DNA of 51,825 bases, taken from NCBI RefSeq assembly GCF_018614205.1, contig NZ_JAGGOS010000035.1:1-51825 (forward strand), written 5' to 3'. Below, in pieces: positions 1 to 51,825 of this stretch. How positions within the stretch are numbered: position 1 is the first letter of the stretch; every line of letters begins with the position of its first letter. The DNA is from Streptomyces sp. ISL-36 (lineage in GTDB: Bacteria > Actinomycetota > Actinomycetes > Streptomycetales > Streptomycetaceae). Under the pieces are notes generated by a model, which worked only from the letters and a program-made list of their open reading frames with translations, was not told the origin of the DNA and searched no databases. The translations under genes and the position numbers were made by a program.

Positions 1-411
1 GCTCCGGCGGGTCCCGGTTTCGACCACCCCGGCCCCAGCCGCTGCCGCGCCGGCTGCTCTCCCCGAGCCGGGGCGCTGCCCGCGCCAGTCCCGCGAGGGC
101 CGAGCGAGCCGGCGACGAGGTGGGCCGGCGGACCCGCCTCACGGACCGCGAACGGGTAGGTGTCCGCTCACGCTGGGTGAGCGAGCTCCCTGCGAGCCTC
201 ACGTACCTTGCTCCGCCCCGCCGCCCCGCCGCCTCGCCGGGCCGTGGCCGGCCCCCGAGACCGGTCACGCGCGAGCAGCCGGATCGACGGGACCGCCGAG
301 GCGCAGGTCCGCGGGAAGGACGGCAGAGGCGCCGGGCCTCCCCGGCCTCCGGGGCATCCGCCTCGGCGGCGGAGCCCGGCGCACGGGCCGTCGGCCGGTG
401 ACCCGGGGTCG
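1..411. other. Left-edge stretch without a recognised gene
   Basis: No open reading frame here looks like a known protein; the readable frames are proline/arginine-rich and typical of antisense or non-coding GC-rich DNA. One perfect hairpin is visible at 166-182 (GCTCAC, 5-nt loop, GTGAGC). The stretch may be the 3' flank of a gene outside the window or an untranslated leader. I compared it by eye with common riboswitch cores and could not make a convincing match. Confidence 0.4.
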
Positions 412-822
412 TCAGGCCGACGCCCCGGACGCCCGGTCGGCGAGGCCGCGCAGGCGGCTCAACGCCTCCTCCGCCCGGGCGTGTTCGACGAAGAGGTGGT
501 CGTGGTGGAAGCCGGCCACCACGTTGCAGCTCAGTCCGGCATCGGCGAGCTCACGGGCGACGGCCGCCGTCAGGCCCACGGCGTCGAGCGCGGAGTGGAC
601 CCGCAGCGTGATCCAGCCCGCCACGTAGTCGTACGCCAGGGAGGCCGCGTCGGCCTCCTCCTGGCGTACGACCAGGGAGAGCCCCTCCCTCTCGACGACC
701 GTCGCGACCGGTGCGACCCCCGCCGGAGCGGGGCCGTCCACGGTGGCGAAGACATAGCGGCCGGGGTTGAGTTCCGGCCGCATCCCGGCGACGAGCCGGG
801 TCAGATCACGCTCTGCACTCAT
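412..822 (-). CDS. ACT-domain protein
   Basis: A 136-residue protein made almost entirely of an ACT-like fold. It resembles small free-standing actinobacterial proteins with two ACT-like halves: residues about 1-65 (RDLTRLVAGMRPELNPGRYV) and about 70-130 (ITLRVHSALDAVGLTAAVAR). ACT domains usually bind amino acids and control enzymes. No catalytic domain is attached, so the partner is unknown. The ATG at 822 is preferred over the GTG codons at 828 and 831 because GGGTGG lies just upstream of it. The gene stands alone, 70 bp from the DUF397 gene on the same strand. Family assignment is fairly sure; ligand and role are not known. Confidence 0.75.
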   Translation of the reverse strand: MSAERDLTRLVAGMRPELNPGRYVFATVDGPAPAGVAPVATVVEREGLSLVVRQEEADAASLAYDYVAGWITLRVHSALDAVGLTAAVARELADAGLSCNVVAGFHHDHLFVEHARAEEALSRLRGLADRASGASA

Positions 823-892
823 GATCACCACCCTAGGGCGGCGGCACCGGCCGACGGACCTGTCGCCACGTCCGTCGCCGGAGCATGGCGCA

Positions 893-1144
893 TCAGGTCA
901 GGTCGAACTCGCCCTCACGCGCGTTGACCACGAACGCCCGCCACTCCGCCGGGCTGAAGATCAGGGACGGCGCCTCCGGTCGCCCTCCGTTGCGCATCGC
1001 GATGAAGCCCTCGACGAAGGCGATCTGGACGTCCCCCGTTCCCTGGCTGCTCGACCGCCAGTCGGCCTTGCTGAGGTCGAGGTCCGGCTTGTCCCAGCCC
1101 GCGAAGGCGTGCTGGGCGGTGGTGCTGGTGGTGCTCTCCGCCAC
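893..1144 (-). CDS. DUF397 domain protein
   Basis: An 83-residue protein with the DUF397 signature in its C-terminal half (WRSSSQGTGDVQIAFVEG, then the SPAEWRAFV motif). In streptomycetes DUF397 proteins usually sit next to an XRE-type helix-turn-helix regulator and may act as its small partner or antagonist. Here no such regulator is adjacent: the upstream same-strand neighbour is a thiolase-like gene 77 bp away. It is either an orphan or the end of the long minus-strand operon. The domain is clear; its molecular role is not established. Confidence 0.85.
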   Translation of the reverse strand: MAESTTSTTAQHAFAGWDKPDLDLSKADWRSSSQGTGDVQIAFVEGFIAMRNGGRPEAPSLIFSPAEWRAFVVNAREGEFDLT

Positions 1145-1221
1145 GTCCGTGCTCCTCCCGCATACCGCATGGTCGTCGTCCGGGGCTCAGGGTAGCGAGC
1201 GGCACCCCGTGCCGACAGACC

Positions 1222-2388
1222 TCACGCGCCGGGCGGCCGGTCGCCCACGAGCCACATGGAGAAGAACTGCGCGCCCCCTCCGTACGCGTGGCCGAGCGCC
1301 CTTCGCGCGCCGTCGACCTGGTGTTCGCCCGCCTGTCCCCGCACCTGGAGCGCGGCCTCGGCGAAACGGATCATCCCGGAGGCGCCGATGGGGTTGGTGG
1401 ACAGGACACCGCCCGAGGGGTTCACCGGCAGGTCCCCGTCCAGTTCCGTCACGCCGGCCTCGGTGAGTTTCCAGCCCTCGCCCTCCTCGGCGAAGCCCAG
1501 GTTCTCCAGCCACATCGGCTCGTACCAGGAGAACGGGACGTACATCTCGACCGCGTCGATCTCCCGGCGCGGGTCGGTGATGCCCGCCTGCCGGTAGACG
1601 TCGGCGGCGCAGTCCTTGCCGGCCTGTGGCGAGACGAAGTCCTTGCCGGCGAAGAGCGTGGGTTCGCTGCGCATCGCGCCGCCGTGCACCCAGGCGGGCG
1701 GCCGGGGTGAGCGCCCGGCGCCCGCGCGGTCGGTGAGGACCATCGCGCAGGCCCCGTCGGAGGACGGGCAGGTCTCGGAGTAGCGGATCGGGTCCCAGAG
1801 CATCGGTGAGGCCTGGACCTTCTCCAGGGTGATGTCGTGCTCGTGGAGGTGCGCGTAGGGGTTCTTCAGCGCGTTGCGGCGGTCCTTGTACGCGACGAGG
1901 GAGCCGACCGTGTCGGGCGCGCCGGTGCGGCGCATGTAGGCCCGTACGTGCGGGGCGAAGAAGCCGCCCGCGCCGGCGAGCAGCGGCTGCTGGAACGGTA
2001 CGGGCAGGGACAGGCCCCACATCGCGTTGGATTCGGACTGTTTCTCGAAGGCGAGCGTCAGGACCGTGTGGTGGACACGGGCGGAGACGAGGTTGGCCGC
2101 GACCAGGGCCGTGGAGCCGCCGACGGAGCCGGCGGTGTGGACCCGGAGCATCGGCTTGCCCACGGCGCCGAGGGCGTCGGCGAGGTAGAGCTCCGGCATC
2201 ATCACGCCCTCGAAGAAGTCGGGGGCCTTGCCGATGACGACGGCGTCGATGTCCGCCCAGGTCAGCTCGGCGTCCTGGAGGGCGCGCAGGGCGGCTTCGC
2301 GGACGAGTCCGGCGATCGAGACGTCCCGGCGGGTGGCGACGTGCTTGGTCTGGCCGATCCCGACGACGGCGACTGGCTCATTGGGCAC
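1222..2388 (-). CDS. Thiolase-fold protein (lipid-transfer/Ltp type)
   Basis: A 388-residue protein of the SCP-x/Ltp branch of the thiolase superfamily. It has the N-terminal core VAVVGIGQTKH, a middle loop AGSVGGSTAL at about residues 86-95, and the C-terminal NPSGGVLSTNPIGASG and HAYGGGAQFFSMW segments. The nucleophilic Cys of ordinary thiolases (NCATGSTAL in SCP-x) is replaced by Ser in SVGGSTAL, so classical Claisen thiolysis is unlikely. Relatives such as Ltp2 work with a DUF35 protein as retro-aldolases in steroid side-chain removal. The gene overlaps its upstream neighbour by 11 bp and is the last gene of the ECH-DUF35-thiolase-thiolase operon. Substrate unknown. Confidence 0.85.
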   Translation of the reverse strand: MPNEPVAVVGIGQTKHVATRRDVSIAGLVREAALRALQDAELTWADIDAVVIGKAPDFFEGVMMPELYLADALGAVGKPMLRVHTAGSVGGSTALVAANLVSARVHHTVLTLAFEKQSESNAMWGLSLPVPFQQPLLAGAGGFFAPHVRAYMRRTGAPDTVGSLVAYKDRRNALKNPYAHLHEHDITLEKVQASPMLWDPIRYSETCPSSDGACAMVLTDRAGAGRSPRPPAWVHGGAMRSEPTLFAGKDFVSPQAGKDCAADVYRQAGITDPRREIDAVEMYVPFSWYEPMWLENLGFAEEGEGWKLTEAGVTELDGDLPVNPSGGVLSTNPIGASGMIRFAEAALQVRGQAGEHQVDGARRALGHAYGGGAQFFSMWLVGDRPPGA

Positions 2389-3460
2389 GGGGGTCCCCTT
2401 CCAGGACGGCGACCAGGTTCTGCTGCAGACAGGGGCCGGAGGTGGCGTGGGCGAGGGCGCGGTCGGAGGCGCCGCGGTGGATCCGGGCGGCGGCCTCGCC
2501 GAGCCGGATGAGACCGGCGGCCATCATCGGGTTGGCGGCGAGCGCCCCGCCGGACGGGTTGACCCTCACCCTCTCGTCGAGGTCGAGCTCGTCGAGGTCG
2601 AGGTCGAGGGCGCGGCGCAGCACGACCTCCTGGGAGCTGAAGGGGGCGTGGAGTTCGGCCGTGTCCACTGGCCGCTCGAAGGCTCCGGCGCGCTCGGCGG
2701 CGAGGCGGGTGGAGGGCGAGTCGGTGAGGTCGCGCACGCCGAGTGCGTGGGCCTCGATCCGGTGGTCCATGCCCCTGATCCAGGCGGGCCGGGCGCACAG
2801 TTCGCGCGCCGTGTCCCCGGCTGCCAGGATCACGGCGGCGGCGCCGTCGCCGACGGGCGGGCAGTCGCCGGTGCGCAGCGGCCGGACGACGTAGTCGCCC
2901 TGGGGCCGGGCACCCGGCAGTTGGGCATGGGGGTTGGCGGTGGCGTCCTCGCGGCTGCGGGCGGCGACGGAGGCCAGCGAATGCTCGTCCGTGTGTCCGG
3001 CGTCGATGAGCGCCTGGGCCTGGAGCGCGGCGAGCGCGACGGAGTCGGGCCAGAGGGGGGCGAGGTAGTAGGGATCGAGCTGCCGGGTGAGGACGTCGCG
3101 TACGGAACCGGGCGAGGACTTCCCGTAGGCGTAGACGAGCGCGGTGTCGGCCTGGCCGGTCAGCAGTTTCACCCAGGCCTCGTAGAGCGCCCAGGCGCCG
3201 TCCATCTCGACATGGGACTCGGAGATCGGCGGCCAGGCGCCGACCCCGTCGAGGGCCATGGTGAAGGAGAAGGCGCGGCCGGCGAGGTAGTCGGAGGAGC
3301 CGGAGCAGGTGAAGCCGATGTCGGGGGTCTTGCATCCGGTCTGCCGCAGCACGTCGTGGAGGACGGGCATGACCATCTCGACCTCGGACAGCTCGTCCGT
3401 GTGCCGCCGGTGGTCGGTCTGGGCGAAGGCGACGATCGCCACCTCTCGGTCCGGCGTCAC
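2378..3460 (-). CDS. Thiolase-fold protein, second subunit
   Basis: A 360-residue thiolase-superfamily protein of the lipid-transfer type. Visible blocks are VAIVAFAQTDH at the N-terminus, ESHVEMDGAWAL where the nucleophile loop should be (no Cys), VNPSGGALAANPMMAAG, and SGPCLQQN near the C-terminus. Loss of the active Cys in both neighbouring thiolase-like proteins suggests that the pair, together with the DUF35 protein, forms a hetero-oligomeric aldolase or acyl-transfer complex. The gene starts inside the DUF35 gene (4-bp overlap) and overlaps the next gene by 11 bp, so translation is probably coupled. Function beyond acyl-CoA metabolism is inferred. Confidence 0.82.
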   Translation of the reverse strand: MTPDREVAIVAFAQTDHRRHTDELSEVEMVMPVLHDVLRQTGCKTPDIGFTCSGSSDYLAGRAFSFTMALDGVGAWPPISESHVEMDGAWALYEAWVKLLTGQADTALVYAYGKSSPGSVRDVLTRQLDPYYLAPLWPDSVALAALQAQALIDAGHTDEHSLASVAARSREDATANPHAQLPGARPQGDYVVRPLRTGDCPPVGDGAAAVILAAGDTARELCARPAWIRGMDHRIEAHALGVRDLTDSPSTRLAAERAGAFERPVDTAELHAPFSSQEVVLRRALDLDLDELDLDERVRVNPSGGALAANPMMAAGLIRLGEAAARIHRGASDRALAHATSGPCLQQNLVAVLEGDPRAQ

Positions 3461-4416
3461 AGCAGCTCCTTGTACGTGTCGTAGTCGGCGTCGGGTTCAC
3501 CGCAGGGCCGGTAGTGGTCGGGGTAGCGGCTGCCGTCGGTCCACACCGGTTCGACGCGCAGTCCCATCCGGACCTGGTCGTACGGGACGCCGCCGATCCG
3601 GCCGTGGAGGGCGAGCCCCGCGCCGTCGAGGGCGATGTGGGCGTAGACGTACGGGACCTCGATGGCGGCGTTCTTCGCTTTGATGTTGACGATGCAGAAG
3701 GTGGTGACGGTGCCGCGCGGGCCGACCTCGACCCGCTCGGTGGTGGCGACTCCGCAGGTGGGGCAGGCGCCGCGGGGCGGGACGTACACCTTCGCGCAGG
3801 AGGGACAGCGTTCGCCGACCGTCCTGCGTTCGGCGAGGCCCTGGAGGTAGCCGGTCTGGGCGCGGCCCGGGGTGTACGTGTAGTCGAGCCGGGCGGCGGC
3901 GACGATGCCGGTGACGGGTTCGTCGAAGACGCCGTCGTGGTCGCGGGCGCCGCTCGCCGGCCGGCTCTCGTACGGTTCGAAGCAGGCGATGTCGGTGATG
4001 GCGCCGGCCCGTTCGGCGGCCCAGCGGACCCTGACCCGCATGCCGGTGCGGACGGTGTCGGGGCCGGGCGCGTCGAGGGCGTGGAGCAGCGCGGTGTCGG
4101 CGCCGTCGAGCCGGACCAGGACCCAGGCGAACGGGGTGGAGAGCGGCTGCCCGGGGCGGGGCTCGGGGTTCCAGGCCCAGGTGGTGACGGTTCCGGTGGC
4201 GGCGACCTCGACGAGTTCGCGCAGTTCCGCGGCGGTTTCGGGGTCGTACTCGACGGGCGGGACGAGCACCCGCCCGTCACCGGCCCGGACGCCGAGGACG
4301 GTCCGTTCGCGCAGCCCGGTGAGGAAGGCGGACTGCACGGGTCCGAGGGACCGGGTGAAGGGGAACTCCACGACGAGAGGCGCGCGCAGCACCTCCGGTG
4401 CGGGGGTGGCTGTCAT
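3457..4416 (-). CDS. Tandem DUF35 / OB-fold zinc-ribbon protein
   Basis: A 319-residue fusion of two DUF35-type units. The C-terminal unit (about residues 170-310) keeps the zinc ribbon CPSC-x10-CPTC followed by an OB fold. The N-terminal unit (about residues 15-150) aligns with the same plan (ERTVLGVRAGDGRVLVPP) but has lost all four cysteines. DUF35 proteins bind acyl-CoA and partner thiolase-fold enzymes, as in ChsH2 with Ltp2. Placement between the hydratase gene (54-bp gap) and two thiolase-like genes (4-bp overlap) supports a complex with them. The double arrangement with one dead zinc ribbon is unusual for the family. Confidence 0.85.
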   Translation of the reverse strand: MTATPAPEVLRAPLVVEFPFTRSLGPVQSAFLTGLRERTVLGVRAGDGRVLVPPVEYDPETAAELRELVEVAATGTVTTWAWNPEPRPGQPLSTPFAWVLVRLDGADTALLHALDAPGPDTVRTGMRVRVRWAAERAGAITDIACFEPYESRPASGARDHDGVFDEPVTGIVAAARLDYTYTPGRAQTGYLQGLAERRTVGERCPSCAKVYVPPRGACPTCGVATTERVEVGPRGTVTTFCIVNIKAKNAAIEVPYVYAHIALDGAGLALHGRIGGVPYDQVRMGLRVEPVWTDGSRYPDHYRPCGEPDADYDTYKELL

Positions 4417-4470
4417 GGGCGGGCTCCATTCTGGCGTGAGGGACGGGCGGGGTCTCGGCGACGGGGCCCG

Positions 4471-5271
4471 TCACTCCCGGCGGTACACCGGCGGCCGTTT
4501 CTCCGCGAAGGCGCGGGCGCCTTCCTTCGCGTCCGATGTGGCGAAGATCGGCCAGCCGCGCTTCAGTTCGGCCGCCAGGCCCTCGCTCTCGGTCATCTCC
4601 GCCGTCTCGTACACCGAGGCCTTCACCGCCTCCACGGCGAGCGGGCCGCAGGCGTTGATCCGCTCGGCGATCGCGAGAGCCCGGTCGAGCGTGGTGCCGT
4701 CGGGCACCACATGGCCGATGAGGCCGATCCGGGCGGCCTCATCGGCGCTGTACGGGCGCCCGGTCAGCAGCATCTCGAGGGCGTGGGTGCGGGGGATCTG
4801 ACGGGGCAGCCGGACGGTCGAGCCGCCGATCGGGAAGAGTCCGCGCCCCACCTCGAAGAGTCCGAAGGTGGCGGAGGCGCCCGCGATCCGGATGTCGGTG
4901 CCCTGGAGGATCTCGGTGCCGCCGGCGACGCAGTAGCCCTCGACGGCGGCGATGACCGGTTTGCGCGGGCGGTGGTGGCGCAGCATCGCCTTCCAGTGGA
5001 GATCGGGGTCGGCCGTCATGCGGTCCCGGTACTGCTCGCCCTCCATCCCCTTGCCCGCCAGGGCCTTGAGGTCCATCCCGGCGCAGAAGGATCCGCCCGC
5101 GCCGGTCAGGACGACGGAGCGGACGGTGTCGTCGGCGTCGGCCTCCAGCCAGCCGTCGTAGAGCCCGACCAGCATGGGAAGCGAGAGCGCGTTCTTGGCC
5201 TCGGGCCGGTTGAGCGTGAGCACGAGCGTGGCGCCTTCGCGCTGCACGGTGAGGTGTTCGGTCCCACCCAT
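4471..5271 (-). CDS. Enoyl-CoA hydratase/isomerase (crotonase family)
   Basis: A 266-residue crotonase-fold protein of normal length. It has the LTLNRPEAKNALS entry motif, the oxyanion-hole segment GAGGSFCAGMDLKALAG and the second CoA-binding loop AAVEGYCVAGGTEILQGTDIR. The second catalytic region (FEVGRGLFPIGG) has Glu at the usual hydratase position. It should act on an enoyl-CoA thioester in the cytoplasm. It is the first gene of the four-gene minus-strand operon and is divergent from the acyl-CoA synthetase at 5449, so the set looks like a catabolic module for a CoA-activated acid. The substrate cannot be read from the sequence. Confidence 0.88.
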   Translation of the reverse strand: MGGTEHLTVQREGATLVLTLNRPEAKNALSLPMLVGLYDGWLEADADDTVRSVVLTGAGGSFCAGMDLKALAGKGMEGEQYRDRMTADPDLHWKAMLRHHRPRKPVIAAVEGYCVAGGTEILQGTDIRIAGASATFGLFEVGRGLFPIGGSTVRLPRQIPRTHALEMLLTGRPYSADEAARIGLIGHVVPDGTTLDRALAIAERINACGPLAVEAVKASVYETAEMTESEGLAAELKRGWPIFATSDAKEGARAFAEKRPPVYRRE

Positions 5272-5292
5272 GGGTGTTCTCCCGTCTCCAGA

Positions 5293-5310
5293 CCTAGAAC
5301 AGGTTGCAGG
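5293..5310. promoter_or_regulatory. KstR-like operator candidate
   Basis: The core at 5295-5308, TAGAACAGGTTGCA, fits the mycobacterial KstR consensus TNNAACNNGTTNNA exactly, and the outer CCT/AGG extends the symmetry to 18 bp. It lies 22 bp upstream of the hydratase start and between the two divergent acyl-CoA transcription units, where a TetR-type repressor would act. No kstR homologue is in the window. Fit to consensus is direct; function is inferred. Confidence 0.5.
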
Positions 5311-5335
5311 AGGTGCGGGTCCAGTTCAATAGTTT

Positions 5336-5352
5336 TCTGACACTCAGTCAGA
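5336..5352. promoter_or_regulatory. Palindrome, TetR-type operator candidate
   Basis: A perfect inverted repeat TCTGAC-ACTCA-GTCAGA sits in the same divergent intergenic region, 97 bp upstream of the acyl-CoA synthetase GTG. Sites of this kind are typical for TetR-family control of acyl-CoA genes in actinobacteria. The second palindrome (5293-5310) has a different sequence, so two regulators may meet here. Confidence 0.45.
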
Positions 5353-5448
5353 TTCTTCTGCGTGACCCCTTCCGCCCGTCGCCCGTCGGCGCTCTAATGA
5401 CCGCCGAGTCAGTTCGGGCCGGTGCGACCAGCGGCGTCAGGAGGAACG

Positions 5449-7083
5449 GTGGAGTACAACCTTGCCGACCTGTTCGAGTCGGTCGTCGACGTGGTCCCGG
5501 AGCGCGAGGCGCTCGTGTACCTCGACCACCCCGGCACGGGGGCCGAGCGCCGGCTCACCTACGAGGAGCTCGACGCCGCCGCCAACCGCGTCGCCCACCA
5601 CCTCATCGACAGCGGCATCCGGCCGGGCGAGCATCTGGGCCTGCACCTCTACAACGGCGTCGAGTACCTGCAGACCGTCCTGGCCTGCCTCAAGGCGCGG
5701 ATCGTGCCGGTCAACGTGAACTACCGGTACGTGGAGGAGGAACTGGTCTACCTCTACCAGGACGCCGACCTCGTCGCGCTCGTCTTCGACGCCGAGTTCA
5801 CCGGCCGGGTCGCGGCCGCGCTGCCGCAGACGGAGAAGCTGCGGCACCTCGTGCGGGTGGGGACCCCGCCCGAGGGAGCGCCCGCCCTCGACTGCACGGA
5901 TTTCACGGCCGCCGAGGCCGCGGGCTCGCCCGAGCGCGGCTTCCCCGTACGTTCCGCCGACGACCTCTTCATCATCTACACCGGCGGTACGACGGGCATG
6001 CCGAAGGGCGTCATGTGGCGCCAGGAGGATCTGTTCTTCGCCGGGCTCTTCGGCGGCGAACCCACGGGCGAACCGGTGAAACGGCCCGAGGAGCTGGCCG
6101 AGCGGGTCGCCGCGCGCGGCGCCGGCCTCACCTTCTTCCCCGCTCCCCCGCTCATGCACGGCACCTCGACGCTGACCTCGTTCATCGCCTTCAACTACGG
6201 CCAGCGGGTGGTCATCCACCGCAAGTACGTGCCCGAGGAGGTGCTCCGTACGATCGAGAAGGAGAAGGTCTCCAGCGTGTCACTGGTGGGCGACGCGATG
6301 CTCCGGCCGCTCATCGACGCGCTCCACGGACCGCTCAGGGGCACGGACCTGTCGTCACTCTTCAGCGTCTCCTCGTCCGGGGCGATCATGTCGGAGACGG
6401 TGCGCGCGCAGTTCCAGGCGCTCGTCCCGAACGTGCTGCTCCTGAACAACTTCGGCTCGTCGGAGTCCGGTTCCAACGGCAGGGCGACGGACGACTCGGG
6501 GCCGGAGAAGGGCTTCCGCCTGGAGGTCAACGACCGTACGCGGGTGGTGGACCCGGCGACGTACGAGCCGGTTCCGGTGGGTGTACCGGGCCGCCTCGCC
6601 CAGCGGGGTCACGTGCCGCTCGGCTACTACAACGACCCGGCGAAGACGGCCGAGACCTTCTTCCAGAAGGGCGACGAGCGGTGGGTGCTGCTCGGCGACA
6701 TGGCGACGGTCGACGAGGACGGCATCGTGACCGTCCTCGGCCGCGGCTCGCAGTGCATCAACACCGGCGGGGAGAAGGTGTATCCGGAGGAGGTCGAGCA
6801 GGCCCTCAAATCCCATCCGGACGTGTACGACGCCCTGGTCGCCGGCGTCCCGGACGCGCGGTGGGGCAACCACGTGGCGGCCGTCGTCCAGCTGCGCGAG
6901 GGCGCGGCGGCCCTGGACCTGGAGTCGGTGAGGACCCACTGCCGCAGCCGCCTCGCCGGCTACAAGATCCCCCGCCAGCTGGTCCTCACCGACCGCATCC
7001 AGCGCTCCCCGAGCGGCAAGGCGGACTACCGCTGGGCCCGGTCGGTGGCGGCGGCCGAGGACGCCGCCACCCGGACTCTCTAG
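5449..7083 (+). CDS. Acyl-CoA synthetase (FadD-like)
   Basis: A 544-residue ANL-superfamily ligase that adenylates a carboxylic acid and transfers it to CoA. The P-loop is IIYTGGTTGMPKG; further motifs are the hinge region GDMATVDEDGIVTVLGRG, INTGGEKVYPEEVE, and the C-terminal catalytic lysine in SPSGKADYRW. The GTG at 5449 is chosen because AGGAGG at 5439-5444 stands 4 nt before it; an upstream frame-mate has no such site. It is divergent from the hydratase/thiolase operon and likely supplies its CoA substrate. The stop codon lies within a 9-bp tandem repeat. Close relatives act in steroid and fatty-acid catabolism, but substrate assignment is not possible here. Confidence 0.88.
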   Translation: MEYNLADLFESVVDVVPEREALVYLDHPGTGAERRLTYEELDAAANRVAHHLIDSGIRPGEHLGLHLYNGVEYLQTVLACLKARIVPVNVNYRYVEEELVYLYQDADLVALVFDAEFTGRVAAALPQTEKLRHLVRVGTPPEGAPALDCTDFTAAEAAGSPERGFPVRSADDLFIIYTGGTTGMPKGVMWRQEDLFFAGLFGGEPTGEPVKRPEELAERVAARGAGLTFFPAPPLMHGTSTLTSFIAFNYGQRVVIHRKYVPEEVLRTIEKEKVSSVSLVGDAMLRPLIDALHGPLRGTDLSSLFSVSSSGAIMSETVRAQFQALVPNVLLLNNFGSSESGSNGRATDDSGPEKGFRLEVNDRTRVVDPATYEPVPVGVPGRLAQRGHVPLGYYNDPAKTAETFFQKGDERWVLLGDMATVDEDGIVTVLGRGSQCINTGGEKVYPEEVEQALKSHPDVYDALVAGVPDARWGNHVAAVVQLREGAAALDLESVRTHCRSRLAGYKIPRQLVLTDRIQRSPSGKADYRWARSVAAAEDAATRTL

Positions 7084-7122
7084 ACGCTCTAGACGCTCTA
7101 GACGCTCTAGACGCTCTAGACG
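7078..7122. repeat. Five tandem copies of a 9-bp unit at the ends of convergent genes
   Basis: CTCTAGACG is repeated five times without mismatch. Each unit holds the palindrome TCTAGA. The TAG stop of the upstream plus-strand ligase (7081-7083) and the TAG stop of the downstream minus-strand hydrolase (7116-7118) both lie inside the array, so gain or loss of a whole unit changes neither reading frame. Whether it helps termination is unknown. Confidence 0.95.
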
Positions 7123-8636
7123 CCGAACTCGCTCAGGGCGGCGAGGTATTCGTCCGGTTTCGAGGCGTGGATCAGGTGGCCGGCCTCGATCGTGACATGC
7201 CGGGCGCCGGGGATCCGCCCGGCCATCCACGCGAGCTGCTCCTGCGGGAGGTGGCTGCTCTCGCCGCCGCCGATGAGGAGGGTGGGGGCGGTGACGGTGG
7301 GAAGCTCCTCGCGCCAGGCCGGGTCGGGCGCGTTCAGCTGGGCGTCGGTCGCCAGGACCACCTCCCAGTCGAGCGCGAGCGGGCCGTCCGGGCGATCCGC
7401 CGGGGCGCGCGGCGGGTCGAGCGGGAAGAAGGCCGGGGCGTCCTCCAGGACGAGCCGGCCGATCAGGTCCGGCTCCCGCTGGGCCAGCAGACAGGCCGCC
7501 GCGCCGCCCATGGAGTGGCCGACGACGGTGGCGCCGCTCAGCCCGAGCGCCTTGAGGAAGCCGCGCAGCTCGTCGCGGAACACGTCGAAGCCGTAGTGGC
7601 CCGGCCAGTCGCTCAGCCCGTGGCCGCGCAGATCGACGGCGTACACCCGCCGCTCCGTGGCCAGTTCCCCGGCGACACACGTCCAGTCCGCGCTGCTCCC
7701 GCCCCGGCCGTGGACCAGGACGACGGGTGGGGCGTCCTCCTCGCCCCACACCCGGTACGCGAGGCGGACTCCGTCGACCGCGACCGTACGGACCTCCGGG
7801 TCGAGGAAGGCGGCGACCGGACGGACGAAGGCCTCCGGGTCGTCCACCCAGGGGAAGTGTCCGGCGCGCGGCTGCACCACCAGCTCGGCGTGGGGGAAGA
7901 ACGCCGCCTGCTCGGCCGCCTTTACCGGGGTCGGAGCGGCGTCGTACCCCCCCGCGAGGACGAGTACGGGCGCGGTGAGGGCGCTGAGCGCGGCCCGGGT
8001 CGCCTCGGGATCGTAGGCGCCGGGCCCGTGGTAGGCGGCCATCGCCTCCGCGTGGATCTGCCCGGCGGCGGCCGCGGCGTGCTCCTGTGCGGCCTCGTCC
8101 CATCGCCCGTAGCCGAACGGGCCGATGATCTCCAGGACCTCGGGCAGCGGGGTGTCGGGGCCGAGGGTCGCCAGGGCGGCCCGGGATTCGGCGTACCAGG
8201 GCTGGTCCGCGAAGACCTCGACGGCCTCGTCCCACTCCTCGTCGGTGGTGTCGACGCCGACGGCCCGCAGTCCGGCGGTGACCAGGACCAGGGAGCGCAC
8301 CCGTTCGGGATGCGCCGCCGCGTAGAGGGTCGCCAGGTTCCCGGCGCCGGAGTGTGCCAGCAGGTCCATCCGCTCCAGGCCGAGGTGGACGCGGAGCGCC
8401 TCGACGTCGGCCACCTGCCGGTCACAGCGGTACGTGGCCGGGTCGGCGGGCGTCCCACTGGCGCCGACCCCGCGCGGGTCGAGCAGGATCAGCGTGCGGT
8501 GGGCCGTCAGCCCGCCGAGGTCGCCGAGGTACGCGGAGTCGCGCATCGGCCCGCCGGGCAGGCAGACCAGGGGCTCCCCCTCTCCCCTTGTGCGATAGGC
8601 GAGTTGGGTTCCGTCGTACGTGGCGAAGTGCGGCAT
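7116..8636 (-). CDS. Double alpha/beta-hydrolase fusion
   Basis: A 506-residue protein made of two complete alpha/beta-hydrolase domains. Domain 1 (about residues 1-278) has nucleophile Ser96 in LLAHSGAGN and His260 in RAGHFPWVDD. Domain 2 (about 283-506) has Ser375 in VVGHSMGGA and His487 in IEAGHLIHA. Both keep a plausible catalytic triad, so both may be active. Most relatives are single domains of 250-300 residues. The ATG at 8636 (MPHFATYDG) is preferred; an upstream in-frame start adds a poor, low-complexity extension. It is divergent from the pentapeptide gene (103-bp gap). Substrates unknown; proline iminopeptidase-like esterase or epoxide/lactone hydrolase activities are possible. Confidence 0.82.
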   Translation of the reverse strand: MPHFATYDGTQLAYRTRGEGEPLVCLPGGPMRDSAYLGDLGGLTAHRTLILLDPRGVGASGTPADPATYRCDRQVADVEALRVHLGLERMDLLAHSGAGNLATLYAAAHPERVRSLVLVTAGLRAVGVDTTDEEWDEAVEVFADQPWYAESRAALATLGPDTPLPEVLEIIGPFGYGRWDEAAQEHAAAAAGQIHAEAMAAYHGPGAYDPEATRAALSALTAPVLVLAGGYDAAPTPVKAAEQAAFFPHAELVVQPRAGHFPWVDDPEAFVRPVAAFLDPEVRTVAVDGVRLAYRVWGEEDAPPVVLVHGRGGSSADWTCVAGELATERRVYAVDLRGHGLSDWPGHYGFDVFRDELRGFLKALGLSGATVVGHSMGGAAACLLAQREPDLIGRLVLEDAPAFFPLDPPRAPADRPDGPLALDWEVVLATDAQLNAPDPAWREELPTVTAPTLLIGGGESSHLPQEQLAWMAGRIPGARHVTIEAGHLIHASKPDEYLAALSEFGV

Positions 8637-8739
8637 GGCGTCGATCCTGCTCGCCCGCCGACGATCTTCGCAACTGTGTTCGCCGACGGCGCGATACGGT
8701 GGTGTGTCCACCCCCTACCGGCGAAGGAACCGCACCACC

Positions 8740-9546
8740 ATGTCTTCCGAGACCCTGCGAGGCGACTGCGCGAACTGCTTCGGGCTCTGCTGCGTGGCGC
8801 TTCCCTTCGCCAAGTCGGCGGACTTCGCCGCGAACAAGCCCTCGGGCGACCCGTGCCGGAACCTCCAGGAAGACTTCCGCTGCTCGATCCACACCAGGCT
8901 GCGGCCGAGCGGGTTCTCCGGCTGCACGGTGTACGACTGCTTCGGCGCCGGCCAGAAGGTCTCGCAGGTCACCTTCGGCGGTGTCTCCTGGCGCGAGGCC
9001 CCGGAGACCTCCCGGCAGATGTACGAGGTGTTCCCGGTGATGCGCCAGCTCCACGAGCTGCTGCGGTATCTCACCGAAGCCCTCGCGCTGCCCGCGACCC
9101 GCTCGATCCACCGCGATCTGCGGCGGGCCCTGACCAGGGTGGAGGCGCTGACCGAGGGCACGGCGGACGCGCTGGAGAAGCTGGACGTCGCGGCGGTCCG
9201 CAGCGAGGTCAACCCCCTGCTGCTGAAGACCAGCACGCTGGTGCGGGCCACGGCGGGCGGCAGGAGCAAGAGCCGACGGGGCGCGGACCTCATCGGCGCC
9301 CGGCTGCGCGGGGCGAAGCTGCGGGGCGCGGACCTGCGCGGGGCGCTGCTCATCGCCGCCGACCTCTCCGGTGCGGATCTGACCCTGGCGGATCTGATCG
9401 GCGCCGACCTCCGCGACGCCGACCTCTCCGGTGCGGACCTGACCGGCGCCCTGTTCCTCACCCAGCCCCAGCTGAACGCGGCCCGCGGGGACGGGGCCAC
9501 CCGCCTCCCTGAGGGCTTCGAGCGACCGGCGCACTGGGCACGCTAG
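8740..9546 (+). CDS. Cys-rich pentapeptide-repeat protein
   Basis: A 268-residue protein with three parts. The N-terminal part has eight Cys in about 70 residues (C10, C13, C17, C18, C39, C48, C62, C67), starting GDCANCFGLCC, and looks like a metal-binding module. A helical middle follows (about 90-180). The C-terminal part (about 185-240) holds pentapeptide repeats of the A(D/N)LXX kind, such as GADLRGALLIAADLSGADL, which fold as a right-handed beta helix. The ATG at 8740 has GAAGGA upstream. Pentapeptide proteins often mimic DNA or serve as scaffolds, but no topoisomerase-protection role can be claimed here. No functional context is evident from the neighbours. Confidence 0.8.
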   Translation: MSSETLRGDCANCFGLCCVALPFAKSADFAANKPSGDPCRNLQEDFRCSIHTRLRPSGFSGCTVYDCFGAGQKVSQVTFGGVSWREAPETSRQMYEVFPVMRQLHELLRYLTEALALPATRSIHRDLRRALTRVEALTEGTADALEKLDVAAVRSEVNPLLLKTSTLVRATAGGRSKSRRGADLIGARLRGAKLRGADLRGALLIAADLSGADLTLADLIGADLRDADLSGADLTGALFLTQPQLNAARGDGATRLPEGFERPAHWAR

Positions 9547-9567
9547 CCGCCCGGGCCCGACACTTTG

Positions 9568-9595
9568 GGTAACGTACGAGAGACAATGAGTTACC
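9568..9595. promoter_or_regulatory. Inverted repeat upstream of the amidinotransferase
   Basis: GGTAAC (9568-9573) and GTTACC (9590-9595) are perfect arms 16 bp apart, ending 21 bp before the GTG start at 9617. It could be an operator or a weak leader hairpin. No regulator gene is adjacent. Confidence 0.3.
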
Positions 9596-9616
9596 GACTC
9601 CACGAAGGACAACGCC

Positions 9617-10705
9617 GTGGAACCTCTCGTTTCGCCGGTCAATTCACACAACGAGTGGGACCCGTTGGAGGAGATCATCGTCGGGCGTCTGGACGGCGCG
9701 ACGATCCCCTCCAGGCATCCGGTCGTGGCCTGCAACATCCCGCCGTGGGCGGCTCGGTTCCAGGGGCTGGCCTCCGGCTACAGGTATCCGCGCAGGCTCA
9801 TCGAACCGGCACAGCGGGAGCTCGATGAGTTCATCGCCCTGCTGCGGTCCCTCGACGTCATCGTCAGGCGCCCGGACGCGGTCGACCACCGAAAGCGCTT
9901 CGGCACCCCCGACTGGTCCTCGCGCGGTTTCTGCAACACCTGTCCGCGGGACAGCATGCTCGTGATCGGCGACGAGATCATCGAGACGCCCATGGCGTGG
10001 CCGTGCCGGTACTTCGAGACCCACTCCTATCGGCCGATCCTCAAGGACTACTTCCGGCGCGGCGCACGCTGGACGTCGGCGCCGAAGCCGCAGCTCACCG
10101 ACGCCCTGTTCAAGGCGGATTTCTCCATCCCCGGGGCGGACGAGCCGATGCGCTACATCCTCACCGAGTTCGAGCCGGTGTTCGACGCGGCGGATTTCGT
10201 GCGCGCGGGACGGGACATCTTCGTCACGCGGAGCAACGTCACCAACCGCATGGGCATCGAGTGGCTGCGCCGCCATCTCGGATCCGGCTACCGCATCCAC
10301 GAGATCGAGAGCCGCTGCCGCACGCCCATGCACATCGACACGACGTTCCTCCCGCTCTCGCCAGGCAAGGTACTGGTCAATCCCGAGTACATCGACGTCG
10401 ACCGCCTGCCCGAGGTCCTGAGTTCGTGGGACGTTCTGGTCGCCCCGGCGCCGGACCCGATCGACGAGCGGATGCTCAAGATCACCTCGATGTGCGGCAC
10501 ATGGCTCAGCATGAACATTCTGATGATCGACGAGAAGCGGGTGATCGTGGAGCGGCACCACACCAGCATGCTGCGCGCGCTCGAGTCGTGGGGGTTCGAG
10601 CCGATTCCGTGCGACCTTCTGCACTACGCGCCGTTCGGCGGCTCCTTCCACTGCGCGACGCTCGACGTCCGGCGCCGCGGCACGCTGGAGTCGTACCTCC
10701 CCTGA
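9617..10705 (+). CDS. Arginine:X amidinotransferase (StrB/AGAT family)
   Basis: A 362-residue enzyme of the glycine amidinotransferase family, which moves the amidino group of arginine to an amine acceptor through a covalent Cys intermediate. The C-terminal GGSFHCATLDVRRRG motif holds the catalytic Cys346; the partner residues appear as His239 in MHIDTT and an Asp in FEPVFDAADF (D190). Length and order match StrB1 of streptomycin biosynthesis and animal AGAT. The GTG start has GAAGGA at 9604-9609. No aminocyclitol, NRPS or PKS genes lie nearby: the neighbours are a pentapeptide protein and a convergent GNAT gene 3 bp away. The acceptor is therefore unknown, and it may act in osmolyte or guanidino-compound synthesis. 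Confidence 0.88.
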   Translation: MEPLVSPVNSHNEWDPLEEIIVGRLDGATIPSRHPVVACNIPPWAARFQGLASGYRYPRRLIEPAQRELDEFIALLRSLDVIVRRPDAVDHRKRFGTPDWSSRGFCNTCPRDSMLVIGDEIIETPMAWPCRYFETHSYRPILKDYFRRGARWTSAPKPQLTDALFKADFSIPGADEPMRYILTEFEPVFDAADFVRAGRDIFVTRSNVTNRMGIEWLRRHLGSGYRIHEIESRCRTPMHIDTTFLPLSPGKVLVNPEYIDVDRLPEVLSSWDVLVAPAPDPIDERMLKITSMCGTWLSMNILMIDEKRVIVERHHTSMLRALESWGFEPIPCDLLHYAPFGGSFHCATLDVRRRGTLESYLP

Positions 10706-10708
10706 TCG

Positions 10709-11494
10709 TCAGACGCCCTCGGGGACGTACACGTACGGCGTGGTGGTGGTGAGGGCGGCGAAGCCCAGGCGGGCCAGGATCGGGCGGCTGGTGTCGGCCG
10801 CGTCGACCTGGACGAAGCGGTGGCCGCGTTCGATCGCGATCCGGGTCCGGAAGGCGACCAGGGCGCGGTAGAGGCCCTTGCCCCGCCACGGCTCGACCGT
10901 GCCCCCGCCCCACAGGCCGGCGAAGTCGGTGCCGGGGTACAGCTCGAGGCGCGCGGCGCTCACCGGCTCGTCCCCGGCCATCGCGAGGACCGCGGCGACG
11001 GTGTCGGGCGTGGTCGCCAGCTGGTCGAGGAGGTGCCGGCCGATGTGCGAGCTGTCTCCGCCGAAGGCCCGGTCGTGGACCTCGGTCACCCGCCTGACGC
11101 CGGCCTCGTCGGTGACGGTGACCAGCTCGACGCCGTCCGGCAGTTCGACGGCGGTGGGCAGGGTGGCCGCCTCGGCGACCATCAGGGTCTCCTGGTCCTC
11201 GGCGGTGAATCCGGCCGCGAGAAGCCGCTCCGCGAGGTCGGCCGGGCGGTCGTGCCCGTACACCTTCCATTCGAAGGCGCGGCCGTGCGCGGTGAAGTGA
11301 CGGATCTGCTCGGCGATGGCCGCGTCGGCGTCGGCCTCGTCGAGGCCGGACCAGAGGATGCCGTTCCATGCGTGGGCCGGCCCCGTCCGGCGTACGACCG
11401 GGCCGATGCGTTCGATGCGGCTGTCGGGTCCTTCGGGACGGGCCTCGCGCCGCCTCTGGCGGTCGAAGAGGTCGAGTGTCGCGGTGTGATCCAT
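10709..11494 (-). CDS. GNAT-family N-acetyltransferase
   Basis: A 261-residue GNAT protein. The conserved acetyl-CoA binding region is near the C-terminus (GLWGGGTVEPWRGKGLYRAL, the R-G-K-G-L variant of the Q/RxxGxG/A loop), followed by QVDAADTSRPILARLGF. The N-terminal half probably shapes the acceptor site. The start at 11494 (MDHTATLDLFDRQ) is preferred to a longer Arg-rich extension. The gene converges on the amidinotransferase with only 3 bp between stop codons. The acceptor cannot be deduced. Confidence 0.85.
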   Translation of the reverse strand: MDHTATLDLFDRQRRREARPEGPDSRIERIGPVVRRTGPAHAWNGILWSGLDEADADAAIAEQIRHFTAHGRAFEWKVYGHDRPADLAERLLAAGFTAEDQETLMVAEAATLPTAVELPDGVELVTVTDEAGVRRVTEVHDRAFGGDSSHIGRHLLDQLATTPDTVAAVLAMAGDEPVSAARLELYPGTDFAGLWGGGTVEPWRGKGLYRALVAFRTRIAIERGHRFVQVDAADTSRPILARLGFAALTTTTPYVYVPEGV

Positions 11495-11606
11495 GCGGGC
11501 ACTCCACCACCCGCCGTCCGAGCGCGGCAAACGCATTTTCCGGATCACGCGTTCGCGCACTCCGACGGCGCTGCCGACGCCCGTCCGACGGCGGAGGCGC
11601 CGGCCC

Positions 11607-12143
11607 CTACTCCGGGGCGTGCCGCAACGGGGTGAGCTGTTCGATGTCGTAGCGGCGGCGGAGGGCCTCGACGGCCGTGTGGTCGACCTCGCCTCCCGAG
11701 CCGAGGATCTCCATCAGTTCCTCGAAGTACCGCTCATGGTCGGGTGGCGGGGACGCCTGGAAGAGCATCCGGGCGGGCTCCCCCGTCGGGTTGGCGAAGG
11801 CGTGCGGGCAGCCCGGCGGGACGAGGATCAGGGTGCCGGGGGTCGCCCGTACGAAGCGCTCGCCGGAGGCGGACTCCCAGTCCCGCCACCGGTCGGGGGT
11901 CCGGACGAGCGGTTCGAAGGCGAGGACGTCCAGTTCTCCTTCGAGGAGGTAGAAGAGTTCCTCGCTGTGGCCATGGGTGTGGGCTCCCACGTCGAAGCCG
12001 GGCGGGACCTCGACCTCGAACGTGGAGGCGGTCGGGGTGTGTTCGCCGGTGACCTTGAACGTCACCCGCTGGGCGGCGGTCGTGAGGGTCCTGCCGTGGC
12101 CGGGCGGTACGACGAGTCCGGTGCTCGGGTGGATCGCTGTCAT
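11607..12143 (-). CDS. Cupin-domain protein
   Basis: A 178-residue single-domain cupin. Motif 1 is HTHGHSEELFYLLEGELDV (metal ligands His, His, Glu) and motif 2 is PPGCPHAFANP with the fourth His. It lies 16 bp downstream of the P450 gene and is probably co-transcribed with it. Possible roles are a dioxygenase, isomerase or sugar-epimerase-like step on the P450 product, or a ligand-binding protein. It is unrelated in sequence detail to the two other cupins of the window. Confidence 0.82.
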   Translation of the reverse strand: MTAIHPSTGLVVPPGHGRTLTTAAQRVTFKVTGEHTPTASTFEVEVPPGFDVGAHTHGHSEELFYLLEGELDVLAFEPLVRTPDRWRDWESASGERFVRATPGTLILVPPGCPHAFANPTGEPARMLFQASPPPDHERYFEELMEILGSGGEVDHTAVEALRRRYDIEQLTPLRHAPE

Positions 12144-12159
12144 CCGTCGGTCCGTCCTC

Positions 12160-13383
12160 TCACCACGTGACCGGGAGTGTCTCGGGGCCTCTGATCAACG
12201 CGCCGCGCTGCCACTGGATCTCCTCCTCGGGCACGGCGAGCCGCAGCCCGGGGAACCGCGTCCACAGGGAGTCGAGGAGGATCTCCGACTCGATGCGGGC
12301 CAGGGCGGATCCCGGACAGTAGTGCGGTCCGTGGCCGAAGGCGACGTGCGGGTTGTAGTCGCGGTCGAAGTCGAGCCGCTCGGGGTCGGGGAAGACGTCG
12401 GGGTCGCGGTTGGCGGTCAGGTACGAGACGTACACCGGGTCGCCGGCGGGGATGAGGACGCCCCCGACCTCGACGTCCTCCAGCGCGATCCGGGACAGGC
12501 CGACCGCGTTGCGGTGCGGGATGTAGCGGAGCAGTTCGTCGACCGCCTGCGGCAGCAGCTCGGGTTCGGCGCGGAGGCGGGCGAGGTGGTCGGGGTGGGT
12601 GAGGAGCGCGTAGACCATGTTGGCGCTGTTGTTCCGCACGGCGTGCGCGCCGCCGATCTGGATGAGGACCGCGAGCCCGACGGCCTCGTGCTCCTCCAGG
12701 GTGGCGTCGTCGACGGCGTCGGCGAGGACGGCGACCAGGGTCTCCTTTTCGGTGCCGTGGCTGCGGCCGATGAGGTCGGTGAAGTACTGGCCCATGTCGG
12801 CCTTGGCCCGCTCGCTGGCCTCGCGGCCGGCGCCTGCGGAGATGATGGTGTCGGACCACTTGGCCATCAGCGGCTGGTCGTCCTCCGGTACGCCCATGAG
12901 CTCGCTGACCATGGCGAGCGGGAAGGGCCGGTTGACCATGGCCATCAGGTCGGCGGGGGCGCCCTGTTCCTCCATGGCGTCGAGCAGGCGGTCCATGGTG
13001 GCCTGCGCGTGGTCGCGCAGGGCGCGCAGGGCGCGGGCGCTGAAGGCGCGGGCCACGACGCGCCGCATACGGGTGTGGTCGGGCGGGTCGGCGAAGCCGA
13101 CGGCCCCGTCCATGGGGATGAAGTGCGGGGCGAGGCGGGTGACCTGGCGTCCCCAGACGGCCTGCCGGCTGAAGCGGGGGTCGACGGAGACGAACTTGAC
13201 GTCTTCGTAGCGGGTCACCAGCCAGGCATGACCCTCGCCGTGCGGCAGGCGGACCCGGGTGACCGGGTCCTCGTGGAGCAGCTTGGCGAGCAGGGGGTCG
13301 AAGTCGAGACCGGTCAGGTCGGGCACGGCCCAGAAGTGGACCTTGGGGGTGTCGGGGGACTCGGGCGTGGCGGTGGTGGTCAT
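12160..13383 (-). CDS. Cytochrome P450
   Basis: A 407-residue bacterial class I P450. The heme-binding loop is FGHGPHYCPGSALARIE with Cys356 as axial ligand; ExxR is ELLR (E283, R286), and the K-helix and meander are normal. The I-helix segment reads IQIGGAHAVRNN (about 241-252) instead of the usual AGxE/DT, so the acid-alcohol pair used for proton delivery is missing. The start at 13383 (MTTTATPESP) is chosen; upstream in-frame codons extend into the 5' region. It is followed by a cupin gene. It lies just downstream of the 2-MIB operon on the same strand but beyond a strong terminator hairpin, so it is probably a separate unit. No ferredoxin gene is nearby. Confidence 0.88.
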   Translation of the reverse strand: MTTTATPESPDTPKVHFWAVPDLTGLDFDPLLAKLLHEDPVTRVRLPHGEGHAWLVTRYEDVKFVSVDPRFSRQAVWGRQVTRLAPHFIPMDGAVGFADPPDHTRMRRVVARAFSARALRALRDHAQATMDRLLDAMEEQGAPADLMAMVNRPFPLAMVSELMGVPEDDQPLMAKWSDTIISAGAGREASERAKADMGQYFTDLIGRSHGTEKETLVAVLADAVDDATLEEHEAVGLAVLIQIGGAHAVRNNSANMVYALLTHPDHLARLRAEPELLPQAVDELLRYIPHRNAVGLSRIALEDVEVGGVLIPAGDPVYVSYLTANRDPDVFPDPERLDFDRDYNPHVAFGHGPHYCPGSALARIESEILLDSLWTRFPGLRLAVPEEEIQWQRGALIRGPETLPVTW

Positions 13384-13558
13384 GAGGCGACTTTCGCGGG
13401 TGGGGGCTGTCGGGCCTTTGCCCGAGGGCACAGGACGGGCATGATGGTCGAATTCCCGCCCGGTGTTCACATCCCGCAAGAAGGCGATCAAAGACACTCA
13501 ATTGTGTGATCTCAAAGTTGCCGATGGAGGCGTGCGCGGTACACAGGTGCCGGTGAGC

Positions 13559-13594
13559 GGGTGGAGCACCGGGCGTCCGCCCGGGGCTCCACCC
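13559..13594 (-). terminator. Strong hairpin terminator of the 2-MIB operon
   Basis: A near-perfect stem (GGGTGGAGC/GCTCCACCC plus CCGGGCG/CGCCCGG with a 2-nt loop) starts 10 bp after the methyltransferase stop codon. There is no U-tract, as is common for Streptomyces terminators. It separates the 2-MIB operon from the P450-cupin pair. Confidence 0.75.
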
Positions 13595-13603
13595 GCGTCA
13601 GCG

Positions 13604-14461
13604 TCAGACCCGATCAGCGACGATCATCAGGTAGTGGAAGCTGCCTTCCTTGTACGCGGTGAGGAACGGGTCCTCGATACCGGTGGCCACCGAGCACTTG
13701 GCCCGCAGCTCCCAGTACGGGATCGTCGCCGCCGTCAGGTCGACGACCTCGATGGGGACGAGGTTGTTCTCCGCGAGCGCGCGGAAGTAGGCGCTGCGCG
13801 GGTGGATGTTGCAGGTGTAGTGCTCGTCGATCCGGCTGACGGCCTTGGACCGCAGTCCGGTCACGTCGTTGGAGCAGCCGGTGATGCAGACGTAGCGGCC
13901 ACCGTGCTCCAGCAGCCGGGAGAACTCGTCGAAGAGCTCGAAGAGGTCCACGTACATCGTGGTCTCGTTGGTCCAGATGGCCTGGCGCGAGCCGGTGGCG
14001 AAGCCGGTGTCCAGCATGTTCCTGAAGTGGAACCTCACCCGGTCGGCGACTCCGCGCTTCTCGGCCTGCGCGTTGGCGAAGTCGACCTGGTACTCGGAGA
14101 TCGAGACCCCGTCGACCTGGCAGCCGAAGCGCTGCTCGGCCATGATGCTGGTGCCGCCACGACCCGAGCCCGCGTCGAGGAGCCGGTCGTTCGGCGTGCG
14201 GTCGCCCAGATGGTCGAGCAGCAGGTCCGCCTGGGCGGTCTCCAGGCGGTGCAGCTCCTGGATGATCCTGGCGTCGCGGGTGTCCTCCGGGCCGGCGAGT
14301 ACGGAGGGGTCGTAGTCGCCGATGCCGTAGTGGTGGTGGTAGAGCCCGTCGATCTCGCCGAGCTTCAGGTTCACCGGGTCCTGCTGGTTGGTGTTCCAGT
14401 AGCGGGCCACGGACTCCTGATAGGGGGTACGCAGCACGGCGGATGGCGTGGACGTGGTCAT
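13604..14461 (-). CDS. Geranyl diphosphate 2-C-methyltransferase
   Basis: A 285-residue SAM-dependent methyltransferase that makes 2-methyl-GPP, the precursor of 2-methylisoborneol. The SAM-binding motif I is LLDAGSGRGGTSIMAEQRFG (about 92-111), followed by the VDGVSISEYQVDFA region; the N-terminal YWNTNQQDPVNLKLGEIDG block is typical of this enzyme. Length matches the S. coelicolor homologue. It is the last gene of the encapsulin-2-MIB synthase-methyltransferase operon, 64 bp after the synthase gene. Known homologues make the C11 prenyl donor used only by the neighbouring cyclase. Assignment is very likely. Confidence 0.95.
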   Translation of the reverse strand: MTTSTPSAVLRTPYQESVARYWNTNQQDPVNLKLGEIDGLYHHHYGIGDYDPSVLAGPEDTRDARIIQELHRLETAQADLLLDHLGDRTPNDRLLDAGSGRGGTSIMAEQRFGCQVDGVSISEYQVDFANAQAEKRGVADRVRFHFRNMLDTGFATGSRQAIWTNETTMYVDLFELFDEFSRLLEHGGRYVCITGCSNDVTGLRSKAVSRIDEHYTCNIHPRSAYFRALAENNLVPIEVVDLTAATIPYWELRAKCSVATGIEDPFLTAYKEGSFHYLMIVADRV

Positions 14462-14525
14462 GCGTGGGGTTCCTTACCTGGTGTTTGGTGGGGGGACAGA
14501 GTGGGGCGAGGGGTGGGGTGCGGCG

Positions 14526-15830
14526 TCAGTCCGTGGTGCGGTACCGGGCGCTGCCGGCGTGCCATTCACGGTTGCCGCCCACCCAGGCCCAGGTTCCGGC
14601 CAGGAAGCGGGCCAGCTGCGGGGAGCCGCTGCGGGCGAGGACGGCCGCCTCGGCCTCGAAGGTGTGCATCAGCTCGTCGTGGACGAGGACGCTCTGTTCG
14701 ACCGCTTCCGCCATGGAGCACTGCTCCTCGGATGCGATCAGCATGGGCAGGCTGAAGTCCGTGGGGTCTTCTTTGCCCATCGAGTACAGGTCGTTCATGA
14801 GGACGGTCGCGGTGCCGGCCAGATTGAAGGCGCGGCGCACCCGGGGGTCGGCGAACTCGGCCGACGGCACCTCGTACCCGGCGATGGCGTCGACGAGGAC
14901 CATGCACGGGATGAAGCTGTTCTCGTGGCGGTGCATCAGGTACTCCCAGACCGGCGGCCGATGGCCGGTGGTGTGCCAGACGCCCTCCTGGTTGTACGCG
15001 ACGAACATGATGGCCAGCTCGTGGCGGAGCCGGCGCACCTGGGTGGTCGAGGCGAAGTTCAGCAGGTTGTCCAGGGCGGAGCGCAGGGCCATCGCCACCG
15101 GGTCCTGGCGGACCGCCTGTTCCAGCTGGGGCGCGTAGCGCAGCGGGAGCTGGGCCTGGTCGATCACCGAGTGGCAGATCGCGAGCCGCCGGCCGAGCAC
15201 ATCGTGGCGGGGTTCCTCCACCTCGCAGTCGACGATGTGGTCGTCCACCGCCCATTCGGACAGACCGCACTTGGCCGCGGCGAGGAGCCTTTCGGGGTCG
15301 TCGGACTCGGGGTGGGCGAGCATCATCAGCCGGCCGAAGTTCGCGGAGCGGACCTTGTCGAGATGTCCGGGGTAGATGCCGACCTCCTCCGCCCACAGCA
15401 CGAGGCGCTCGTTGACGAACTCGCCGAGGGCGGGGTCGTCGCGCACCGCGGGAGGGCAGTAGAGCGTCGGTACGCCCTTGGGCGGCGGGGTGCCCGTGGC
15501 GGGGGACGCCCCGGGGGTCCCGTCCGGGCGCACCCGCTCGGCGAGCCGTGCGGCGGAGGTGCCGAGCCCGGTCGGTCCGCCGGGAAGAGGGCCGGCTGTC
15601 CGGTGGAGGGCCGGGGGCGCGGCGGAGAGGGAGGGGTGCGGGATCAGCGCCCGGACGGCCGAGGTGCCCAGGCCCGTGGGGCCCGGCGAAAGCGCCTCGA
15701 CGCCGGCCGGGGGCGGCGGTCCGAACAGGTCGGGGCGCCCGGGCCGCACGGGATCGGAGAGCACCGCGTCGATCAGCGCCGCCACGTCGTGGGAGCCCGC
15801 GGCGGCGGCCATGCGGGAGAGCACGGACAC
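14526..15830 (-). CDS. 2-methylisoborneol synthase
   Basis: A 434-residue class I terpene cyclase that turns 2-methyl-GPP into 2-methylisoborneol. The metal-binding aspartates lie in VDDHIVDCE (D196, D197) and the NSE triad in NDLYSMGKE (346-354). The cyclase fold covers about residues 125-430. The first about 120 residues are Pro/Gly/Ala-rich and probably disordered, and contain two copies of GPTGLGTSA (50-58 and 85-93). In family 2B encapsulin systems such an N-terminal tail carries the cargo-loading motifs that place the enzyme inside the protein shell, and the shell gene lies 46 bp upstream. Start is a GTG. Confidence 0.95.
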   Translation of the reverse strand: MSVLSRMAAAAGSHDVAALIDAVLSDPVRPGRPDLFGPPPPAGVEALSPGPTGLGTSAVRALIPHPSLSAAPPALHRTAGPLPGGPTGLGTSAARLAERVRPDGTPGASPATGTPPPKGVPTLYCPPAVRDDPALGEFVNERLVLWAEEVGIYPGHLDKVRSANFGRLMMLAHPESDDPERLLAAAKCGLSEWAVDDHIVDCEVEEPRHDVLGRRLAICHSVIDQAQLPLRYAPQLEQAVRQDPVAMALRSALDNLLNFASTTQVRRLRHELAIMFVAYNQEGVWHTTGHRPPVWEYLMHRHENSFIPCMVLVDAIAGYEVPSAEFADPRVRRAFNLAGTATVLMNDLYSMGKEDPTDFSLPMLIASEEQCSMAEAVEQSVLVHDELMHTFEAEAAVLARSGSPQLARFLAGTWAWVGGNREWHAGSARYRTTD

Positions 15831-15876
15831 GGCTCAGCCCCCGTTCCCGCGCGGCCGGCTCGTCCGGGTGGGACGG

Positions 15877-17307
15877 TCAGGCACGCGGACGCACCTCGAC
15901 GTTCTCCAGGATCCCGATCGCGTCCGGGACGAGAACGGCCGCCGAGTAGTAGGTGGAGACGAGGTAGGAGATGATCGCCTTCTCGTCGATCCCCATGAAC
16001 CGGCAGTTGAGGCCGGGCTCGATCTCGTCGGGGAGTCCGGTCTGGTGGAGGCCGATGACGCCCTCGTTGTTCTCGCCGGTGCGCATCGCGATGATCGAGG
16101 AGGTCTGGTGCTCGCTGACGCCGATCTTGCCGCAGGGCAGGATCGGGACGCCGCGCCAGGCGGGGATGGCGTGCCCGTCCACCTCGACGGAACGGAGCAT
16201 GAGTCCCCGCTTGTTGCACTCCTTGCCGAAGGCGGCGATGGCGCGGGGGTGGGCGAAGAGGTACTGGGTGCCGCGGCGCATGCTGAGCAGGTCGTCGAGG
16301 TCGTCCGGGGTGGGCGGGCCCGACTGGGTCTGGATGCGCTGTTCGAAGTCCGTGTTGTTGAGCAGCCCGAACTCCGGGTTGTTCACCAGTTCGTACTCCT
16401 GGCGCTCGCGCAGCTCCTGGATGGTCAGGCGCAACTGCTGCTGCGTCTGGTTCATGGGCTGGTTGTAGAGGTCGGCGACCCGGCTGTGCACCTTGAGCAC
16501 GGTCTGCGCGACGCTGAGCTCGTACTCGCGCGGCTTGAGCTCGTAGTCCGCGAAGGCGCCGGGCAGGAGCGCCTCGCCGACGTGGCCGGCGCTGAGCTCG
16601 ATCGCCGCCTCGCCGGCCTTGTTGGTGGGCCGGTGGCCGTTGGAGCCGAGGCTCTGGACGTGGGCGCGCAGGTTCTCGTACTGGTCGGCGACAGCCTTGT
16701 ACGCCGTCTGGGGAAGGGCGAGGATCGTGGCCGCCGTCGTGGCCTTGGCCGTGAACTCCCACTTGCCGTCGCCGGCGAGGATCTGGCCGCCGAAGGTGTC
16801 GCCGTCGCCGAGCCTGCCGAGGAGGGTCTCGTCGCCGTACTTGCCGGTGCCGAGCTTCTCGACCTTGCCGTGGGCGATCAGATAGATGTGATCGGCCTTC
16901 TTGCCGGCGTGCACGATGACCTGGCCGGGCTCGTACTCCTTCTGGACGAACTTCTCGGCCAGCGCGCCCAGCGCGAGCGCATCGTCGAAGCCGCGCAGCA
17001 GGGGCAGTTCGGCCAGTTCGGCGGGGATGACCTCGACCTTGGAGCCGGTTTTGTTGAACGTCACGCGGCCGTCGCCGACCACGTAGGACAGCCGTCGGTT
17101 GACGCGGTAGGTGCCGCCGGGCGTGTGGACCCAGGGCAGTTTGCGGAGCAGCCAGCGGGAGCTGATGCCCTGCATCTGGGGTTCGGACTTGGTGGTGGTC
17201 GCGAGGTTGCGCGCCGCCGCCGTGCTGAGGCTGAGCTGAACGTGGCGTACTTCGGTGGAAGGAGCGGGGGTGGGCGCGGGGGCCGCCGGTTCTGTGTCGA
17301 CCGACAT
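15877..17307 (-). CDS. eshA: Family 2B encapsulin shell protein with cNMP-binding domain (EshA-like)
   Basis: A 476-residue shell protein with an HK97-like encapsulin fold split by a cyclic-nucleotide-binding domain. The N-terminal encapsulin part spans about 1-90, the cNMP domain about 95-215 ([31 protein letters not shown]), and the C-terminal shell part about 250-476 ([20 protein letters not shown] to the end). It heads the operon with 2-MIB synthase and GPP methyltransferase and should form the compartment that holds the synthase. The ATG at 17307 has ACGGAG about 10 nt upstream; an upstream in-frame start lacks a good site. Older annotations call this a Crp-like regulator, which the domain order does not support. 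Confidence 0.92.
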
Positions 17308-17542
17308 GGGCTGACTCCGTTTCTGGGACTCGTTCGTCACTCTCCGCGTACAGGTGTAACGCATTGTTGCCGATGTCATATGCACGTGGCGCGACCGTTC
17401 CGGAGCACTCAGGCCCGATGGGGCGCCCCCGCGAGCGCCGTGCGCGCTCCGCCGTCCGTGCGTCCGCCTCCGGATTCGGAAAAGGAACCCCAGCCTCTTG
17501 CCAGGGAGGGGGTGAGGCCGGATTTAATGACCCGAGACGAGC

Positions 17543-17558
17543 GACCGAACGATCGGTC
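17543..17558. promoter_or_regulatory. TetR-type operator candidate before the paaK-like gene
   Basis: GACCGA-ACGA-TCGGTC is a perfect 16-bp inverted repeat 28 bp before the ligase ATG. Similar ACCGAACGATCGGT-type sites are bound by TetR-family regulators of phenylacetate and related genes in actinobacteria. It lies in the 279-bp region shared with the divergent encapsulin gene. Confidence 0.5.
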
Positions 17559-17586
17559 GGACGGTTTGGGGACGGGAGTGCGGCGC

Positions 17587-18879
17587 ATGACGGACCTGCT
17601 GGACAGTGGCGAGCGGCTCGCCCGCGCGGAACTGGAAGCCCTCCAGCTGGAACGGCTGCGGTCCACGCTCCGCCACGCCTACGAGAACGTCGCCTTCTAC
17701 CGGAAGGCCTTCGACGCGGCGGGGCTCTCCCCCGACGACTGCCGCTCGCTCGCGGACCTCGCCGCGTTCCCGTTCACCACCAAGGCCGATCTGCGGGACA
17801 ACTACCCCTTCGGCATGTTCGCCGTCGACCGGTCACAGGTCCGGCGGATCCACGCCTCCAGCGGCACGACCGGGAGGCCGACCGTCGTCGGCTACACGGA
17901 GCGTGACCTGGACACCTGGGCCGACGTGGTCGCCCGCTCCCTCCGGGCGGCCGGCGGCAGGCCCGGGCACACCGTCCATGTGGCCTACGGCTACGGGCTC
18001 TTCACCGGCGGCCTCGGCGCGCACTACGGAGCGGAGCGGCTCGGCTGCACGGTCGTTCCCGCCTCCGGGGGCATGACGGCACGTCAGGTCCAGCTCATCC
18101 AGGACTTCCGGCCCGAGATCATCATGGTGACGCCGTCGTACATGCTCACGCTGCTCGACGAGTTCGAGCGCCAGGGCGTCGATCCGCGGACCACCTCGCT
18201 CAAGGTCGGCGTCTTCGGAGCCGAGCCGTGGACGGAGGCGATGCGCCGGGAAATCGAGGAGCGGTTCGCGATCGACGCGGTCGACATCTACGGACTCTCG
18301 GAGGTGATGGGCCCCGGCGTCGCCCAGGAGTGCGTGGAGACCAAGGACGGGCTGCACATCTGGGAGGACCACTTCTATCCGGAGGTCGTGGATCCGGTCA
18401 GGGGCGAGGTCCTGCCGGACGGCGAGCGGGGCGAGCTCGTCTTCACCTCGCTCACCAAGGAGGCCATGCCGGTGATCCGCTACCGGACCCGGGACCTCAC
18501 CCGGCTGCTGCCGGGCTCGGCCCGGGTGTTCCGGCGCATGGAGAAGGTGACCGGCCGCAGTGACGACATGGTGATCCTGCGCGGCGTGAACCTCTTCCCC
18601 ACCCAGATCGAGGAGATCGTGCTGCGGACGGCCGGGGTGGCTCCGCACTTCCAGCTGCGGCTGACGCGTGAGGGACGGCTCGACGCGCTCACCGTACGGG
18701 CCGAGGCACGGCCGGAGGCGACGCCCGATCAGCGCGCCGACGCGGCCCGGGCCATCGCGGCGGCGTGCAAGGACGGGATCGGGGTGTCGGTCGGGGTCGA
18801 GGTGGTCGACCCCGAGACCCTCGAACGGTCGGTGGGGAAGATCAAGCGGATCGTGGACCTGCGGGGTCAGGATTCCTGA
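17587..18879 (+). CDS. paaK: Phenylacetate-CoA ligase family protein
   Basis: A 430-residue AMP-forming ligase of the PaaK type, which activates phenylacetate or another aryl acid with ATP and CoA. Motifs are the P-loop SSGTTGRPTVVGYTERDL, the A5 motif YGLSEVMGPGV, the ribose-binding RYRTRDLTRLL and the C-terminal SVGKIKRIVDLR with the catalytic Lys. Length is typical. The ATG at 17587 is used; a GTG at 17578 is also in frame and closer to GGGAG. No paaA-E epoxidase genes lie nearby, so the substrate may not be phenylacetate. Its 3' end overlaps the convergent acyl-CoA ligase by 13 bp. Confidence 0.85.
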   Translation: MTDLLDSGERLARAELEALQLERLRSTLRHAYENVAFYRKAFDAAGLSPDDCRSLADLAAFPFTTKADLRDNYPFGMFAVDRSQVRRIHASSGTTGRPTVVGYTERDLDTWADVVARSLRAAGGRPGHTVHVAYGYGLFTGGLGAHYGAERLGCTVVPASGGMTARQVQLIQDFRPEIIMVTPSYMLTLLDEFERQGVDPRTTSLKVGVFGAEPWTEAMRREIEERFAIDAVDIYGLSEVMGPGVAQECVETKDGLHIWEDHFYPEVVDPVRGEVLPDGERGELVFTSLTKEAMPVIRYRTRDLTRLLPGSARVFRRMEKVTGRSDDMVILRGVNLFPTQIEEIVLRTAGVAPHFQLRLTREGRLDALTVRAEARPEATPDQRADAARAIAAACKDGIGVSVGVEVVDPETLERSVGKIKRIVDLRGQDS

Positions 18880-20375
18880 ACCTCGGCGAACCGGTCGCGC
18901 AGCTCGCGTTTGAGGATCTTCCCGCTGGCGTTGCGGGGCAGCTCGTCCACGAAGAGGACCTTCTTCGGTGCCTTGAAGTGGGCGAGCCTCTCCCGTGCGT
19001 GGTCGATGAGTTCGGCCTCGGTGACCTGCTCCCGGGCCACGACCACGGCGGTGACCGCTTCGATCCAGCGGTCGTCGGGCAGTCCCACGACGGCGGCCTC
19101 GGCGACGGCCGGGTGGGTGTAGAGGGCGTCCTCGACCTGGCGGGAGGCGACCAGCACACCCCCGGAGTTGATGACGTCCTTCACGCGGTCCACGACGGTG
19201 TAGTAGCCCTCGCTGTCGCGCACGGCGAGGTCGCCCGAACGGAACCAGCCGCCGCGGAACGCCTCCTTGGTCTCCTGGGGCTTGTCCCAGTAGCCGTCGC
19301 ACAACTGCGGTGACCGGTAGACGACTTCGCCGGGCGTGCCGTCGGGGACCTCCTTGCCGTCCTCGTCGACGACCTTGGCCTCGACGTGGCGCACGGGCCG
19401 GCCGCAGGAGTCCATCCGGCCCTCGTGCTCGTCCGGGCCGAGGACGGTCGCGAGGGGCCCGATCTCGCTCTGCCCGAAGCAGTTGTAGAAGCGCAGTGCG
19501 GGGAGCCGGTCGCGGAGCCGTTCGAGGACGGGCACCGGCATGATCGAGGCGCCGTAGTACGCCTTGCGGAGCGCGGAGAGGTCGCGGGTGGCGAACTCGG
19601 GATGGTTCGACAGGCCGATCCACACCGTGGGCGGGGCGAAGAGGCTGTCGGCGCGGCCCGCCTCGATCAGGTCGAAGAGCACGGCCGGGTCGGGCCCGTC
19701 GACGATGGTGTTCTCGGCGCCGACCGCGAGGTAGGGCAGCAGGAAGACGTGCATCTGCGCGGAGTGGTAGAGCGGCAGCGAGTGGACGGGCCTGTCGTCC
19801 TCGTGGAGATCGAGGGCCTCGATGGCGCTGGCGTACTCGTGGACCAGCGCGCGATGGGTCATCCGGGCGCCCTTGGGCAGGGCCGTCGTTCCCGAGGTGT
19901 AGAGCAGTTGGACGTACTCACGCGCGTCGCGGTCCGTGTCGTACGTGTCCGGCTCGGCGAGGGCCGCGAGGAACGAGTCGTCCGTGTCGCGCAGGGGACG
20001 TACGGTCAGGTCCGCGGGGACCCGGTCCGCGAGCGCCGGGTCGGCGAGCACGAGCGTGCTGCCGGACTGGCGCAGGATGTAGTCGAGGTCCTCGCCGGTG
20101 AGGTGGTGGTTGACCGGTACATGGATCAGGTCGGCGCGGGCGCAGGCGAGGAAGGCGATCAGATACGCGTCGGAGTTGTGGCCGTAGGTCGCGACACGGG
20201 CACGCTCGCCGAGCCCGTACCGCTCGCGCAGCACGGCGGCGCCGGTCGTCACGGCCGCGTCCAGCTCCGCGTAGGTCCAGGACCGGTCCGCGTACCGTAC
20301 GGCGATCCGGTCGGGGACGCGCTGCGCGCTCATACGCAGGACGCCGTCGACGGTGCGGCTCAGGAGTCGTTCCAT
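18867..20375 (-). CDS. Acyl-CoA synthetase (ANL superfamily)
   Basis: A 502-residue AMP-dependent ligase. The P-loop is LLYTSGTTALPKGARMTH; further motifs are NCFGQSEIGPLATVLGPDE, the hinge region GWFRSGDLAVRDSEGYYTVVDRVKD and the catalytic lysine in PRNASGKILKREL. The start at 20375 (MERLLSRTVDG) is chosen over a longer Arg-rich extension. It converges on the paaK-like gene with overlapping stops and is divergent from the penicillin-acylase gene. Such enzymes activate medium-chain or aryl acids; the substrate is not known. Confidence 0.85.
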   Translation of the reverse strand: MERLLSRTVDGVLRMSAQRVPDRIAVRYADRSWTYAELDAAVTTGAAVLRERYGLGERARVATYGHNSDAYLIAFLACARADLIHVPVNHHLTGEDLDYILRQSGSTLVLADPALADRVPADLTVRPLRDTDDSFLAALAEPDTYDTDRDAREYVQLLYTSGTTALPKGARMTHRALVHEYASAIEALDLHEDDRPVHSLPLYHSAQMHVFLLPYLAVGAENTIVDGPDPAVLFDLIEAGRADSLFAPPTVWIGLSNHPEFATRDLSALRKAYYGASIMPVPVLERLRDRLPALRFYNCFGQSEIGPLATVLGPDEHEGRMDSCGRPVRHVEAKVVDEDGKEVPDGTPGEVVYRSPQLCDGYWDKPQETKEAFRGGWFRSGDLAVRDSEGYYTVVDRVKDVINSGGVLVASRQVEDALYTHPAVAEAAVVGLPDDRWIEAVTAVVVAREQVTEAELIDHARERLAHFKAPKKVLFVDELPRNASGKILKRELRDRFAEVQES

Positions 20376-20461
20376 GGCTGGATCCTCGGTGGGCGCAGAG
20401 GGGCGGGTCAAGTACCGGGGCCGCATCGCACGGCGTCGGACCTCGGATACCGAACGGCATG

Positions 20462-20490
20462 TTGACAAAGCAAGCGCTCAGCTGCGTGCA
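20462..20490 (+). promoter_or_regulatory. Promoter candidate of the acylase gene
   Basis: A TTGACA -35 hexamer at 20462-20467 is followed after 17-18 bp by a weak -10 region near 20485-20490. The transcription start would be near 20495, about 35 nt before the TTG start codon at 20532, which argues against the ATG at 20490 as the real start. The spacer contains AGCAAGCGCT, a small symmetric motif of TetR-operator type. Confidence 0.4.
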
Positions 20491-20531
20491 TGGTCCAACC
20501 CGCAAACACCGTCCCTCTGTTGGGAGGCACG

Positions 20532-22094
20532 TTGCACCTTCGCACCCGCCTGAAACAGCTGGCGCTCGCCGGCGCGGCGCTCGCGACCGTCACCGCCTCG
20601 CTGCCGCCCGCGGCGGTGGCCGACTCCGGCGACCGGCACGACCGTCCGTCGGACCGCGGCCTGTCGGCCGTCATCCGCTACACCGAGTACGGCATCCCGC
20701 ACATCGTCGCCAAGGACTACGCGAACCTCGGCTTCGGCACCGGCTGGGCCCAGGCCGCCGATCAGATATGCACGCTCGCCGACGGGTTCGTGACCGTGAA
20801 CGGCGAACGCTCCCGCTGGTTCGGCCCCGAGGGGGCGCCGGACGGTTCGCTCTCCTCGGCCACCCGGAACCTCTCCAGCGATCTGTACTTCCGCGGGGTA
20901 CGGGACGCGGGCACGGTCGAGGGCCTCCTCGCGCGGCCCGCGCCGGCCGGCCCGAGCGGGCAGCTGAAGGAGCTGATGCGGGGCTGGGCGGCCGGCTACA
21001 ACGCCTGGCTGAAGCAGAACCGGATCACCGACCCGGCATGCCGGGACGCCGGCTGGGTCCGCCCGGTCACCCAGCTCGACGTCGCCCGGCGGGGTTTCGC
21101 CGTCTCGGTGCTCGGCGGTCAGGGACGGGGGATCGACGGCATCACCGCCGCCGAGCCGCCCCTCTCCCCCGCTGCCGCCTCGGACACGGCGGCACCCGAC
21201 CCTGACCGTAGCGCCGCCGCGGCCCGCGATCTCTTCGCCGCCGAGAACTCCACGATGGGCTCCAACGCCGTCGCGTTCCACGGCGGTACGACGGCGAACG
21301 GTCGTGGGCTGCTGCTCGGCAATCCGCACTACCCCTGGCAGGGCGGCCGCCGCTTCTGGCAGGCGCAGCAGACCATCCCGGGTGAACTCAATGTCTCCGG
21401 GGCCTCCTTGCTCGGCACGACCGTCGTCAACATCGGCTTCAACGACAAGGTGGCCTGGAGCCACACGGTCACCACCGGTGTCACGCTCAATCTGCACCAG
21501 CTCACCCTCGATCCGGCGGATCCGACGAGCTATCTGGTCGACGGCAGGCCGGAGCGGATGACGCGGCGGACCGTCACGGTGCCGGTCAAGGACGGTGCGC
21601 CCGTGACGCGCACGCAGTACTGGACCCGGTACGGGCCCGTCGTCAGCGGCCTGGGCGCGCAACTGCCACTGCCGTGGACGTCGACGACGGCCTACGCGCT
21701 CAACGACCCCAACGCCACCAACCTGCGGGGCTCGGACACCGCGCTCGGCTTCGGCAAGGCGCGCTCCACCCAGGACGTGCTCGACACCCTGCTTCGCACC
21801 CAGGGCCTTCCCTGGGTGAACACGATCGCCGCGGACTCCTCCGGGAACTCGCTGTTCACCCAGTCACAGGTACTTCCCCGGATCACCGACGAGCTGGCCC
21901 AGCGCTGTTCCACCCCGCTGGGCAGGGCGACGTACCCGGCCTCGGGGGTGGCGGTCCTCGACGGCTCACGGGGCGACTGCGCCCTCGGCTCGGATCCGGA
22001 CGCGATCGAGCCGGGTGTGTTCGGCCCCTCGAAGATGCCGGTGCTGCGCAACGCCCCGTACGTGGAGAACTCCAAGACCATGATCAAGGCGTGA
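20532..22094 (+). pseudogene. Penicillin acylase family protein, C-terminally truncated
   Basis: A secreted Ntn-hydrolase precursor of the penicillin/aculeacin acylase family. It has a signal peptide (HLRTRLKQLALAGAALATVTA, cleavage near AVADSG), an alpha chain and a beta chain that starts at the autocatalytic Ser of MGSNAVAFHGG. Such proteins are usually about 770-800 residues; this frame ends after 520. Similarity stops after PYVENS, where family members continue with N-D-S-x-W-L-T-N-P, and a foreign tail TMIKA and stop follow. Roughly 250 beta-chain residues are missing, so activity is unlikely. The TTG at 20532 is preferred because GGGAGG lies 5 nt upstream and the signal peptide begins there. 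The break near 22075 marks the left edge of the accessory island. Confidence 0.8.
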
Positions 22095-22485
22095 TTATCG
22101 CGCGTCGCTGACCTGCCGAGAGAGACCCCGCCCCACCAGGGGCTTGCGGTCCTCCGCACGCGCGAACCGCTGCTGGTGACGGTCGTCCGGCGGCCAGTGG
22201 AAGCCGGCGAGAGCATCCGCCAATGGCCGCACCAACCGCGCGATCGGCCGAAGAGACGCCGCGTCGACGCTGAGGCCGTCGCGCAACCTGCGACCGGCTC
22301 CTGACCGCCCTACGCCACGCCGACGCCACCGATGACGTCGCGCTCGTCATCGCCCACGTTCGACCCCACCCGCCCACCGACGAGGCGAGCACACCGACCT
22401 GACCGGCCAACCAGCGGCGTCGTCCACCCACCGCGCCTTCGAGCGCCCCTGCGCGTGCCGACCCGGCCACGGGTCAACGGCGTGC
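22095..22485. other. Gene-poor junction with a phosphatase remnant
   Basis: No intact gene is seen between the broken acylase and marR. One plus-strand fragment, 22292-22402 (37 codons), reads LLTALRHADATDDVALVIAH and then stops. It resembles the C-terminal end of SpoIIE/PP2C-type phosphatases (the ...TDDVALLVAR ending), with the rest out of frame or absent. The stretch looks like rearrangement debris. The remnant assignment rests on a short match. Confidence 0.4.
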
Positions 22486-22929
22486 TCAGGGTGCTTCGAC
22501 CAGCGGGGGCTCCCCCATGGGGATGGTCAGCGCCTCGCGCAGGGCGCTGACCGCGTCGGTGCCGATGCGTTGCGCCAGGACGCCTTCGATGACGGTGAGG
22601 GTGTCCCGGGCGCGCCGGTGTACGCGCGCGCCCTCTGCCGTCGGGCGGATCAGGCGGCTGCGGGCGGAGGTGGGGTCGGGTGCCTGCTCCAGCAGGCCCA
22701 GGCCGATGAGGGCGTGCACCGCCTGGTGGGCGGTCTGCCGGGTGACGCCCATCCGGCGGGTCAGCCCCGAGACCGTGGTGCCCTCTTCCTCGAGGGCGGC
22801 GAAGACGGCCGCCTGCCCGACGGTGACCGGCTGCTCGCCAGCGGCCCGCATGCTGGCCAGCAACGCGTCGTCGAACCAGCGCTTGGCCTCGGTGAGGAGC
22901 TGGGGCAGGTTAAGTGCGGGGGCGGTCAT
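22486..22929 (-). CDS. MarR-family transcriptional regulator
   Basis: A 147-residue winged-helix regulator. The helix-turn-helix is EEEGTTVSGLTRRMGVTRQTAHQAVHALIGLGLLEQ (about 46-82), followed by the wing PDPTSARSRLIRPTAEG and a C-terminal dimer helix. It is divergent from queD, with a perfect palindrome at 22991-23005 between them. MarR proteins commonly sense phenolic ligands, which fits control of the flavonol dioxygenase operon, but this is inferred from position. Confidence 0.85.
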   Translation of the reverse strand: MTAPALNLPQLLTEAKRWFDDALLASMRAAGEQPVTVGQAAVFAALEEEGTTVSGLTRRMGVTRQTAHQAVHALIGLGLLEQAPDPTSARSRLIRPTAEGARVHRRARDTLTVIEGVLAQRIGTDAVSALREALTIPMGEPPLVEAP

Positions 22930-22990
22930 GGTTCCTCAGGGGACGGGGATTCGAGGATAACGAACGTACGGGGACTCCCCCGAGACGGAT

Positions 22991-23005
22991 GTCAGGTAGC
23001 CTGAC
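22991..23005. promoter_or_regulatory. MarR operator candidate
   Basis: GTCAGG-TAG-CCTGAC is a perfect 15-bp inverted repeat, 32 bp upstream of the queD start and 62 bp upstream of the marR start. Position and symmetry fit repression of queD and autoregulation of marR. Confidence 0.55.
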
Positions 23006-23036
23006 GCTCATCGTTCACGTCGCGCCGGAGGTTCTC

Positions 23037-23597
23037 ATGACCATGGAGTTCGCCCGTCCCAGCCGCCCGCGGTCGCACATCCCGGCCGAGCCCGGGAAGC
23101 CGTACTTCATCGAGAAGGGCATGGGCGACCGCGCCCATCTGTTCACCGACCTGGTCACCGTCTACGCGGGCGGCGAGCAGACCGAGAACGCCTTCAACTT
23201 CTTCACCGTCGAGGGCCCCAAGGGCGACCTCATACCCGCCCATCTCCACTCCGACACCTACGAGGTCTTCTACATCACGGACGGCGCGGTACGGCTGTTC
23301 GTGGAAGACCTGGAGGGTAAGCAGTACGAGAAGGTACTCACCGTCGGGGACTTCGGCTTCGTGCCGAAGAACTGCCCCCACGCATACCGCATCGAGCGCC
23401 ACCACAGCCGGGTCGTCGGTGTGGCCGCCGGACCGGGCGGCACCTTCGAGCGGTTCTTCGAGAACCTGGGCACCCCGACCGACGAACTCGGTCTGCCGCG
23501 CGAGCCGTACGTGCCCGAGCCGTCCAAGTTCGGCACCGTACCCCAGCGGTACGACGTGCGGTTCCTGCCCGACCACCAGTGGCGCACCGGGAGCTGA
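23037..23597 (+). CDS. queD: Monocupin quercetinase (flavonol 2,4-dioxygenase)
   Basis: A 186-residue monocupin that should open the heterocycle of quercetin with O2, releasing CO and forming 2-protocatechuoyl-phloroglucinol carboxylate. Cupin motif 1 is PAHLHSDTYEVFYITDGAV and motif 2 FGFVPKNCPHAYRIERH. The metal ligands fall at H69, H71, E76 and H115, the same positions as in the 186-residue Ni/Co-dependent QueD of Streptomyces sp. FLA; the length also matches, whereas Bacillus and fungal quercetinases are bicupins about twice as long. GGAGG at 23027-23031 supports the ATG at 23037. It is divergent from marR and is followed by two small XapX-like genes and a hydrolase. Confidence 0.92.
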   Translation: MTMEFARPSRPRSHIPAEPGKPYFIEKGMGDRAHLFTDLVTVYAGGEQTENAFNFFTVEGPKGDLIPAHLHSDTYEVFYITDGAVRLFVEDLEGKQYEKVLTVGDFGFVPKNCPHAYRIERHHSRVVGVAAGPGGTFERFFENLGTPTDELGLPREPYVPEPSKFGTVPQRYDVRFLPDHQWRTGS

Positions 23598-23602
23598 CCT
23601 CA

Positions 23603-23749
23603 GTGGCGTACGTGCACATGCTGCTGACCGGGGCGCTGGTCGGTGTCCTGTACGCGGTGGTGCGGGTGAAGGCCCCGACTCCGCCGCCCGTCGCGCTGTT
23701 CGGCCTGCTCGGCATGGTCGTCGGGCAGACGGTCATGAGGGCGCTGTGA
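23603..23749 (+). CDS. Small XapX/DUF1427-like membrane protein 1
   Basis: A 48-residue protein from a GTG 5 bp after the queD stop, with GGGAG upstream. It reads LLTGALVGVLYAVVRVKAPT, PPPVALFGLLGMVVGQ and TVMRAL, which is the XapX-domain pattern: two short hydrophobic segments with G-xxx-G spacing and a proline-rich turn. It is probably an inner-membrane peptide. XapX proteins have no established function and are found in nucleoside and aromatic catabolic operons. Its stop codon overlaps the start of the next gene (GTGA), so translation is coupled. Confidence 0.75.
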   Translation: MAYVHMLLTGALVGVLYAVVRVKAPTPPPVALFGLLGMVVGQTVMRAL

Positions 23750-24033
23750 CCGCTACGCGCCGGACCCGCCCGGCGGGGTTCGCGCGCCGGGCCGCGGTCT
23801 CCTTCGCCGTGGGGCTGGTGATGGGCGGCGTGTGCTGGGCCCTGGGGCTTACCGCGCCCGCGCCGACCCTGCTCGGCTTGGCGGGGCTGTTGGGCGTCGG
23901 CCTCGGCGAGCGCGCAGCCACGGCGCTCGCTACCCGACTGGTCCGCCGCCGCACGTGTCCCGAAGCCCCGCAGCCCGCCCGCCCAGAGAAGGCTGCTCCC
24001 CAAGACGCCTCCGTTCCATCCCGCCCTCATTGA
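23746..24033 (+). CDS. Small XapX-like membrane protein 2
   Basis: A 95-residue protein starting at a GTG that overlaps the preceding stop by 4 bp. The hydrophobic core repeats the XapX plan (FAVGLVMGGVCWALGLTAPA, then PTLLGLAGLLGVGLGE) and is followed by a charged tail (ATRLVRRRTC...). It looks like a second, diverged copy of the first XapX protein. Two adjacent copies suggest a hetero-oligomeric membrane component. Role unknown; the link to flavonol breakdown is by operon position. Confidence 0.65.
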   Translation: MTATRRTRPAGFARRAAVSFAVGLVMGGVCWALGLTAPAPTLLGLAGLLGVGLGERAATALATRLVRRRTCPEAPQPARPEKAAPQDASVPSRPH

Positions 24034-24135
24034 TGCACAAGCGCAGGCCCGCGCCCACGCCGACGACGCCACCTGGCGGTTCCTCAACACCTTCGACACC
24101 TACCCGTAGACCGCCCGGCCTGGAAAGAGGCATCC

Positions 24136-25047
24136 ATGTCACTGACGCCCGATCTCGCCGCATTCCTAGCCCCGCCCGCCCCCGCGCAGCTGCCACTCCC
24201 GCCCGCCGCGCACCCCGAGCCGGGTGTACGGCTGCTGCGCGGCGTCCCGTACGCCTACCGTGCGGGCGTCCGCCCCCTCGAACTCGACCTGTGGCTGACC
24301 GACGAGCGGCAGGCCCCGCTGCCGGTCATCCTCTACATCCACGGCGGCGGCTGGCGTGCGGGCACGCGTACGGAGATGGGGCCGGCCTTCCGCCACTGGC
24401 GTCCTGACCCCTTCACGCGTCTCGTGCAGGCCGGGTTCGCCGTCGCCAGCCTCGACTACCGGCTCAGCGGCGAGGCCGTCTACCCGGCCCAGTTGGAGGA
24501 CGTCACCGCTGCCCTGACCTGGCTGTACGCACGAGCTGACGAACTCGGCCTGGACATGGGCCGGACTGTGTCGTGGGGCGAATCCGCAGGTGCCCACCTC
24601 GCCGCCCTGCTCGCCCTCACCGCACCGGTGAGCGGCTGCGTCGCCTGGTACGGGCCCACCGATCTGACCACCCTGCCCGGCCAGTCCCGGCCCGGCGCCT
24701 ACGACGCTGCCGACCCCACCACCCGCGAGGCCCTGCTGATCGGAGCGGCGATCAGCGAGGCGCCCGACCGTGCCCGCGCCGCCAGCCCGGTTACGCACGT
24801 CACCGCCGACGCGCCGCCGTTCCTCATCCTCCACGGCACCGACGACGCGCTCATCCCCGTTGCCCAGGGCGAGCAGCTCGCAGCCGCCCTGCGCGAGGCG
24901 GTCGGCCACGTCGACTTCCGACCCGTCCCCGGCGCGGACCACGGTTGGGCGGGCCTGCCGGACGAGGACGTCGAGCGGTGCTTCGTCGCCTCCCTGGACT
25001 TCGCCCGCACCTGCGCCGCAGGCCCGCGCTCACCCGCACGCCCCTAG
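24136..25047 (+). CDS. Alpha/beta-hydrolase (HSL/carboxylesterase type)
   Basis: A 303-residue esterase-like enzyme. The oxyanion-hole motif is YIHGGGWR (HGGGW at 69-73), the nucleophile is Ser150 in WGESAGAH, and Asp237 (HGTDDALIP) and His269 (GADHGW) complete the triad. No signal peptide is seen, so it acts in the cytoplasm. It is 102 bp downstream of xapX2 in the queD direction. A good candidate role is hydrolysis of the depside made by QueD into protocatechuate and 2,4,6-trihydroxybenzoate; this is inference from context. The family is broad, and the natural substrate could be another ester. Confidence 0.85.
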
Positions 25048-25271
25048 CGTAGAGACCGCCCGTCCGACCGGGCCCGGTGGTGTGGCAGCCGTGCGCCGCC
25101 CGCTCGCAGACTGGAGCGGCATACCTCTCACTCGAGGTGGAGCACGATGTGTCCGCGCTCGCGGTGGCCGCCGCTAGCTGCCGCGTCACTCCGTCAGCAG
25201 CAGTTCGGCGGCGGTCTCGCCCATGCGGCGCTCTCTCGGGCTGGCGTATCTCATCCCTGCGGTGACGCACG

Positions 25272-26231
25272 TCAGAGGCGGAGCAGGCGCTCGGCGTTGA
25301 GGTGGCAGATCTTGGCGCGGTCGGTCTCGCTGATCGGTGCGGTCTCGATGAATCGGACGGCGTCGTGGTTGCTTTCCAGAGGGTAGTCGGTGGCGAACAT
25401 GATGTGGTCGGCGCCGAGCGCCAGCAGGCTGCCGAGCAGAGGTGCATGGGCGCACACTCCGCTGGTGGTGATCATCATGTTGTCGCGGATGTAGTCGGAG
25501 GGGCGTGGCTTGGCCAGGCGGATGCCGCGTTGGTCGAGGAAGTCCCAGCGGCTGTCCAGGCGCCACAGGATGCCGGGGAGCCCTTCCCCCATGTGGCCCA
25601 GGACGAGGGTGGCGCCGGGGAAGCGGTCGAAGACGCCGCCGAAGAGGATGCGCAGGGCGTGGGTGGCGGTTTCCACGCCCCAGCTCCACATCGGCCCGAT
25701 CAGTTCCTCGTGGCCGCGCAGGTTGTGCCACACATCGTAGGAGTTCGCGGGGTGCAGGTAGACCGGCACACCGAGGGCCTCGGCGCGTTCCCACATCGGC
25801 CAGAACTTCTCCGCGTCCAGGTACTCGCCGTGCGTGTGGCCGTTGATCAGCGCGCCACGCAGGCCGAGTTGAGTGACTGCTCGTTCCAACTCGGCCGCGG
25901 CGCCGTCCGGGTCCTGCAGGGCCAGTGCCGCGAAGCCGGAGAAGCGGGTGGGGTGCTTGCCGGTGATCTCGGCGAGGAAGTCGTTGGCCTGTGCCGCGCG
26001 CTTGGTGGCGAGGGCCGTGTCGGTCTCGGCCTGGATGCCCGGTGCGGTCAGGGACAGCACCTCCATGTCTATGCCGAACTCGTCCATCTGGGGCAGGCGT
26101 ACGTCGGTGAAGTCCAGCAGGTGCCGTCTGGCCGCGTCCCATTGAGGCGGGTCGAACAAGGCGGCGGCGGGCAGGCTGTAGTGGGCCAGGGCGGACGTGG
26201 TGAAGTGCTCTTCGATCGCGATTTTTCTCAT
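25272..26231 (-). CDS. Amidohydrolase-type aromatic-acid decarboxylase (gamma-resorcylate decarboxylase-like)
   Basis: A 319-residue member of the ACMSD/gamma-resorcylate decarboxylase branch of the amidohydrolase superfamily. The metal-binding E-x-H is at the N-terminus (IAIEEHF, E7 and H9), with His160 in YLHPANSYD, His213 in LGHMGEG and Asp282 in FATDYP, matching the ligand and catalytic set of 2,6-dihydroxybenzoate decarboxylase. It would remove CO2 from a hydroxybenzoate without oxygen or cofactor. In this island 2,4,6-trihydroxybenzoate, giving phloroglucinol, is the obvious candidate (inference). It is the last gene of an iclR-MFS-decarboxylase unit. Confidence 0.85.
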   Translation of the reverse strand: MRKIAIEEHFTTSALAHYSLPAAALFDPPQWDAARRHLLDFTDVRLPQMDEFGIDMEVLSLTAPGIQAETDTALATKRAAQANDFLAEITGKHPTRFSGFAALALQDPDGAAAELERAVTQLGLRGALINGHTHGEYLDAEKFWPMWERAEALGVPVYLHPANSYDVWHNLRGHEELIGPMWSWGVETATHALRILFGGVFDRFPGATLVLGHMGEGLPGILWRLDSRWDFLDQRGIRLAKPRPSDYIRDNMMITTSGVCAHAPLLGSLLALGADHIMFATDYPLESNHDAVRFIETAPISETDRAKICHLNAERLLRL

Positions 26232-26336
26232 GGTGGGTGTCCTTCCCTCTGCTGAGTGGCGAGCCTGCGGTCGAGTGACGCCCGGCGGGGATGAGGCGAG
26301 ACCCGGGCTTGAAGGCGTGGCGGGGCGGCTGCGGGT

Positions 26337-27698
26337 TCAGCTTCCTGGGCTGGGCTCCGCGGAACCGATGGGTACGCTCTGCCGGCGCGGGGCGCGGTGG
26401 CCGGCCGGCCGGGCCGGGACGGCGATCGCCGCCGTGGCGCCGACGGCGGCGGTGGCGGCGAAGAGGTAGAAGTTCCATTCCAGGCCGAGCGCGGAGTCGA
26501 GGATGCGTCCGCCGAGCGAGGGGCCGACGATGGCGCCGAGCCGGCCGACGGACAGCGACCAGCCGATGGCCGGCACGCGCAGATTTGCCGGCATGCGGTC
26601 GATCAGGTAGGCATTGACGAGCGCCTGGCAGGCCAGCAGCCCGAAGCCGCACACGAGCAGGCACAGGTACAGCACCCAGGTGGCCGGTTTGCGGCTCATC
26701 ACGAGCAGCCCGGCACTGCCGGCGAGGAACGCGCCGGCCACCACGCGCTTGGGGCCGAGTCGGTCGGCGAGCACCCCTCCGGGCACCAGACCGACGCCGG
26801 CGCCGATCCACGACAGACACGTCATGGTCAGGGCCGAGCCGATGGAGAAGCCGCCGGTCTGCATGAGGGTCGGCAGCCACGTGCTGAAGCCGAAGATCAG
26901 CAGCAGACCGCAGAAGGCCATCACCCAGAACAGCAGCGTGGTGACGACCAGCGGCCGGGAGAGCAGCGGGCCGAGCCCGAGGAACCGGTGGGCCGGCTCG
27001 GAGGCGGCGGGCGGTTGTGGAACCGGCAGGCCGAATCGGGCGGCGGTACGGGCGGCTTCCTCGGCCCTGCCGGTACGCAGCAGGTACTGCGGGCTCTCGG
27101 GCAGGCGCAGGAAGGCCCAGGGAACCGCGGTGAGCAGGGCGGCCGCGCCGACGGCGTACAGCATCCGGAAGGAGACGTCTGGCAGCAGCCACGAGCCGAG
27201 CAGCGGTGCCCCGAGGGAGCCGACGCAGGAGCCTGCCATGGTGATGGCGATGTTGCGGGCCCGCCGTTGAGGTGCGGACATGTCACCCACGACGGCGGTG
27301 AGCGTGGGCAGTACGACGCCGAGGCCGATCCCGGCGAGGAGGCGGGACGCTGCGAACACGCCGGGCCCGTCGGCCAGGGCGGAGCCGAGCATGCACAGGG
27401 AGAACAACGACAGGCCGTTCAGGAGCAGGCGGCGGGTGCCCAGGCGCCGCCCCGCGGCCCCGGCGACGCCCGCGCCGATGAGCATGCCGACGGCGACGAG
27501 CGATCCGATGTCGCCGGCTTCTCCCTTGGACAGGTTCCAGCCGGGCTCGTGCAGCAGCGCCGGCACGGTGGCCCCGTACACGGACAGGTCATAGCCTTCG
27601 AACATCGCGATGAGAGCGGCCAGCAGGACGAAAAGGCGTACGTCCGCAGGACGTGGTCGGGCCGGGGCCGGGCGTCTTGGAGACGGCTTCGCTTTCAT
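26337..27698 (-). CDS. MFS transporter, aromatic acid:H+ symporter (AAHS) type
   Basis: A 453-residue, 12-helix major facilitator. The first helix motif FEGYDLSVYGATVPALL is the DGYD-type signature of AAHS transporters such as PcaK and BenK, followed by GRRLGTRRLLL in loop 2-3 and PESPQYLLRTGR after helix 6. It should import an aromatic acid with protons. It lies between an IclR gene (88-bp gap) and the decarboxylase (105-bp gap) in one orientation, so its substrate is likely the hydroxybenzoate that the decarboxylase uses. Confidence 0.88.
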   Translation of the reverse strand: MKAKPSPRRPAPARPRPADVRLFVLLAALIAMFEGYDLSVYGATVPALLHEPGWNLSKGEAGDIGSLVAVGMLIGAGVAGAAGRRLGTRRLLLNGLSLFSLCMLGSALADGPGVFAASRLLAGIGLGVVLPTLTAVVGDMSAPQRRARNIAITMAGSCVGSLGAPLLGSWLLPDVSFRMLYAVGAAALLTAVPWAFLRLPESPQYLLRTGRAEEAARTAARFGLPVPQPPAASEPAHRFLGLGPLLSRPLVVTTLLFWVMAFCGLLLIFGFSTWLPTLMQTGGFSIGSALTMTCLSWIGAGVGLVPGGVLADRLGPKRVVAGAFLAGSAGLLVMSRKPATWVLYLCLLVCGFGLLACQALVNAYLIDRMPANLRVPAIGWSLSVGRLGAIVGPSLGGRILDSALGLEWNFYLFAATAAVGATAAIAVPARPAGHRAPRRQSVPIGSAEPSPGS

Positions 27699-27786
27699 GA
27701 TGGCGATTCCTTTGGTCTCGGGACACGTGCCGGAGGAGGACGCGGACGGGGGAAGCGCGAGCCCGGAGCCGAGCGACGGATGGCCG

Positions 27787-28590
27787 TCACGATGCGGGCT
27801 TCATGGGGCCGAAGTCCGTTTCGATACGGTCCCTGGCGTGCAGCAGGGCATCGGCGATCGCCTGCTCCCGCCCGGTGAAGCGTTGCGTCGGGGTGGGCAC
27901 GCTGATGGCTGCGGTGCCCCAGGCCGCGGTGCGGATGGCGACGCCGGCCGCGGATATGCCGACGGTGTGCTCTTCGCGGTCGAAGGCGACGCCGGTGCGG
28001 CGAATGACGTCGAGCTCGCGGTGCAGGGCGGGGCGGGTGGTGAGGGTGTGCGGCGTTTCGGCGGTGAGCCGGTTCGGTACGGCGTGCTCGAACGCGTTCG
28101 TCGGGAGGGCGGCGAGCAGTGCCTTGCCGGGCGCGCAGCAGTGCAGGGGGAAACCGGCACCGACGGCGCTGACCGCGCGCAGCCGGCGGTCGGCGATGAC
28201 CTGGTCGACGAAGACCACCTGGTGGTCCTCCAGGACCGACAGGTCTACCGTTTCCTCGAGTTGACGGGACAGATCTTCCAGATGGGGACGCAGATCCACG
28301 ATCATGGCTGATCGCACGGAAGCGGCCATGCGGGGGATCTCCGGCCCCAGCCGGTACCGCCCGCGGGTGCCGGTCACGGTCACCAGTCCCTCCGCCTCCA
28401 GCGCACCGAGGATGCGGTGGACCGTGGACTTGGCAAGGCCGATCCGCTCGACCACCTCGGCCTGGGTCAGGCCGGACGGGGCTGCCTGGAGCAGGCGCAG
28501 CACCTCCGCGGCCCGCGCGATGACCTGGATGCCGCCCGACGTGGCCTCCCGTTTCGTCTCCTGCCCCACCGACTGGTCGGTCACCGGCAT
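27787..28590 (-). CDS. IclR-family regulator
   Basis: A 267-residue IclR protein. The N-terminal winged helix is AEVVERIGLAKSTVHRILGALEAEGLV; the ligand domain has CCAPGKALLAALP and the C-terminal VGISAAGVAIRTAAWGTAAISV block. The ATG at 28590 is supported by AGGGAG about 8 nt upstream; earlier in-frame codons are not. It precedes the AAHS transporter and decarboxylase genes and probably controls them in response to an aromatic acid. Confidence 0.87.
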   Translation of the reverse strand: MPVTDQSVGQETKREATSGGIQVIARAAEVLRLLQAAPSGLTQAEVVERIGLAKSTVHRILGALEAEGLVTVTGTRGRYRLGPEIPRMAASVRSAMIVDLRPHLEDLSRQLEETVDLSVLEDHQVVFVDQVIADRRLRAVSAVGAGFPLHCCAPGKALLAALPTNAFEHAVPNRLTAETPHTLTTRPALHRELDVIRRTGVAFDREEHTVGISAAGVAIRTAAWGTAAISVPTPTQRFTGREQAIADALLHARDRIETDFGPMKPAS

Positions 28591-28731
28591 GACTGCTCCC
28601 TTCTCCCGTCGTTCTCCGGGACCAGACTGCCGTATCGCTTCGGGGGCGGTGAGTACGGGCCGCATGTCAGCCCATGCGTTGATCCGGGCATCGCGGAAGC
28701 GTAGGTTTTCGGTTGCCCGTCACAGCTTCTC

Positions 28732-28762
28732 GACCGCCGGATGGCCTTGGGAACCGGTGGTC
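28732..28762 (-). terminator. Stem-loop after the MBL-fold gene
   Basis: GACCGCCGG and CCGGTGGTC pair at 8 of 9 positions around a 13-nt loop. The structure lies 38 bp past the metallo-hydrolase stop codon, between that gene and iclR. It may end the minus-strand transcript that begins at the phloroglucinol operon. Confidence 0.35.
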
Positions 28763-28799
28763 GGCCGGCTCGCAGCACTCAGGTGTGACGTGGGTGGGA

Positions 28800-29969
28800 T
28801 CATTTTCGCTTGCCGACCCCGAACTGGGTCAGGTCGTGACCTGGGGTGATCTTGCCGTGGTATGTCCTTCCTACGTCCCGGCGCCAGCGGTCGTCCGAGA
28901 CGTCCCGCGGATCGCCCGGGGTGAGGTGGCTGAGGACGACGTGGGCGACGTCTGCGGACTTCGCCACACGTCCCACGTCCTGGGCGGTGGTGTGGGCTTG
29001 CTCCATGTGGTCGCTGAAGCCCGGCCCGTAGCCCGTCGTGGTCTTGGCGAACCAGTCGAGGTTGGTCGCTTCGTGGACCAGGATGTGGCTGCCCGCGGCC
29101 AGTCGGGAGACGTTGTCGCTGTAGGCGGTGTCGCCGGAGAACGTCACCGATCCGTCGTCGGTGTCGAAGCGGTAGGCGAAGGAGGGGAAGACGGGCCCGT
29201 GGGGCACGAGGACGGCGGTCACCCTGACCCGCTCGTCCTCGAAGACGCGAAAGGGACGCATGGCGGGCGCGGTGTCGGTCGCGGAGGCGTTCGTCCCGGA
29301 GGGAAGGCGGATGTCCCGGGCGTCGAACAGCCGCTCCTCGTCGATGTGCGCGCCGACCTCCACATTGCGGATGTTCATGTCGTAGGCGTACGCGGACAGC
29401 AGACCCTCGAACATGTCCTCCGTGCCCGGGGTCGCCGCCTTGCCGGACCGCACCATCGGCACGGATTTCCCGCCGAACGGCTTGGCGAATCCGCCCGCGC
29501 GGCCGGGTCCGTGGACGGGAAGAGGCCCGCCGAGCTGATCGGGCTGCATCCAGAGCACGTTGAAGAGATCGAAGAGGTGGTCCGAGTGCAGGTGGGTGAT
29601 GAACATGCCGCTCAGGCCGGCCGGTTTCAGCCCGGCCTGTCCCATCCTGCGGGCTGCGCCGAGCCCTGCGTCGATTAGGTAGTGCCGGTCTCCGACGACG
29701 AGGGCGCTGGATATGCCGGCACGCCCGGCGCAGAAAACCGGTCCTCCCGTCGTGCCCAGCAGGACCAGGCGGGTGTGGTGGCCGTCGGCCTTTCCGGAGA
29801 GTGTGGTGGGCTCGGGTGGCACCGACGCGGAGGCCGGCTTCTGTGCGGTGGTGGAGGCGGCATGGCTCGTGCATGCGGTCAGCCCCGCTGCGGCCATTCC
29901 GAAGGCACCGAGTGCGGCGCGACGGGGCCATTGTCCGCCGTGCGTACGGCGGGTGTCGTCCTGTGGCAT
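28800..29969 (-). CDS. Exported MBL-fold metallo-hydrolase (probable Tat lipoprotein)
   Basis: A 389-residue metallo-beta-lactamase-fold protein with a twin-arginine-like signal (PRRAALGAFGMAAAGL) and a lipobox LTAC (Cys33), so it is probably anchored outside the membrane. Metal motifs are THLHSDH (H126, H128, D130, H131), PHGPVFPSFAYRF, SGDTAYSD and a late SHLTPGD. It resembles RNase Z/arylsulfatase-like MBL proteins. It lies 117 bp downstream of the BKACE gene, same strand. An extracellular lactonase, sulfatase or ester hydrolase acting on a plant phenolic conjugate would fit, but this is a guess from context. Confidence 0.8.
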   Translation of the reverse strand: MPQDDTRRTHGGQWPRRAALGAFGMAAAGLTACTSHAASTTAQKPASASVPPEPTTLSGKADGHHTRLVLLGTTGGPVFCAGRAGISSALVVGDRHYLIDAGLGAARRMGQAGLKPAGLSGMFITHLHSDHLFDLFNVLWMQPDQLGGPLPVHGPGRAGGFAKPFGGKSVPMVRSGKAATPGTEDMFEGLLSAYAYDMNIRNVEVGAHIDEERLFDARDIRLPSGTNASATDTAPAMRPFRVFEDERVRVTAVLVPHGPVFPSFAYRFDTDDGSVTFSGDTAYSDNVSRLAAGSHILVHEATNLDWFAKTTTGYGPGFSDHMEQAHTTAQDVGRVAKSADVAHVVLSHLTPGDPRDVSDDRWRRDVGRTYHGKITPGHDLTQFGVGKRK

Positions 29970-29996
29970 GTCTGCTCCTCCGGCATGTCTGCTCCT
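29965..29996. repeat. Tandem duplication of the MBL gene start region
   Basis: GGCATGTCTGCTCCT occurs at 29965-29979 and again at 29982-29996 (period 17 bp). Read on the minus strand, both copies supply AGGAG followed by an ATG (29969 and 29986). Because 17 is not a multiple of three, the outer ATG opens a different, short frame, so the duplication creates a competing start. Confidence 0.85.
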
Positions 29997-30086
29997 GTGG
30001 TACGAGCCGCTTGGTGGGTGGTGGCGCCACGGCGGGACGAGGACGGCAGAGCGCCCCGGGCGACGTGGCGCCTCGACAATCGACGG

Positions 30087-30905
30087 TCAGGCGACGGCCG
30101 GCAGGCCGAGGAGCCGTTGGGTCTCCTCCACTCCGGCGACGCCCAGGTCGAGGTCGCGGGCGAGGGCGACCGCCCGGTCGACCAGGGGCAGGTTCCCGTG
30201 CGCGAGCTCGCCCTTGCGCAGGTGCAGCGTGTCCTCAAGACCGGCGCGGGCGTTGCCGCCGAGGGCCAGGCCCATGGCGGTGAGCGGCAGGTTGTGCCGG
30301 CCGATCGCGATGACCTGCCAGACCGCGTCCGGGGGCAGCCGGCGGACCATGGTGAGGAGGTTGTCGGCGGTGGCGGCCATGCCGCCGCGGACGCCGAGCA
30401 CGAGGGAGAACTGCAGCGGCTCCGCGAGCAGGCCCTCCTTCCACAGCCGCAGACACGCGTCCAGGTGCCCCGTGTCGTAGATCTCCAGTTCGGGCTTGAT
30501 GCCCAACTCGCGCATGCGAGCCGCCAGTCGGCGCACCTTGTCCGGTGGGTTGCGGAACTCGCCGTCGCCGAAGCTCATCGAGCACGGGTTGAGGGTGGCC
30601 ATGCGGGGCCGCAGCTTCACCAGTCGCTCGCGCTCCTCGAAGGGCACGCTGAGCCCCACTCCGGTGGAGAGCTGGATCAGGATCGGGCAGCGTTCGCCGA
30701 TCAGTTCCATGGTGCGGCGTGCGACGCCCAGGTCGGCGGTCGGCCGCTGCTGCTCATCGCGCAGGTGGATGTGGGCTACGGAAGCCCCGGCGCGGTGGGC
30801 GTCGGCGACGGCCTCGGCGATCTCCTCCGGGGAGGTGGGCAAGTGCGGGTTGTCGTTCTTGGTGGCGATCGGCCCGGTGGGCGCGACGGTGATGACGACG
30901 CCCAT
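30087..30905 (-). CDS. BKACE (DUF849) enzyme, candidate triacetate:acetoacetate-lyase
   Basis: A 272-residue beta-keto acid cleavage enzyme (TIM barrel). Members condense a beta-keto acid with acetyl-CoA and release acetoacetate plus a new acyl-CoA. The zinc ligands are visible as H45 and H47 in VAHIHLRD and E224 in AGLEDTLHL; the N-terminal TVAPTGPIATKNDNPHLPTS is the family signature. In the clostridial phloroglucinol pathway a BKACE cleaves triacetate (3,5-dioxohexanoate). Here the gene closes an operon that encodes the three preceding enzyme families, starting 1 bp after the cupin gene. Family is certain; the triacetate substrate is inferred. Confidence 0.87.
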   Translation of the reverse strand: MGVVITVAPTGPIATKNDNPHLPTSPEEIAEAVADAHRAGASVAHIHLRDEQQRPTADLGVARRTMELIGERCPILIQLSTGVGLSVPFEERERLVKLRPRMATLNPCSMSFGDGEFRNPPDKVRRLAARMRELGIKPELEIYDTGHLDACLRLWKEGLLAEPLQFSLVLGVRGGMAATADNLLTMVRRLPPDAVWQVIAIGRHNLPLTAMGLALGGNARAGLEDTLHLRKGELAHGNLPLVDRAVALARDLDLGVAGVEETQRLLGLPAVA

Positions 30906-30906
30906 G

Positions 30907-31263
30907 TCAGTCCTCCCCGTGCGGCAGCGCGATGGTGACGAGCAGAGTGGCGGGGCGCTTGGAGCGGTTCTCCACCGAGCGGATCTGGCCCTTGGCCAGG
31001 TGTACGGAGTCGTACTGCCGCAGCGTCTCCTCCCGGTCGTCGGCGATGACCACCACCTCGCCGTCGAGGACGACGTACACCGTCTCCTCCGCCGTGGGCG
31101 CCGCGTCCGCCGCTCCGCCGGGCAGGTAGTACGACAGGCCGGTCCAGAAGCGTGTGGTCGGTCCGGCTTCGTGGCCCTGGAGCCGCAGTGCGCCGACGCC
31201 GTGGTGCAGCGGCGGCTGGTACGGCGGGGCTTGGTCGAGCCGGGTGACGCGGAGCGGGCTCAT
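30907..31263 (-). CDS. Small cupin protein inside the phloroglucinol operon
   Basis: A 118-residue cupin that starts in the stop codon of the cyclase-family gene (4-bp overlap) and ends 1 bp before the BKACE gene. The fold is visible in PTAEETVYVVLDGEVVVIAD and LRQYDSVHLAKGQIRSVENR, but motif 1 lacks the HxH pair, so metal binding is doubtful. It may be a ligand sensor, a stabiliser or an isomerase for an enol/keto intermediate such as triacetate. I know of no such component in the clostridial phloroglucinol pathway. Confidence 0.75.
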   Translation of the reverse strand: MSPLRVTRLDQAPPYQPPLHHGVGALRLQGHEAGPTTRFWTGLSYYLPGGAADAAPTAEETVYVVLDGEVVVIADDREETLRQYDSVHLAKGQIRSVENRSKRPATLLVTIALPHGED

Positions 31264-32096
31264 CCGCGCTTCCCTGTCTCGATCCGGTACTGGCCGGTGG
31301 GGTCGACGATGGCGACCAGGCGGACGATGCAGCCGTCGCCGCCGGTCCAGCGCCAGGGGAACGCGGCGAACGTGACCCGCTTGCCGGTGACCTTGTCCAG
31401 GTCGCCGCCGACGTTCTCGAAGCCGATGATGCCCTTGGACAGAATGGCCCGGTGGCACGGCTCCCACTCGGGGAAGTCGTCCTTGGCCTTTCGGCCGGTC
31501 TCGGCCTCGTACTCCTCGCAGGCCCATGGCAGCAGGCCGTTCGGGGCGCCCGGGCCGTGCGGCCCGATGGCGGTGGCCAGCGGGTGGTCGAGCGCCTGTG
31601 TATCGGTGCCGACGGCCTTGACGCCCTTGGCGGCGAACCATTCGCCGGCCTCCTTGTAGAAGCCGGGGGAGTAGGCGTAGTAGTCGCTGTTGTCGCCGTA
31701 GGTGTGGTGCCAGCCGGTGTTGACGACGACGATGTCGCCGGGGCGGATCTCGGGGGTGGCCGCCTCAAGGTCGGCGGCGGTGACAACCTCCCACTTCTTC
31801 TTGGGGATCGACACGACCACGCCCGTGCCGAAGAAGGAGCTGAGCGGTATCTCGTCGAGCAGTGGGGTGTTCTCCACGACGTGGCCGGGGGCGTCGATGT
31901 GGGTGCCCGAGTGCATGACCGTGGTGATCTTCTGGGTGAGCACGCGGGATTTGGACATGCTGTGCAGGCGCTCGATCTTCACGTCCTCGAAGTACGGCCA
32001 GCACGGGGTGCCGTGCCCCCACGGGTGGGAGAGGTCATAGAACTCCAGGCCCTGCTCGTTGGGGCCGAGGGGCCAGGTGAAAGAGGTCTCGGTCAT
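31260..32096 (-). CDS. Cyclase-family metal hydrolase, candidate dihydrophloroglucinol cyclohydrolase
   Basis: A 278-residue enzyme of the cyclase/kynurenine-formamidase family. The metal motif is HSGTHIDAPGH (H62, H66, D68); DIVVVNTGWHHTY and the C-terminal FAAFPWRWTGGDGC segment are also family marks. These Mn/Zn enzymes hydrolyse C-N or, in dihydrophloroglucinol cyclohydrolase, a C-C bond of a cyclic diketone, opening the ring to 3-hydroxy-5-oxohexanoate. The gene lies 6 bp after the dehydrogenase gene and overlaps the cupin gene by 4 bp. The specific substrate is inferred from the operon. Confidence 0.85.
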   Translation of the reverse strand: MTETSFTWPLGPNEQGLEFYDLSHPWGHGTPCWPYFEDVKIERLHSMSKSRVLTQKITTVMHSGTHIDAPGHVVENTPLLDEIPLSSFFGTGVVVSIPKKKWEVVTAADLEAATPEIRPGDIVVVNTGWHHTYGDNSDYYAYSPGFYKEAGEWFAAKGVKAVGTDTQALDHPLATAIGPHGPGAPNGLLPWACEEYEAETGRKAKDDFPEWEPCHRAILSKGIIGFENVGGDLDKVTGKRVTFAAFPWRWTGGDGCIVRLVAIVDPTGQYRIETGKRG

Positions 32097-32102
32097 GGGC
32101 GT

Positions 32103-32990
32103 TCACCTTTCGTGGGACTGCGGTTCGGTCAGCGAGAGCTGTCGGGCGATGTGCTGGGCCAGGCGTGCGCCTGCCCGTTCGCGGCTGCCCTCGGGCCAGG
32201 TGAGGAAGCCGCGGCCGCTCTTGGCGCCCAGGTCGCCCGCCGCCACCAGCTCACTCAGCAGCGGAGAAGGACTCGCGGAGCGGTTCAGGTCGGGCAGGAC
32301 GGCCTCGTGGATGGCCAGGGTGAGGTCGAGCCCGACGTAGTCGGCGTTCTCCAGGGGTCCCATGGCGGACAGGCGCAGGCCGATGGTGTTGCGGACCACG
32401 GTCTCGACCGTCTCCGCGGTGCACACTCCGTCCGCGACGAGCGCGATCGCCTCGCGCCACAGGGCGTGCTGGAGCCGGTTGCCGACGAATCCGGGCACGT
32501 CGCGCTCGACGCGCACCGGCAGTTTGCCGAGGGATGCCAGGAGAGCCGACGCGCGCTCCATCGTCTCCTCGCTGGTGTGCTTCCCGCGGACGACCTCGAC
32601 CACCGGGATCAGGCCGGGCGGGTTCCACCAGTGGGTGCCGACCACTCGCTCGGGGCGGGCGGTGCGTTCGGCGATGCTGCTCACCGGTAGTACGGAGGTG
32701 TTGCTGGCCAGCAGCGCGTCGGGCAACAGGCGGTCCAGGTGGGTGAACAGAGCCCGTTTGGCCTCCAGGTTCTCGGCGACGGCTTCGACGACGAGGCCGG
32801 CTCCCGTGACGGCTTCGGCCAGGTCGGTGCTGCCGTCGACGTCCCCGTCGGCGCCCCGCAGGCTGTCCACCGCGCTGCGCAGGGCGTCGGCGTCGACATC
32901 GTGCAGACGTACGGGATGGCCCGCGCCCGCGAACACCTCGGCTATGCCCCGGCCCATCAGCCCCGCGCCGACGACGGCGACGGTCAGCAC
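32103..32990 (-). CDS. 3-hydroxyacyl-CoA dehydrogenase family protein, candidate 3-hydroxy-5-oxohexanoate dehydrogenase
   Basis: A 295-residue NAD-dependent dehydrogenase. The Rossmann motif is VAVVGAGLMGRGIAEVFAGA at the N-terminus; VVEAVAENLEAKR and LASNTSVLPVSSIA follow, with the catalytic His120 in GTHWWNPPG and a C-terminal helical dimer domain. It starts at a GTG that overlaps the SDR gene by 7 bp. The C-terminal domain fits a small hydroxy acid or its CoA ester. In the proposed pathway it oxidises (S)-3-hydroxy-5-oxohexanoate to triacetate. A beta-hydroxybutyryl-CoA dehydrogenase role is the alternative. Confidence 0.85.
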   Translation of the reverse strand: MLTVAVVGAGLMGRGIAEVFAGAGHPVRLHDVDADALRSAVDSLRGADGDVDGSTDLAEAVTGAGLVVEAVAENLEAKRALFTHLDRLLPDALLASNTSVLPVSSIAERTARPERVVGTHWWNPPGLIPVVEVVRGKHTSEETMERASALLASLGKLPVRVERDVPGFVGNRLQHALWREAIALVADGVCTAETVETVVRNTIGLRLSAMGPLENADYVGLDLTLAIHEAVLPDLNRSASPSPLLSELVAAGDLGAKSGRGFLTWPEGSRERAGARLAQHIARQLSLTEPQSHER

Positions 32991-33784
32991 GCGGTGTACC
33001 CCCCGTCGAGGTACAGCACCTGTCCGGTGACGAACGAGGAGGCGTCGCTGAGCAGGTAGATCAACGCCCCGGCGAAGTCCTCCGGTTCGGCCAGCCGGCC
33101 CAGCGGGACACGGGCGAGCATGGCCGCGCGGGTCGCGGTGGCCTTCTCGTCGTCCTCGTACATCCAGGCGGTCAGCTCCGAGCGGAACACCGTGGGAGCC
33201 AGCACGTTCACCCGTACTCCGGCGCTGCCCCACTCGGCGGCGAGACTGCGGCCGAGCAGGTCGACCGCGGCTTTGGACGGGCAGTATGCGGAGTAGCCGG
33301 CGGGGTGGCCCAGCCGGCCGCGGGTGGAGGACACGAGCACCACGCTGCCCCCGCCGTCGCGGCCGAGCATGTGCCGCCCCGCCGCCTGGCACATCAGCCA
33401 GGAGCCGCGGACGTTCGCCGACTGGACGGCGTCGAAGTCCTCGACCTTCATCTCGGTGATGGGCGCGACGTGGTTGGTGCCGGAGGCGACGAGCAGACCG
33501 TGCACGTCTCCGTACGTCCGCACGGCGGCCGAGAGGATCGCCTCGGCCTCGTCCGGGGTGTCCGGCCTGCGCCGGACGGTCACGACCGGTCCTGGCCCGT
33601 TCAGATCCGCGGCCAGCGCGTCGAGCTTGTCGGCGTTGCCACCGGCGAGGGTGAGACGGGCGCCCAGGGCGTTCAGCGCGCGTGCCGCCGCACTGCCGAG
33701 GGCGCCGGTGGCGCCGGTGATGACAATTGAACGCCGGTCAACTGTGAAGCGAGAAAGGGGAGAAACAGCAGGAGCGAGTGCCAC
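32984..33784 (-). CDS. SDR oxidoreductase, candidate phloroglucinol reductase
   Basis: A 266-residue classical short-chain dehydrogenase/reductase. The cofactor motif is TGATGALG (23-30), the active site is S152 with Y167-x3-K171 (YCPSK), and NVLAPTVFRSEL and TGQVLYLDGGY are normal. It would reduce phloroglucinol to dihydrophloroglucinol with NADPH, the entry step of the known reductive pathway, where the reductase is also an SDR. It is the first gene of the operon, starts at a GTG with AGGAG 7 nt upstream, and has a good promoter 51 bp further up. Substrate is inferred from the operon; many SDRs look alike. Confidence 0.85.
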   Translation of the reverse strand: MALAPAVSPLSRFTVDRRSIVITGATGALGSAAARALNALGARLTLAGGNADKLDALAADLNGPGPVVTVRRRPDTPDEAEAILSAAVRTYGDVHGLLVASGTNHVAPITEMKVEDFDAVQSANVRGSWLMCQAAGRHMLGRDGGGSVVLVSSTRGRLGHPAGYSAYCPSKAAVDLLGRSLAAEWGSAGVRVNVLAPTVFRSELTAWMYEDDEKATATRAAMLARVPLGRLAEPEDFAGALIYLLSDASSFVTGQVLYLDGGYTAC

Positions 33785-33820
33785 GAGAACTCCTAAGTTC
33801 CGTGATGCGAATCAATCGTG

Positions 33821-33831
33821 CCGGAATGCGG
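33821..33831. promoter_or_regulatory. Operator-like motif at the start site of the phloroglucinol operon
   Basis: CCGGAATGCGG overlaps the predicted transcription start (about 33828) of the minus-strand operon. It matches 9 of 11 bases of a motif that occurs twice upstream of the AAHS/Rieske operon (34960-34970, 34981-34991). The iclR gene at 34090 lies between them, so one IclR repressor may control both sides. Confidence 0.4.
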
Positions 33832-33834
33832 TTC

Positions 33835-33863
33835 AACGTAGAGGCGGCTCAGGTCATGGTCAA
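33835..33863 (-). promoter_or_regulatory. Promoter of the phloroglucinol operon
   Basis: On the minus strand TTGACC (33863-33858) and TACGTT (33840-33835) are 17 bp apart, close to the vegetative consensus. The start would fall near 33828, giving a leader of about 44 nt before the GTG at 33784. The rest of this 305-bp divergent intergenic region (to 34089) holds no further gene that I can see; the plus-strand iclR has a good GAAGGAGG site at 34076-34083. Confidence 0.6.
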
Positions 33864-34089
33864 TGGGCCGTGCGCAATCTGTTGTTCACGTGGTCCGAGG
33901 TTCTTGGCCCCCCGTACGGACGCTTCGACGTCTCGACGTGGCCGCAACCTTCTTGCACACTGACCGCCACGGCTTGGGACGAGTCGCACAGTCGCGAATC
34001 GGTGAGGGCGCCTTGGAAGACTCCTCGTACGTGAACCGCAGCATCCCGGTGAGGAGCCTTCACCGGCGGCGGACGAAGGAGGCGCCCCG

Positions 34090-34860
34090 ATGACCCGCCG
34101 CCGCAGCTCCGAGTCGGGCACCGGGCCCGTGCTCGGCCGCGCGCTGCAGATCCTCGGTGCGTTCAGCGCGAACTGCCCGGAGATGACGTTGAGCGAGCTG
34201 TCCCGGCGGTCAGGGCTGCCGGTGTCGACCGTGCACCGGATGCTCGGCGAGCTCATCGCCTGGGGAGCACTGGAGCGCGGTGACAAGGGGTGCTACCGCG
34301 TCGGCCTGCGGCTGTGGGAAGTCGCCTCCCTCGCGCCGCGCGGACAGGGCCTGCGCGAGCGGGCCCTGCCGTTCCTGGAGGACCTCTCCCAGATCACCCG
34401 GGAGAACGTTCAGCTCGCGGTGCGCGAGGGTACAGAGGTCGTCTTCGTCGAGCGCATCGCGGGGTCCGGTGCGGTGCCCGTGCTGACGCGCGTGGGCGGG
34501 CGTTTCGCCCTCACGGCCACCGGCGTCGGGCTGGTGCTGCTCGCGCATGCCCCCGCCGAGGTGCAGGAGCAGGCGCTCGCCGGCCCCCTCGAGCGTTTTA
34601 CGCCGGGCACGGTCACCGATCCGCGTGTGTTGCGGCGCATGCTGGCCGAAACGCGGACCCATGGCTACGCGGTCAGCGATCGCCAGGTCACGATGGACGC
34701 CCTGTCGGTCGCCGCCCCGGTGCACGGCAGCCGTGGTGCGGTGATCGCCGCGGTCTCGCTGGTGGTACGCCACGGCAGCACCTCCGCGCACGCGCTGGCC
34801 CGGCTCGTCTGTACCAGCGCCCGGGCGATCTCCCGCGCCATGAGCACACCGCAGATCTGA
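34090..34860 (+). CDS. IclR-family regulator
   Basis: A 256-residue IclR protein. The DNA-binding part is MTLSELSRRSGLPVSTVHRMLGELIAWGALE (about 32-62); the effector domain contains AVREGTEVVFVERIAG, VLTRVGGRFALTATGVG and the C-terminal SVAAPVHGSRGAVIAAVS. GAAGGAGG precedes the ATG. It sits between the divergent phloroglucinol operon and the downstream transporter/oxygenase operon, both of which carry a shared candidate operator. The likely effector is an aromatic compound. Confidence 0.87.
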   Translation: MTRRRSSESGTGPVLGRALQILGAFSANCPEMTLSELSRRSGLPVSTVHRMLGELIAWGALERGDKGCYRVGLRLWEVASLAPRGQGLRERALPFLEDLSQITRENVQLAVREGTEVVFVERIAGSGAVPVLTRVGGRFALTATGVGLVLLAHAPAEVQEQALAGPLERFTPGTVTDPRVLRRMLAETRTHGYAVSDRQVTMDALSVAAPVHGSRGAVIAAVSLVVRHGSTSAHALARLVCTSARAISRAMSTPQI

Positions 34861-34959
34861 ACCGTGCCGCCCCGCGCCTGACCCTCCGTACCCGCCCATG
34901 CCGTGTCGCCGGCCAAGCTCCCGCCCGGGTCCTGATGTCCGCCCGCCACGGCAGCGTGG

Positions 34960-34991
34960 CCGGCATCGGGCAGATGTTTCCCGGCATCCGG
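34960..34991. promoter_or_regulatory. Two direct copies of an 11-bp operator-like motif
   Basis: CCGGCATCGGG (34960-34970) and CCGGCATCCGG (34981-34991) are 21 bp apart, two helical turns on one face of DNA. The second copy lies in a longer inverted repeat (TTTCC 34977-34981, GGAAA 34990-34994). They fall in the 314-bp gap 34861-35174 between iclR and the AAHS gene, which holds no other gene that I recognise except a possible 14-codon leader. Confidence 0.4.
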
Positions 34992-35133
34992 AAAGACCCC
35001 TGGTGGCCCGGGGGCGCCGACCCCACGATGGTGCGCACCGGTCGACGCCCGGGGCCCGGTCCGCCGGGGCCGCACCCGCCTGACGGGCGGAGGGTGTCGC
35101 CGACCACCACGCAGTCGACAACGGAGTGCTGCC

Positions 35134-35178
35134 ATGGTTCTGCCACCCTCTTCCCCACCTCCCGGAACTCTCCGGTGA
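35134..35178 (+). other. Possible 14-codon leader reading frame
   Basis: An ATG at 35134 with GGAG 9 nt upstream (35122-35125) opens a frame MVLPPSSPPPGTLR whose TGA overlaps the GTG start of the transporter (GTGA). It may couple translation or be chance. The many prolines could slow ribosomes. Weak evidence. Confidence 0.25.
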
Positions 35179-36527
35179 CCGGCCCCTCCCTGCGCACCGC
35201 CCTCGGCGAAGGGCCGATGAGTCGCTTCCAGTGGGGTGCGATCGCGGTGTGCGTACTGCTCAACATGCTCGACGGCTTCGACGTACTCGTCATGGCCTTC
35301 ACCGGCAAAGCCGTGTCGGCGGAGTGGGAACTCAGCTCTTCCGAGCTCGGGCTGCTCCTCAGCGCGGGCCTCGTCGGCATGGCTCTGGGCGCCCTGTGCG
35401 TCGCCCCGTGGGCCGACCGGATCGGCCGCCGGCCGGTCATCCTCGGCTGCCTGACCGTGGCCGCCATCGGGATGCTGCTCTCCTCGGTCAGCCAGTCACC
35501 CGGCCAGCTCGGAGCGCTGCGTGTGCTCACTGGAGTCGGCATCGGAGGCGTCCTGGCCGGCAGCAACGTCATCGCCGGCGAGTACGCCTCCCGCCGCTGG
35601 CGCGGGCTCGCCGTCAGCCTCAACTCCACCGGCTACGCGGTCGGCGCCACTGTCGGCGGACTGCTCGCGGTCGGCATGACCGGGCAGTTGGGCTGGCGCT
35701 CGGTCTTCCTGACCGGCGGCCTGGCCACCGCTGTCGCCGTCCCGCTGGCCTACTTCTGCCTGCCCGAATCCGTGGACTTCCTGGCCTCCCGCAGGCCGAA
35801 GCGCGCCCTGGAGAGGATCAACGTTCTGGCCCGGCGCATGAGGCAGCCGCCGCTGGCGAGCCTGCCCGAGCCCACCGCCGGACCGTCCGGAGTCGGGGCC
35901 GGATTCCGCGAGCTGCTCTCACCCGCGCTGCGCCGCTCGACGCTGCTGCTGTGGTCGGCGTTCTTCCTGGTCATGGCCGGCTTCTACTTCGTGACGAGCT
36001 GGACGCCGACTTTGCTGGTCGAGGCCGGTTTGTCCGGCACCCAGGGCCTCACCGGCGGGACACTGCTCAACCTCGGCGGCATCTTCGGTGCGGCGGCGCT
36101 CGGGGTCCTCGCCGCCCGCTTCGCGCTGCGCTCCGTGCTCATCGCCTACCTGATCACCACGGCCGTGATGCTGTCGGCCTTCATCGCCTCGACGTCCTCG
36201 CTGGGGGCGGCCTTCGCCCTCGGCGCGGTGATCGGCCTGTTCGCCAACGGCTGTGTGGCCGGCCTGTACGCCCTCACCCCGGCCACGTACGGCACAGGAA
36301 TCCGGGCCACCGGACTCGGCAGCGCCCTCGCGGTCGGCCGCATCGGCGCGATCCTCGCCCCGACCGTCGCGGGCGGCATGCTCGACGCCGGCTGGACCCC
36401 GCAGAACCTCTACCTGGCCGTCAGCCTGATCTTCATCGCCACCACGGCCCTCCTCCTGCTGCTGCGTCCCGCCACGGCAGGGTGCACGGAGCCCGCCGCG
36501 GCCCCGGCCGTCGGCACCGCGCACTGA
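35175..36527 (+). CDS. MFS transporter, AAHS type
   Basis: A 450-residue 12-helix transporter. MSRFQWGAIAVCVLLNMLDG, with FDVLVMAFTGK in helix 1, is the aromatic acid:H+ symporter signature; DRIGRRPVI is the loop 2-3 motif and LPESVDFL the post-helix-6 motif. The GTG at 35175 keeps the usual short N-terminal tail before MSRFQW; the ATG at 35217 is the alternative. It is followed after 25 bp by the Rieske oxygenase gene, so it probably imports that enzyme's substrate, such as vanillate or another methoxylated benzoate. Confidence 0.87.
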   Translation: MTGPSLRTALGEGPMSRFQWGAIAVCVLLNMLDGFDVLVMAFTGKAVSAEWELSSSELGLLLSAGLVGMALGALCVAPWADRIGRRPVILGCLTVAAIGMLLSSVSQSPGQLGALRVLTGVGIGGVLAGSNVIAGEYASRRWRGLAVSLNSTGYAVGATVGGLLAVGMTGQLGWRSVFLTGGLATAVAVPLAYFCLPESVDFLASRRPKRALERINVLARRMRQPPLASLPEPTAGPSGVGAGFRELLSPALRRSTLLLWSAFFLVMAGFYFVTSWTPTLLVEAGLSGTQGLTGGTLLNLGGIFGAAALGVLAARFALRSVLIAYLITTAVMLSAFIASTSSLGAAFALGAVIGLFANGCVAGLYALTPATYGTGIRATGLGSALAVGRIGAILAPTVAGGMLDAGWTPQNLYLAVSLIFIATTALLLLLRPATAGCTEPAAAPAVGTAH

Positions 36528-36552
36528 ACGCCCCACTCCGAAGGGAACGATC

Positions 36553-37617
36553 ATGACTGCTTTCGTACGCAATCAGTGGTACGTCGCCGCCTATGGCCGC
36601 GAGGTCGGGCGCGAGCTGCTCGGACGCACAGTGCTGGGTGAGCCGATCCTGCTGTACCGCACGGAGGGCGCCCGGGCGGTGGCCATGTCCGACCGGTGCG
36701 TGCACCGCCGCTTCCCGCTCTCGCAGGCGCCGAGCCGGCTGGACGGCGACCGGGTGGTGTGCGGCTACCACGGGTTCACCTACGGCACCGACGGTGGCTG
36801 CGTCTTCGTGCCCGGCCAGCAGCGCATCCCGCGTACGGCGCGCCTGAAGACGTACCCGGTGGTCGAGCAGGACTCCTTCGTGTGGGTGTGGATCGGCGAC
36901 CGCGAGCCCGCGGACGCCCTGCCGCCCCGCGCTCCGTGGATGGACTCGACCGACTACACCGTGGTGTCGGGCATGGAGCCAATCGATGGTGACTACGGTC
37001 TGCTGGTCGACAACCTCATGGACCTCTCCCACGAGACGTACCTGCACGGCGGTTACATCGGCACGCCCGAGGTGGCCGAGACGCCCATCACCACCGAGGT
37101 CGACGACGCGGCCGGCATCGTCTACGTGAGCCGCCACATGGACGACGCCGAGTGCCCTCCGTTCTACGCCAGGTCCACGGGTATCGAGGGCCGGATCAGC
37201 CGCTGGCAGGACATCGAGTACCACGCGCCCTGTCTCTACTCGCTCCACTCGCGCATCGCGCCTGTCGGAGCGCCCGGTCCGAATCCGGACGGCAGCGACC
37301 CGCACGCCTTCCACGTGGAGGTCGTCTACGGCATCACCCCTTCGACGGAGAAGACGACGTACGACTTCTGGGCCGTGGCCCGCGACTTCGCCCTCGACGA
37401 CCAGGGCGTCACCGACTTTTTGCGCGGCAACAACCACACGGTGGTCATGCAGGACGTCGTGGCCCTCAACGTGCTGCAGAAGTCCCTGGACACCGAGGCG
37501 GCCGGCTATCAGGAGCTGAGCATCAACATCGACACCGGGGGACTCGCCGCCCGCCGTATCCTCGCCCGCCTGGCCCAGGAGGGGACCGGGACGCAGGCCC
37601 GGGCGGCGGCCCGATGA
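36553..37617 (+). CDS. Rieske oxygenase, vanillate O-demethylase-like subunit
   Basis: A 354-residue Rieske non-heme iron oxygenase alpha subunit. The Rieske cluster ligands are C49-x-H51 (RCVHRRFPLS) and C70-x2-H73 (VCGYHGFTY); the mononuclear iron site is in DNLMDLSHETYLHGG (H160, H165 and a downstream Asp). Length and the MTAFVRNQWYVAAYGREVG start match VanA. With the VanB-like reductase downstream it should demethylate vanillate, isovanillate or a related methoxybenzoate, which would deliver protocatechuate from methylated flavonoid B-rings (inference). It overlaps the next small gene by 4 bp. Confidence 0.88.
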   Translation: MTAFVRNQWYVAAYGREVGRELLGRTVLGEPILLYRTEGARAVAMSDRCVHRRFPLSQAPSRLDGDRVVCGYHGFTYGTDGGCVFVPGQQRIPRTARLKTYPVVEQDSFVWVWIGDREPADALPPRAPWMDSTDYTVVSGMEPIDGDYGLLVDNLMDLSHETYLHGGYIGTPEVAETPITTEVDDAAGIVYVSRHMDDAECPPFYARSTGIEGRISRWQDIEYHAPCLYSLHSRIAPVGAPGPNPDGSDPHAFHVEVVYGITPSTEKTTYDFWAVARDFALDDQGVTDFLRGNNHTVVMQDVVALNVLQKSLDTEAAGYQELSINIDTGGLAARRILARLAQEGTGTQARAAAR

Positions 37618-37847
37618 CCCCGCTCCACCCACCCGTCCTCTCCGGCGAGGACGTCTACCGCATCCACTGGGTGCTCGGTACCGACCGGCTGCTGGCCGTC
37701 TGTCACTGCGGTGCGCGGCGGGAGTTCGAGGACCCGGTGGGTCTGTGGGACTGGTTGCTGGGGCACCCCGAGGACCACCACCCCGGCCCGGTCCCGGAGT
37801 CCGCTCCCGCGTCCGCCCCCCAGCCTCGGCACGCGGCCTTCGCCTGA
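37614..37847 (+). CDS. Small conserved-looking protein between oxygenase and reductase
   Basis: A 77-residue protein starting in the stop codon of the oxygenase gene (ATGA overlap). It reads VYRIHWVLGTDRLLAVCHCG, then ARREFEDPVGLWDWLLGHPE, then DHHP and a Pro/Ala tail. The CHCG and HPEDHH groups could bind a metal. It is not a ferredoxin. Translational coupling and the position between the two Rieske components suggest an accessory or assembly factor. I do not recognise a named family. Confidence 0.6.
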   Translation: MTPLHPPVLSGEDVYRIHWVLGTDRLLAVCHCGARREFEDPVGLWDWLLGHPEDHHPGPVPESAPASAPQPRHAAFA

Positions 37848-37876
37848 GCTGCCCCCGGTCCGGAAAGAGAATCACC

Positions 37877-38848
37877 ATGACCATCACGAGCCCACAACGC
37901 ACCGGGGTCGAACTCGACCTGACCCTGGCGCGCAAGGAGCCCCTCGCCGAGGGCGTCGTCCGGCTCAGCCTGGCCCACCCCCGCGGCGAGCGGCTGCCCG
38001 CATGGACCCCTGGCGCCCACATCGACCTGGTGCTGGGCCCCGACCTGGTACGGCAGTACTCGCTGTGCGGCGACCCTGGGGACTCCTCCCTGCTCCAGGT
38101 GGCCGTGCTGCGCGAGCCGGAGAGCCGGGGCGGCTCCCGCTACGTGCACGACACGCTGGCCGAGGGTGACACGGTCCGGGTGAGCGGCCCCCGCAACCAC
38201 TTCCAGCTGGTCGACTCCCCCCGCTACCTGTTCATCGCCGGCGGCATCGGCATCACCCCGGTCCTGCCGATGATCGCCACCGCCGAGCAGTGGGGCGCCG
38301 ACTGGCGACTGGTATACGGCGGACGCAGCCGCGCCACGATGGCCTTCGCCGGGCACCTCACCAAGGACCACCCCGACCGGGTGGCACTGTGCCCGCAGGA
38401 CGAGACCGGCCTCCTCGATCTGGACGGGCTGCTCGGCAGCCCCGCGCCCGGCACCGTCATCTACTGCTGCGGTCCCGAGCCCCTGCTCAGCGCGGTGGAA
38501 CGGCGGTGTGCCTCCTGGCCGGAAGGCACCCTCCACATTGAGCGGTTCACGCCGAAGGGGCGGGAGGAAGACGCCTCTTCGACCCCCTTCAAGGTGGAAC
38601 TCTCGCGGAGCGGTATCACGGTGACCGTCCCACCGGACAAGACCGTCCTCCAGGCGGTCGAGGAAGCCGGCGTGCAGGTCCTGTCCTCGTGCCAGGAGGG
38701 GACCTGTGGCACCTGCGAGACCGCGGTCCTCGACGGCGTGGTGGACCACCGCGACTCCCTGCTCACCCCCGCCGAACAGGCCCGCAACGACACGATGTTC
38801 GTCTGCGTCTCGCGCGCCGCCTGCCCGCGCCTCGTCCTGGATCTGTGA
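37877..38848 (+). CDS. VanB-like oxygenase reductase
   Basis: A 323-residue phthalate-dioxygenase-reductase type protein that passes electrons from NAD(P)H to the Rieske oxygenase. The FMN-binding part has RQYSLCGDP, the NAD domain FIAGGIGITPVLPM and YCCGPEPLL, and the C-terminal plant-type [2Fe-2S] ferredoxin has C272, C277, C280 (SSCQEGTCGTCE) and C310. The order FMN-NAD-ferredoxin and the length match VanB. The start follows a GGAAAGAGA site. It closes the MFS-oxygenase-small protein-reductase operon. Confidence 0.9.
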   Translation: MTITSPQRTGVELDLTLARKEPLAEGVVRLSLAHPRGERLPAWTPGAHIDLVLGPDLVRQYSLCGDPGDSSLLQVAVLREPESRGGSRYVHDTLAEGDTVRVSGPRNHFQLVDSPRYLFIAGGIGITPVLPMIATAEQWGADWRLVYGGRSRATMAFAGHLTKDHPDRVALCPQDETGLLDLDGLLGSPAPGTVIYCCGPEPLLSAVERRCASWPEGTLHIERFTPKGREEDASSTPFKVELSRSGITVTVPPDKTVLQAVEEAGVQVLSSCQEGTCGTCETAVLDGVVDHRDSLLTPAEQARNDTMFVCVSRAACPRLVLDL

Positions 38849-38855
38849 CCCGCCG

Positions 38856-38870
38856 GCACCTCACGGGTGC
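38856..38870. terminator. Short hairpin between convergent reductase and TetR genes
   Basis: GCACC-TCACG-GGTGC forms a 5-bp stem 8 bp after the reductase stop codon, followed by GCTTTA. It could serve both convergent genes, but it is short. Confidence 0.35.
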
Positions 38871-38901
38871 GCTTTACGACAGGCTCAGCCTCCTCCGAGC
38901 G

Positions 38902-39525
38902 CTACAGCCCCTTGCCGTCGGCCGCGATCCTGCTCATCAGGCTGTCCAGGTGTGAGCGCATCACGGAGATCAAGTCGAAGGAACGCCCGCTGGCCAGCCA
39001 CTGGAGCCGTAGTCCGGCGTCGAGTGCCGCGCACTCCCGGGCGATGCTCTCATGGTTCAGGCCCGCCTTGAGTTCACCCGACTCGGCGCCGGCGCGCAGG
39101 CGGTCCGCGAGTTCCCGTACGCCCTTTTCCTGCCAGTGGGAGAAGAAGTCATGTGCTGGGTGGTCGGGAGCGGTGGCCTCAGCGCCCACCACGACGGCGA
39201 GTTCGAGGATCCCCGGCATGTTCAGCGATTCGGCGGTGTCTTCAAGGTGGCAGCGGAAGGCGTCCCGCACGGAGTCGGACACGCGTACCCACCGCTCGTC
39301 GAGCTGCTCGTGCCAGTACTGCACCACGGCCAGCAGTAGTTGCTGTTTGTCGCCAAAGTGATGGAGCAGCCCGGCGTCGGTGATCCCTGCATCGCGGGCA
39401 ACGCGGGCCAGTGAGGTCTTGCGGTAACCGTCCTGGCCGAAGCGCAGCAGCGCGGCCTCGAGGATCTGGTTGCGCCTGGCCAGCCCTGTTGCGTAGCCGC
39501 CGCGCGGCCCCCGTGGTGTCGCCAT
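38902..39525 (-). CDS. TetR-family regulator
   Basis: A 207-residue TetR protein. The helix-turn-helix is FGQDGYRKTSLARVARDAGITDAGLLHHFGDKQQLLLAVV (about 25-64); the C-terminal ligand domain is all helical. The ATG at 39525 (MATPRGPRGG) is taken; an upstream extension lacks a start signal. It is divergent from a DHA2 transporter, an arrangement like the flavonoid-responsive LmrA/QdoR-LmrB pair of Bacillus. A flavonoid effector is therefore plausible, but only by analogy. Confidence 0.87.
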   Translation of the reverse strand: MATPRGPRGGYATGLARRNQILEAALLRFGQDGYRKTSLARVARDAGITDAGLLHHFGDKQQLLLAVVQYWHEQLDERWVRVSDSVRDAFRCHLEDTAESLNMPGILELAVVVGAEATAPDHPAHDFFSHWQEKGVRELADRLRAGAESGELKAGLNHESIARECAALDAGLRLQWLASGRSFDLISVMRSHLDSLMSRIAADGKGL

Positions 39526-39616
39526 GCGGACAACCGTACTAGGTGCCCGCGCGCCGATCGTCGCCGGAAGTGTGCTGCGGCCCTGCGGACGCACCGGCGT
39601 GCGGACCACAGGGATC

Positions 39617-39636
39617 AGTGTGACTCAGGTCACACT
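39617..39636. promoter_or_regulatory. Crp-type site candidate
   Basis: AGTGTGAC-TCAG-GTCACACT is a perfect 20-bp palindrome. It contains TGTGA-N6-TCACA, the classical Crp consensus, and fits the Streptomyces form GTG-N6-GNCAC. It lies between tetR and the DHA2/glycosidase operon, 151 bp before the transporter start, and could bring global carbon control to glycoside use. Confidence 0.5.
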
Positions 39637-39643
39637 TTGAATA

Positions 39644-39659
39644 CCTAGTGCTGGCTAGG
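39644..39659. promoter_or_regulatory. TetR operator candidate
   Basis: CCTAG-TGCTGG-CTAGG is an inverted repeat, and the half-site ACCTAGT (39643-39649) recurs in opposite orientation at 39538-39544, just before the tetR start. Two sites in one divergent region fit autoregulation plus control of the transporter/glycosidase operon. Confidence 0.4.
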
Positions 39660-39786
39660 CATTGGCTTCATCATCGTCCGAAAGCGAGGGACTGATTCGA
39701 GCCTGTGGCCGGATGTGAGCCCTGGGTGACGGCATGCCGTTCCGCGCACGACCCCGACCTTCCCTGTTCGCGAAAGGAGCGGCTTC

Positions 39787-41256
39787 ATGACACCGACGTC
39801 TGCGAGCCCCCCGCTCGACGCAGCATCCTCCGACGACACCGCGAGATGGACCCCGCGTCTGGTCGCCATACTCATCGCGCTCATCTGGCCGACCCAGCTC
39901 CTGGCCGCCGCCGGCATTCTGGGGGCCAATGCCACCGCCAGCGTGGCGCAGAGCTTCCACACCACCCAGGTGGCCTGGTTCGGTCTGACCGTCGTCCTCG
40001 TCTCGACGTTGCTGACGCCGTTCGTCATGAAAATGGGTGACCGGTACGGCAAGAAGCGGCTCATGCTCGTGATGACCGGCTTGGGGGTCAGCGGAGACAT
40101 CATCGCCGCGCTTGCGGGCAGTTTCTGGCTGCTGCTTGTCGGGCGGGCGATCGCCGGCTGTTACGGCCCGTTCGCCGCCTTGTCCTTCCCCGCCGTGCGG
40201 GACATTTTCCCTGCCCGGCTGGTGAAGCCCGCCAGCGCCGTCCTGGGCAGCAGCGTCGGCCTGGTGGCCCTGGCCGCGCCGTTCCTGGCCGGCCGGCTGG
40301 TCGACGGCTGGGGCTACAAGGGCGTGATGTGGTTCCTCGCCGCGGCCTCCGTCGTCGGCTTCGCGCTGATCGCCCTTCTGGTGCCGCAGACCCCACGGCA
40401 CGACTTCCGGCCCGGCTTCGACTGGCTCGGCGGTCTGGCCCTCGGCGCGGGCCTGACCGCGGTCGTCTACGCGGTCGGGCAGGGACAGAGCTGGGGGTGG
40501 GCCGACGCCAAAACCTTCAGCTGGCTCGCCGTCGGCCTGGTCGCACTGGTCGTCTTCTTCTTCGTGGAGCGCTCCAGCGCCCACCCCATCCTGGACCTGA
40601 AGGTGCTCAGCCGCCGCCCGGTCGCCCTGGTTCTCGTCACCGGAGGGCTCGCCCAGGCCGTCGCCTTCACCATGCCCGCCATGGCGATCCTGCTCGCCCT
40701 CTACCCGCACATCCCCGGGGTCTCCGCCGGTCTCGGATGGACCGCACAGCACAATGCCGCCGTCAGCGTGACCTGGAACGTGGTGATGTTCGGTACCGGA
40801 CTCGTCGCCAGCCGCCTCCTGCGCACCACCGACGCCCGCCTGCTCTGGTGGACGGGGCTGGCCCTGATGGCAGTTGGCTACGGCCTGGTGGGCTTCTTCC
40901 ACGCGAACGAGACCGAACTCATCCTCACCTCGTGCCTGGCCAACCTCGGCTCCGGTCTCGTCGTCGCAGGAGCTCCGGCGCTGGTCGTCGGCGTCGTGTC
41001 CAAGGACGAGCAAGGGCTGGGCAGCGGCATGCTCAACATGCTCATCAACTTCTTCGGCGCCATCGTCACCGCCCTCTCGTTCGCCGCCCTCGCGACACAC
41101 AGCACCGTCGTGGACGGCACCGCCTTCTACCAGGACGGCGGCTACGCCTGGCTCTTCTGGACCGGAGCACTGATCACGGTGCTGACCCTGGCGATCTCGC
41201 TGCTCATCCCCGCACTGCGGGATCCGGCGGAAACCGACGCCGCCCCCGTCGTCTGA
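39787..41256 (+). CDS. MFS transporter, DHA2 (EmrB/QacA-like) type
   Basis: A 489-residue, probably 14-helix major facilitator. Early helices carry WFGLTVVLVSTLLTPFVMKM and the loop motif GDRYGKKRLMLV; LVPQTPRHDF follows helix 6. The family mostly exports drugs by proton antiport, but some members move plant phenolics. It heads the operon with the rhamnosidase and GH3 genes (49-bp gap) and has AAAGGAG before the ATG. It may bring in flavonol glycosides or expel toxic aglycones. Confidence 0.85.
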   Translation: MTPTSASPPLDAASSDDTARWTPRLVAILIALIWPTQLLAAAGILGANATASVAQSFHTTQVAWFGLTVVLVSTLLTPFVMKMGDRYGKKRLMLVMTGLGVSGDIIAALAGSFWLLLVGRAIAGCYGPFAALSFPAVRDIFPARLVKPASAVLGSSVGLVALAAPFLAGRLVDGWGYKGVMWFLAAASVVGFALIALLVPQTPRHDFRPGFDWLGGLALGAGLTAVVYAVGQGQSWGWADAKTFSWLAVGLVALVVFFFVERSSAHPILDLKVLSRRPVALVLVTGGLAQAVAFTMPAMAILLALYPHIPGVSAGLGWTAQHNAAVSVTWNVVMFGTGLVASRLLRTTDARLLWWTGLALMAVGYGLVGFFHANETELILTSCLANLGSGLVVAGAPALVVGVVSKDEQGLGSGMLNMLINFFGAIVTALSFAALATHSTVVDGTAFYQDGGYAWLFWTGALITVLTLAISLLIPALRDPAETDAAPVV

Positions 41257-41305
41257 ACGCCCCGCCCCGGACGGCCATGTCCCGCGGGCACCGAGAAAGG
41301 CAGAC

Positions 41306-43609
41306 ATGTCACACCCCTGGACCGCTCAGGTCATCACCCCCGCCCGGCCGCAAGAGCCGCCGGCCACGGCGGGCCGGCCCGCCCCGCTGCTGCGCGCTGT
41401 GTTCACCGTGAGCAGCCAGGTGAGACGGGCGGAGCTGAGGGTCACCGCCCTGGGGGTGTACGAGATGCATCTCAACGGCGGCGTGGTCGGTGACCACGTC
41501 CTGGCCCCGGGCTGGACCAGTTACCATCACCGCCACCGCTACCAGTCCTTCGACGTGACCACGTTGTTGCGGCCCGGCACCAACGCCTGGGGCGCGTACC
41601 TCGCGGACGGCTGGTACCGGGGCCTGCTCGGATTCAACGGCGGCAACCGCGACATCTACGGACCGGACACCGGACTGCTCGCCGAGCTGAGGATCGAGTA
41701 CGCCGACGGCAGCCTCCAGACGGTGACGACCGGTCCCGGCTGGCGAGCGTCGGCCGGGCCGGTCATCGCCGCCGGCCTGTACGAGGGGGAGGACTTCGAC
41801 GCCCGCCGGGAGCCGCCCGGCTGGAGCGAACCGGACTTCGACGACACGCACTGGCAGCCGGTGCGCGTGGTGGACTTCGACACCTCGGTACTCTTCCCGG
41901 CCGACAGCCCCCCGGTACGGCGCATCGAGTGCCTGCCCCCGGTGGCCGTCACCACCTCGCCCGCCGGGCGCACCCTCCTGGACTTCGGTCAGAACCTGGT
42001 CGGCAGACTCCGCATCCGCGTCCGCGGAGAGGCGGGTCGCACAGTCACACTGCGGCACGCGGAAGTGCTGGAGATCGGCGAGTTGTGCGTGCGCCCGCTG
42101 CGTGGCGCCACGGCCACCGACCGCTACACCCTGCGTGGCGACACCGACGGCGAGCAGTGGGAGCCCCGCTTCACCTTCCACGGCTTCCGCTACGCCGAAA
42201 TCGACAACTGGCCCGGCGAACTCGCCCCCGGTGACGTCACCGCTGTGGTCCTGCACAGCGACCTGCACCGGACCGGCTGGTTCGAGACCTCCGACCCATC
42301 ACTGAACCGGCTGCACGAGAACGTGGTGTGGGGGATGCGGGGCAACTTCCTGGACGTTCCCACAGACTGCCCCCAGCGCGACGAACGCCTCGGCTGGAGC
42401 GGCGACATCCAGGTCTTCGCCCCCACCGCCACATTCCTCTACGACACCAAGGACTTCCTGCGCTCCTGGCTGCGCGACTTTGCCGCCGACCAGAGCGAGG
42501 ACCCCGACGGCATCCCCCCGGTGATCAGCCCCACCATCCCGTTGAACATCCCCGTCCCCATGCCTCCCGGCAACCCTCCGATGGCCGGCTGGTGCGACGC
42601 CGCCGTCATCGTCCCGTGGGTCCTGTACGAGCGATACGGCGACACCGAGGTACTGCGCACCCAATACCCGTCCATGCGTAGCTGGGTGGACGCCGTCGAC
42701 CGGATCGCCGGCCCAGGACATGTGTGGGGCGAGGGCTTCCAGTTCGGCGACTGGCTCGACCCCACCGCGTCCCCAGACGACCCCGGCCAGTCGATGACCT
42801 CCTCTCAGCTCGTCGCGACCGCGTTCTTCGCGCATTCGGCGCGACTGCTCTCCCGCACCGCCGAGGTGCTTGGCGAGAAGGACGACGCCGAGCGCTACCA
42901 CGCTCTCGCCGGTGCCGTGCGGCACGCTTTCCGCGCCCGATTCCACACCGGCGGCGGCCGCCTGGTGGAAGAGACCCAGACCGCCTACGCCCTCGCCCTC
43001 GGCTTCGACCTGCTCCACGACGACGCCGAACGAGCCGAGGCCGGGAACCGGCTGGCCGCCCTGGTGACCGAGCGCGGCCACCGCATCGGGACCGGCTTCC
43101 TCGGCACGCCTCTCGTGTGCGACGCGCTCACCGCGACCGGCCACACCGACACCGCGTACAGGTTGCTGCTGGAGCGCTCCTGCCCATCGTGGCTCTACCA
43201 GGTGGACATGGGCGCCACCACAATCTGGGAGCGCTGGGACAGCCTGCTCCCGGACGGCAGCGTCAACCCCGGAGAGATGACCTCCTTCAACCACTACGCG
43301 CTCGGCGCGATCGCCGACTGGCTGCACCGCACCGTCGCGGGTCTCGCGCCAGCCGCCCCCGGATACCGCCGCCTGCTCGTCCGGCCCCGGCCGGGCGGCG
43401 GTCTCACCTGGGTGAAGGCCGCGCACGAGACACCGTACGGACGGGCCGAGGTGGCGTGGCGCCTGCACGAAGGGGAGCTGACCGTCGACGTCACCGTCCC
43501 CCAGGGCACCGAGGCCACCATCGATCTGCCAGGCGCCGAGCCCACCCGGGCCGGGCCGGGCACCCACACCTTCCACGCCCCCCACCGCACCACCGAGGAG
43601 CAGCAGTGA
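41306..43609 (+). CDS. GH78 alpha-L-rhamnosidase
   Basis: A 767-residue family 78 glycosidase that should remove terminal alpha-L-rhamnose, for example from rutin or hesperidin. Beta domains cover about 30-320 and the (alpha/alpha)6 catalytic barrel about 325-690, starting with the conserved block PTDCPQRDERLGWSGD (352-367), which holds acidic residues of the active site. GATTIWERWDS and the C-terminal beta domain follow. It is shorter than many GH78 enzymes (900-1,100) because the first N-terminal module is absent. No signal peptide is seen, so the glycoside must be imported first. Its stop overlaps the GH3 start (GTGA). Confidence 0.92.
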   Translation: MSHPWTAQVITPARPQEPPATAGRPAPLLRAVFTVSSQVRRAELRVTALGVYEMHLNGGVVGDHVLAPGWTSYHHRHRYQSFDVTTLLRPGTNAWGAYLADGWYRGLLGFNGGNRDIYGPDTGLLAELRIEYADGSLQTVTTGPGWRASAGPVIAAGLYEGEDFDARREPPGWSEPDFDDTHWQPVRVVDFDTSVLFPADSPPVRRIECLPPVAVTTSPAGRTLLDFGQNLVGRLRIRVRGEAGRTVTLRHAEVLEIGELCVRPLRGATATDRYTLRGDTDGEQWEPRFTFHGFRYAEIDNWPGELAPGDVTAVVLHSDLHRTGWFETSDPSLNRLHENVVWGMRGNFLDVPTDCPQRDERLGWSGDIQVFAPTATFLYDTKDFLRSWLRDFAADQSEDPDGIPPVISPTIPLNIPVPMPPGNPPMAGWCDAAVIVPWVLYERYGDTEVLRTQYPSMRSWVDAVDRIAGPGHVWGEGFQFGDWLDPTASPDDPGQSMTSSQLVATAFFAHSARLLSRTAEVLGEKDDAERYHALAGAVRHAFRARFHTGGGRLVEETQTAYALALGFDLLHDDAERAEAGNRLAALVTERGHRIGTGFLGTPLVCDALTATGHTDTAYRLLLERSCPSWLYQVDMGATTIWERWDSLLPDGSVNPGEMTSFNHYALGAIADWLHRTVAGLAPAAPGYRRLLVRPRPGGGLTWVKAAHETPYGRAEVAWRLHEGELTVDVTVPQGTEATIDLPGAEPTRAGPGTHTFHAPHRTTEEQQ

Positions 43610-45378
43610 CCCACCCGTACCAGGACCCCAGCCGCAGCCTCGAGGAGCGGGTGGCGGACCTGCTGCCCCGGATGGCGCTGGAAGAGAAGGCCGGGCTGCT
43701 GTTCCACCACGCGATAGGCATCGGAGCGAACCCCGCACCCATCGGCCTCACCGCCGAGCAGATGATGTCCGACAAGCTGATGTCGCACTTCAACCTGCTG
43801 GGCGCGGGCACCCCCCGCGAAATGGCGGAGCTCCACAACCGGCTGCAGGAGCAGGCCGCCGCCACCAGGCTGGGCATCCCGGTGACGCTGTCCACGGACC
43901 CGCGCCACGCGTTCACCGACAACCCGGGTACCGCGATGATGGCCGGCCCGTTCTCCCAGTGGCCCGAGGCCCTGGGCCTGGCCGCCATCGATGACATCGA
44001 CCTGGTACGCCAGTACGGCGACACCGTGCGCCGTGAGTACCTGGCCGTCGGGCTGCGCGTCGCCCTGCACCCGCAGATCGACCTGGCGACCGAGCCGCGC
44101 TGGGCCCGCATCTCGGGCACTTTCGGCGAGGACGCCGACCTGACCTCCCGCATGGCCGCCGCGTACATCGAGGGCCTACGGGGCCCGGGCGGGCAGCTCG
44201 GCCAGGACAGCGTGGCCGCGATGGTCAAGCACTTCCCCGGCGGCGGCCCGCAGAAGGACGGTGAGGACCCGCACTTCCCCTACGGCAGGGAACAGGTCTA
44301 CCCGGGCGGCTTCTTCGACTACCACCTCAAGCCGTTCAGGGCGGCCATCGCCGCCGGCGCCACGCAGGTGATGCCGTACTACGGCATGCCGGTCGGCACG
44401 ACGTACGAAGAGGTCGGATTCGGCTTCAACCACGGCATCATCACGGGGCTGTTGCGCGAGGAGCTGGACTTTGACGGCATCGTCTGCACCGACTGGGGAC
44501 TGCTCACCGACGGCCCGATCATGGGCGAGATGCACACCGCCCGCGCCTGGGGCGTGGAACACCTCACGCCCGAGGAGCGGGCGCTGAAGGTGCTGCACGC
44601 CGGCGCCGACCAGATCGGCGGCGAAGCCTGCCCCGAGCTGATCACCGGCCTGATCCGCGACGGACGGCTGGCGGAATCCAGGCTCGACGCCTCCGTCACT
44701 CGCCTGCTGGCCGAGAAATTCCGCCTCGGCCTGTTCGACGACCGCCGCTACGTCGACCCGGACGCCGCCGAAGAGATCGTCGGCCGCGCCGACTTCCGTA
44801 CCGCCGGCGAGGCCGCCCAGCGCCGCTCGCTGACCCTGCTGGAGAACCGCGTCGGCGTACTGCCGCTGACCGGCCGCCCCCGGCTGTACGTGGAGGGCGT
44901 CGACCCGGCCGTGGCCGCCGAGTACACGGACATCGTCGCCGACCCGGCCCATGGCGATCTCGCGGTGCTGCGCCTGAACACACCCTACGAGCCTCGCCAG
45001 GGCCTGTTCGAGTCCTTCTTCCACGCAGGCAGGCTCGACTTCGACCGGGACCGCCTCAAGCAGATTCTCGCCCTGCTCGACACGGTGCCCACCGTCGTCA
45101 CCATCCACCTCGAACGGCCCGCCGTCATCCCCGAGATCGCCGACCGCTGCGCCGCCCTCCTCGCCGCGTACGGCGCCGGAGACCGGGCGCTGCTCGACGT
45201 CCTGTTCGGCCGGGCCGCCCCCGAGGGCGCGCTGCCCTTCCAGCTTCCCCGGTCCATGGCCGAGGTCGGGGCCGGCCGCCCCGACGTCCCGCAGGAGAGC
45301 CCCAATCCGCTCTACCCCTTCGGCCACGGGCTTCGATACGCCGCACCACAGGCGACGCAGCCGAACCGCGCACACTGA
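43606..45378 (+). CDS. GH3 beta-glycosidase
   Basis: A 590-residue family 3 glycosidase, cytoplasmic by lack of a signal peptide. The N-terminal barrel contains KHFPGGG (208-214) and the nucleophile Asp296 in GIVCTDWG; the C-terminal alpha/beta sandwich supplies the acid/base but no fibronectin III domain follows, so it is shorter than the usual 700-800 residues. It starts at a GTG overlapping the rhamnosidase stop by 4 bp, so the two are translated together. In a rutin pathway it would remove glucose after rhamnose; a beta-xylosidase role is possible. Confidence 0.9.
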   Translation: MTHPYQDPSRSLEERVADLLPRMALEEKAGLLFHHAIGIGANPAPIGLTAEQMMSDKLMSHFNLLGAGTPREMAELHNRLQEQAAATRLGIPVTLSTDPRHAFTDNPGTAMMAGPFSQWPEALGLAAIDDIDLVRQYGDTVRREYLAVGLRVALHPQIDLATEPRWARISGTFGEDADLTSRMAAAYIEGLRGPGGQLGQDSVAAMVKHFPGGGPQKDGEDPHFPYGREQVYPGGFFDYHLKPFRAAIAAGATQVMPYYGMPVGTTYEEVGFGFNHGIITGLLREELDFDGIVCTDWGLLTDGPIMGEMHTARAWGVEHLTPEERALKVLHAGADQIGGEACPELITGLIRDGRLAESRLDASVTRLLAEKFRLGLFDDRRYVDPDAAEEIVGRADFRTAGEAAQRRSLTLLENRVGVLPLTGRPRLYVEGVDPAVAAEYTDIVADPAHGDLAVLRLNTPYEPRQGLFESFFHAGRLDFDRDRLKQILALLDTVPTVVTIHLERPAVIPEIADRCAALLAAYGAGDRALLDVLFGRAAPEGALPFQLPRSMAEVGAGRPDVPQESPNPLYPFGHGLRYAAPQATQPNRAH

Positions 45379-45467
45379 GCCCCACGTCCGTCGCACCTCC
45401 TTCGCGGCTTCCCCCCAAGCGACCGGCCTCACCCCATTCAAACCACGCGTGAAAACGAGGAGTACCC

Positions 45468-46082
45468 ATGAGCAGCACCTTCCCCAACGGCTTCCTGTGG
45501 GGCGCCGCGACCGCTGCCCACCAGGTCGAGGGCGGCAACGTCAACAACGACTTCTGGGAGATGGAGCACCGCCCCGACACCTTCTTCGCCGAGCCCAGCG
45601 GGGACGCCTGCGACAGCTGGCATCGTTGGGCGGAGGACCTGCTCGACGGCACCCTCGCGGAGTGCGACCGGACCGGCGACGGACGGGCCCACTACTCCCA
45701 CAAGCACCGCCGGCACGGCGTGAACGTGCAGGTCGTGACCGACCCGACGGGCCACATGCTGTGGATCTCGCCCGCGCTGCCCGGCCGTACCCACGACCTC
45801 ACAGCGGCCCGCGCGCACCGGATCATCCGGATCTGCGAACGCCAGGGCGTCCCCGTCCTTGCCGACCGCGCCTACCAGGGAGCCGGACCGTGGGTGACCA
45901 CCGGACGCAAACGGCCTCCAGAAGGTGAACTGTCCTTGACCCAGCGCACGGTCAATCGGGCACTGGCCCAGGCCCGAGCACCCGTCGAACGCGGAATGGC
46001 ACGACTGAAGTCCTGGCGCATCTTCCGCCGGTCCCGCGTAAGCCCGGGGGTCGAGGAACATCGGAACGAAAACCGGCGCTAA
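45468..46082 (+). pseudogene. GH1 beta-glucosidase fragment fused in frame to an IS5-type transposase fragment
   Basis: Codons 1-58 (45468 to about 45641) encode the start of a family 1 beta-glucosidase (NGFLWGAATAAHQVEGGNVN, DACDSWHRWAEDL). The frame then continues without a break into the middle and end of an IS5-family DDE transposase (LLDGTLAECDR, SHKHRRHGVNVQVVTDPTGH, PGRTHDLTAAR, VLADRAYQGAG). After RIFRRSRVS the frame runs into the Tn3 left end and stops within the inverted repeat. The GH1 catalytic glutamates are all missing and the transposase lacks its N-terminus, so neither part can work. An intact start with AACGAGGAG remains, so the fusion may still be translated. Confidence 0.85.
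46041..46045. repeat. Target-site duplication, left copy (AGCCC)
   Basis: AGCCC directly precedes the left inverted repeat and is repeated directly after the right one at 51644-51648. A 5-bp duplication is the hallmark of Tn3-family insertion. Confidence 0.9.
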
Positions 46083-46083
46083 G
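46046..46083 (+). repeat. Tn3-family left terminal inverted repeat (38 bp)
   Basis: It starts GGGGGTCGAGGAACATC, contains GGAACGAAAAC exactly as in the Tn3 repeat, and ends GCTAAG. It pairs with 51606-51643 at all but two positions (6-7 from the outer end). Identity continues 3 bp further inward. Confidence 0.95.
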
Positions 46084-46148
46084 CCCTCGTCGGCCCTGGT
46101 GGGAGACCGGTGGGCCGTCGGTGGCGGGGCTGATCTGAAGTCTTCCCC

Positions 46149-46240
46149 CAGATAACGCCCTATTATCTGCGGTATCACTGAACGCGACCTGCGGGGACGT
46201 TCTCCGCGCACTACGTGAAGCGGCCCTGTTATCTGCGGCA
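46149..46240. promoter_or_regulatory. Putative TnpI resolution site
   Basis: CAGATAA (46149-46155) and TTATCTG (46163-46169) form a perfect inverted pair 7 bp apart, the size expected of a tyrosine-recombinase core. The right arm with its flanks recurs as a direct 18-bp repeat: GCCCTATTATCTGCGGTA at 46157-46174 and GCCCTGTTATCTGCGGCA at 46223-46240. A core plus accessory direct repeats just upstream of the recombinase gene is the layout of the Tn4430 internal recombination site. Confidence 0.65.
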
Positions 46241-46251
46241 AGGGGGAAGCG

Positions 46252-47226
46252 GTGTCGACCGTCGTCCAGCTGCTGGCCGGGAAGGCGGTGACCGTCAGTA
46301 CGGCGGCCGACCTGTTCCTCGACTCGCTCGGCAACCCGAACACCGTCCGGAACTACGGCATCGCCGTCTCGAAGACCGCCGAGCGCCTGGGCGAGGGCCG
46401 GCCGTTCGCCTCGGTGGAGGACGACGAGGTGGGCGAGGTGCTGGAGCTGTTGTGGGGCGGCTCGGCGGTAAACACCTGGAATGCCCGCCGCGGCGCGGTG
46501 CTGTCCTGGACCGGCTGGTGCGCGGAGCGCGGGTACGACGGGCCAAGGGTTCCGGCCTGGGCGAAGCGGCTGCCGCCGCCGGACTCGGACACCCCAGTGC
46601 GCTCGAAGTTGGCGATCGACCGGCTGATCGCCCGCCGGGACGTCCACCTGCGGGAGAAGACGCTGTGGCGAATGCTCTACGAGACGTGCGCACGCTCGGA
46701 GGAGGTCTTGGACGTCAACATCGAGGACCTGGACTTGGCTGGCCGCCGCTGCCCGGTGAAGGCGAAGGGTGCCCAGCCTAAGGCCCGCCGCCGCGGCGGC
46801 GCCCGCGAGGACTACGTGTTGGAGGCGGTGTACTGGGACGCCGGTACCGCCCGACTGCTGCCCCGGCTGCTCAGGGGCCGCACTCGCGGGCCCGTGTTCG
46901 TGACCCACCGCCGTCCCGGCCCCGGCAAGGTGGTCAGCTCGCGCGACGTCTGCCCGGACACCGGGCTTGCCCGCCTTTCCTACGGGCAGGCCCGCGCACT
47001 GCTGGACGAGCACACTGCGGTGCGAGGGCAGGGCACGGGCTGGGACCTGCACGAGTACCGCCATTCCGGTCTGACCCATCTTGGTGAGGCCGGGGCTAGT
47101 CTGCTGATGCTGATGGCGAAGTCGCGGCACAAGAAGACGGAGAACGTCCGTCGCTACTTCAAGCCGTCTCCGGAGGCGATCGCCGAGGTGACCAGCCTGC
47201 TCGCGCCCGGCAACAGCAGGCGCTGA
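46252..47226 (+). CDS. tnpI: Tyrosine recombinase of the transposon (TnpI-like)
   Basis: A 324-residue site-specific recombinase that resolves the transposition cointegrate. The N-terminal SAM-like core-binding domain spans about 14-105; the catalytic domain has R148 (CARSEE), the H-x2-R box H267-R270 ([18 protein letters not shown]), H293 (SRHKK) and the nucleophile Y302 (RRYFKPS). The GTG start has AGGGGGAAG upstream at 46241-46249. It lies 12 bp after the candidate resolution site. All catalytic residues are present, so it is probably active. Confidence 0.9.
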
Positions 47227-47273
47227 AGCCGCTCAGCCTGTCCAGGAGTCGTATTCGCTCGGGCGCCTGCGGC

Positions 47274-48467
47274 TCACCGGAGCACGACCGTGACACCGCA
47301 CCGTTCGAGGAGCCGCACGATGTCCTCGAAGTAGGAGAGCCCGTCCTCCAGATCCTCCACAACGTCCGCCAGCGCGCGGCGCGCGATCTCGGAGTCGTGC
47401 CAGGTCAAGGTAAAGGGAGGGGCCACTCCGAATCCACCGCCCAGGCAGTCCTTGAACGCGTTCCACTCCCGGCCGAAGTAGCGGCCGGGCCCGAGCAGGG
47501 CCTCGGCGATCGCGCAGTGCAGTCCGGCAGCGTCAGTGACGAATCGGCCGTCGAGATGGTGCTCACCGCCGGACCGATCCGGCCGGGGCACGGGCCCCCG
47601 CCAGGCACGAGTGGTGAGGTCCAGCCACGCGGCCCTGCCCTGCGAGTCGTACGGCGCCCACAGGTTGGGTTCGGTAGGCGGGCCCTGATACCACTCCGCC
47701 CAGATCGGGCGGGCTGCCGGCGATGGCCGATCGTCACCACCATCGGTAAGGGTGATGTCGACGAGAGTGCCGCCGAGCACGGACGGTCGCGCTCCGGTGA
47801 TGGCCAGGCCCACGGAGCGGGAGGCCATCACGGCACCATGACGATCCAGAACCAGGAGGTATGCCCAGTCCCGCTCCGACCGACGGGGTCGCCGCAGCGC
47901 CGCGAGCAGGGGCTCCGCAGGCTCGCAGCCGATCAGCTCCATCGGAGCGGGGGCCGGGCCCACTCGCGCCTTGAACAGGCCGTCCACGCCGGAGCACCGG
48001 CCTGCACTTGCCGCAGCAGCCGTCGTTCCCGCGAAGAGCTCGAAGCGCGGCGTCGCAGGTAGTTCGAAGAAGCTCTCCTCGTTCCTGACGCCGGCGCCGA
48101 GCACGATGTCGTACCGTTCCAGATCGGCCGAGTGGGGCTGGTGGGCCAGCACGACCGCATCGACGAGAGTCCACCACTGCACGGGCTCCTCGTCGTCCCA
48201 GACCTCGACGCACACGTCGCCCAGACCCCGTAGCGAGACCTCGGGCTCAGCAAGTACCTCGCTCAGGAGACCGTCGGGGCGGCATCCGCGGAGAGTGAGC
48301 ACCTCCCGTGGCGGCGGGACCGGGTCGACGAAAAATCCTTCGACACCCGCGCACCTCCCCCAGAGCTGTTCCACACCGTCTTCGTCTTCCTGAACCAGGA
48401 GGTACTTCACCGGAAAACCCCGGTCCCACGTGGCGTGATCTGCGATGCGCACCCAACCCCCGAACAT
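47274..48467 (-). CDS. Passenger protein: duplicated unknown domain plus barstar-like domain
   Basis: A 397-residue protein. Residues about 37-124 and 156-243 are two copies of one module (GRCAGVEGFF... and GRCSGVDGLF..., each with an ELxGC or LRGC and ending in DIxL). Residues about 300-397 resemble barstar, the inhibitor of barnase-type RNases (HHLDGRFVTDAAGLHCAIAE, then FGREWNAFKDCLGG and TLTWHDSE). No toxin gene is next to it within the transposon. It may be an orphan immunity protein that protects the host against a barnase-like toxin, or a regulator using the barstar fold. It is on the strand of tnpA, 73 bp downstream of it. Confidence 0.7.
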   Translation of the reverse strand: MFGGWVRIADHATWDRGFPVKYLLVQEDEDGVEQLWGRCAGVEGFFVDPVPPPREVLTLRGCRPDGLLSEVLAEPEVSLRGLGDVCVEVWDDEEPVQWWTLVDAVVLAHQPHSADLERYDIVLGAGVRNEESFFELPATPRFELFAGTTAAAASAGRCSGVDGLFKARVGPAPAPMELIGCEPAEPLLAALRRPRRSERDWAYLLVLDRHGAVMASRSVGLAITGARPSVLGGTLVDITLTDGGDDRPSPAARPIWAEWYQGPPTEPNLWAPYDSQGRAAWLDLTTRAWRGPVPRPDRSGGEHHLDGRFVTDAAGLHCAIAEALLGPGRYFGREWNAFKDCLGGGFGVAPPFTLTWHDSEIARRALADVVEDLEDGLSYFEDIVRLLERCGVTVVLR

Positions 48468-48540
48468 GTGAGCAACCTTCGCGCCTACGATACGGACCCG
48501 CCTGGCCCGGAGAGGGCAGAGGATGGTTGCTCGCCCTCGA

Positions 48541-51514
48541 TCACGTCTCGTCGGCGGCGCTCAGATCGCGTAGGGGGCGCAAGCCGCCAGGCAGGTCCGG
48601 CAGCTGGAACGAGTACCGGCCGAGCATGTTGACGTGGTGCCGCACGAACGGGGAGAGCCGGGCGACGTCCTCCTCGCGGACCTCGAAGCCGTCGGCGCGG
48701 AGCTGGGCGATAGCGGCGTCCATGTACCGGGTGTTGAAGAGGACCAGGGCGTTGAGGACCAGGCCGAGGGCGCCGATCTGGTCCTCCATGCCGTCCTGGT
48801 AGCGCTGGTAGAGCTGCCCGGCCCGGCCGTGGAAGATCTTCCGGGCGAGCGCGTGCCGGCCTTCCTGGAGATTGGCCTGCACCTTGATCTGGCGACGGTA
48901 GCCAGGCTCGTCGGCCAGGCGCAGGATGTGCAACGACTTCGAGATCCGCCCGTAGTGCGCGATCGCGTCCCCGAGCGGGGTCGGGCGCCCGTCCCGGGAG
49001 AGCATCCGGATCACGTCGTAGGCGCGGACGGCGCCGGTGTGGATGGAGCCGATGATCCGAAGGATGTCCTCCCAGTGCCGCTCGATCCGCGCGAGGTCGA
49101 CCCGGCCGCGGGCCGCTTCCTGGAAGGCTCCGTAGTCGGCCGTGAGGTCGATGCGCCACATCTTCTGATCGGGCAGGTCGGCGAGCTGGGGCGCGTACGC
49201 GAACCCGGCGAGCGTCAACAGGCCGAAGACGATGTCGCTGTACGAGGCGGTATCGGTGACGATCATCTCCGGGCGACGGCCGCCATCGCGGTCATAGAGG
49301 ACGTCCAGCACGTACAGGGAGTCGCGCGGGGTGCCGGCCACGACCTTCCCGCCCAGACCGGCGGCCTGGTCGTTGATCATGTTGAGCCAGGTGGCGCCGC
49401 CCCGGCTGCCGAAGTACTTCGGGTTCGGCCGCGCGTACACCGAGGGGACCGGGACGACGAACCGCATCCCGTCGACCGAGGCCACGAGCCCGCCGCCCCA
49501 CGCCTGCGCGAGGGCGATAGACGCCTGGTGCTCGATCAAGGTGGCGTTCGCGGCCCGGTAGGTCGCGAGGCGCAGGTAGGTCTGGTCGACGTGGGACAGC
49601 CGCCCGTACTTCAGCGCGTCGGCCCCACCGATGACCGGGGTGTAGCCGACGTTGCAGCCGTGGGCGACCAGGAGCGCGGCGATCGTGACGTGCAGGTCCT
49701 TCAGGCGGGCCTCGCCGCCGGTGACCGAGGTGAACGCCTGGTCGGCGCCGGTCCAGGAGAACACCTCCAACAGCACCTCGGGCAGCCCCACCCGGGGCAG
49801 CATCGCGTTCACCGCTGCCCGCAGATCGAGCAGGGAGGCCGGTTCGGGCTCCGGCTCCAGCGCGGCGAAGTGCAACCTGCCGTCGTCGTCGAAGACGATC
49901 TGCGCGTTGTCCGGCAGCCGCCCGGCGACCTCCCGGTACGTGCCGTCCAGCAGCGCCGCCCGCGCGGCCAGGTGCTCACCAGCCTCCCCGGGCAGTCCGA
50001 GCGAGGCCAGCACGGTCGGCCGGGCCTGCTCCCACGCCTCGCCGTCCAGCAGCTTCGCTCGCGGGTCGCCCCACTTGGAGGAGTTCTTCGCGAACACCTG
50101 CTTGCTTCGCAGCATCCGGTGCAGCTGCTCCAGGACGCAGAAGGTGTACGCCTTCCAGTCCACCGTGCCCGGCTCCAGGTGGGGTGCCGAGAGCACCAGG
50201 CGCCGCCACGAGCCGACCAGCAGGCCGGTGTCGATCTCGGCCGGGCCGACCTTCTTGCGACCCATCAGGTCCGGCAGCGACTTGAGCGCGTCCAGCACGG
50301 CCTCGCCCTCGGGGGTGGCGCCGAAGTCGACGACCGCGCGGCGGCGTCAGCTCGAACAGCGCGGCGATCGCGGCGGCAAGCTCGTGCCGGGGCACCACCG
50401 CCTCGATCCGCTCCCACATCGCCTCGAACGACTCCACCGCCGGGCCGGTGACCTCCCCAGTGTCGGTGTCGACCAGCTCGCTCGTGGTGTCGAACACGAC
50501 CTGGAACGCGGTCGCCAGCTTCGCCGAGGCCCGTTCCACGCGCGGCAGCGTCTTCATCTTCTCCTTGACGGTCTCGCGCTCGGCCTTGGCCAGCAGCTTC
50601 GTCGCGATCAGCACCTCCAGGAGGTCGAGCGCGTCGTCGACGGCCCGGGTCGTCAGGTAGACGGTCGTGGCCAGCAGCGTCGCCAGCCGGCGGGAATCGC
50701 CGTGGCGGCGCAGCAGCGATGCCTTGCCGTCCACGCCGTACCGGGACAGCTCCGCCAGCCGCCGGGGCGGGATCGCCGACGTGTCCAGGTCCCCCATGCC
50801 GAGGCCGGCGATCTCCTCGGCGCGCTTCAGCGCCGCCTTCATCTGCGGTCCGGACACCCGTACCGGGCCGCGACGCAGCCGGTCCAGCTCCGAGACACGC
50901 TCACCGGCCGGGACTGTCAGCAGCGAGTCCAGCACCGCCCGCTGCCCGGTGTTCAGCAGCCCGTACAGCGTGTCCCACAGCCGCTGGTTCGCCATCTCGC
51001 GGACCGAGGCCACCAACCTCGTCAGCGTCGTCACCCCGGGCAGCAGTACCCGCCGCTCACGTAGCCAACTGGCCGCCGCGTCGAACAACGCCTTCGGGCC
51101 TTCCCCCGTCGTCCAGGCCCGCGCCTCCACCCACGCCCGCAGCTCGGCCTCCGCCTCGGCGAACTCCCGGTACTCCAGGACCTGACGCAGCTCGCGCACG
51201 TGCTCCAGCCGGGTGTTCTCCCGCTCGCCGTACACCTTCAGCACCGACGGATCACCGATGCCGAGCTGCTCGGCGAGGTACTCCACGACCTCTACCGGCA
51301 CGCCCGTCGGGTCGTCCAGGAACACTCCGAGATAGCGCACGGTCGTGAGCTGGGCCGCGTACCCCAGGCGGTTGTGGGCCCGCCGCTTCGACTCGATCAG
51401 CTCCCGGTCCGCGTCGTCCAGGAAGAAGAAGCGCTCCAATTCCGTACGGGACGGCGCCCCGCGATACGCCGCGTACGCGGCAGCCTGCTCATCCGTCAAA
51501 AACTCGACCGGCAC
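48541..51514 (-). pseudogene. tnpA: Tn3-family transposase TnpA, frameshifted
   Basis: The N-terminal part (51514 to about 50336, about 393 codons) starts MPVEFLTDEQAAAYAAYRG. The C-terminal part (about 50336 to 48541, about 599 codons) continues from AVVDFGATPEGEAVLDALK in another frame; together they give about 990 residues, the normal TnpA size. The DDE residues are all in the C-terminal part: Asp in ASVDGMRF, Asp in VTDTASYSD and Glu in NLQEGRH. The break lies in a CCGCCGCGCG run near 50330-50345 and needs one base removed (or two added). It may be a real mutation, a sequencing error or a recoding site. If real, transposition needs TnpA in trans. Confidence 0.85.
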
Positions 51515-51605
51515 CCCGGACCTCCAGAACAGTCGATCAACACGACTGCCGAAGATTCAGCCACCACAGAAGCCCAGGTCAAAGCCCTCGCAGAGGTCGG
51601 ACGGG

Positions 51606-51643
51606 CTTAGCGCCGGTTTTCGTTCCGATGTTCCTCAGCCCCC
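51606..51643 (-). repeat. Tn3-family right terminal inverted repeat (38 bp)
   Basis: Inverted copy of 46046-46083 with two mismatches. It lies 91 bp upstream of the tnpA start, so the tnpA promoter must be in this short gap. Confidence 0.95.
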
Positions 51644-51648
51644 AGCCC
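51644..51648. repeat. Target-site duplication, right copy (AGCCC)
   Basis: Matches 46041-46045 exactly. The IS5-type transposase frame resumes directly after it. Confidence 0.9.
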
Positions 51649-51703
51649 CAACCGCATGACGTCAATCGCCGCAGCCGTCCTCACCCTGGAGAGGCAACGC
51701 TGA

Positions 51704-51825
51704 AAAGGCTCACTGGCTCAGACACGCAATGCTTCCCAGTGCCCGGGCACGGCGCGGGCGTTTTTGCAGGACACGCCCTAGCCTCGCCGTTTCGGTTGGG
51801 GTTACCGGGCGGTTGAGTGTGGCTG
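51704..51825. other. Right-edge stretch after the IS transposase
   Basis: It follows the transposase stop codon and begins AAAGGCTCACTGGCTCAGAC, which may include the IS right end. No gene can be called in the remaining 122 bp. Confidence 0.35.

Follow-up and report, generated by a model that had tools for sequence, protein, structure and literature searches.

Do the flavonol-related genes that lie side by side in a block of about 23 kb of Streptomyces sp. ISL-36 form one catabolic route? We analyzed the 51,825-nucleotide stretch of DNA that carries this block (the window; the block spans positions 22486-45641), and its sequence makes it likely, in our judgment, that the block would let this soil bacterium draw carbon from flavonol rhamnoglucosides, for example rutin. 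Gene content, spacing, conserved residues, synteny, and distribution are direct observations here, while substrates, fluxes, and regulation are what we infer. A sequence-only reading of the window had listed the gene classes of the block and ordered them into a path from rutin to acetoacetate. Every class that it named is present as open frames with third-position GC bias within the block, and profile scans of the window proteins gave Pfam or NCBIfam matches for the same classes, including four regulators (MarR, two IclR, and TetR) and two aromatic-acid-type MFS transporters. The list fell short of complete in that it omitted a small cupin (30907-31263), a 77-aa open reading frame (37614-37847), and a metallo-beta-lactamase (MBL)-fold protein (28800-29969). 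The content of the island is not due to chance, because colinear DNA matches of 87-94% identity to S. flavidovirens run from 25272, at the decarboxylase gene, to 45641, in the GH1 gene, minus the MBL segment.

The flavonol cleavage unit consists of three genes. QueD (22989-23597, plus strand) matches the solved Streptomyces monocupin flavonol 2,4-dioxygenase (PDB 5fli/5flh) with 347 bits to 5fli across all 186 residues, its start probably being at 23037, which gives a protein of 186 aa and of single-cupin length. In this 186-aa reading, the residues of the 3His/1Glu metal site (H69, H71, E76, and H115) are all present with identical numbering, His71 being, as we assume, the fourth metal ligand. 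The Streptomyces sp. FLA enzyme has a 3His/1Glu motif that includes His69, Glu76, and His115 (PMC4416304); the two proteins are both monocupins, with metal ligands at equal numbers, and the window gene differs in having as neighbors genes that are candidates for handling each half of the cleavage product. A MarR-family regulator (22486-22929, minus strand; Pfam MarR_2, 42 bits) is divergent from queD, and copies 88% identical to it adjoin two other QueD genes (loci L164 and L165). The third gene encodes a BD-FAE/alpha-beta hydrolase (24136-25047, plus strand; Pfam BD-FAE, 176 bits) whose translation carries a GESAG motif. Among 20 Streptomyces QueD loci examined, a MarR gene was near QueD in 14 and a BD-FAE homologue in 16, and no BD-FAE esterase was found in the Streptomyces sp. 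CB03234 stretches examined. In the proposed route, QueD would convert quercetin and O2 to a depside and CO, and the BD-FAE hydrolase, as putative depside esterase, likely splits the depside into protocatechuate and 2,4,6-trihydroxybenzoate. That this esterase is a generic member of its family counts against the assignment.

A candidate for the next step is an amidohydrolase (25272-26231, minus strand) whose best PDB matches, over its full length, are the gamma-resorcylate decarboxylases 3s4t (276 bits) and 2dvt (247 bits). It keeps the EEH, LHP, GHMGEG, and TDYP/TDWP segments of the solved enzymes, in which we take the metal ligands of the E-x-H, H, H, D site to lie. Its exact substrate would be 2,4,6-trihydroxybenzoate, the 4-hydroxy analogue of gamma-resorcylate (2,6-dihydroxybenzoate), and the product likely phloroglucinol. 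The phloroglucinol operons of S. flavidovirens, Nocardiopsis, and genome G332 have a homologue of it as a neighbor (90, 89, and 89% identity, respectively), and a homologue with 48% identity occurs in a Steroidobacter phloroglucinol locus (L085). Next to the amidohydrolase gene is a gene for an aromatic acid/H+ symport-type MFS transporter (26337-27605, minus strand; TIGR00895, 210 bits, under the cut-off of 418).

The putative phloroglucinol operon lies at 30087-33784 on the minus strand, where intergenic gaps of 1, -4, 6, and -7 bp make one operon of five core genes probable. They are predicted to encode a short-chain dehydrogenase (SDR) phloroglucinol reductase (PGR; 32984-33784), a 3-hydroxyacyl-dehydrogenase-family protein (HADH; 32103-32990; Pfam 3HCDH_N/3HCDH) proposed to be (S)-3-hydroxy-5-oxohexanoate dehydrogenase (TfD), a cyclase-family dihydrophloroglucinol cyclohydrolase (DPGC; 31260-32096; Pfam Cyclase, 135 bits), and a BKACE enzyme (30087-30905; Pfam BKACE, 304 bits) proposed to be triacetate:acetyl-CoA acetoacetate-lyase (TAL); the small cupin gene separates those for DPGC and BKACE. 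An IclR-family regulator proposed for this operon (IclR1; 27787-28590, minus strand; Pfam IclR_C, 148 bits) has homologues in 70 of 80 DPGC loci, 14 of them with less than 45% identity. In this scheme PGR would reduce phloroglucinol, DPGC hydrolyze the product, HADH oxidize it, and BKACE cleave it to acetoacetate and acetoacetyl-CoA. The SDR matches PDB 5g4k/5g4l, presumably the Clostridium phloroglucinol reductase, with 171 bits, 45 above the next-best protein (126 bits); it has the PTVFRS-LT-WM motif in common with 5g4k, and TVFRS is retained in at least 78 of 79 homologues.

The phloroglucinol pathway was proved in Clostridium scatologenes with four enzymes (Zhou et al. 2023, PMC10470551), and that paper also names Mycobacterium, Mesorhizobium, and Bradyrhizobium as having predicted clusters. 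Its PGR-DPGC-TfD-TAL cluster and the window have four enzyme families in common in one gene run, with a transporter and a regulator nearby, and two of the three diagnostic residue features compared, those of DPGC and TAL, are found in the window. The Trp20/Tyr22 pair that replaces isatin-hydrolase residues in C. scatologenes DPGC (PMC10470551) corresponds, by alignment with the Acetoanaerobium DPGC rather than the C. scatologenes sequence itself, to W33/Y35, present in 81 of 81 sequences, as are the metal-motif residues H66, D68, and H72. For TAL, the diagnostic features are absence of Kce Glu14 and, in C. scatologenes, presence of Trp16 (PMC10470551); Ile13 of the window BKACE aligns with Kce Glu14 (Ile in 45 of 47 aligned sequences), so that the glutamate is lost, and the tryptophan is not found. 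The NADPH motif TR(S/N) of PGR is AGGN in the window, and an arginine aligned with that of 5g4k occurs in 0 of 79 homologues, the place of the motif in 5g4k (TGRN) being our own reading; the missing clostridial arginine weakens a claim of identical cofactor use. The window further differs from C. scatologenes in that its host is an aerobe, with candidate genes for O2-dependent flavonol cleavage and decarboxylation upstream in the pathway where C. scatologenes has chalcone isomerase and phloretin hydrolase (PMC10470551).

These data also bear on whether the substrate of the operon's enzymes is a different cyclic 1,3-diketone, or a polyol-derived ring, instead of phloroglucinol. The enzyme families are large, the SDR lacks the arginine just described, and the BKACE scores below cut-off with its best NCBIfam model, the lysine-fermentation Kce (282 of 382 bits), and reaches 178 of 430 bits with the 3,5-dioxohexanoate model. 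Against this stand the invariant DPGC residues, the proximity of the SDR to 5g4k with its common motif, and the clostridial Acetoanaerobium, which has the equal five families in one run, including a HADH with 42% identity to the window's and a BKACE with the TAL tryptophan. We therefore consider another ring substrate very improbable.

The fifth gene of the phloroglucinol operon, that of the small cupin (cupS; 30907-31263, minus strand), is conserved: it is present in 60 of 80 DPGC loci, and a homologue is found in a Clostridia cluster (36% identity, 4e-27). The word cupin has 0 occurrences in the main text of PMC10470551. In the databases, a cupin of this type is named beta-D-galactosidase. 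The AlphaFold model of cupS has a pLDDT of 94, its invariant residues are Y15, H20, R27, Q29, R95, and N99, and no HxH motif was found in cupS sequences. We compared its fold with that of the Thermotoga cupin TM1459, whose metal histidines (52, 54, and 58, taken from mutant titles, and 92, which we assume) correspond approximately, by a 3-residue offset mapping, to A55, T57, T61, and R95 in cupS. From its sequence, the metal-less cupS is likely an overlooked fifth component of the phloroglucinol route, where it likely binds or tautomerizes a 1,3-diketone intermediate.

At the other end of the block, an MFS (DHA2/UriT-like) transporter gene (39787-41256, plus strand; Pfam MFS_1, 104 bits) ends 49 bp before the gene for a GH78 alpha-L-rhamnosidase (41306-43609; Pfam Bac_rhamnosid6H, 428 bits) on the same strand, which overlaps by 4 bp that for a GH3 beta-glucosidase-like protein (43606-45378, plus strand; Pfam Glyco_hydro_3, 133 bits). 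N-terminal hydropathy revealed no signal-peptide-like N terminus in GH78 or GH3, and since neither glycosidase looks exported, the MFS protein encoded with them is likely an importer of intact flavonol glycoside. Inside the cell, GH78 would remove rhamnose and GH3, formerly with GH1 too, glucose. The GH1 gene is now a 5' remnant of about 58 codons (45468-45641, plus strand; Glyco_hydro_1 positions 2-64) that continues in one frame into a DDE (IS5-type) transposase remnant (45642-46082, plus strand; Pfam DDE_Tnp_4, 97 bits), and 45641 is also where the DNA match to S. flavidovirens stops. A 94% copy of the transposase remnant, located on a Streptomyces plasmid, is annotated transposase family protein, and an 85% copy is annotated IS5/IS1182.

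Between the operon and the glycoside genes, on the plus strand, lie genes for an IclR-family (PcaR/PobR-like) regulator (IclR2; 34090-34860; Pfam IclR_C, 121 bits; TIGR02431, 131 bits, below cut-off), an aromatic acid/H+ symport-type MFS transporter (35175-36527; TIGR00895, 349 bits, cut-off 418), a Rieske oxygenase with a VanA_C domain, a proposed O-demethylase (36553-37617; Pfam VanA_C, 138 bits), a conserved 77-aa open reading frame (37614-37847; 90% identity in S. flavidovirens and 77% in G332) with no Pfam match, and a flavin/2Fe-2S Rieske reductase (37877-38848; Pfam Fer2 and NAD_binding_1). They are followed by a TetR-family regulator (38902-39525, minus strand; Pfam TetR_N, 48 bits), near which is the palindrome AGTGTGAC-N4-GTCACACT (39617-39636). 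O-methylated B-rings, as vanillate-type acids, would likely be fed by the Rieske module into the same stream as protocatechuate, whose exit would be via pcaGH elsewhere in the genome; pcaG and a PcaI/ScoA-family CoA transferase lie on contig G000:C112. In the window, in S. flavidovirens, and in G332, the module lies within the block together with MFS and IclR genes of its own, as would be expected if O-methylated flavonol rhamnoglucosides (e.g., isorhamnetin glycosides) were the natural substrates, rutin incidental, and the Rieske pair obligatory. We think this rather unlikely: the stretches examined of Nocardiopsis and CB03234 showed no such module, and the top PDB match of the oxygenase, dicamba O-demethylase, reaches only 142 bits, which does not fix the substrate. 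The module may serve other aromatic acids.

Are these genes one pathway, or unrelated aromatic modules that are merely adjacent, QueD and the esterase serving detoxification and the operon other phloroglucinol sources (phloretin, acylphloroglucinols, or free 2,4,6-trihydroxybenzoate), with no shared flux? The sequence-only reading had suggested looking for co-occurrence of queD with the ring-cleavage genes in other Streptomyces genomes: QueD is present in 3 of the 3 genomes of the genus with a close DPGC and in 58 of 392 overall. Conversely, 55 of the 58 QueD-bearing genomes lack a close DPGC, DPGC is absent from 20 of 20 QueD loci examined, and QueD was found in only 3 of 80 DPGC loci (77 without it in flanks limited to 10 kb, on some short contigs), so the union of QueD and the phloroglucinol operon is rare. 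The MarR-QueD-Est unit also varies in place and orientation among relatives and is no stable part of the block. It occurs a second time elsewhere in the window genome, and the units closest to the window's (82-91% identity) are on contigs G332:C68 and G000:C30. The S. flavidovirens unit is at the same end of the block, inverted relative to the decarboxylase gene and with just 53-80% identity to the window unit, and in G332 the unit is on a contig other than that of the operon.

Despite this, the decarboxylase gene that would connect the halves comes shortly after the operon on the same strand in the window, S. flavidovirens, G332, and Nocardiopsis, and flavonol-dioxygenase candidates adjoin the operon in five arrangements. 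In Nocardiopsis chromatogenes, GH3 is followed by a bicupin-length protein and a BD-FAE esterase, Streptomyces sp. CB03234 has QueD, an amidohydrolase, and an MFS gene beside PGR, and the actinomycete MAG Ww175 has QueD-like, amidohydrolase, LigB, CoA transferase, GH78, and GH1 genes around the operon. At 1e-10, no NCBIfam model matched the Nocardiopsis bicupin-length protein or the amidohydrolases of about 30% identity. In addition, no member of the phloretin/DAPG-hydrolase family was detected among the 20 island proteins scanned. On this evidence, mere adjacency is unlikely.

The suggestion that the block may be transferable drew only indirect support. Phloroglucinol-cluster DNA is 84-89% identical to that of Nocardiopsis, compared to 77% for gyrB, and the distribution is patchy, with a close DPGC in 3 of 392 Streptomyces genomes and, at E <= 1e-90, in 2 of 61 genomes of a Nocardiopsis family sample; on the other side, base composition is not deviant, with a GC content of 0.67-0.73 throughout the block, like its flanks. 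IS, integrase, and Tn3 genes are immediately right of the block, and no tRNA was found in the window. The block had also been described as bounded by broken genes, which applies to its left side, where a penicillin acylase covers its profile only up to position 406 of 675. On the right, the broken GH1 belongs to the island itself as its final gene, into which an IS has inserted, and hence marks no insertion border; only the left border looks like a disrupted host gene. The MBL-fold protein (28800-29969, minus strand; Pfam Lactamase_B_2) has a Tat/lipobox-like N terminus and looks secreted. The segment 28539-30094 is absent from the colinear DNA matches with relatives, the protein has no match in 80 DPGC or 20 QueD loci, and a 42% match over 32% of its length in S. 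flavidovirens (L161, 17508-18017) is outside the island there; the gene is an insertion at a place where none is seen in those loci. A broken GH1 and an MBL gene unrelated to the pathway among the operons count against our reading.

The preferred order from rutin to acetoacetate agrees with the earlier proposal: for most steps there is a gene product whose nearest relative of solved structure or characterized function carries out that type of chemistry, and QueD, gamma-resorcylate decarboxylase, and 5g4k/5g4l matches, DPGC and TAL residues, and gene neighborhoods argue for it. The rutin pathway of Tranchimand 2010, to the extent that PMC12411887 cites it, likewise uses a glycosidase, a dioxygenase, and an esterase to yield CO, protocatechuate, and phloroglucinol; there phloroglucinol is a product, while the window adds candidate genes for its reductive breakdown in the same block. 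The claim that no described single locus joins glycoside removal, flavonol cleavage, and reductive phloroglucinol breakdown held among the literature matches listed, mostly outside subscription journals. More broadly, we lean slightly toward the view that actinomycetes joined O2-dependent flavonol cleavage to an anaerobe-type reductive phloroglucinol route in at least five arrangements, usually connected by a 2,4,6-trihydroxybenzoate decarboxylase, turning a detoxifying quercetinase to complete flavonol-glycoside mineralization, with cupS an unrecognized fifth component common to anaerobes and aerobes.

Research on bacterial quercetinases has dealt with them as enzymes, poor growth of strain FLA on quercetin is reported, and the fate of the flavonol A-ring in Streptomyces is not stated in the literature surveyed. 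The block would turn a mainly detoxifying quercetinase into one for carbon use. Its gene set, with named species, would close the A-ring gap and leads to a prediction of which Streptomyces are able to subsist on flavonols. The block supplies a candidate gene for 2,4,6-trihydroxybenzoate decarboxylation and indicates an overlooked conserved cupin in a pathway whose description comprises four enzymes. If this reading is true, a pathway elucidated in an anaerobe acts downstream of an oxygenase.

The block at window positions 22486-45641 contains 21 open reading frames that are backed by a family match or by conservation, together with a GH1 stump, in an assembly of 7.98 Mb and 216 contigs. The gene classes proposed by the sequence-only reading were borne out by Pfam and NCBIfam matches, and its overall finding, a proposed near-complete rutin-type catabolic route in one block, stands with corrections. 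Unit A has the order MarR-QueD-esterase, where QueD is the monocupin quercetinase and the esterase a BD-FAE hydrolase. Unit B, on the minus strand, reads amidohydrolase-MFS-IclR-[MBL]-BKACE-small cupin-DPGC-HADH-PGR, where MBL is a metallo-beta-lactamase-fold protein, BKACE the proposed TAL, DPGC the predicted dihydrophloroglucinol cyclohydrolase, HADH a 3-hydroxyacyl dehydrogenase, and PGR the predicted SDR phloroglucinol reductase. The five core genes from BKACE to PGR are spaced by 1, -4, 6, and -7 bp. Unit C comprises IclR-MFS-Rieske oxygenase-77 aa-Rieske reductase, with the MFS2 frame at 35175-36527, and unit D comprises TetR and MFS-GH78-GH3-GH1. A frameshift in the Rieske reductase (frames 37614-37847 and 37877-38848) was rejected, since the first frame is a separate 77-amino-acid ORF between oxygenase and reductase, which is conserved at 90 and 77% identity in two relatives and matches no Pfam family. 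A 56-amino-acid frame of coding-like composition lies between QueD and the esterase (23579-23749). The MBL gene (28800-29969), with a twin-arginine/lipobox-like start, sits between IclR1 and BKACE only in the window; it had no match in the best 80 of 336 DPGC loci or in 20 QueD loci, and a partial 42% match lies outside the island in Streptomyces flavidovirens (L161, 17508-18017). The operator search returned only a perfect TetR-type palindrome with 8-bp arms (AGTGTGAC-N4-GTCACACT; 39617-39636) between TetR and MFS-GH78-GH3, which is a candidate operator, and an inverted repeat at 34046-34066, a putative operator.

QueD scores 347 bits against the solved Streptomyces QueD and carries H71, which we take to be one of its four metal ligands. 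In the window translation, all four ligands fall at the residue numbers of the strain FLA enzyme, for which PMC4416304 gives H69, E76, and H115. The amidohydrolase (25272-26231), the proposed 2,4,6-trihydroxybenzoate decarboxylase (AmidoDC), has its best-scoring matches among gamma-resorcylate decarboxylases (276 and 247 bits), and a 48% relative is found in a Steroidobacter phloroglucinol locus (L085). A simple hydropathy scan detected no export-like N terminus in GH78, GH3, QueD, or the esterase, which suggests that the linked MFS protein would import the glycoside.

The SDR of unit B is closest to PDB entries 5g4k and 5g4l (171 bits, with the next protein at 126). The PDB gives these two entries no more specific name than "oxidoreductase, short chain dehydrogenase/reductase family protein"; we take them to be the Clostridium sp. 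ATCC BAA-442 phloroglucinol reductase. The window SDR and 5g4k have a PTVFRS-LT-WM stretch in common, and in an alignment of the window with 78 of 79 loci matches (coverage >80%, identity at least 30%; n = 79), T198, F200, R201, and S202 do not vary, whereas 78 sequences have V199. In the position of the 5g4k arginine (PGR residue 49), we found Gly in 73, Ala in 5, Ser in 1, and Arg in none of these 79 sequences. PMC10470551 (mBio 2023) describes TR(S/N) as the PGR motif for NADPH, a Trp/Tyr pair of DPGC in place of the Ile/Leu of isatin hydrolase, and a TAL without the Glu14 of the lysine-pathway Kce. In contrast to the clostridial PGR as described there, the window protein and its relatives lack the NADPH motif, and these enzymes may prefer NADH, the use of which would balance the NADH made by HADH. 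The W33/Y35 pair is present in all 81 aligned DPGC sequences (the window and 80 of 80 sequences from the best 80 of 336 loci; coverage >80%, identity at least 30%), and Ile occupies the position of the Kce glutamate in 45 of the 47 BKACE sequences aligned (the window and 46 of 50, same thresholds). On the other side, BKACE reached just 178 of 430 bits with the NCBIfam 3,5-dioxohexanoate:acetyl-CoA acetone transferase model, less than its 282 of 382 with the Kce model.

We also found that the small cupin of the operon (30907-31263) is present in 60 of the best 80 of 336 DPGC loci. Both NCBIfam NF050094, matched above cut-off, and UniRef label it a beta-D-galactosidase, which is doubtful given its genomic setting. 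A fold search matched generic cupins alone, and therefore no function was deduced from the fold. The cupin alignment (A2) contains the window and 40 of the 60 sequences; an 88% redundancy filter removed 10, and a further 10 were excluded manually, among them L046, which appears to be misframed. This cupin is probably an overlooked conserved component of the joint locus.

A close DPGC (at least 95%) occurs in 3 of 392 Streptomyces genomes, with the next-best match at 34% over residues 17-173, and all three have QueD, although they are related and do not represent three independent events. QueD itself (E ≤ 1e-40) was found in 58 of the 392 genomes, and the amidohydrolase in 2 at an identity of at least 89% and in 31 at E ≤ 1e-80. 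Of the 62 QueD matches, 20 loci were read; they were a nonrandom choice among the top-scoring 31 that left out the window's own genome, the Streptomyces genomes G332 and G006, and several further matches, most of them located on short contigs. Within flanks of at most about 10 kb in either direction, these loci contained the esterase (16/20), MarR (14/20), an approximately 30% relative of AmidoDC (7/20), and GH78 (2/20), and none had DPGC. The AmidoDC relative lies directly beside QueD in L168, L169, L170, L173, L174, L177, and L178, as well as in Streptomyces sp. CB03234 (L113); it possibly represents another type of depside hydrolase or of trihydroxybenzoate decarboxylase. Conversely, QueD was found in only 3 of the 80 DPGC loci, taken as the best 80 of 336. 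Thus, the combination of QueD with a phloroglucinol operon is rare.

In S. flavidovirens DSM 40150, units B, C, and D have the order of the window, with 87 to 94% DNA identity from AmidoDC to GH1, but the MBL gene is missing. Within its phloroglucinol operon, HADH and DPGC are separated by a sulfatase gene (L031, 8713-9963), which may act on sulfated phenolics. Its unit A (L031, 14483-17438) is at the corresponding end, is inverted relative to AmidoDC, and has diverged from that of the window (esterase 53%, MarR 60%, QueD 77 to 80% identity). The window unit is closer (82 to 91% identity) to units on G332 contig C68 and on contig C30 of its own genome, where a second MarR-QueD-esterase unit is located (L165, 5653-8125). 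From these comparisons, QueD units seem to have been added to the B-D block on separate occasions; this variation weakens the case for a single fixed island and strengthens that for repeated joining. Nocardiopsis chromatogenes has, in this order, PGR to AmidoDC, TetR-MFS-GH78-GH3, a BD-FAE esterase (39%), and, adjoining the esterase at the far end of its block, a 355-amino-acid Cupin_2 protein (L163, 16463-17530) with 33% identity to QueD, a possible bicupin quercetinase replacing the monocupin QueD. This protein and two QueD-linked amidohydrolases received no NCBIfam name at 1e-10. In CB03234, QueD-amidohydrolase-MFS adjoins PGR, and the esterase is absent from the stretches read. The phloroglucinol operon of MAG Ww175 is surrounded by a 42% QueD relative, an amidohydrolase, LigB, a CoA transferase, GH78, and GH1. 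Thus, there are five settings in which a flavonol-dioxygenase candidate accompanies a phloroglucinol operon. Counting against a joint block, G332 has unit A on a separate contig, and other genes adjoin its AmidoDC. Reduced PGR-DPGC clusters occur in L035, L036, L037, and 16 other Mycobacterium loci, with HADH, BKACE, and the small cupin absent from the fetched flank. A BKACE-like gene on a Streptomyces NBC_01727 plasmid belongs to a different aromatic cluster and was set aside.

We compared gyrB DNA with that of the window's genome (S. flavidovirens 93%, G332 90%, G006, taken as CB03234, 90%, Nocardiopsis 77%, and Amycolatopsis 74%). Units B to D are 87 to 94% identical to S. flavidovirens and 77 to 92% to G332 (GH3 77, GH78 80, others 88 to 92), and the CB03234 operon and IclR1 are 85 to 88% identical to the window. 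On these values, units B and C could have been inherited vertically within this Streptomyces group. The Nocardiopsis DNA exceeds gyrB in both unit B (84 to 89%) and unit D (79%), which, with gyrB as the one housekeeping gene compared, tentatively suggests exchange between the Nocardiopsis and window lineages. GC content gave no signal and was dropped as a sign of transfer, and no tRNA was found in the window. The view that broken genes bound the block fits the left side, where a penicillin acylase extends only to position 406 of its 675-position profile; the broken GH1 was ruled out as a border, being the island's own gene interrupted by an IS. Just to the right of the island, an IS5-type remnant is accompanied by an integrase-like gene, a barstar-domain protein, and a Tn3-type transposase (the last three at 46252-50298).

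The window's genome has pcaG (above cut-off) and, on contig C112, a PcaI/ScoA-family CoA transferase, so that protocatechuate, and perhaps also acetoacetate, would leave the route through these functions elsewhere in the genome. By title and abstract start, none of the literature matches listed, which leave subscription journals mostly uncovered, described a joint locus, in agreement with the earlier statement that no single such locus was known. Phloroglucinol clusters have already been predicted in Mycobacterium and rhizobia (PMC10470551), so an aerobe with a reductive route is not new per se. What is new is the union of two known pathways in one locus; QueD alone would serve detoxification, and the block would add use of the carbon.
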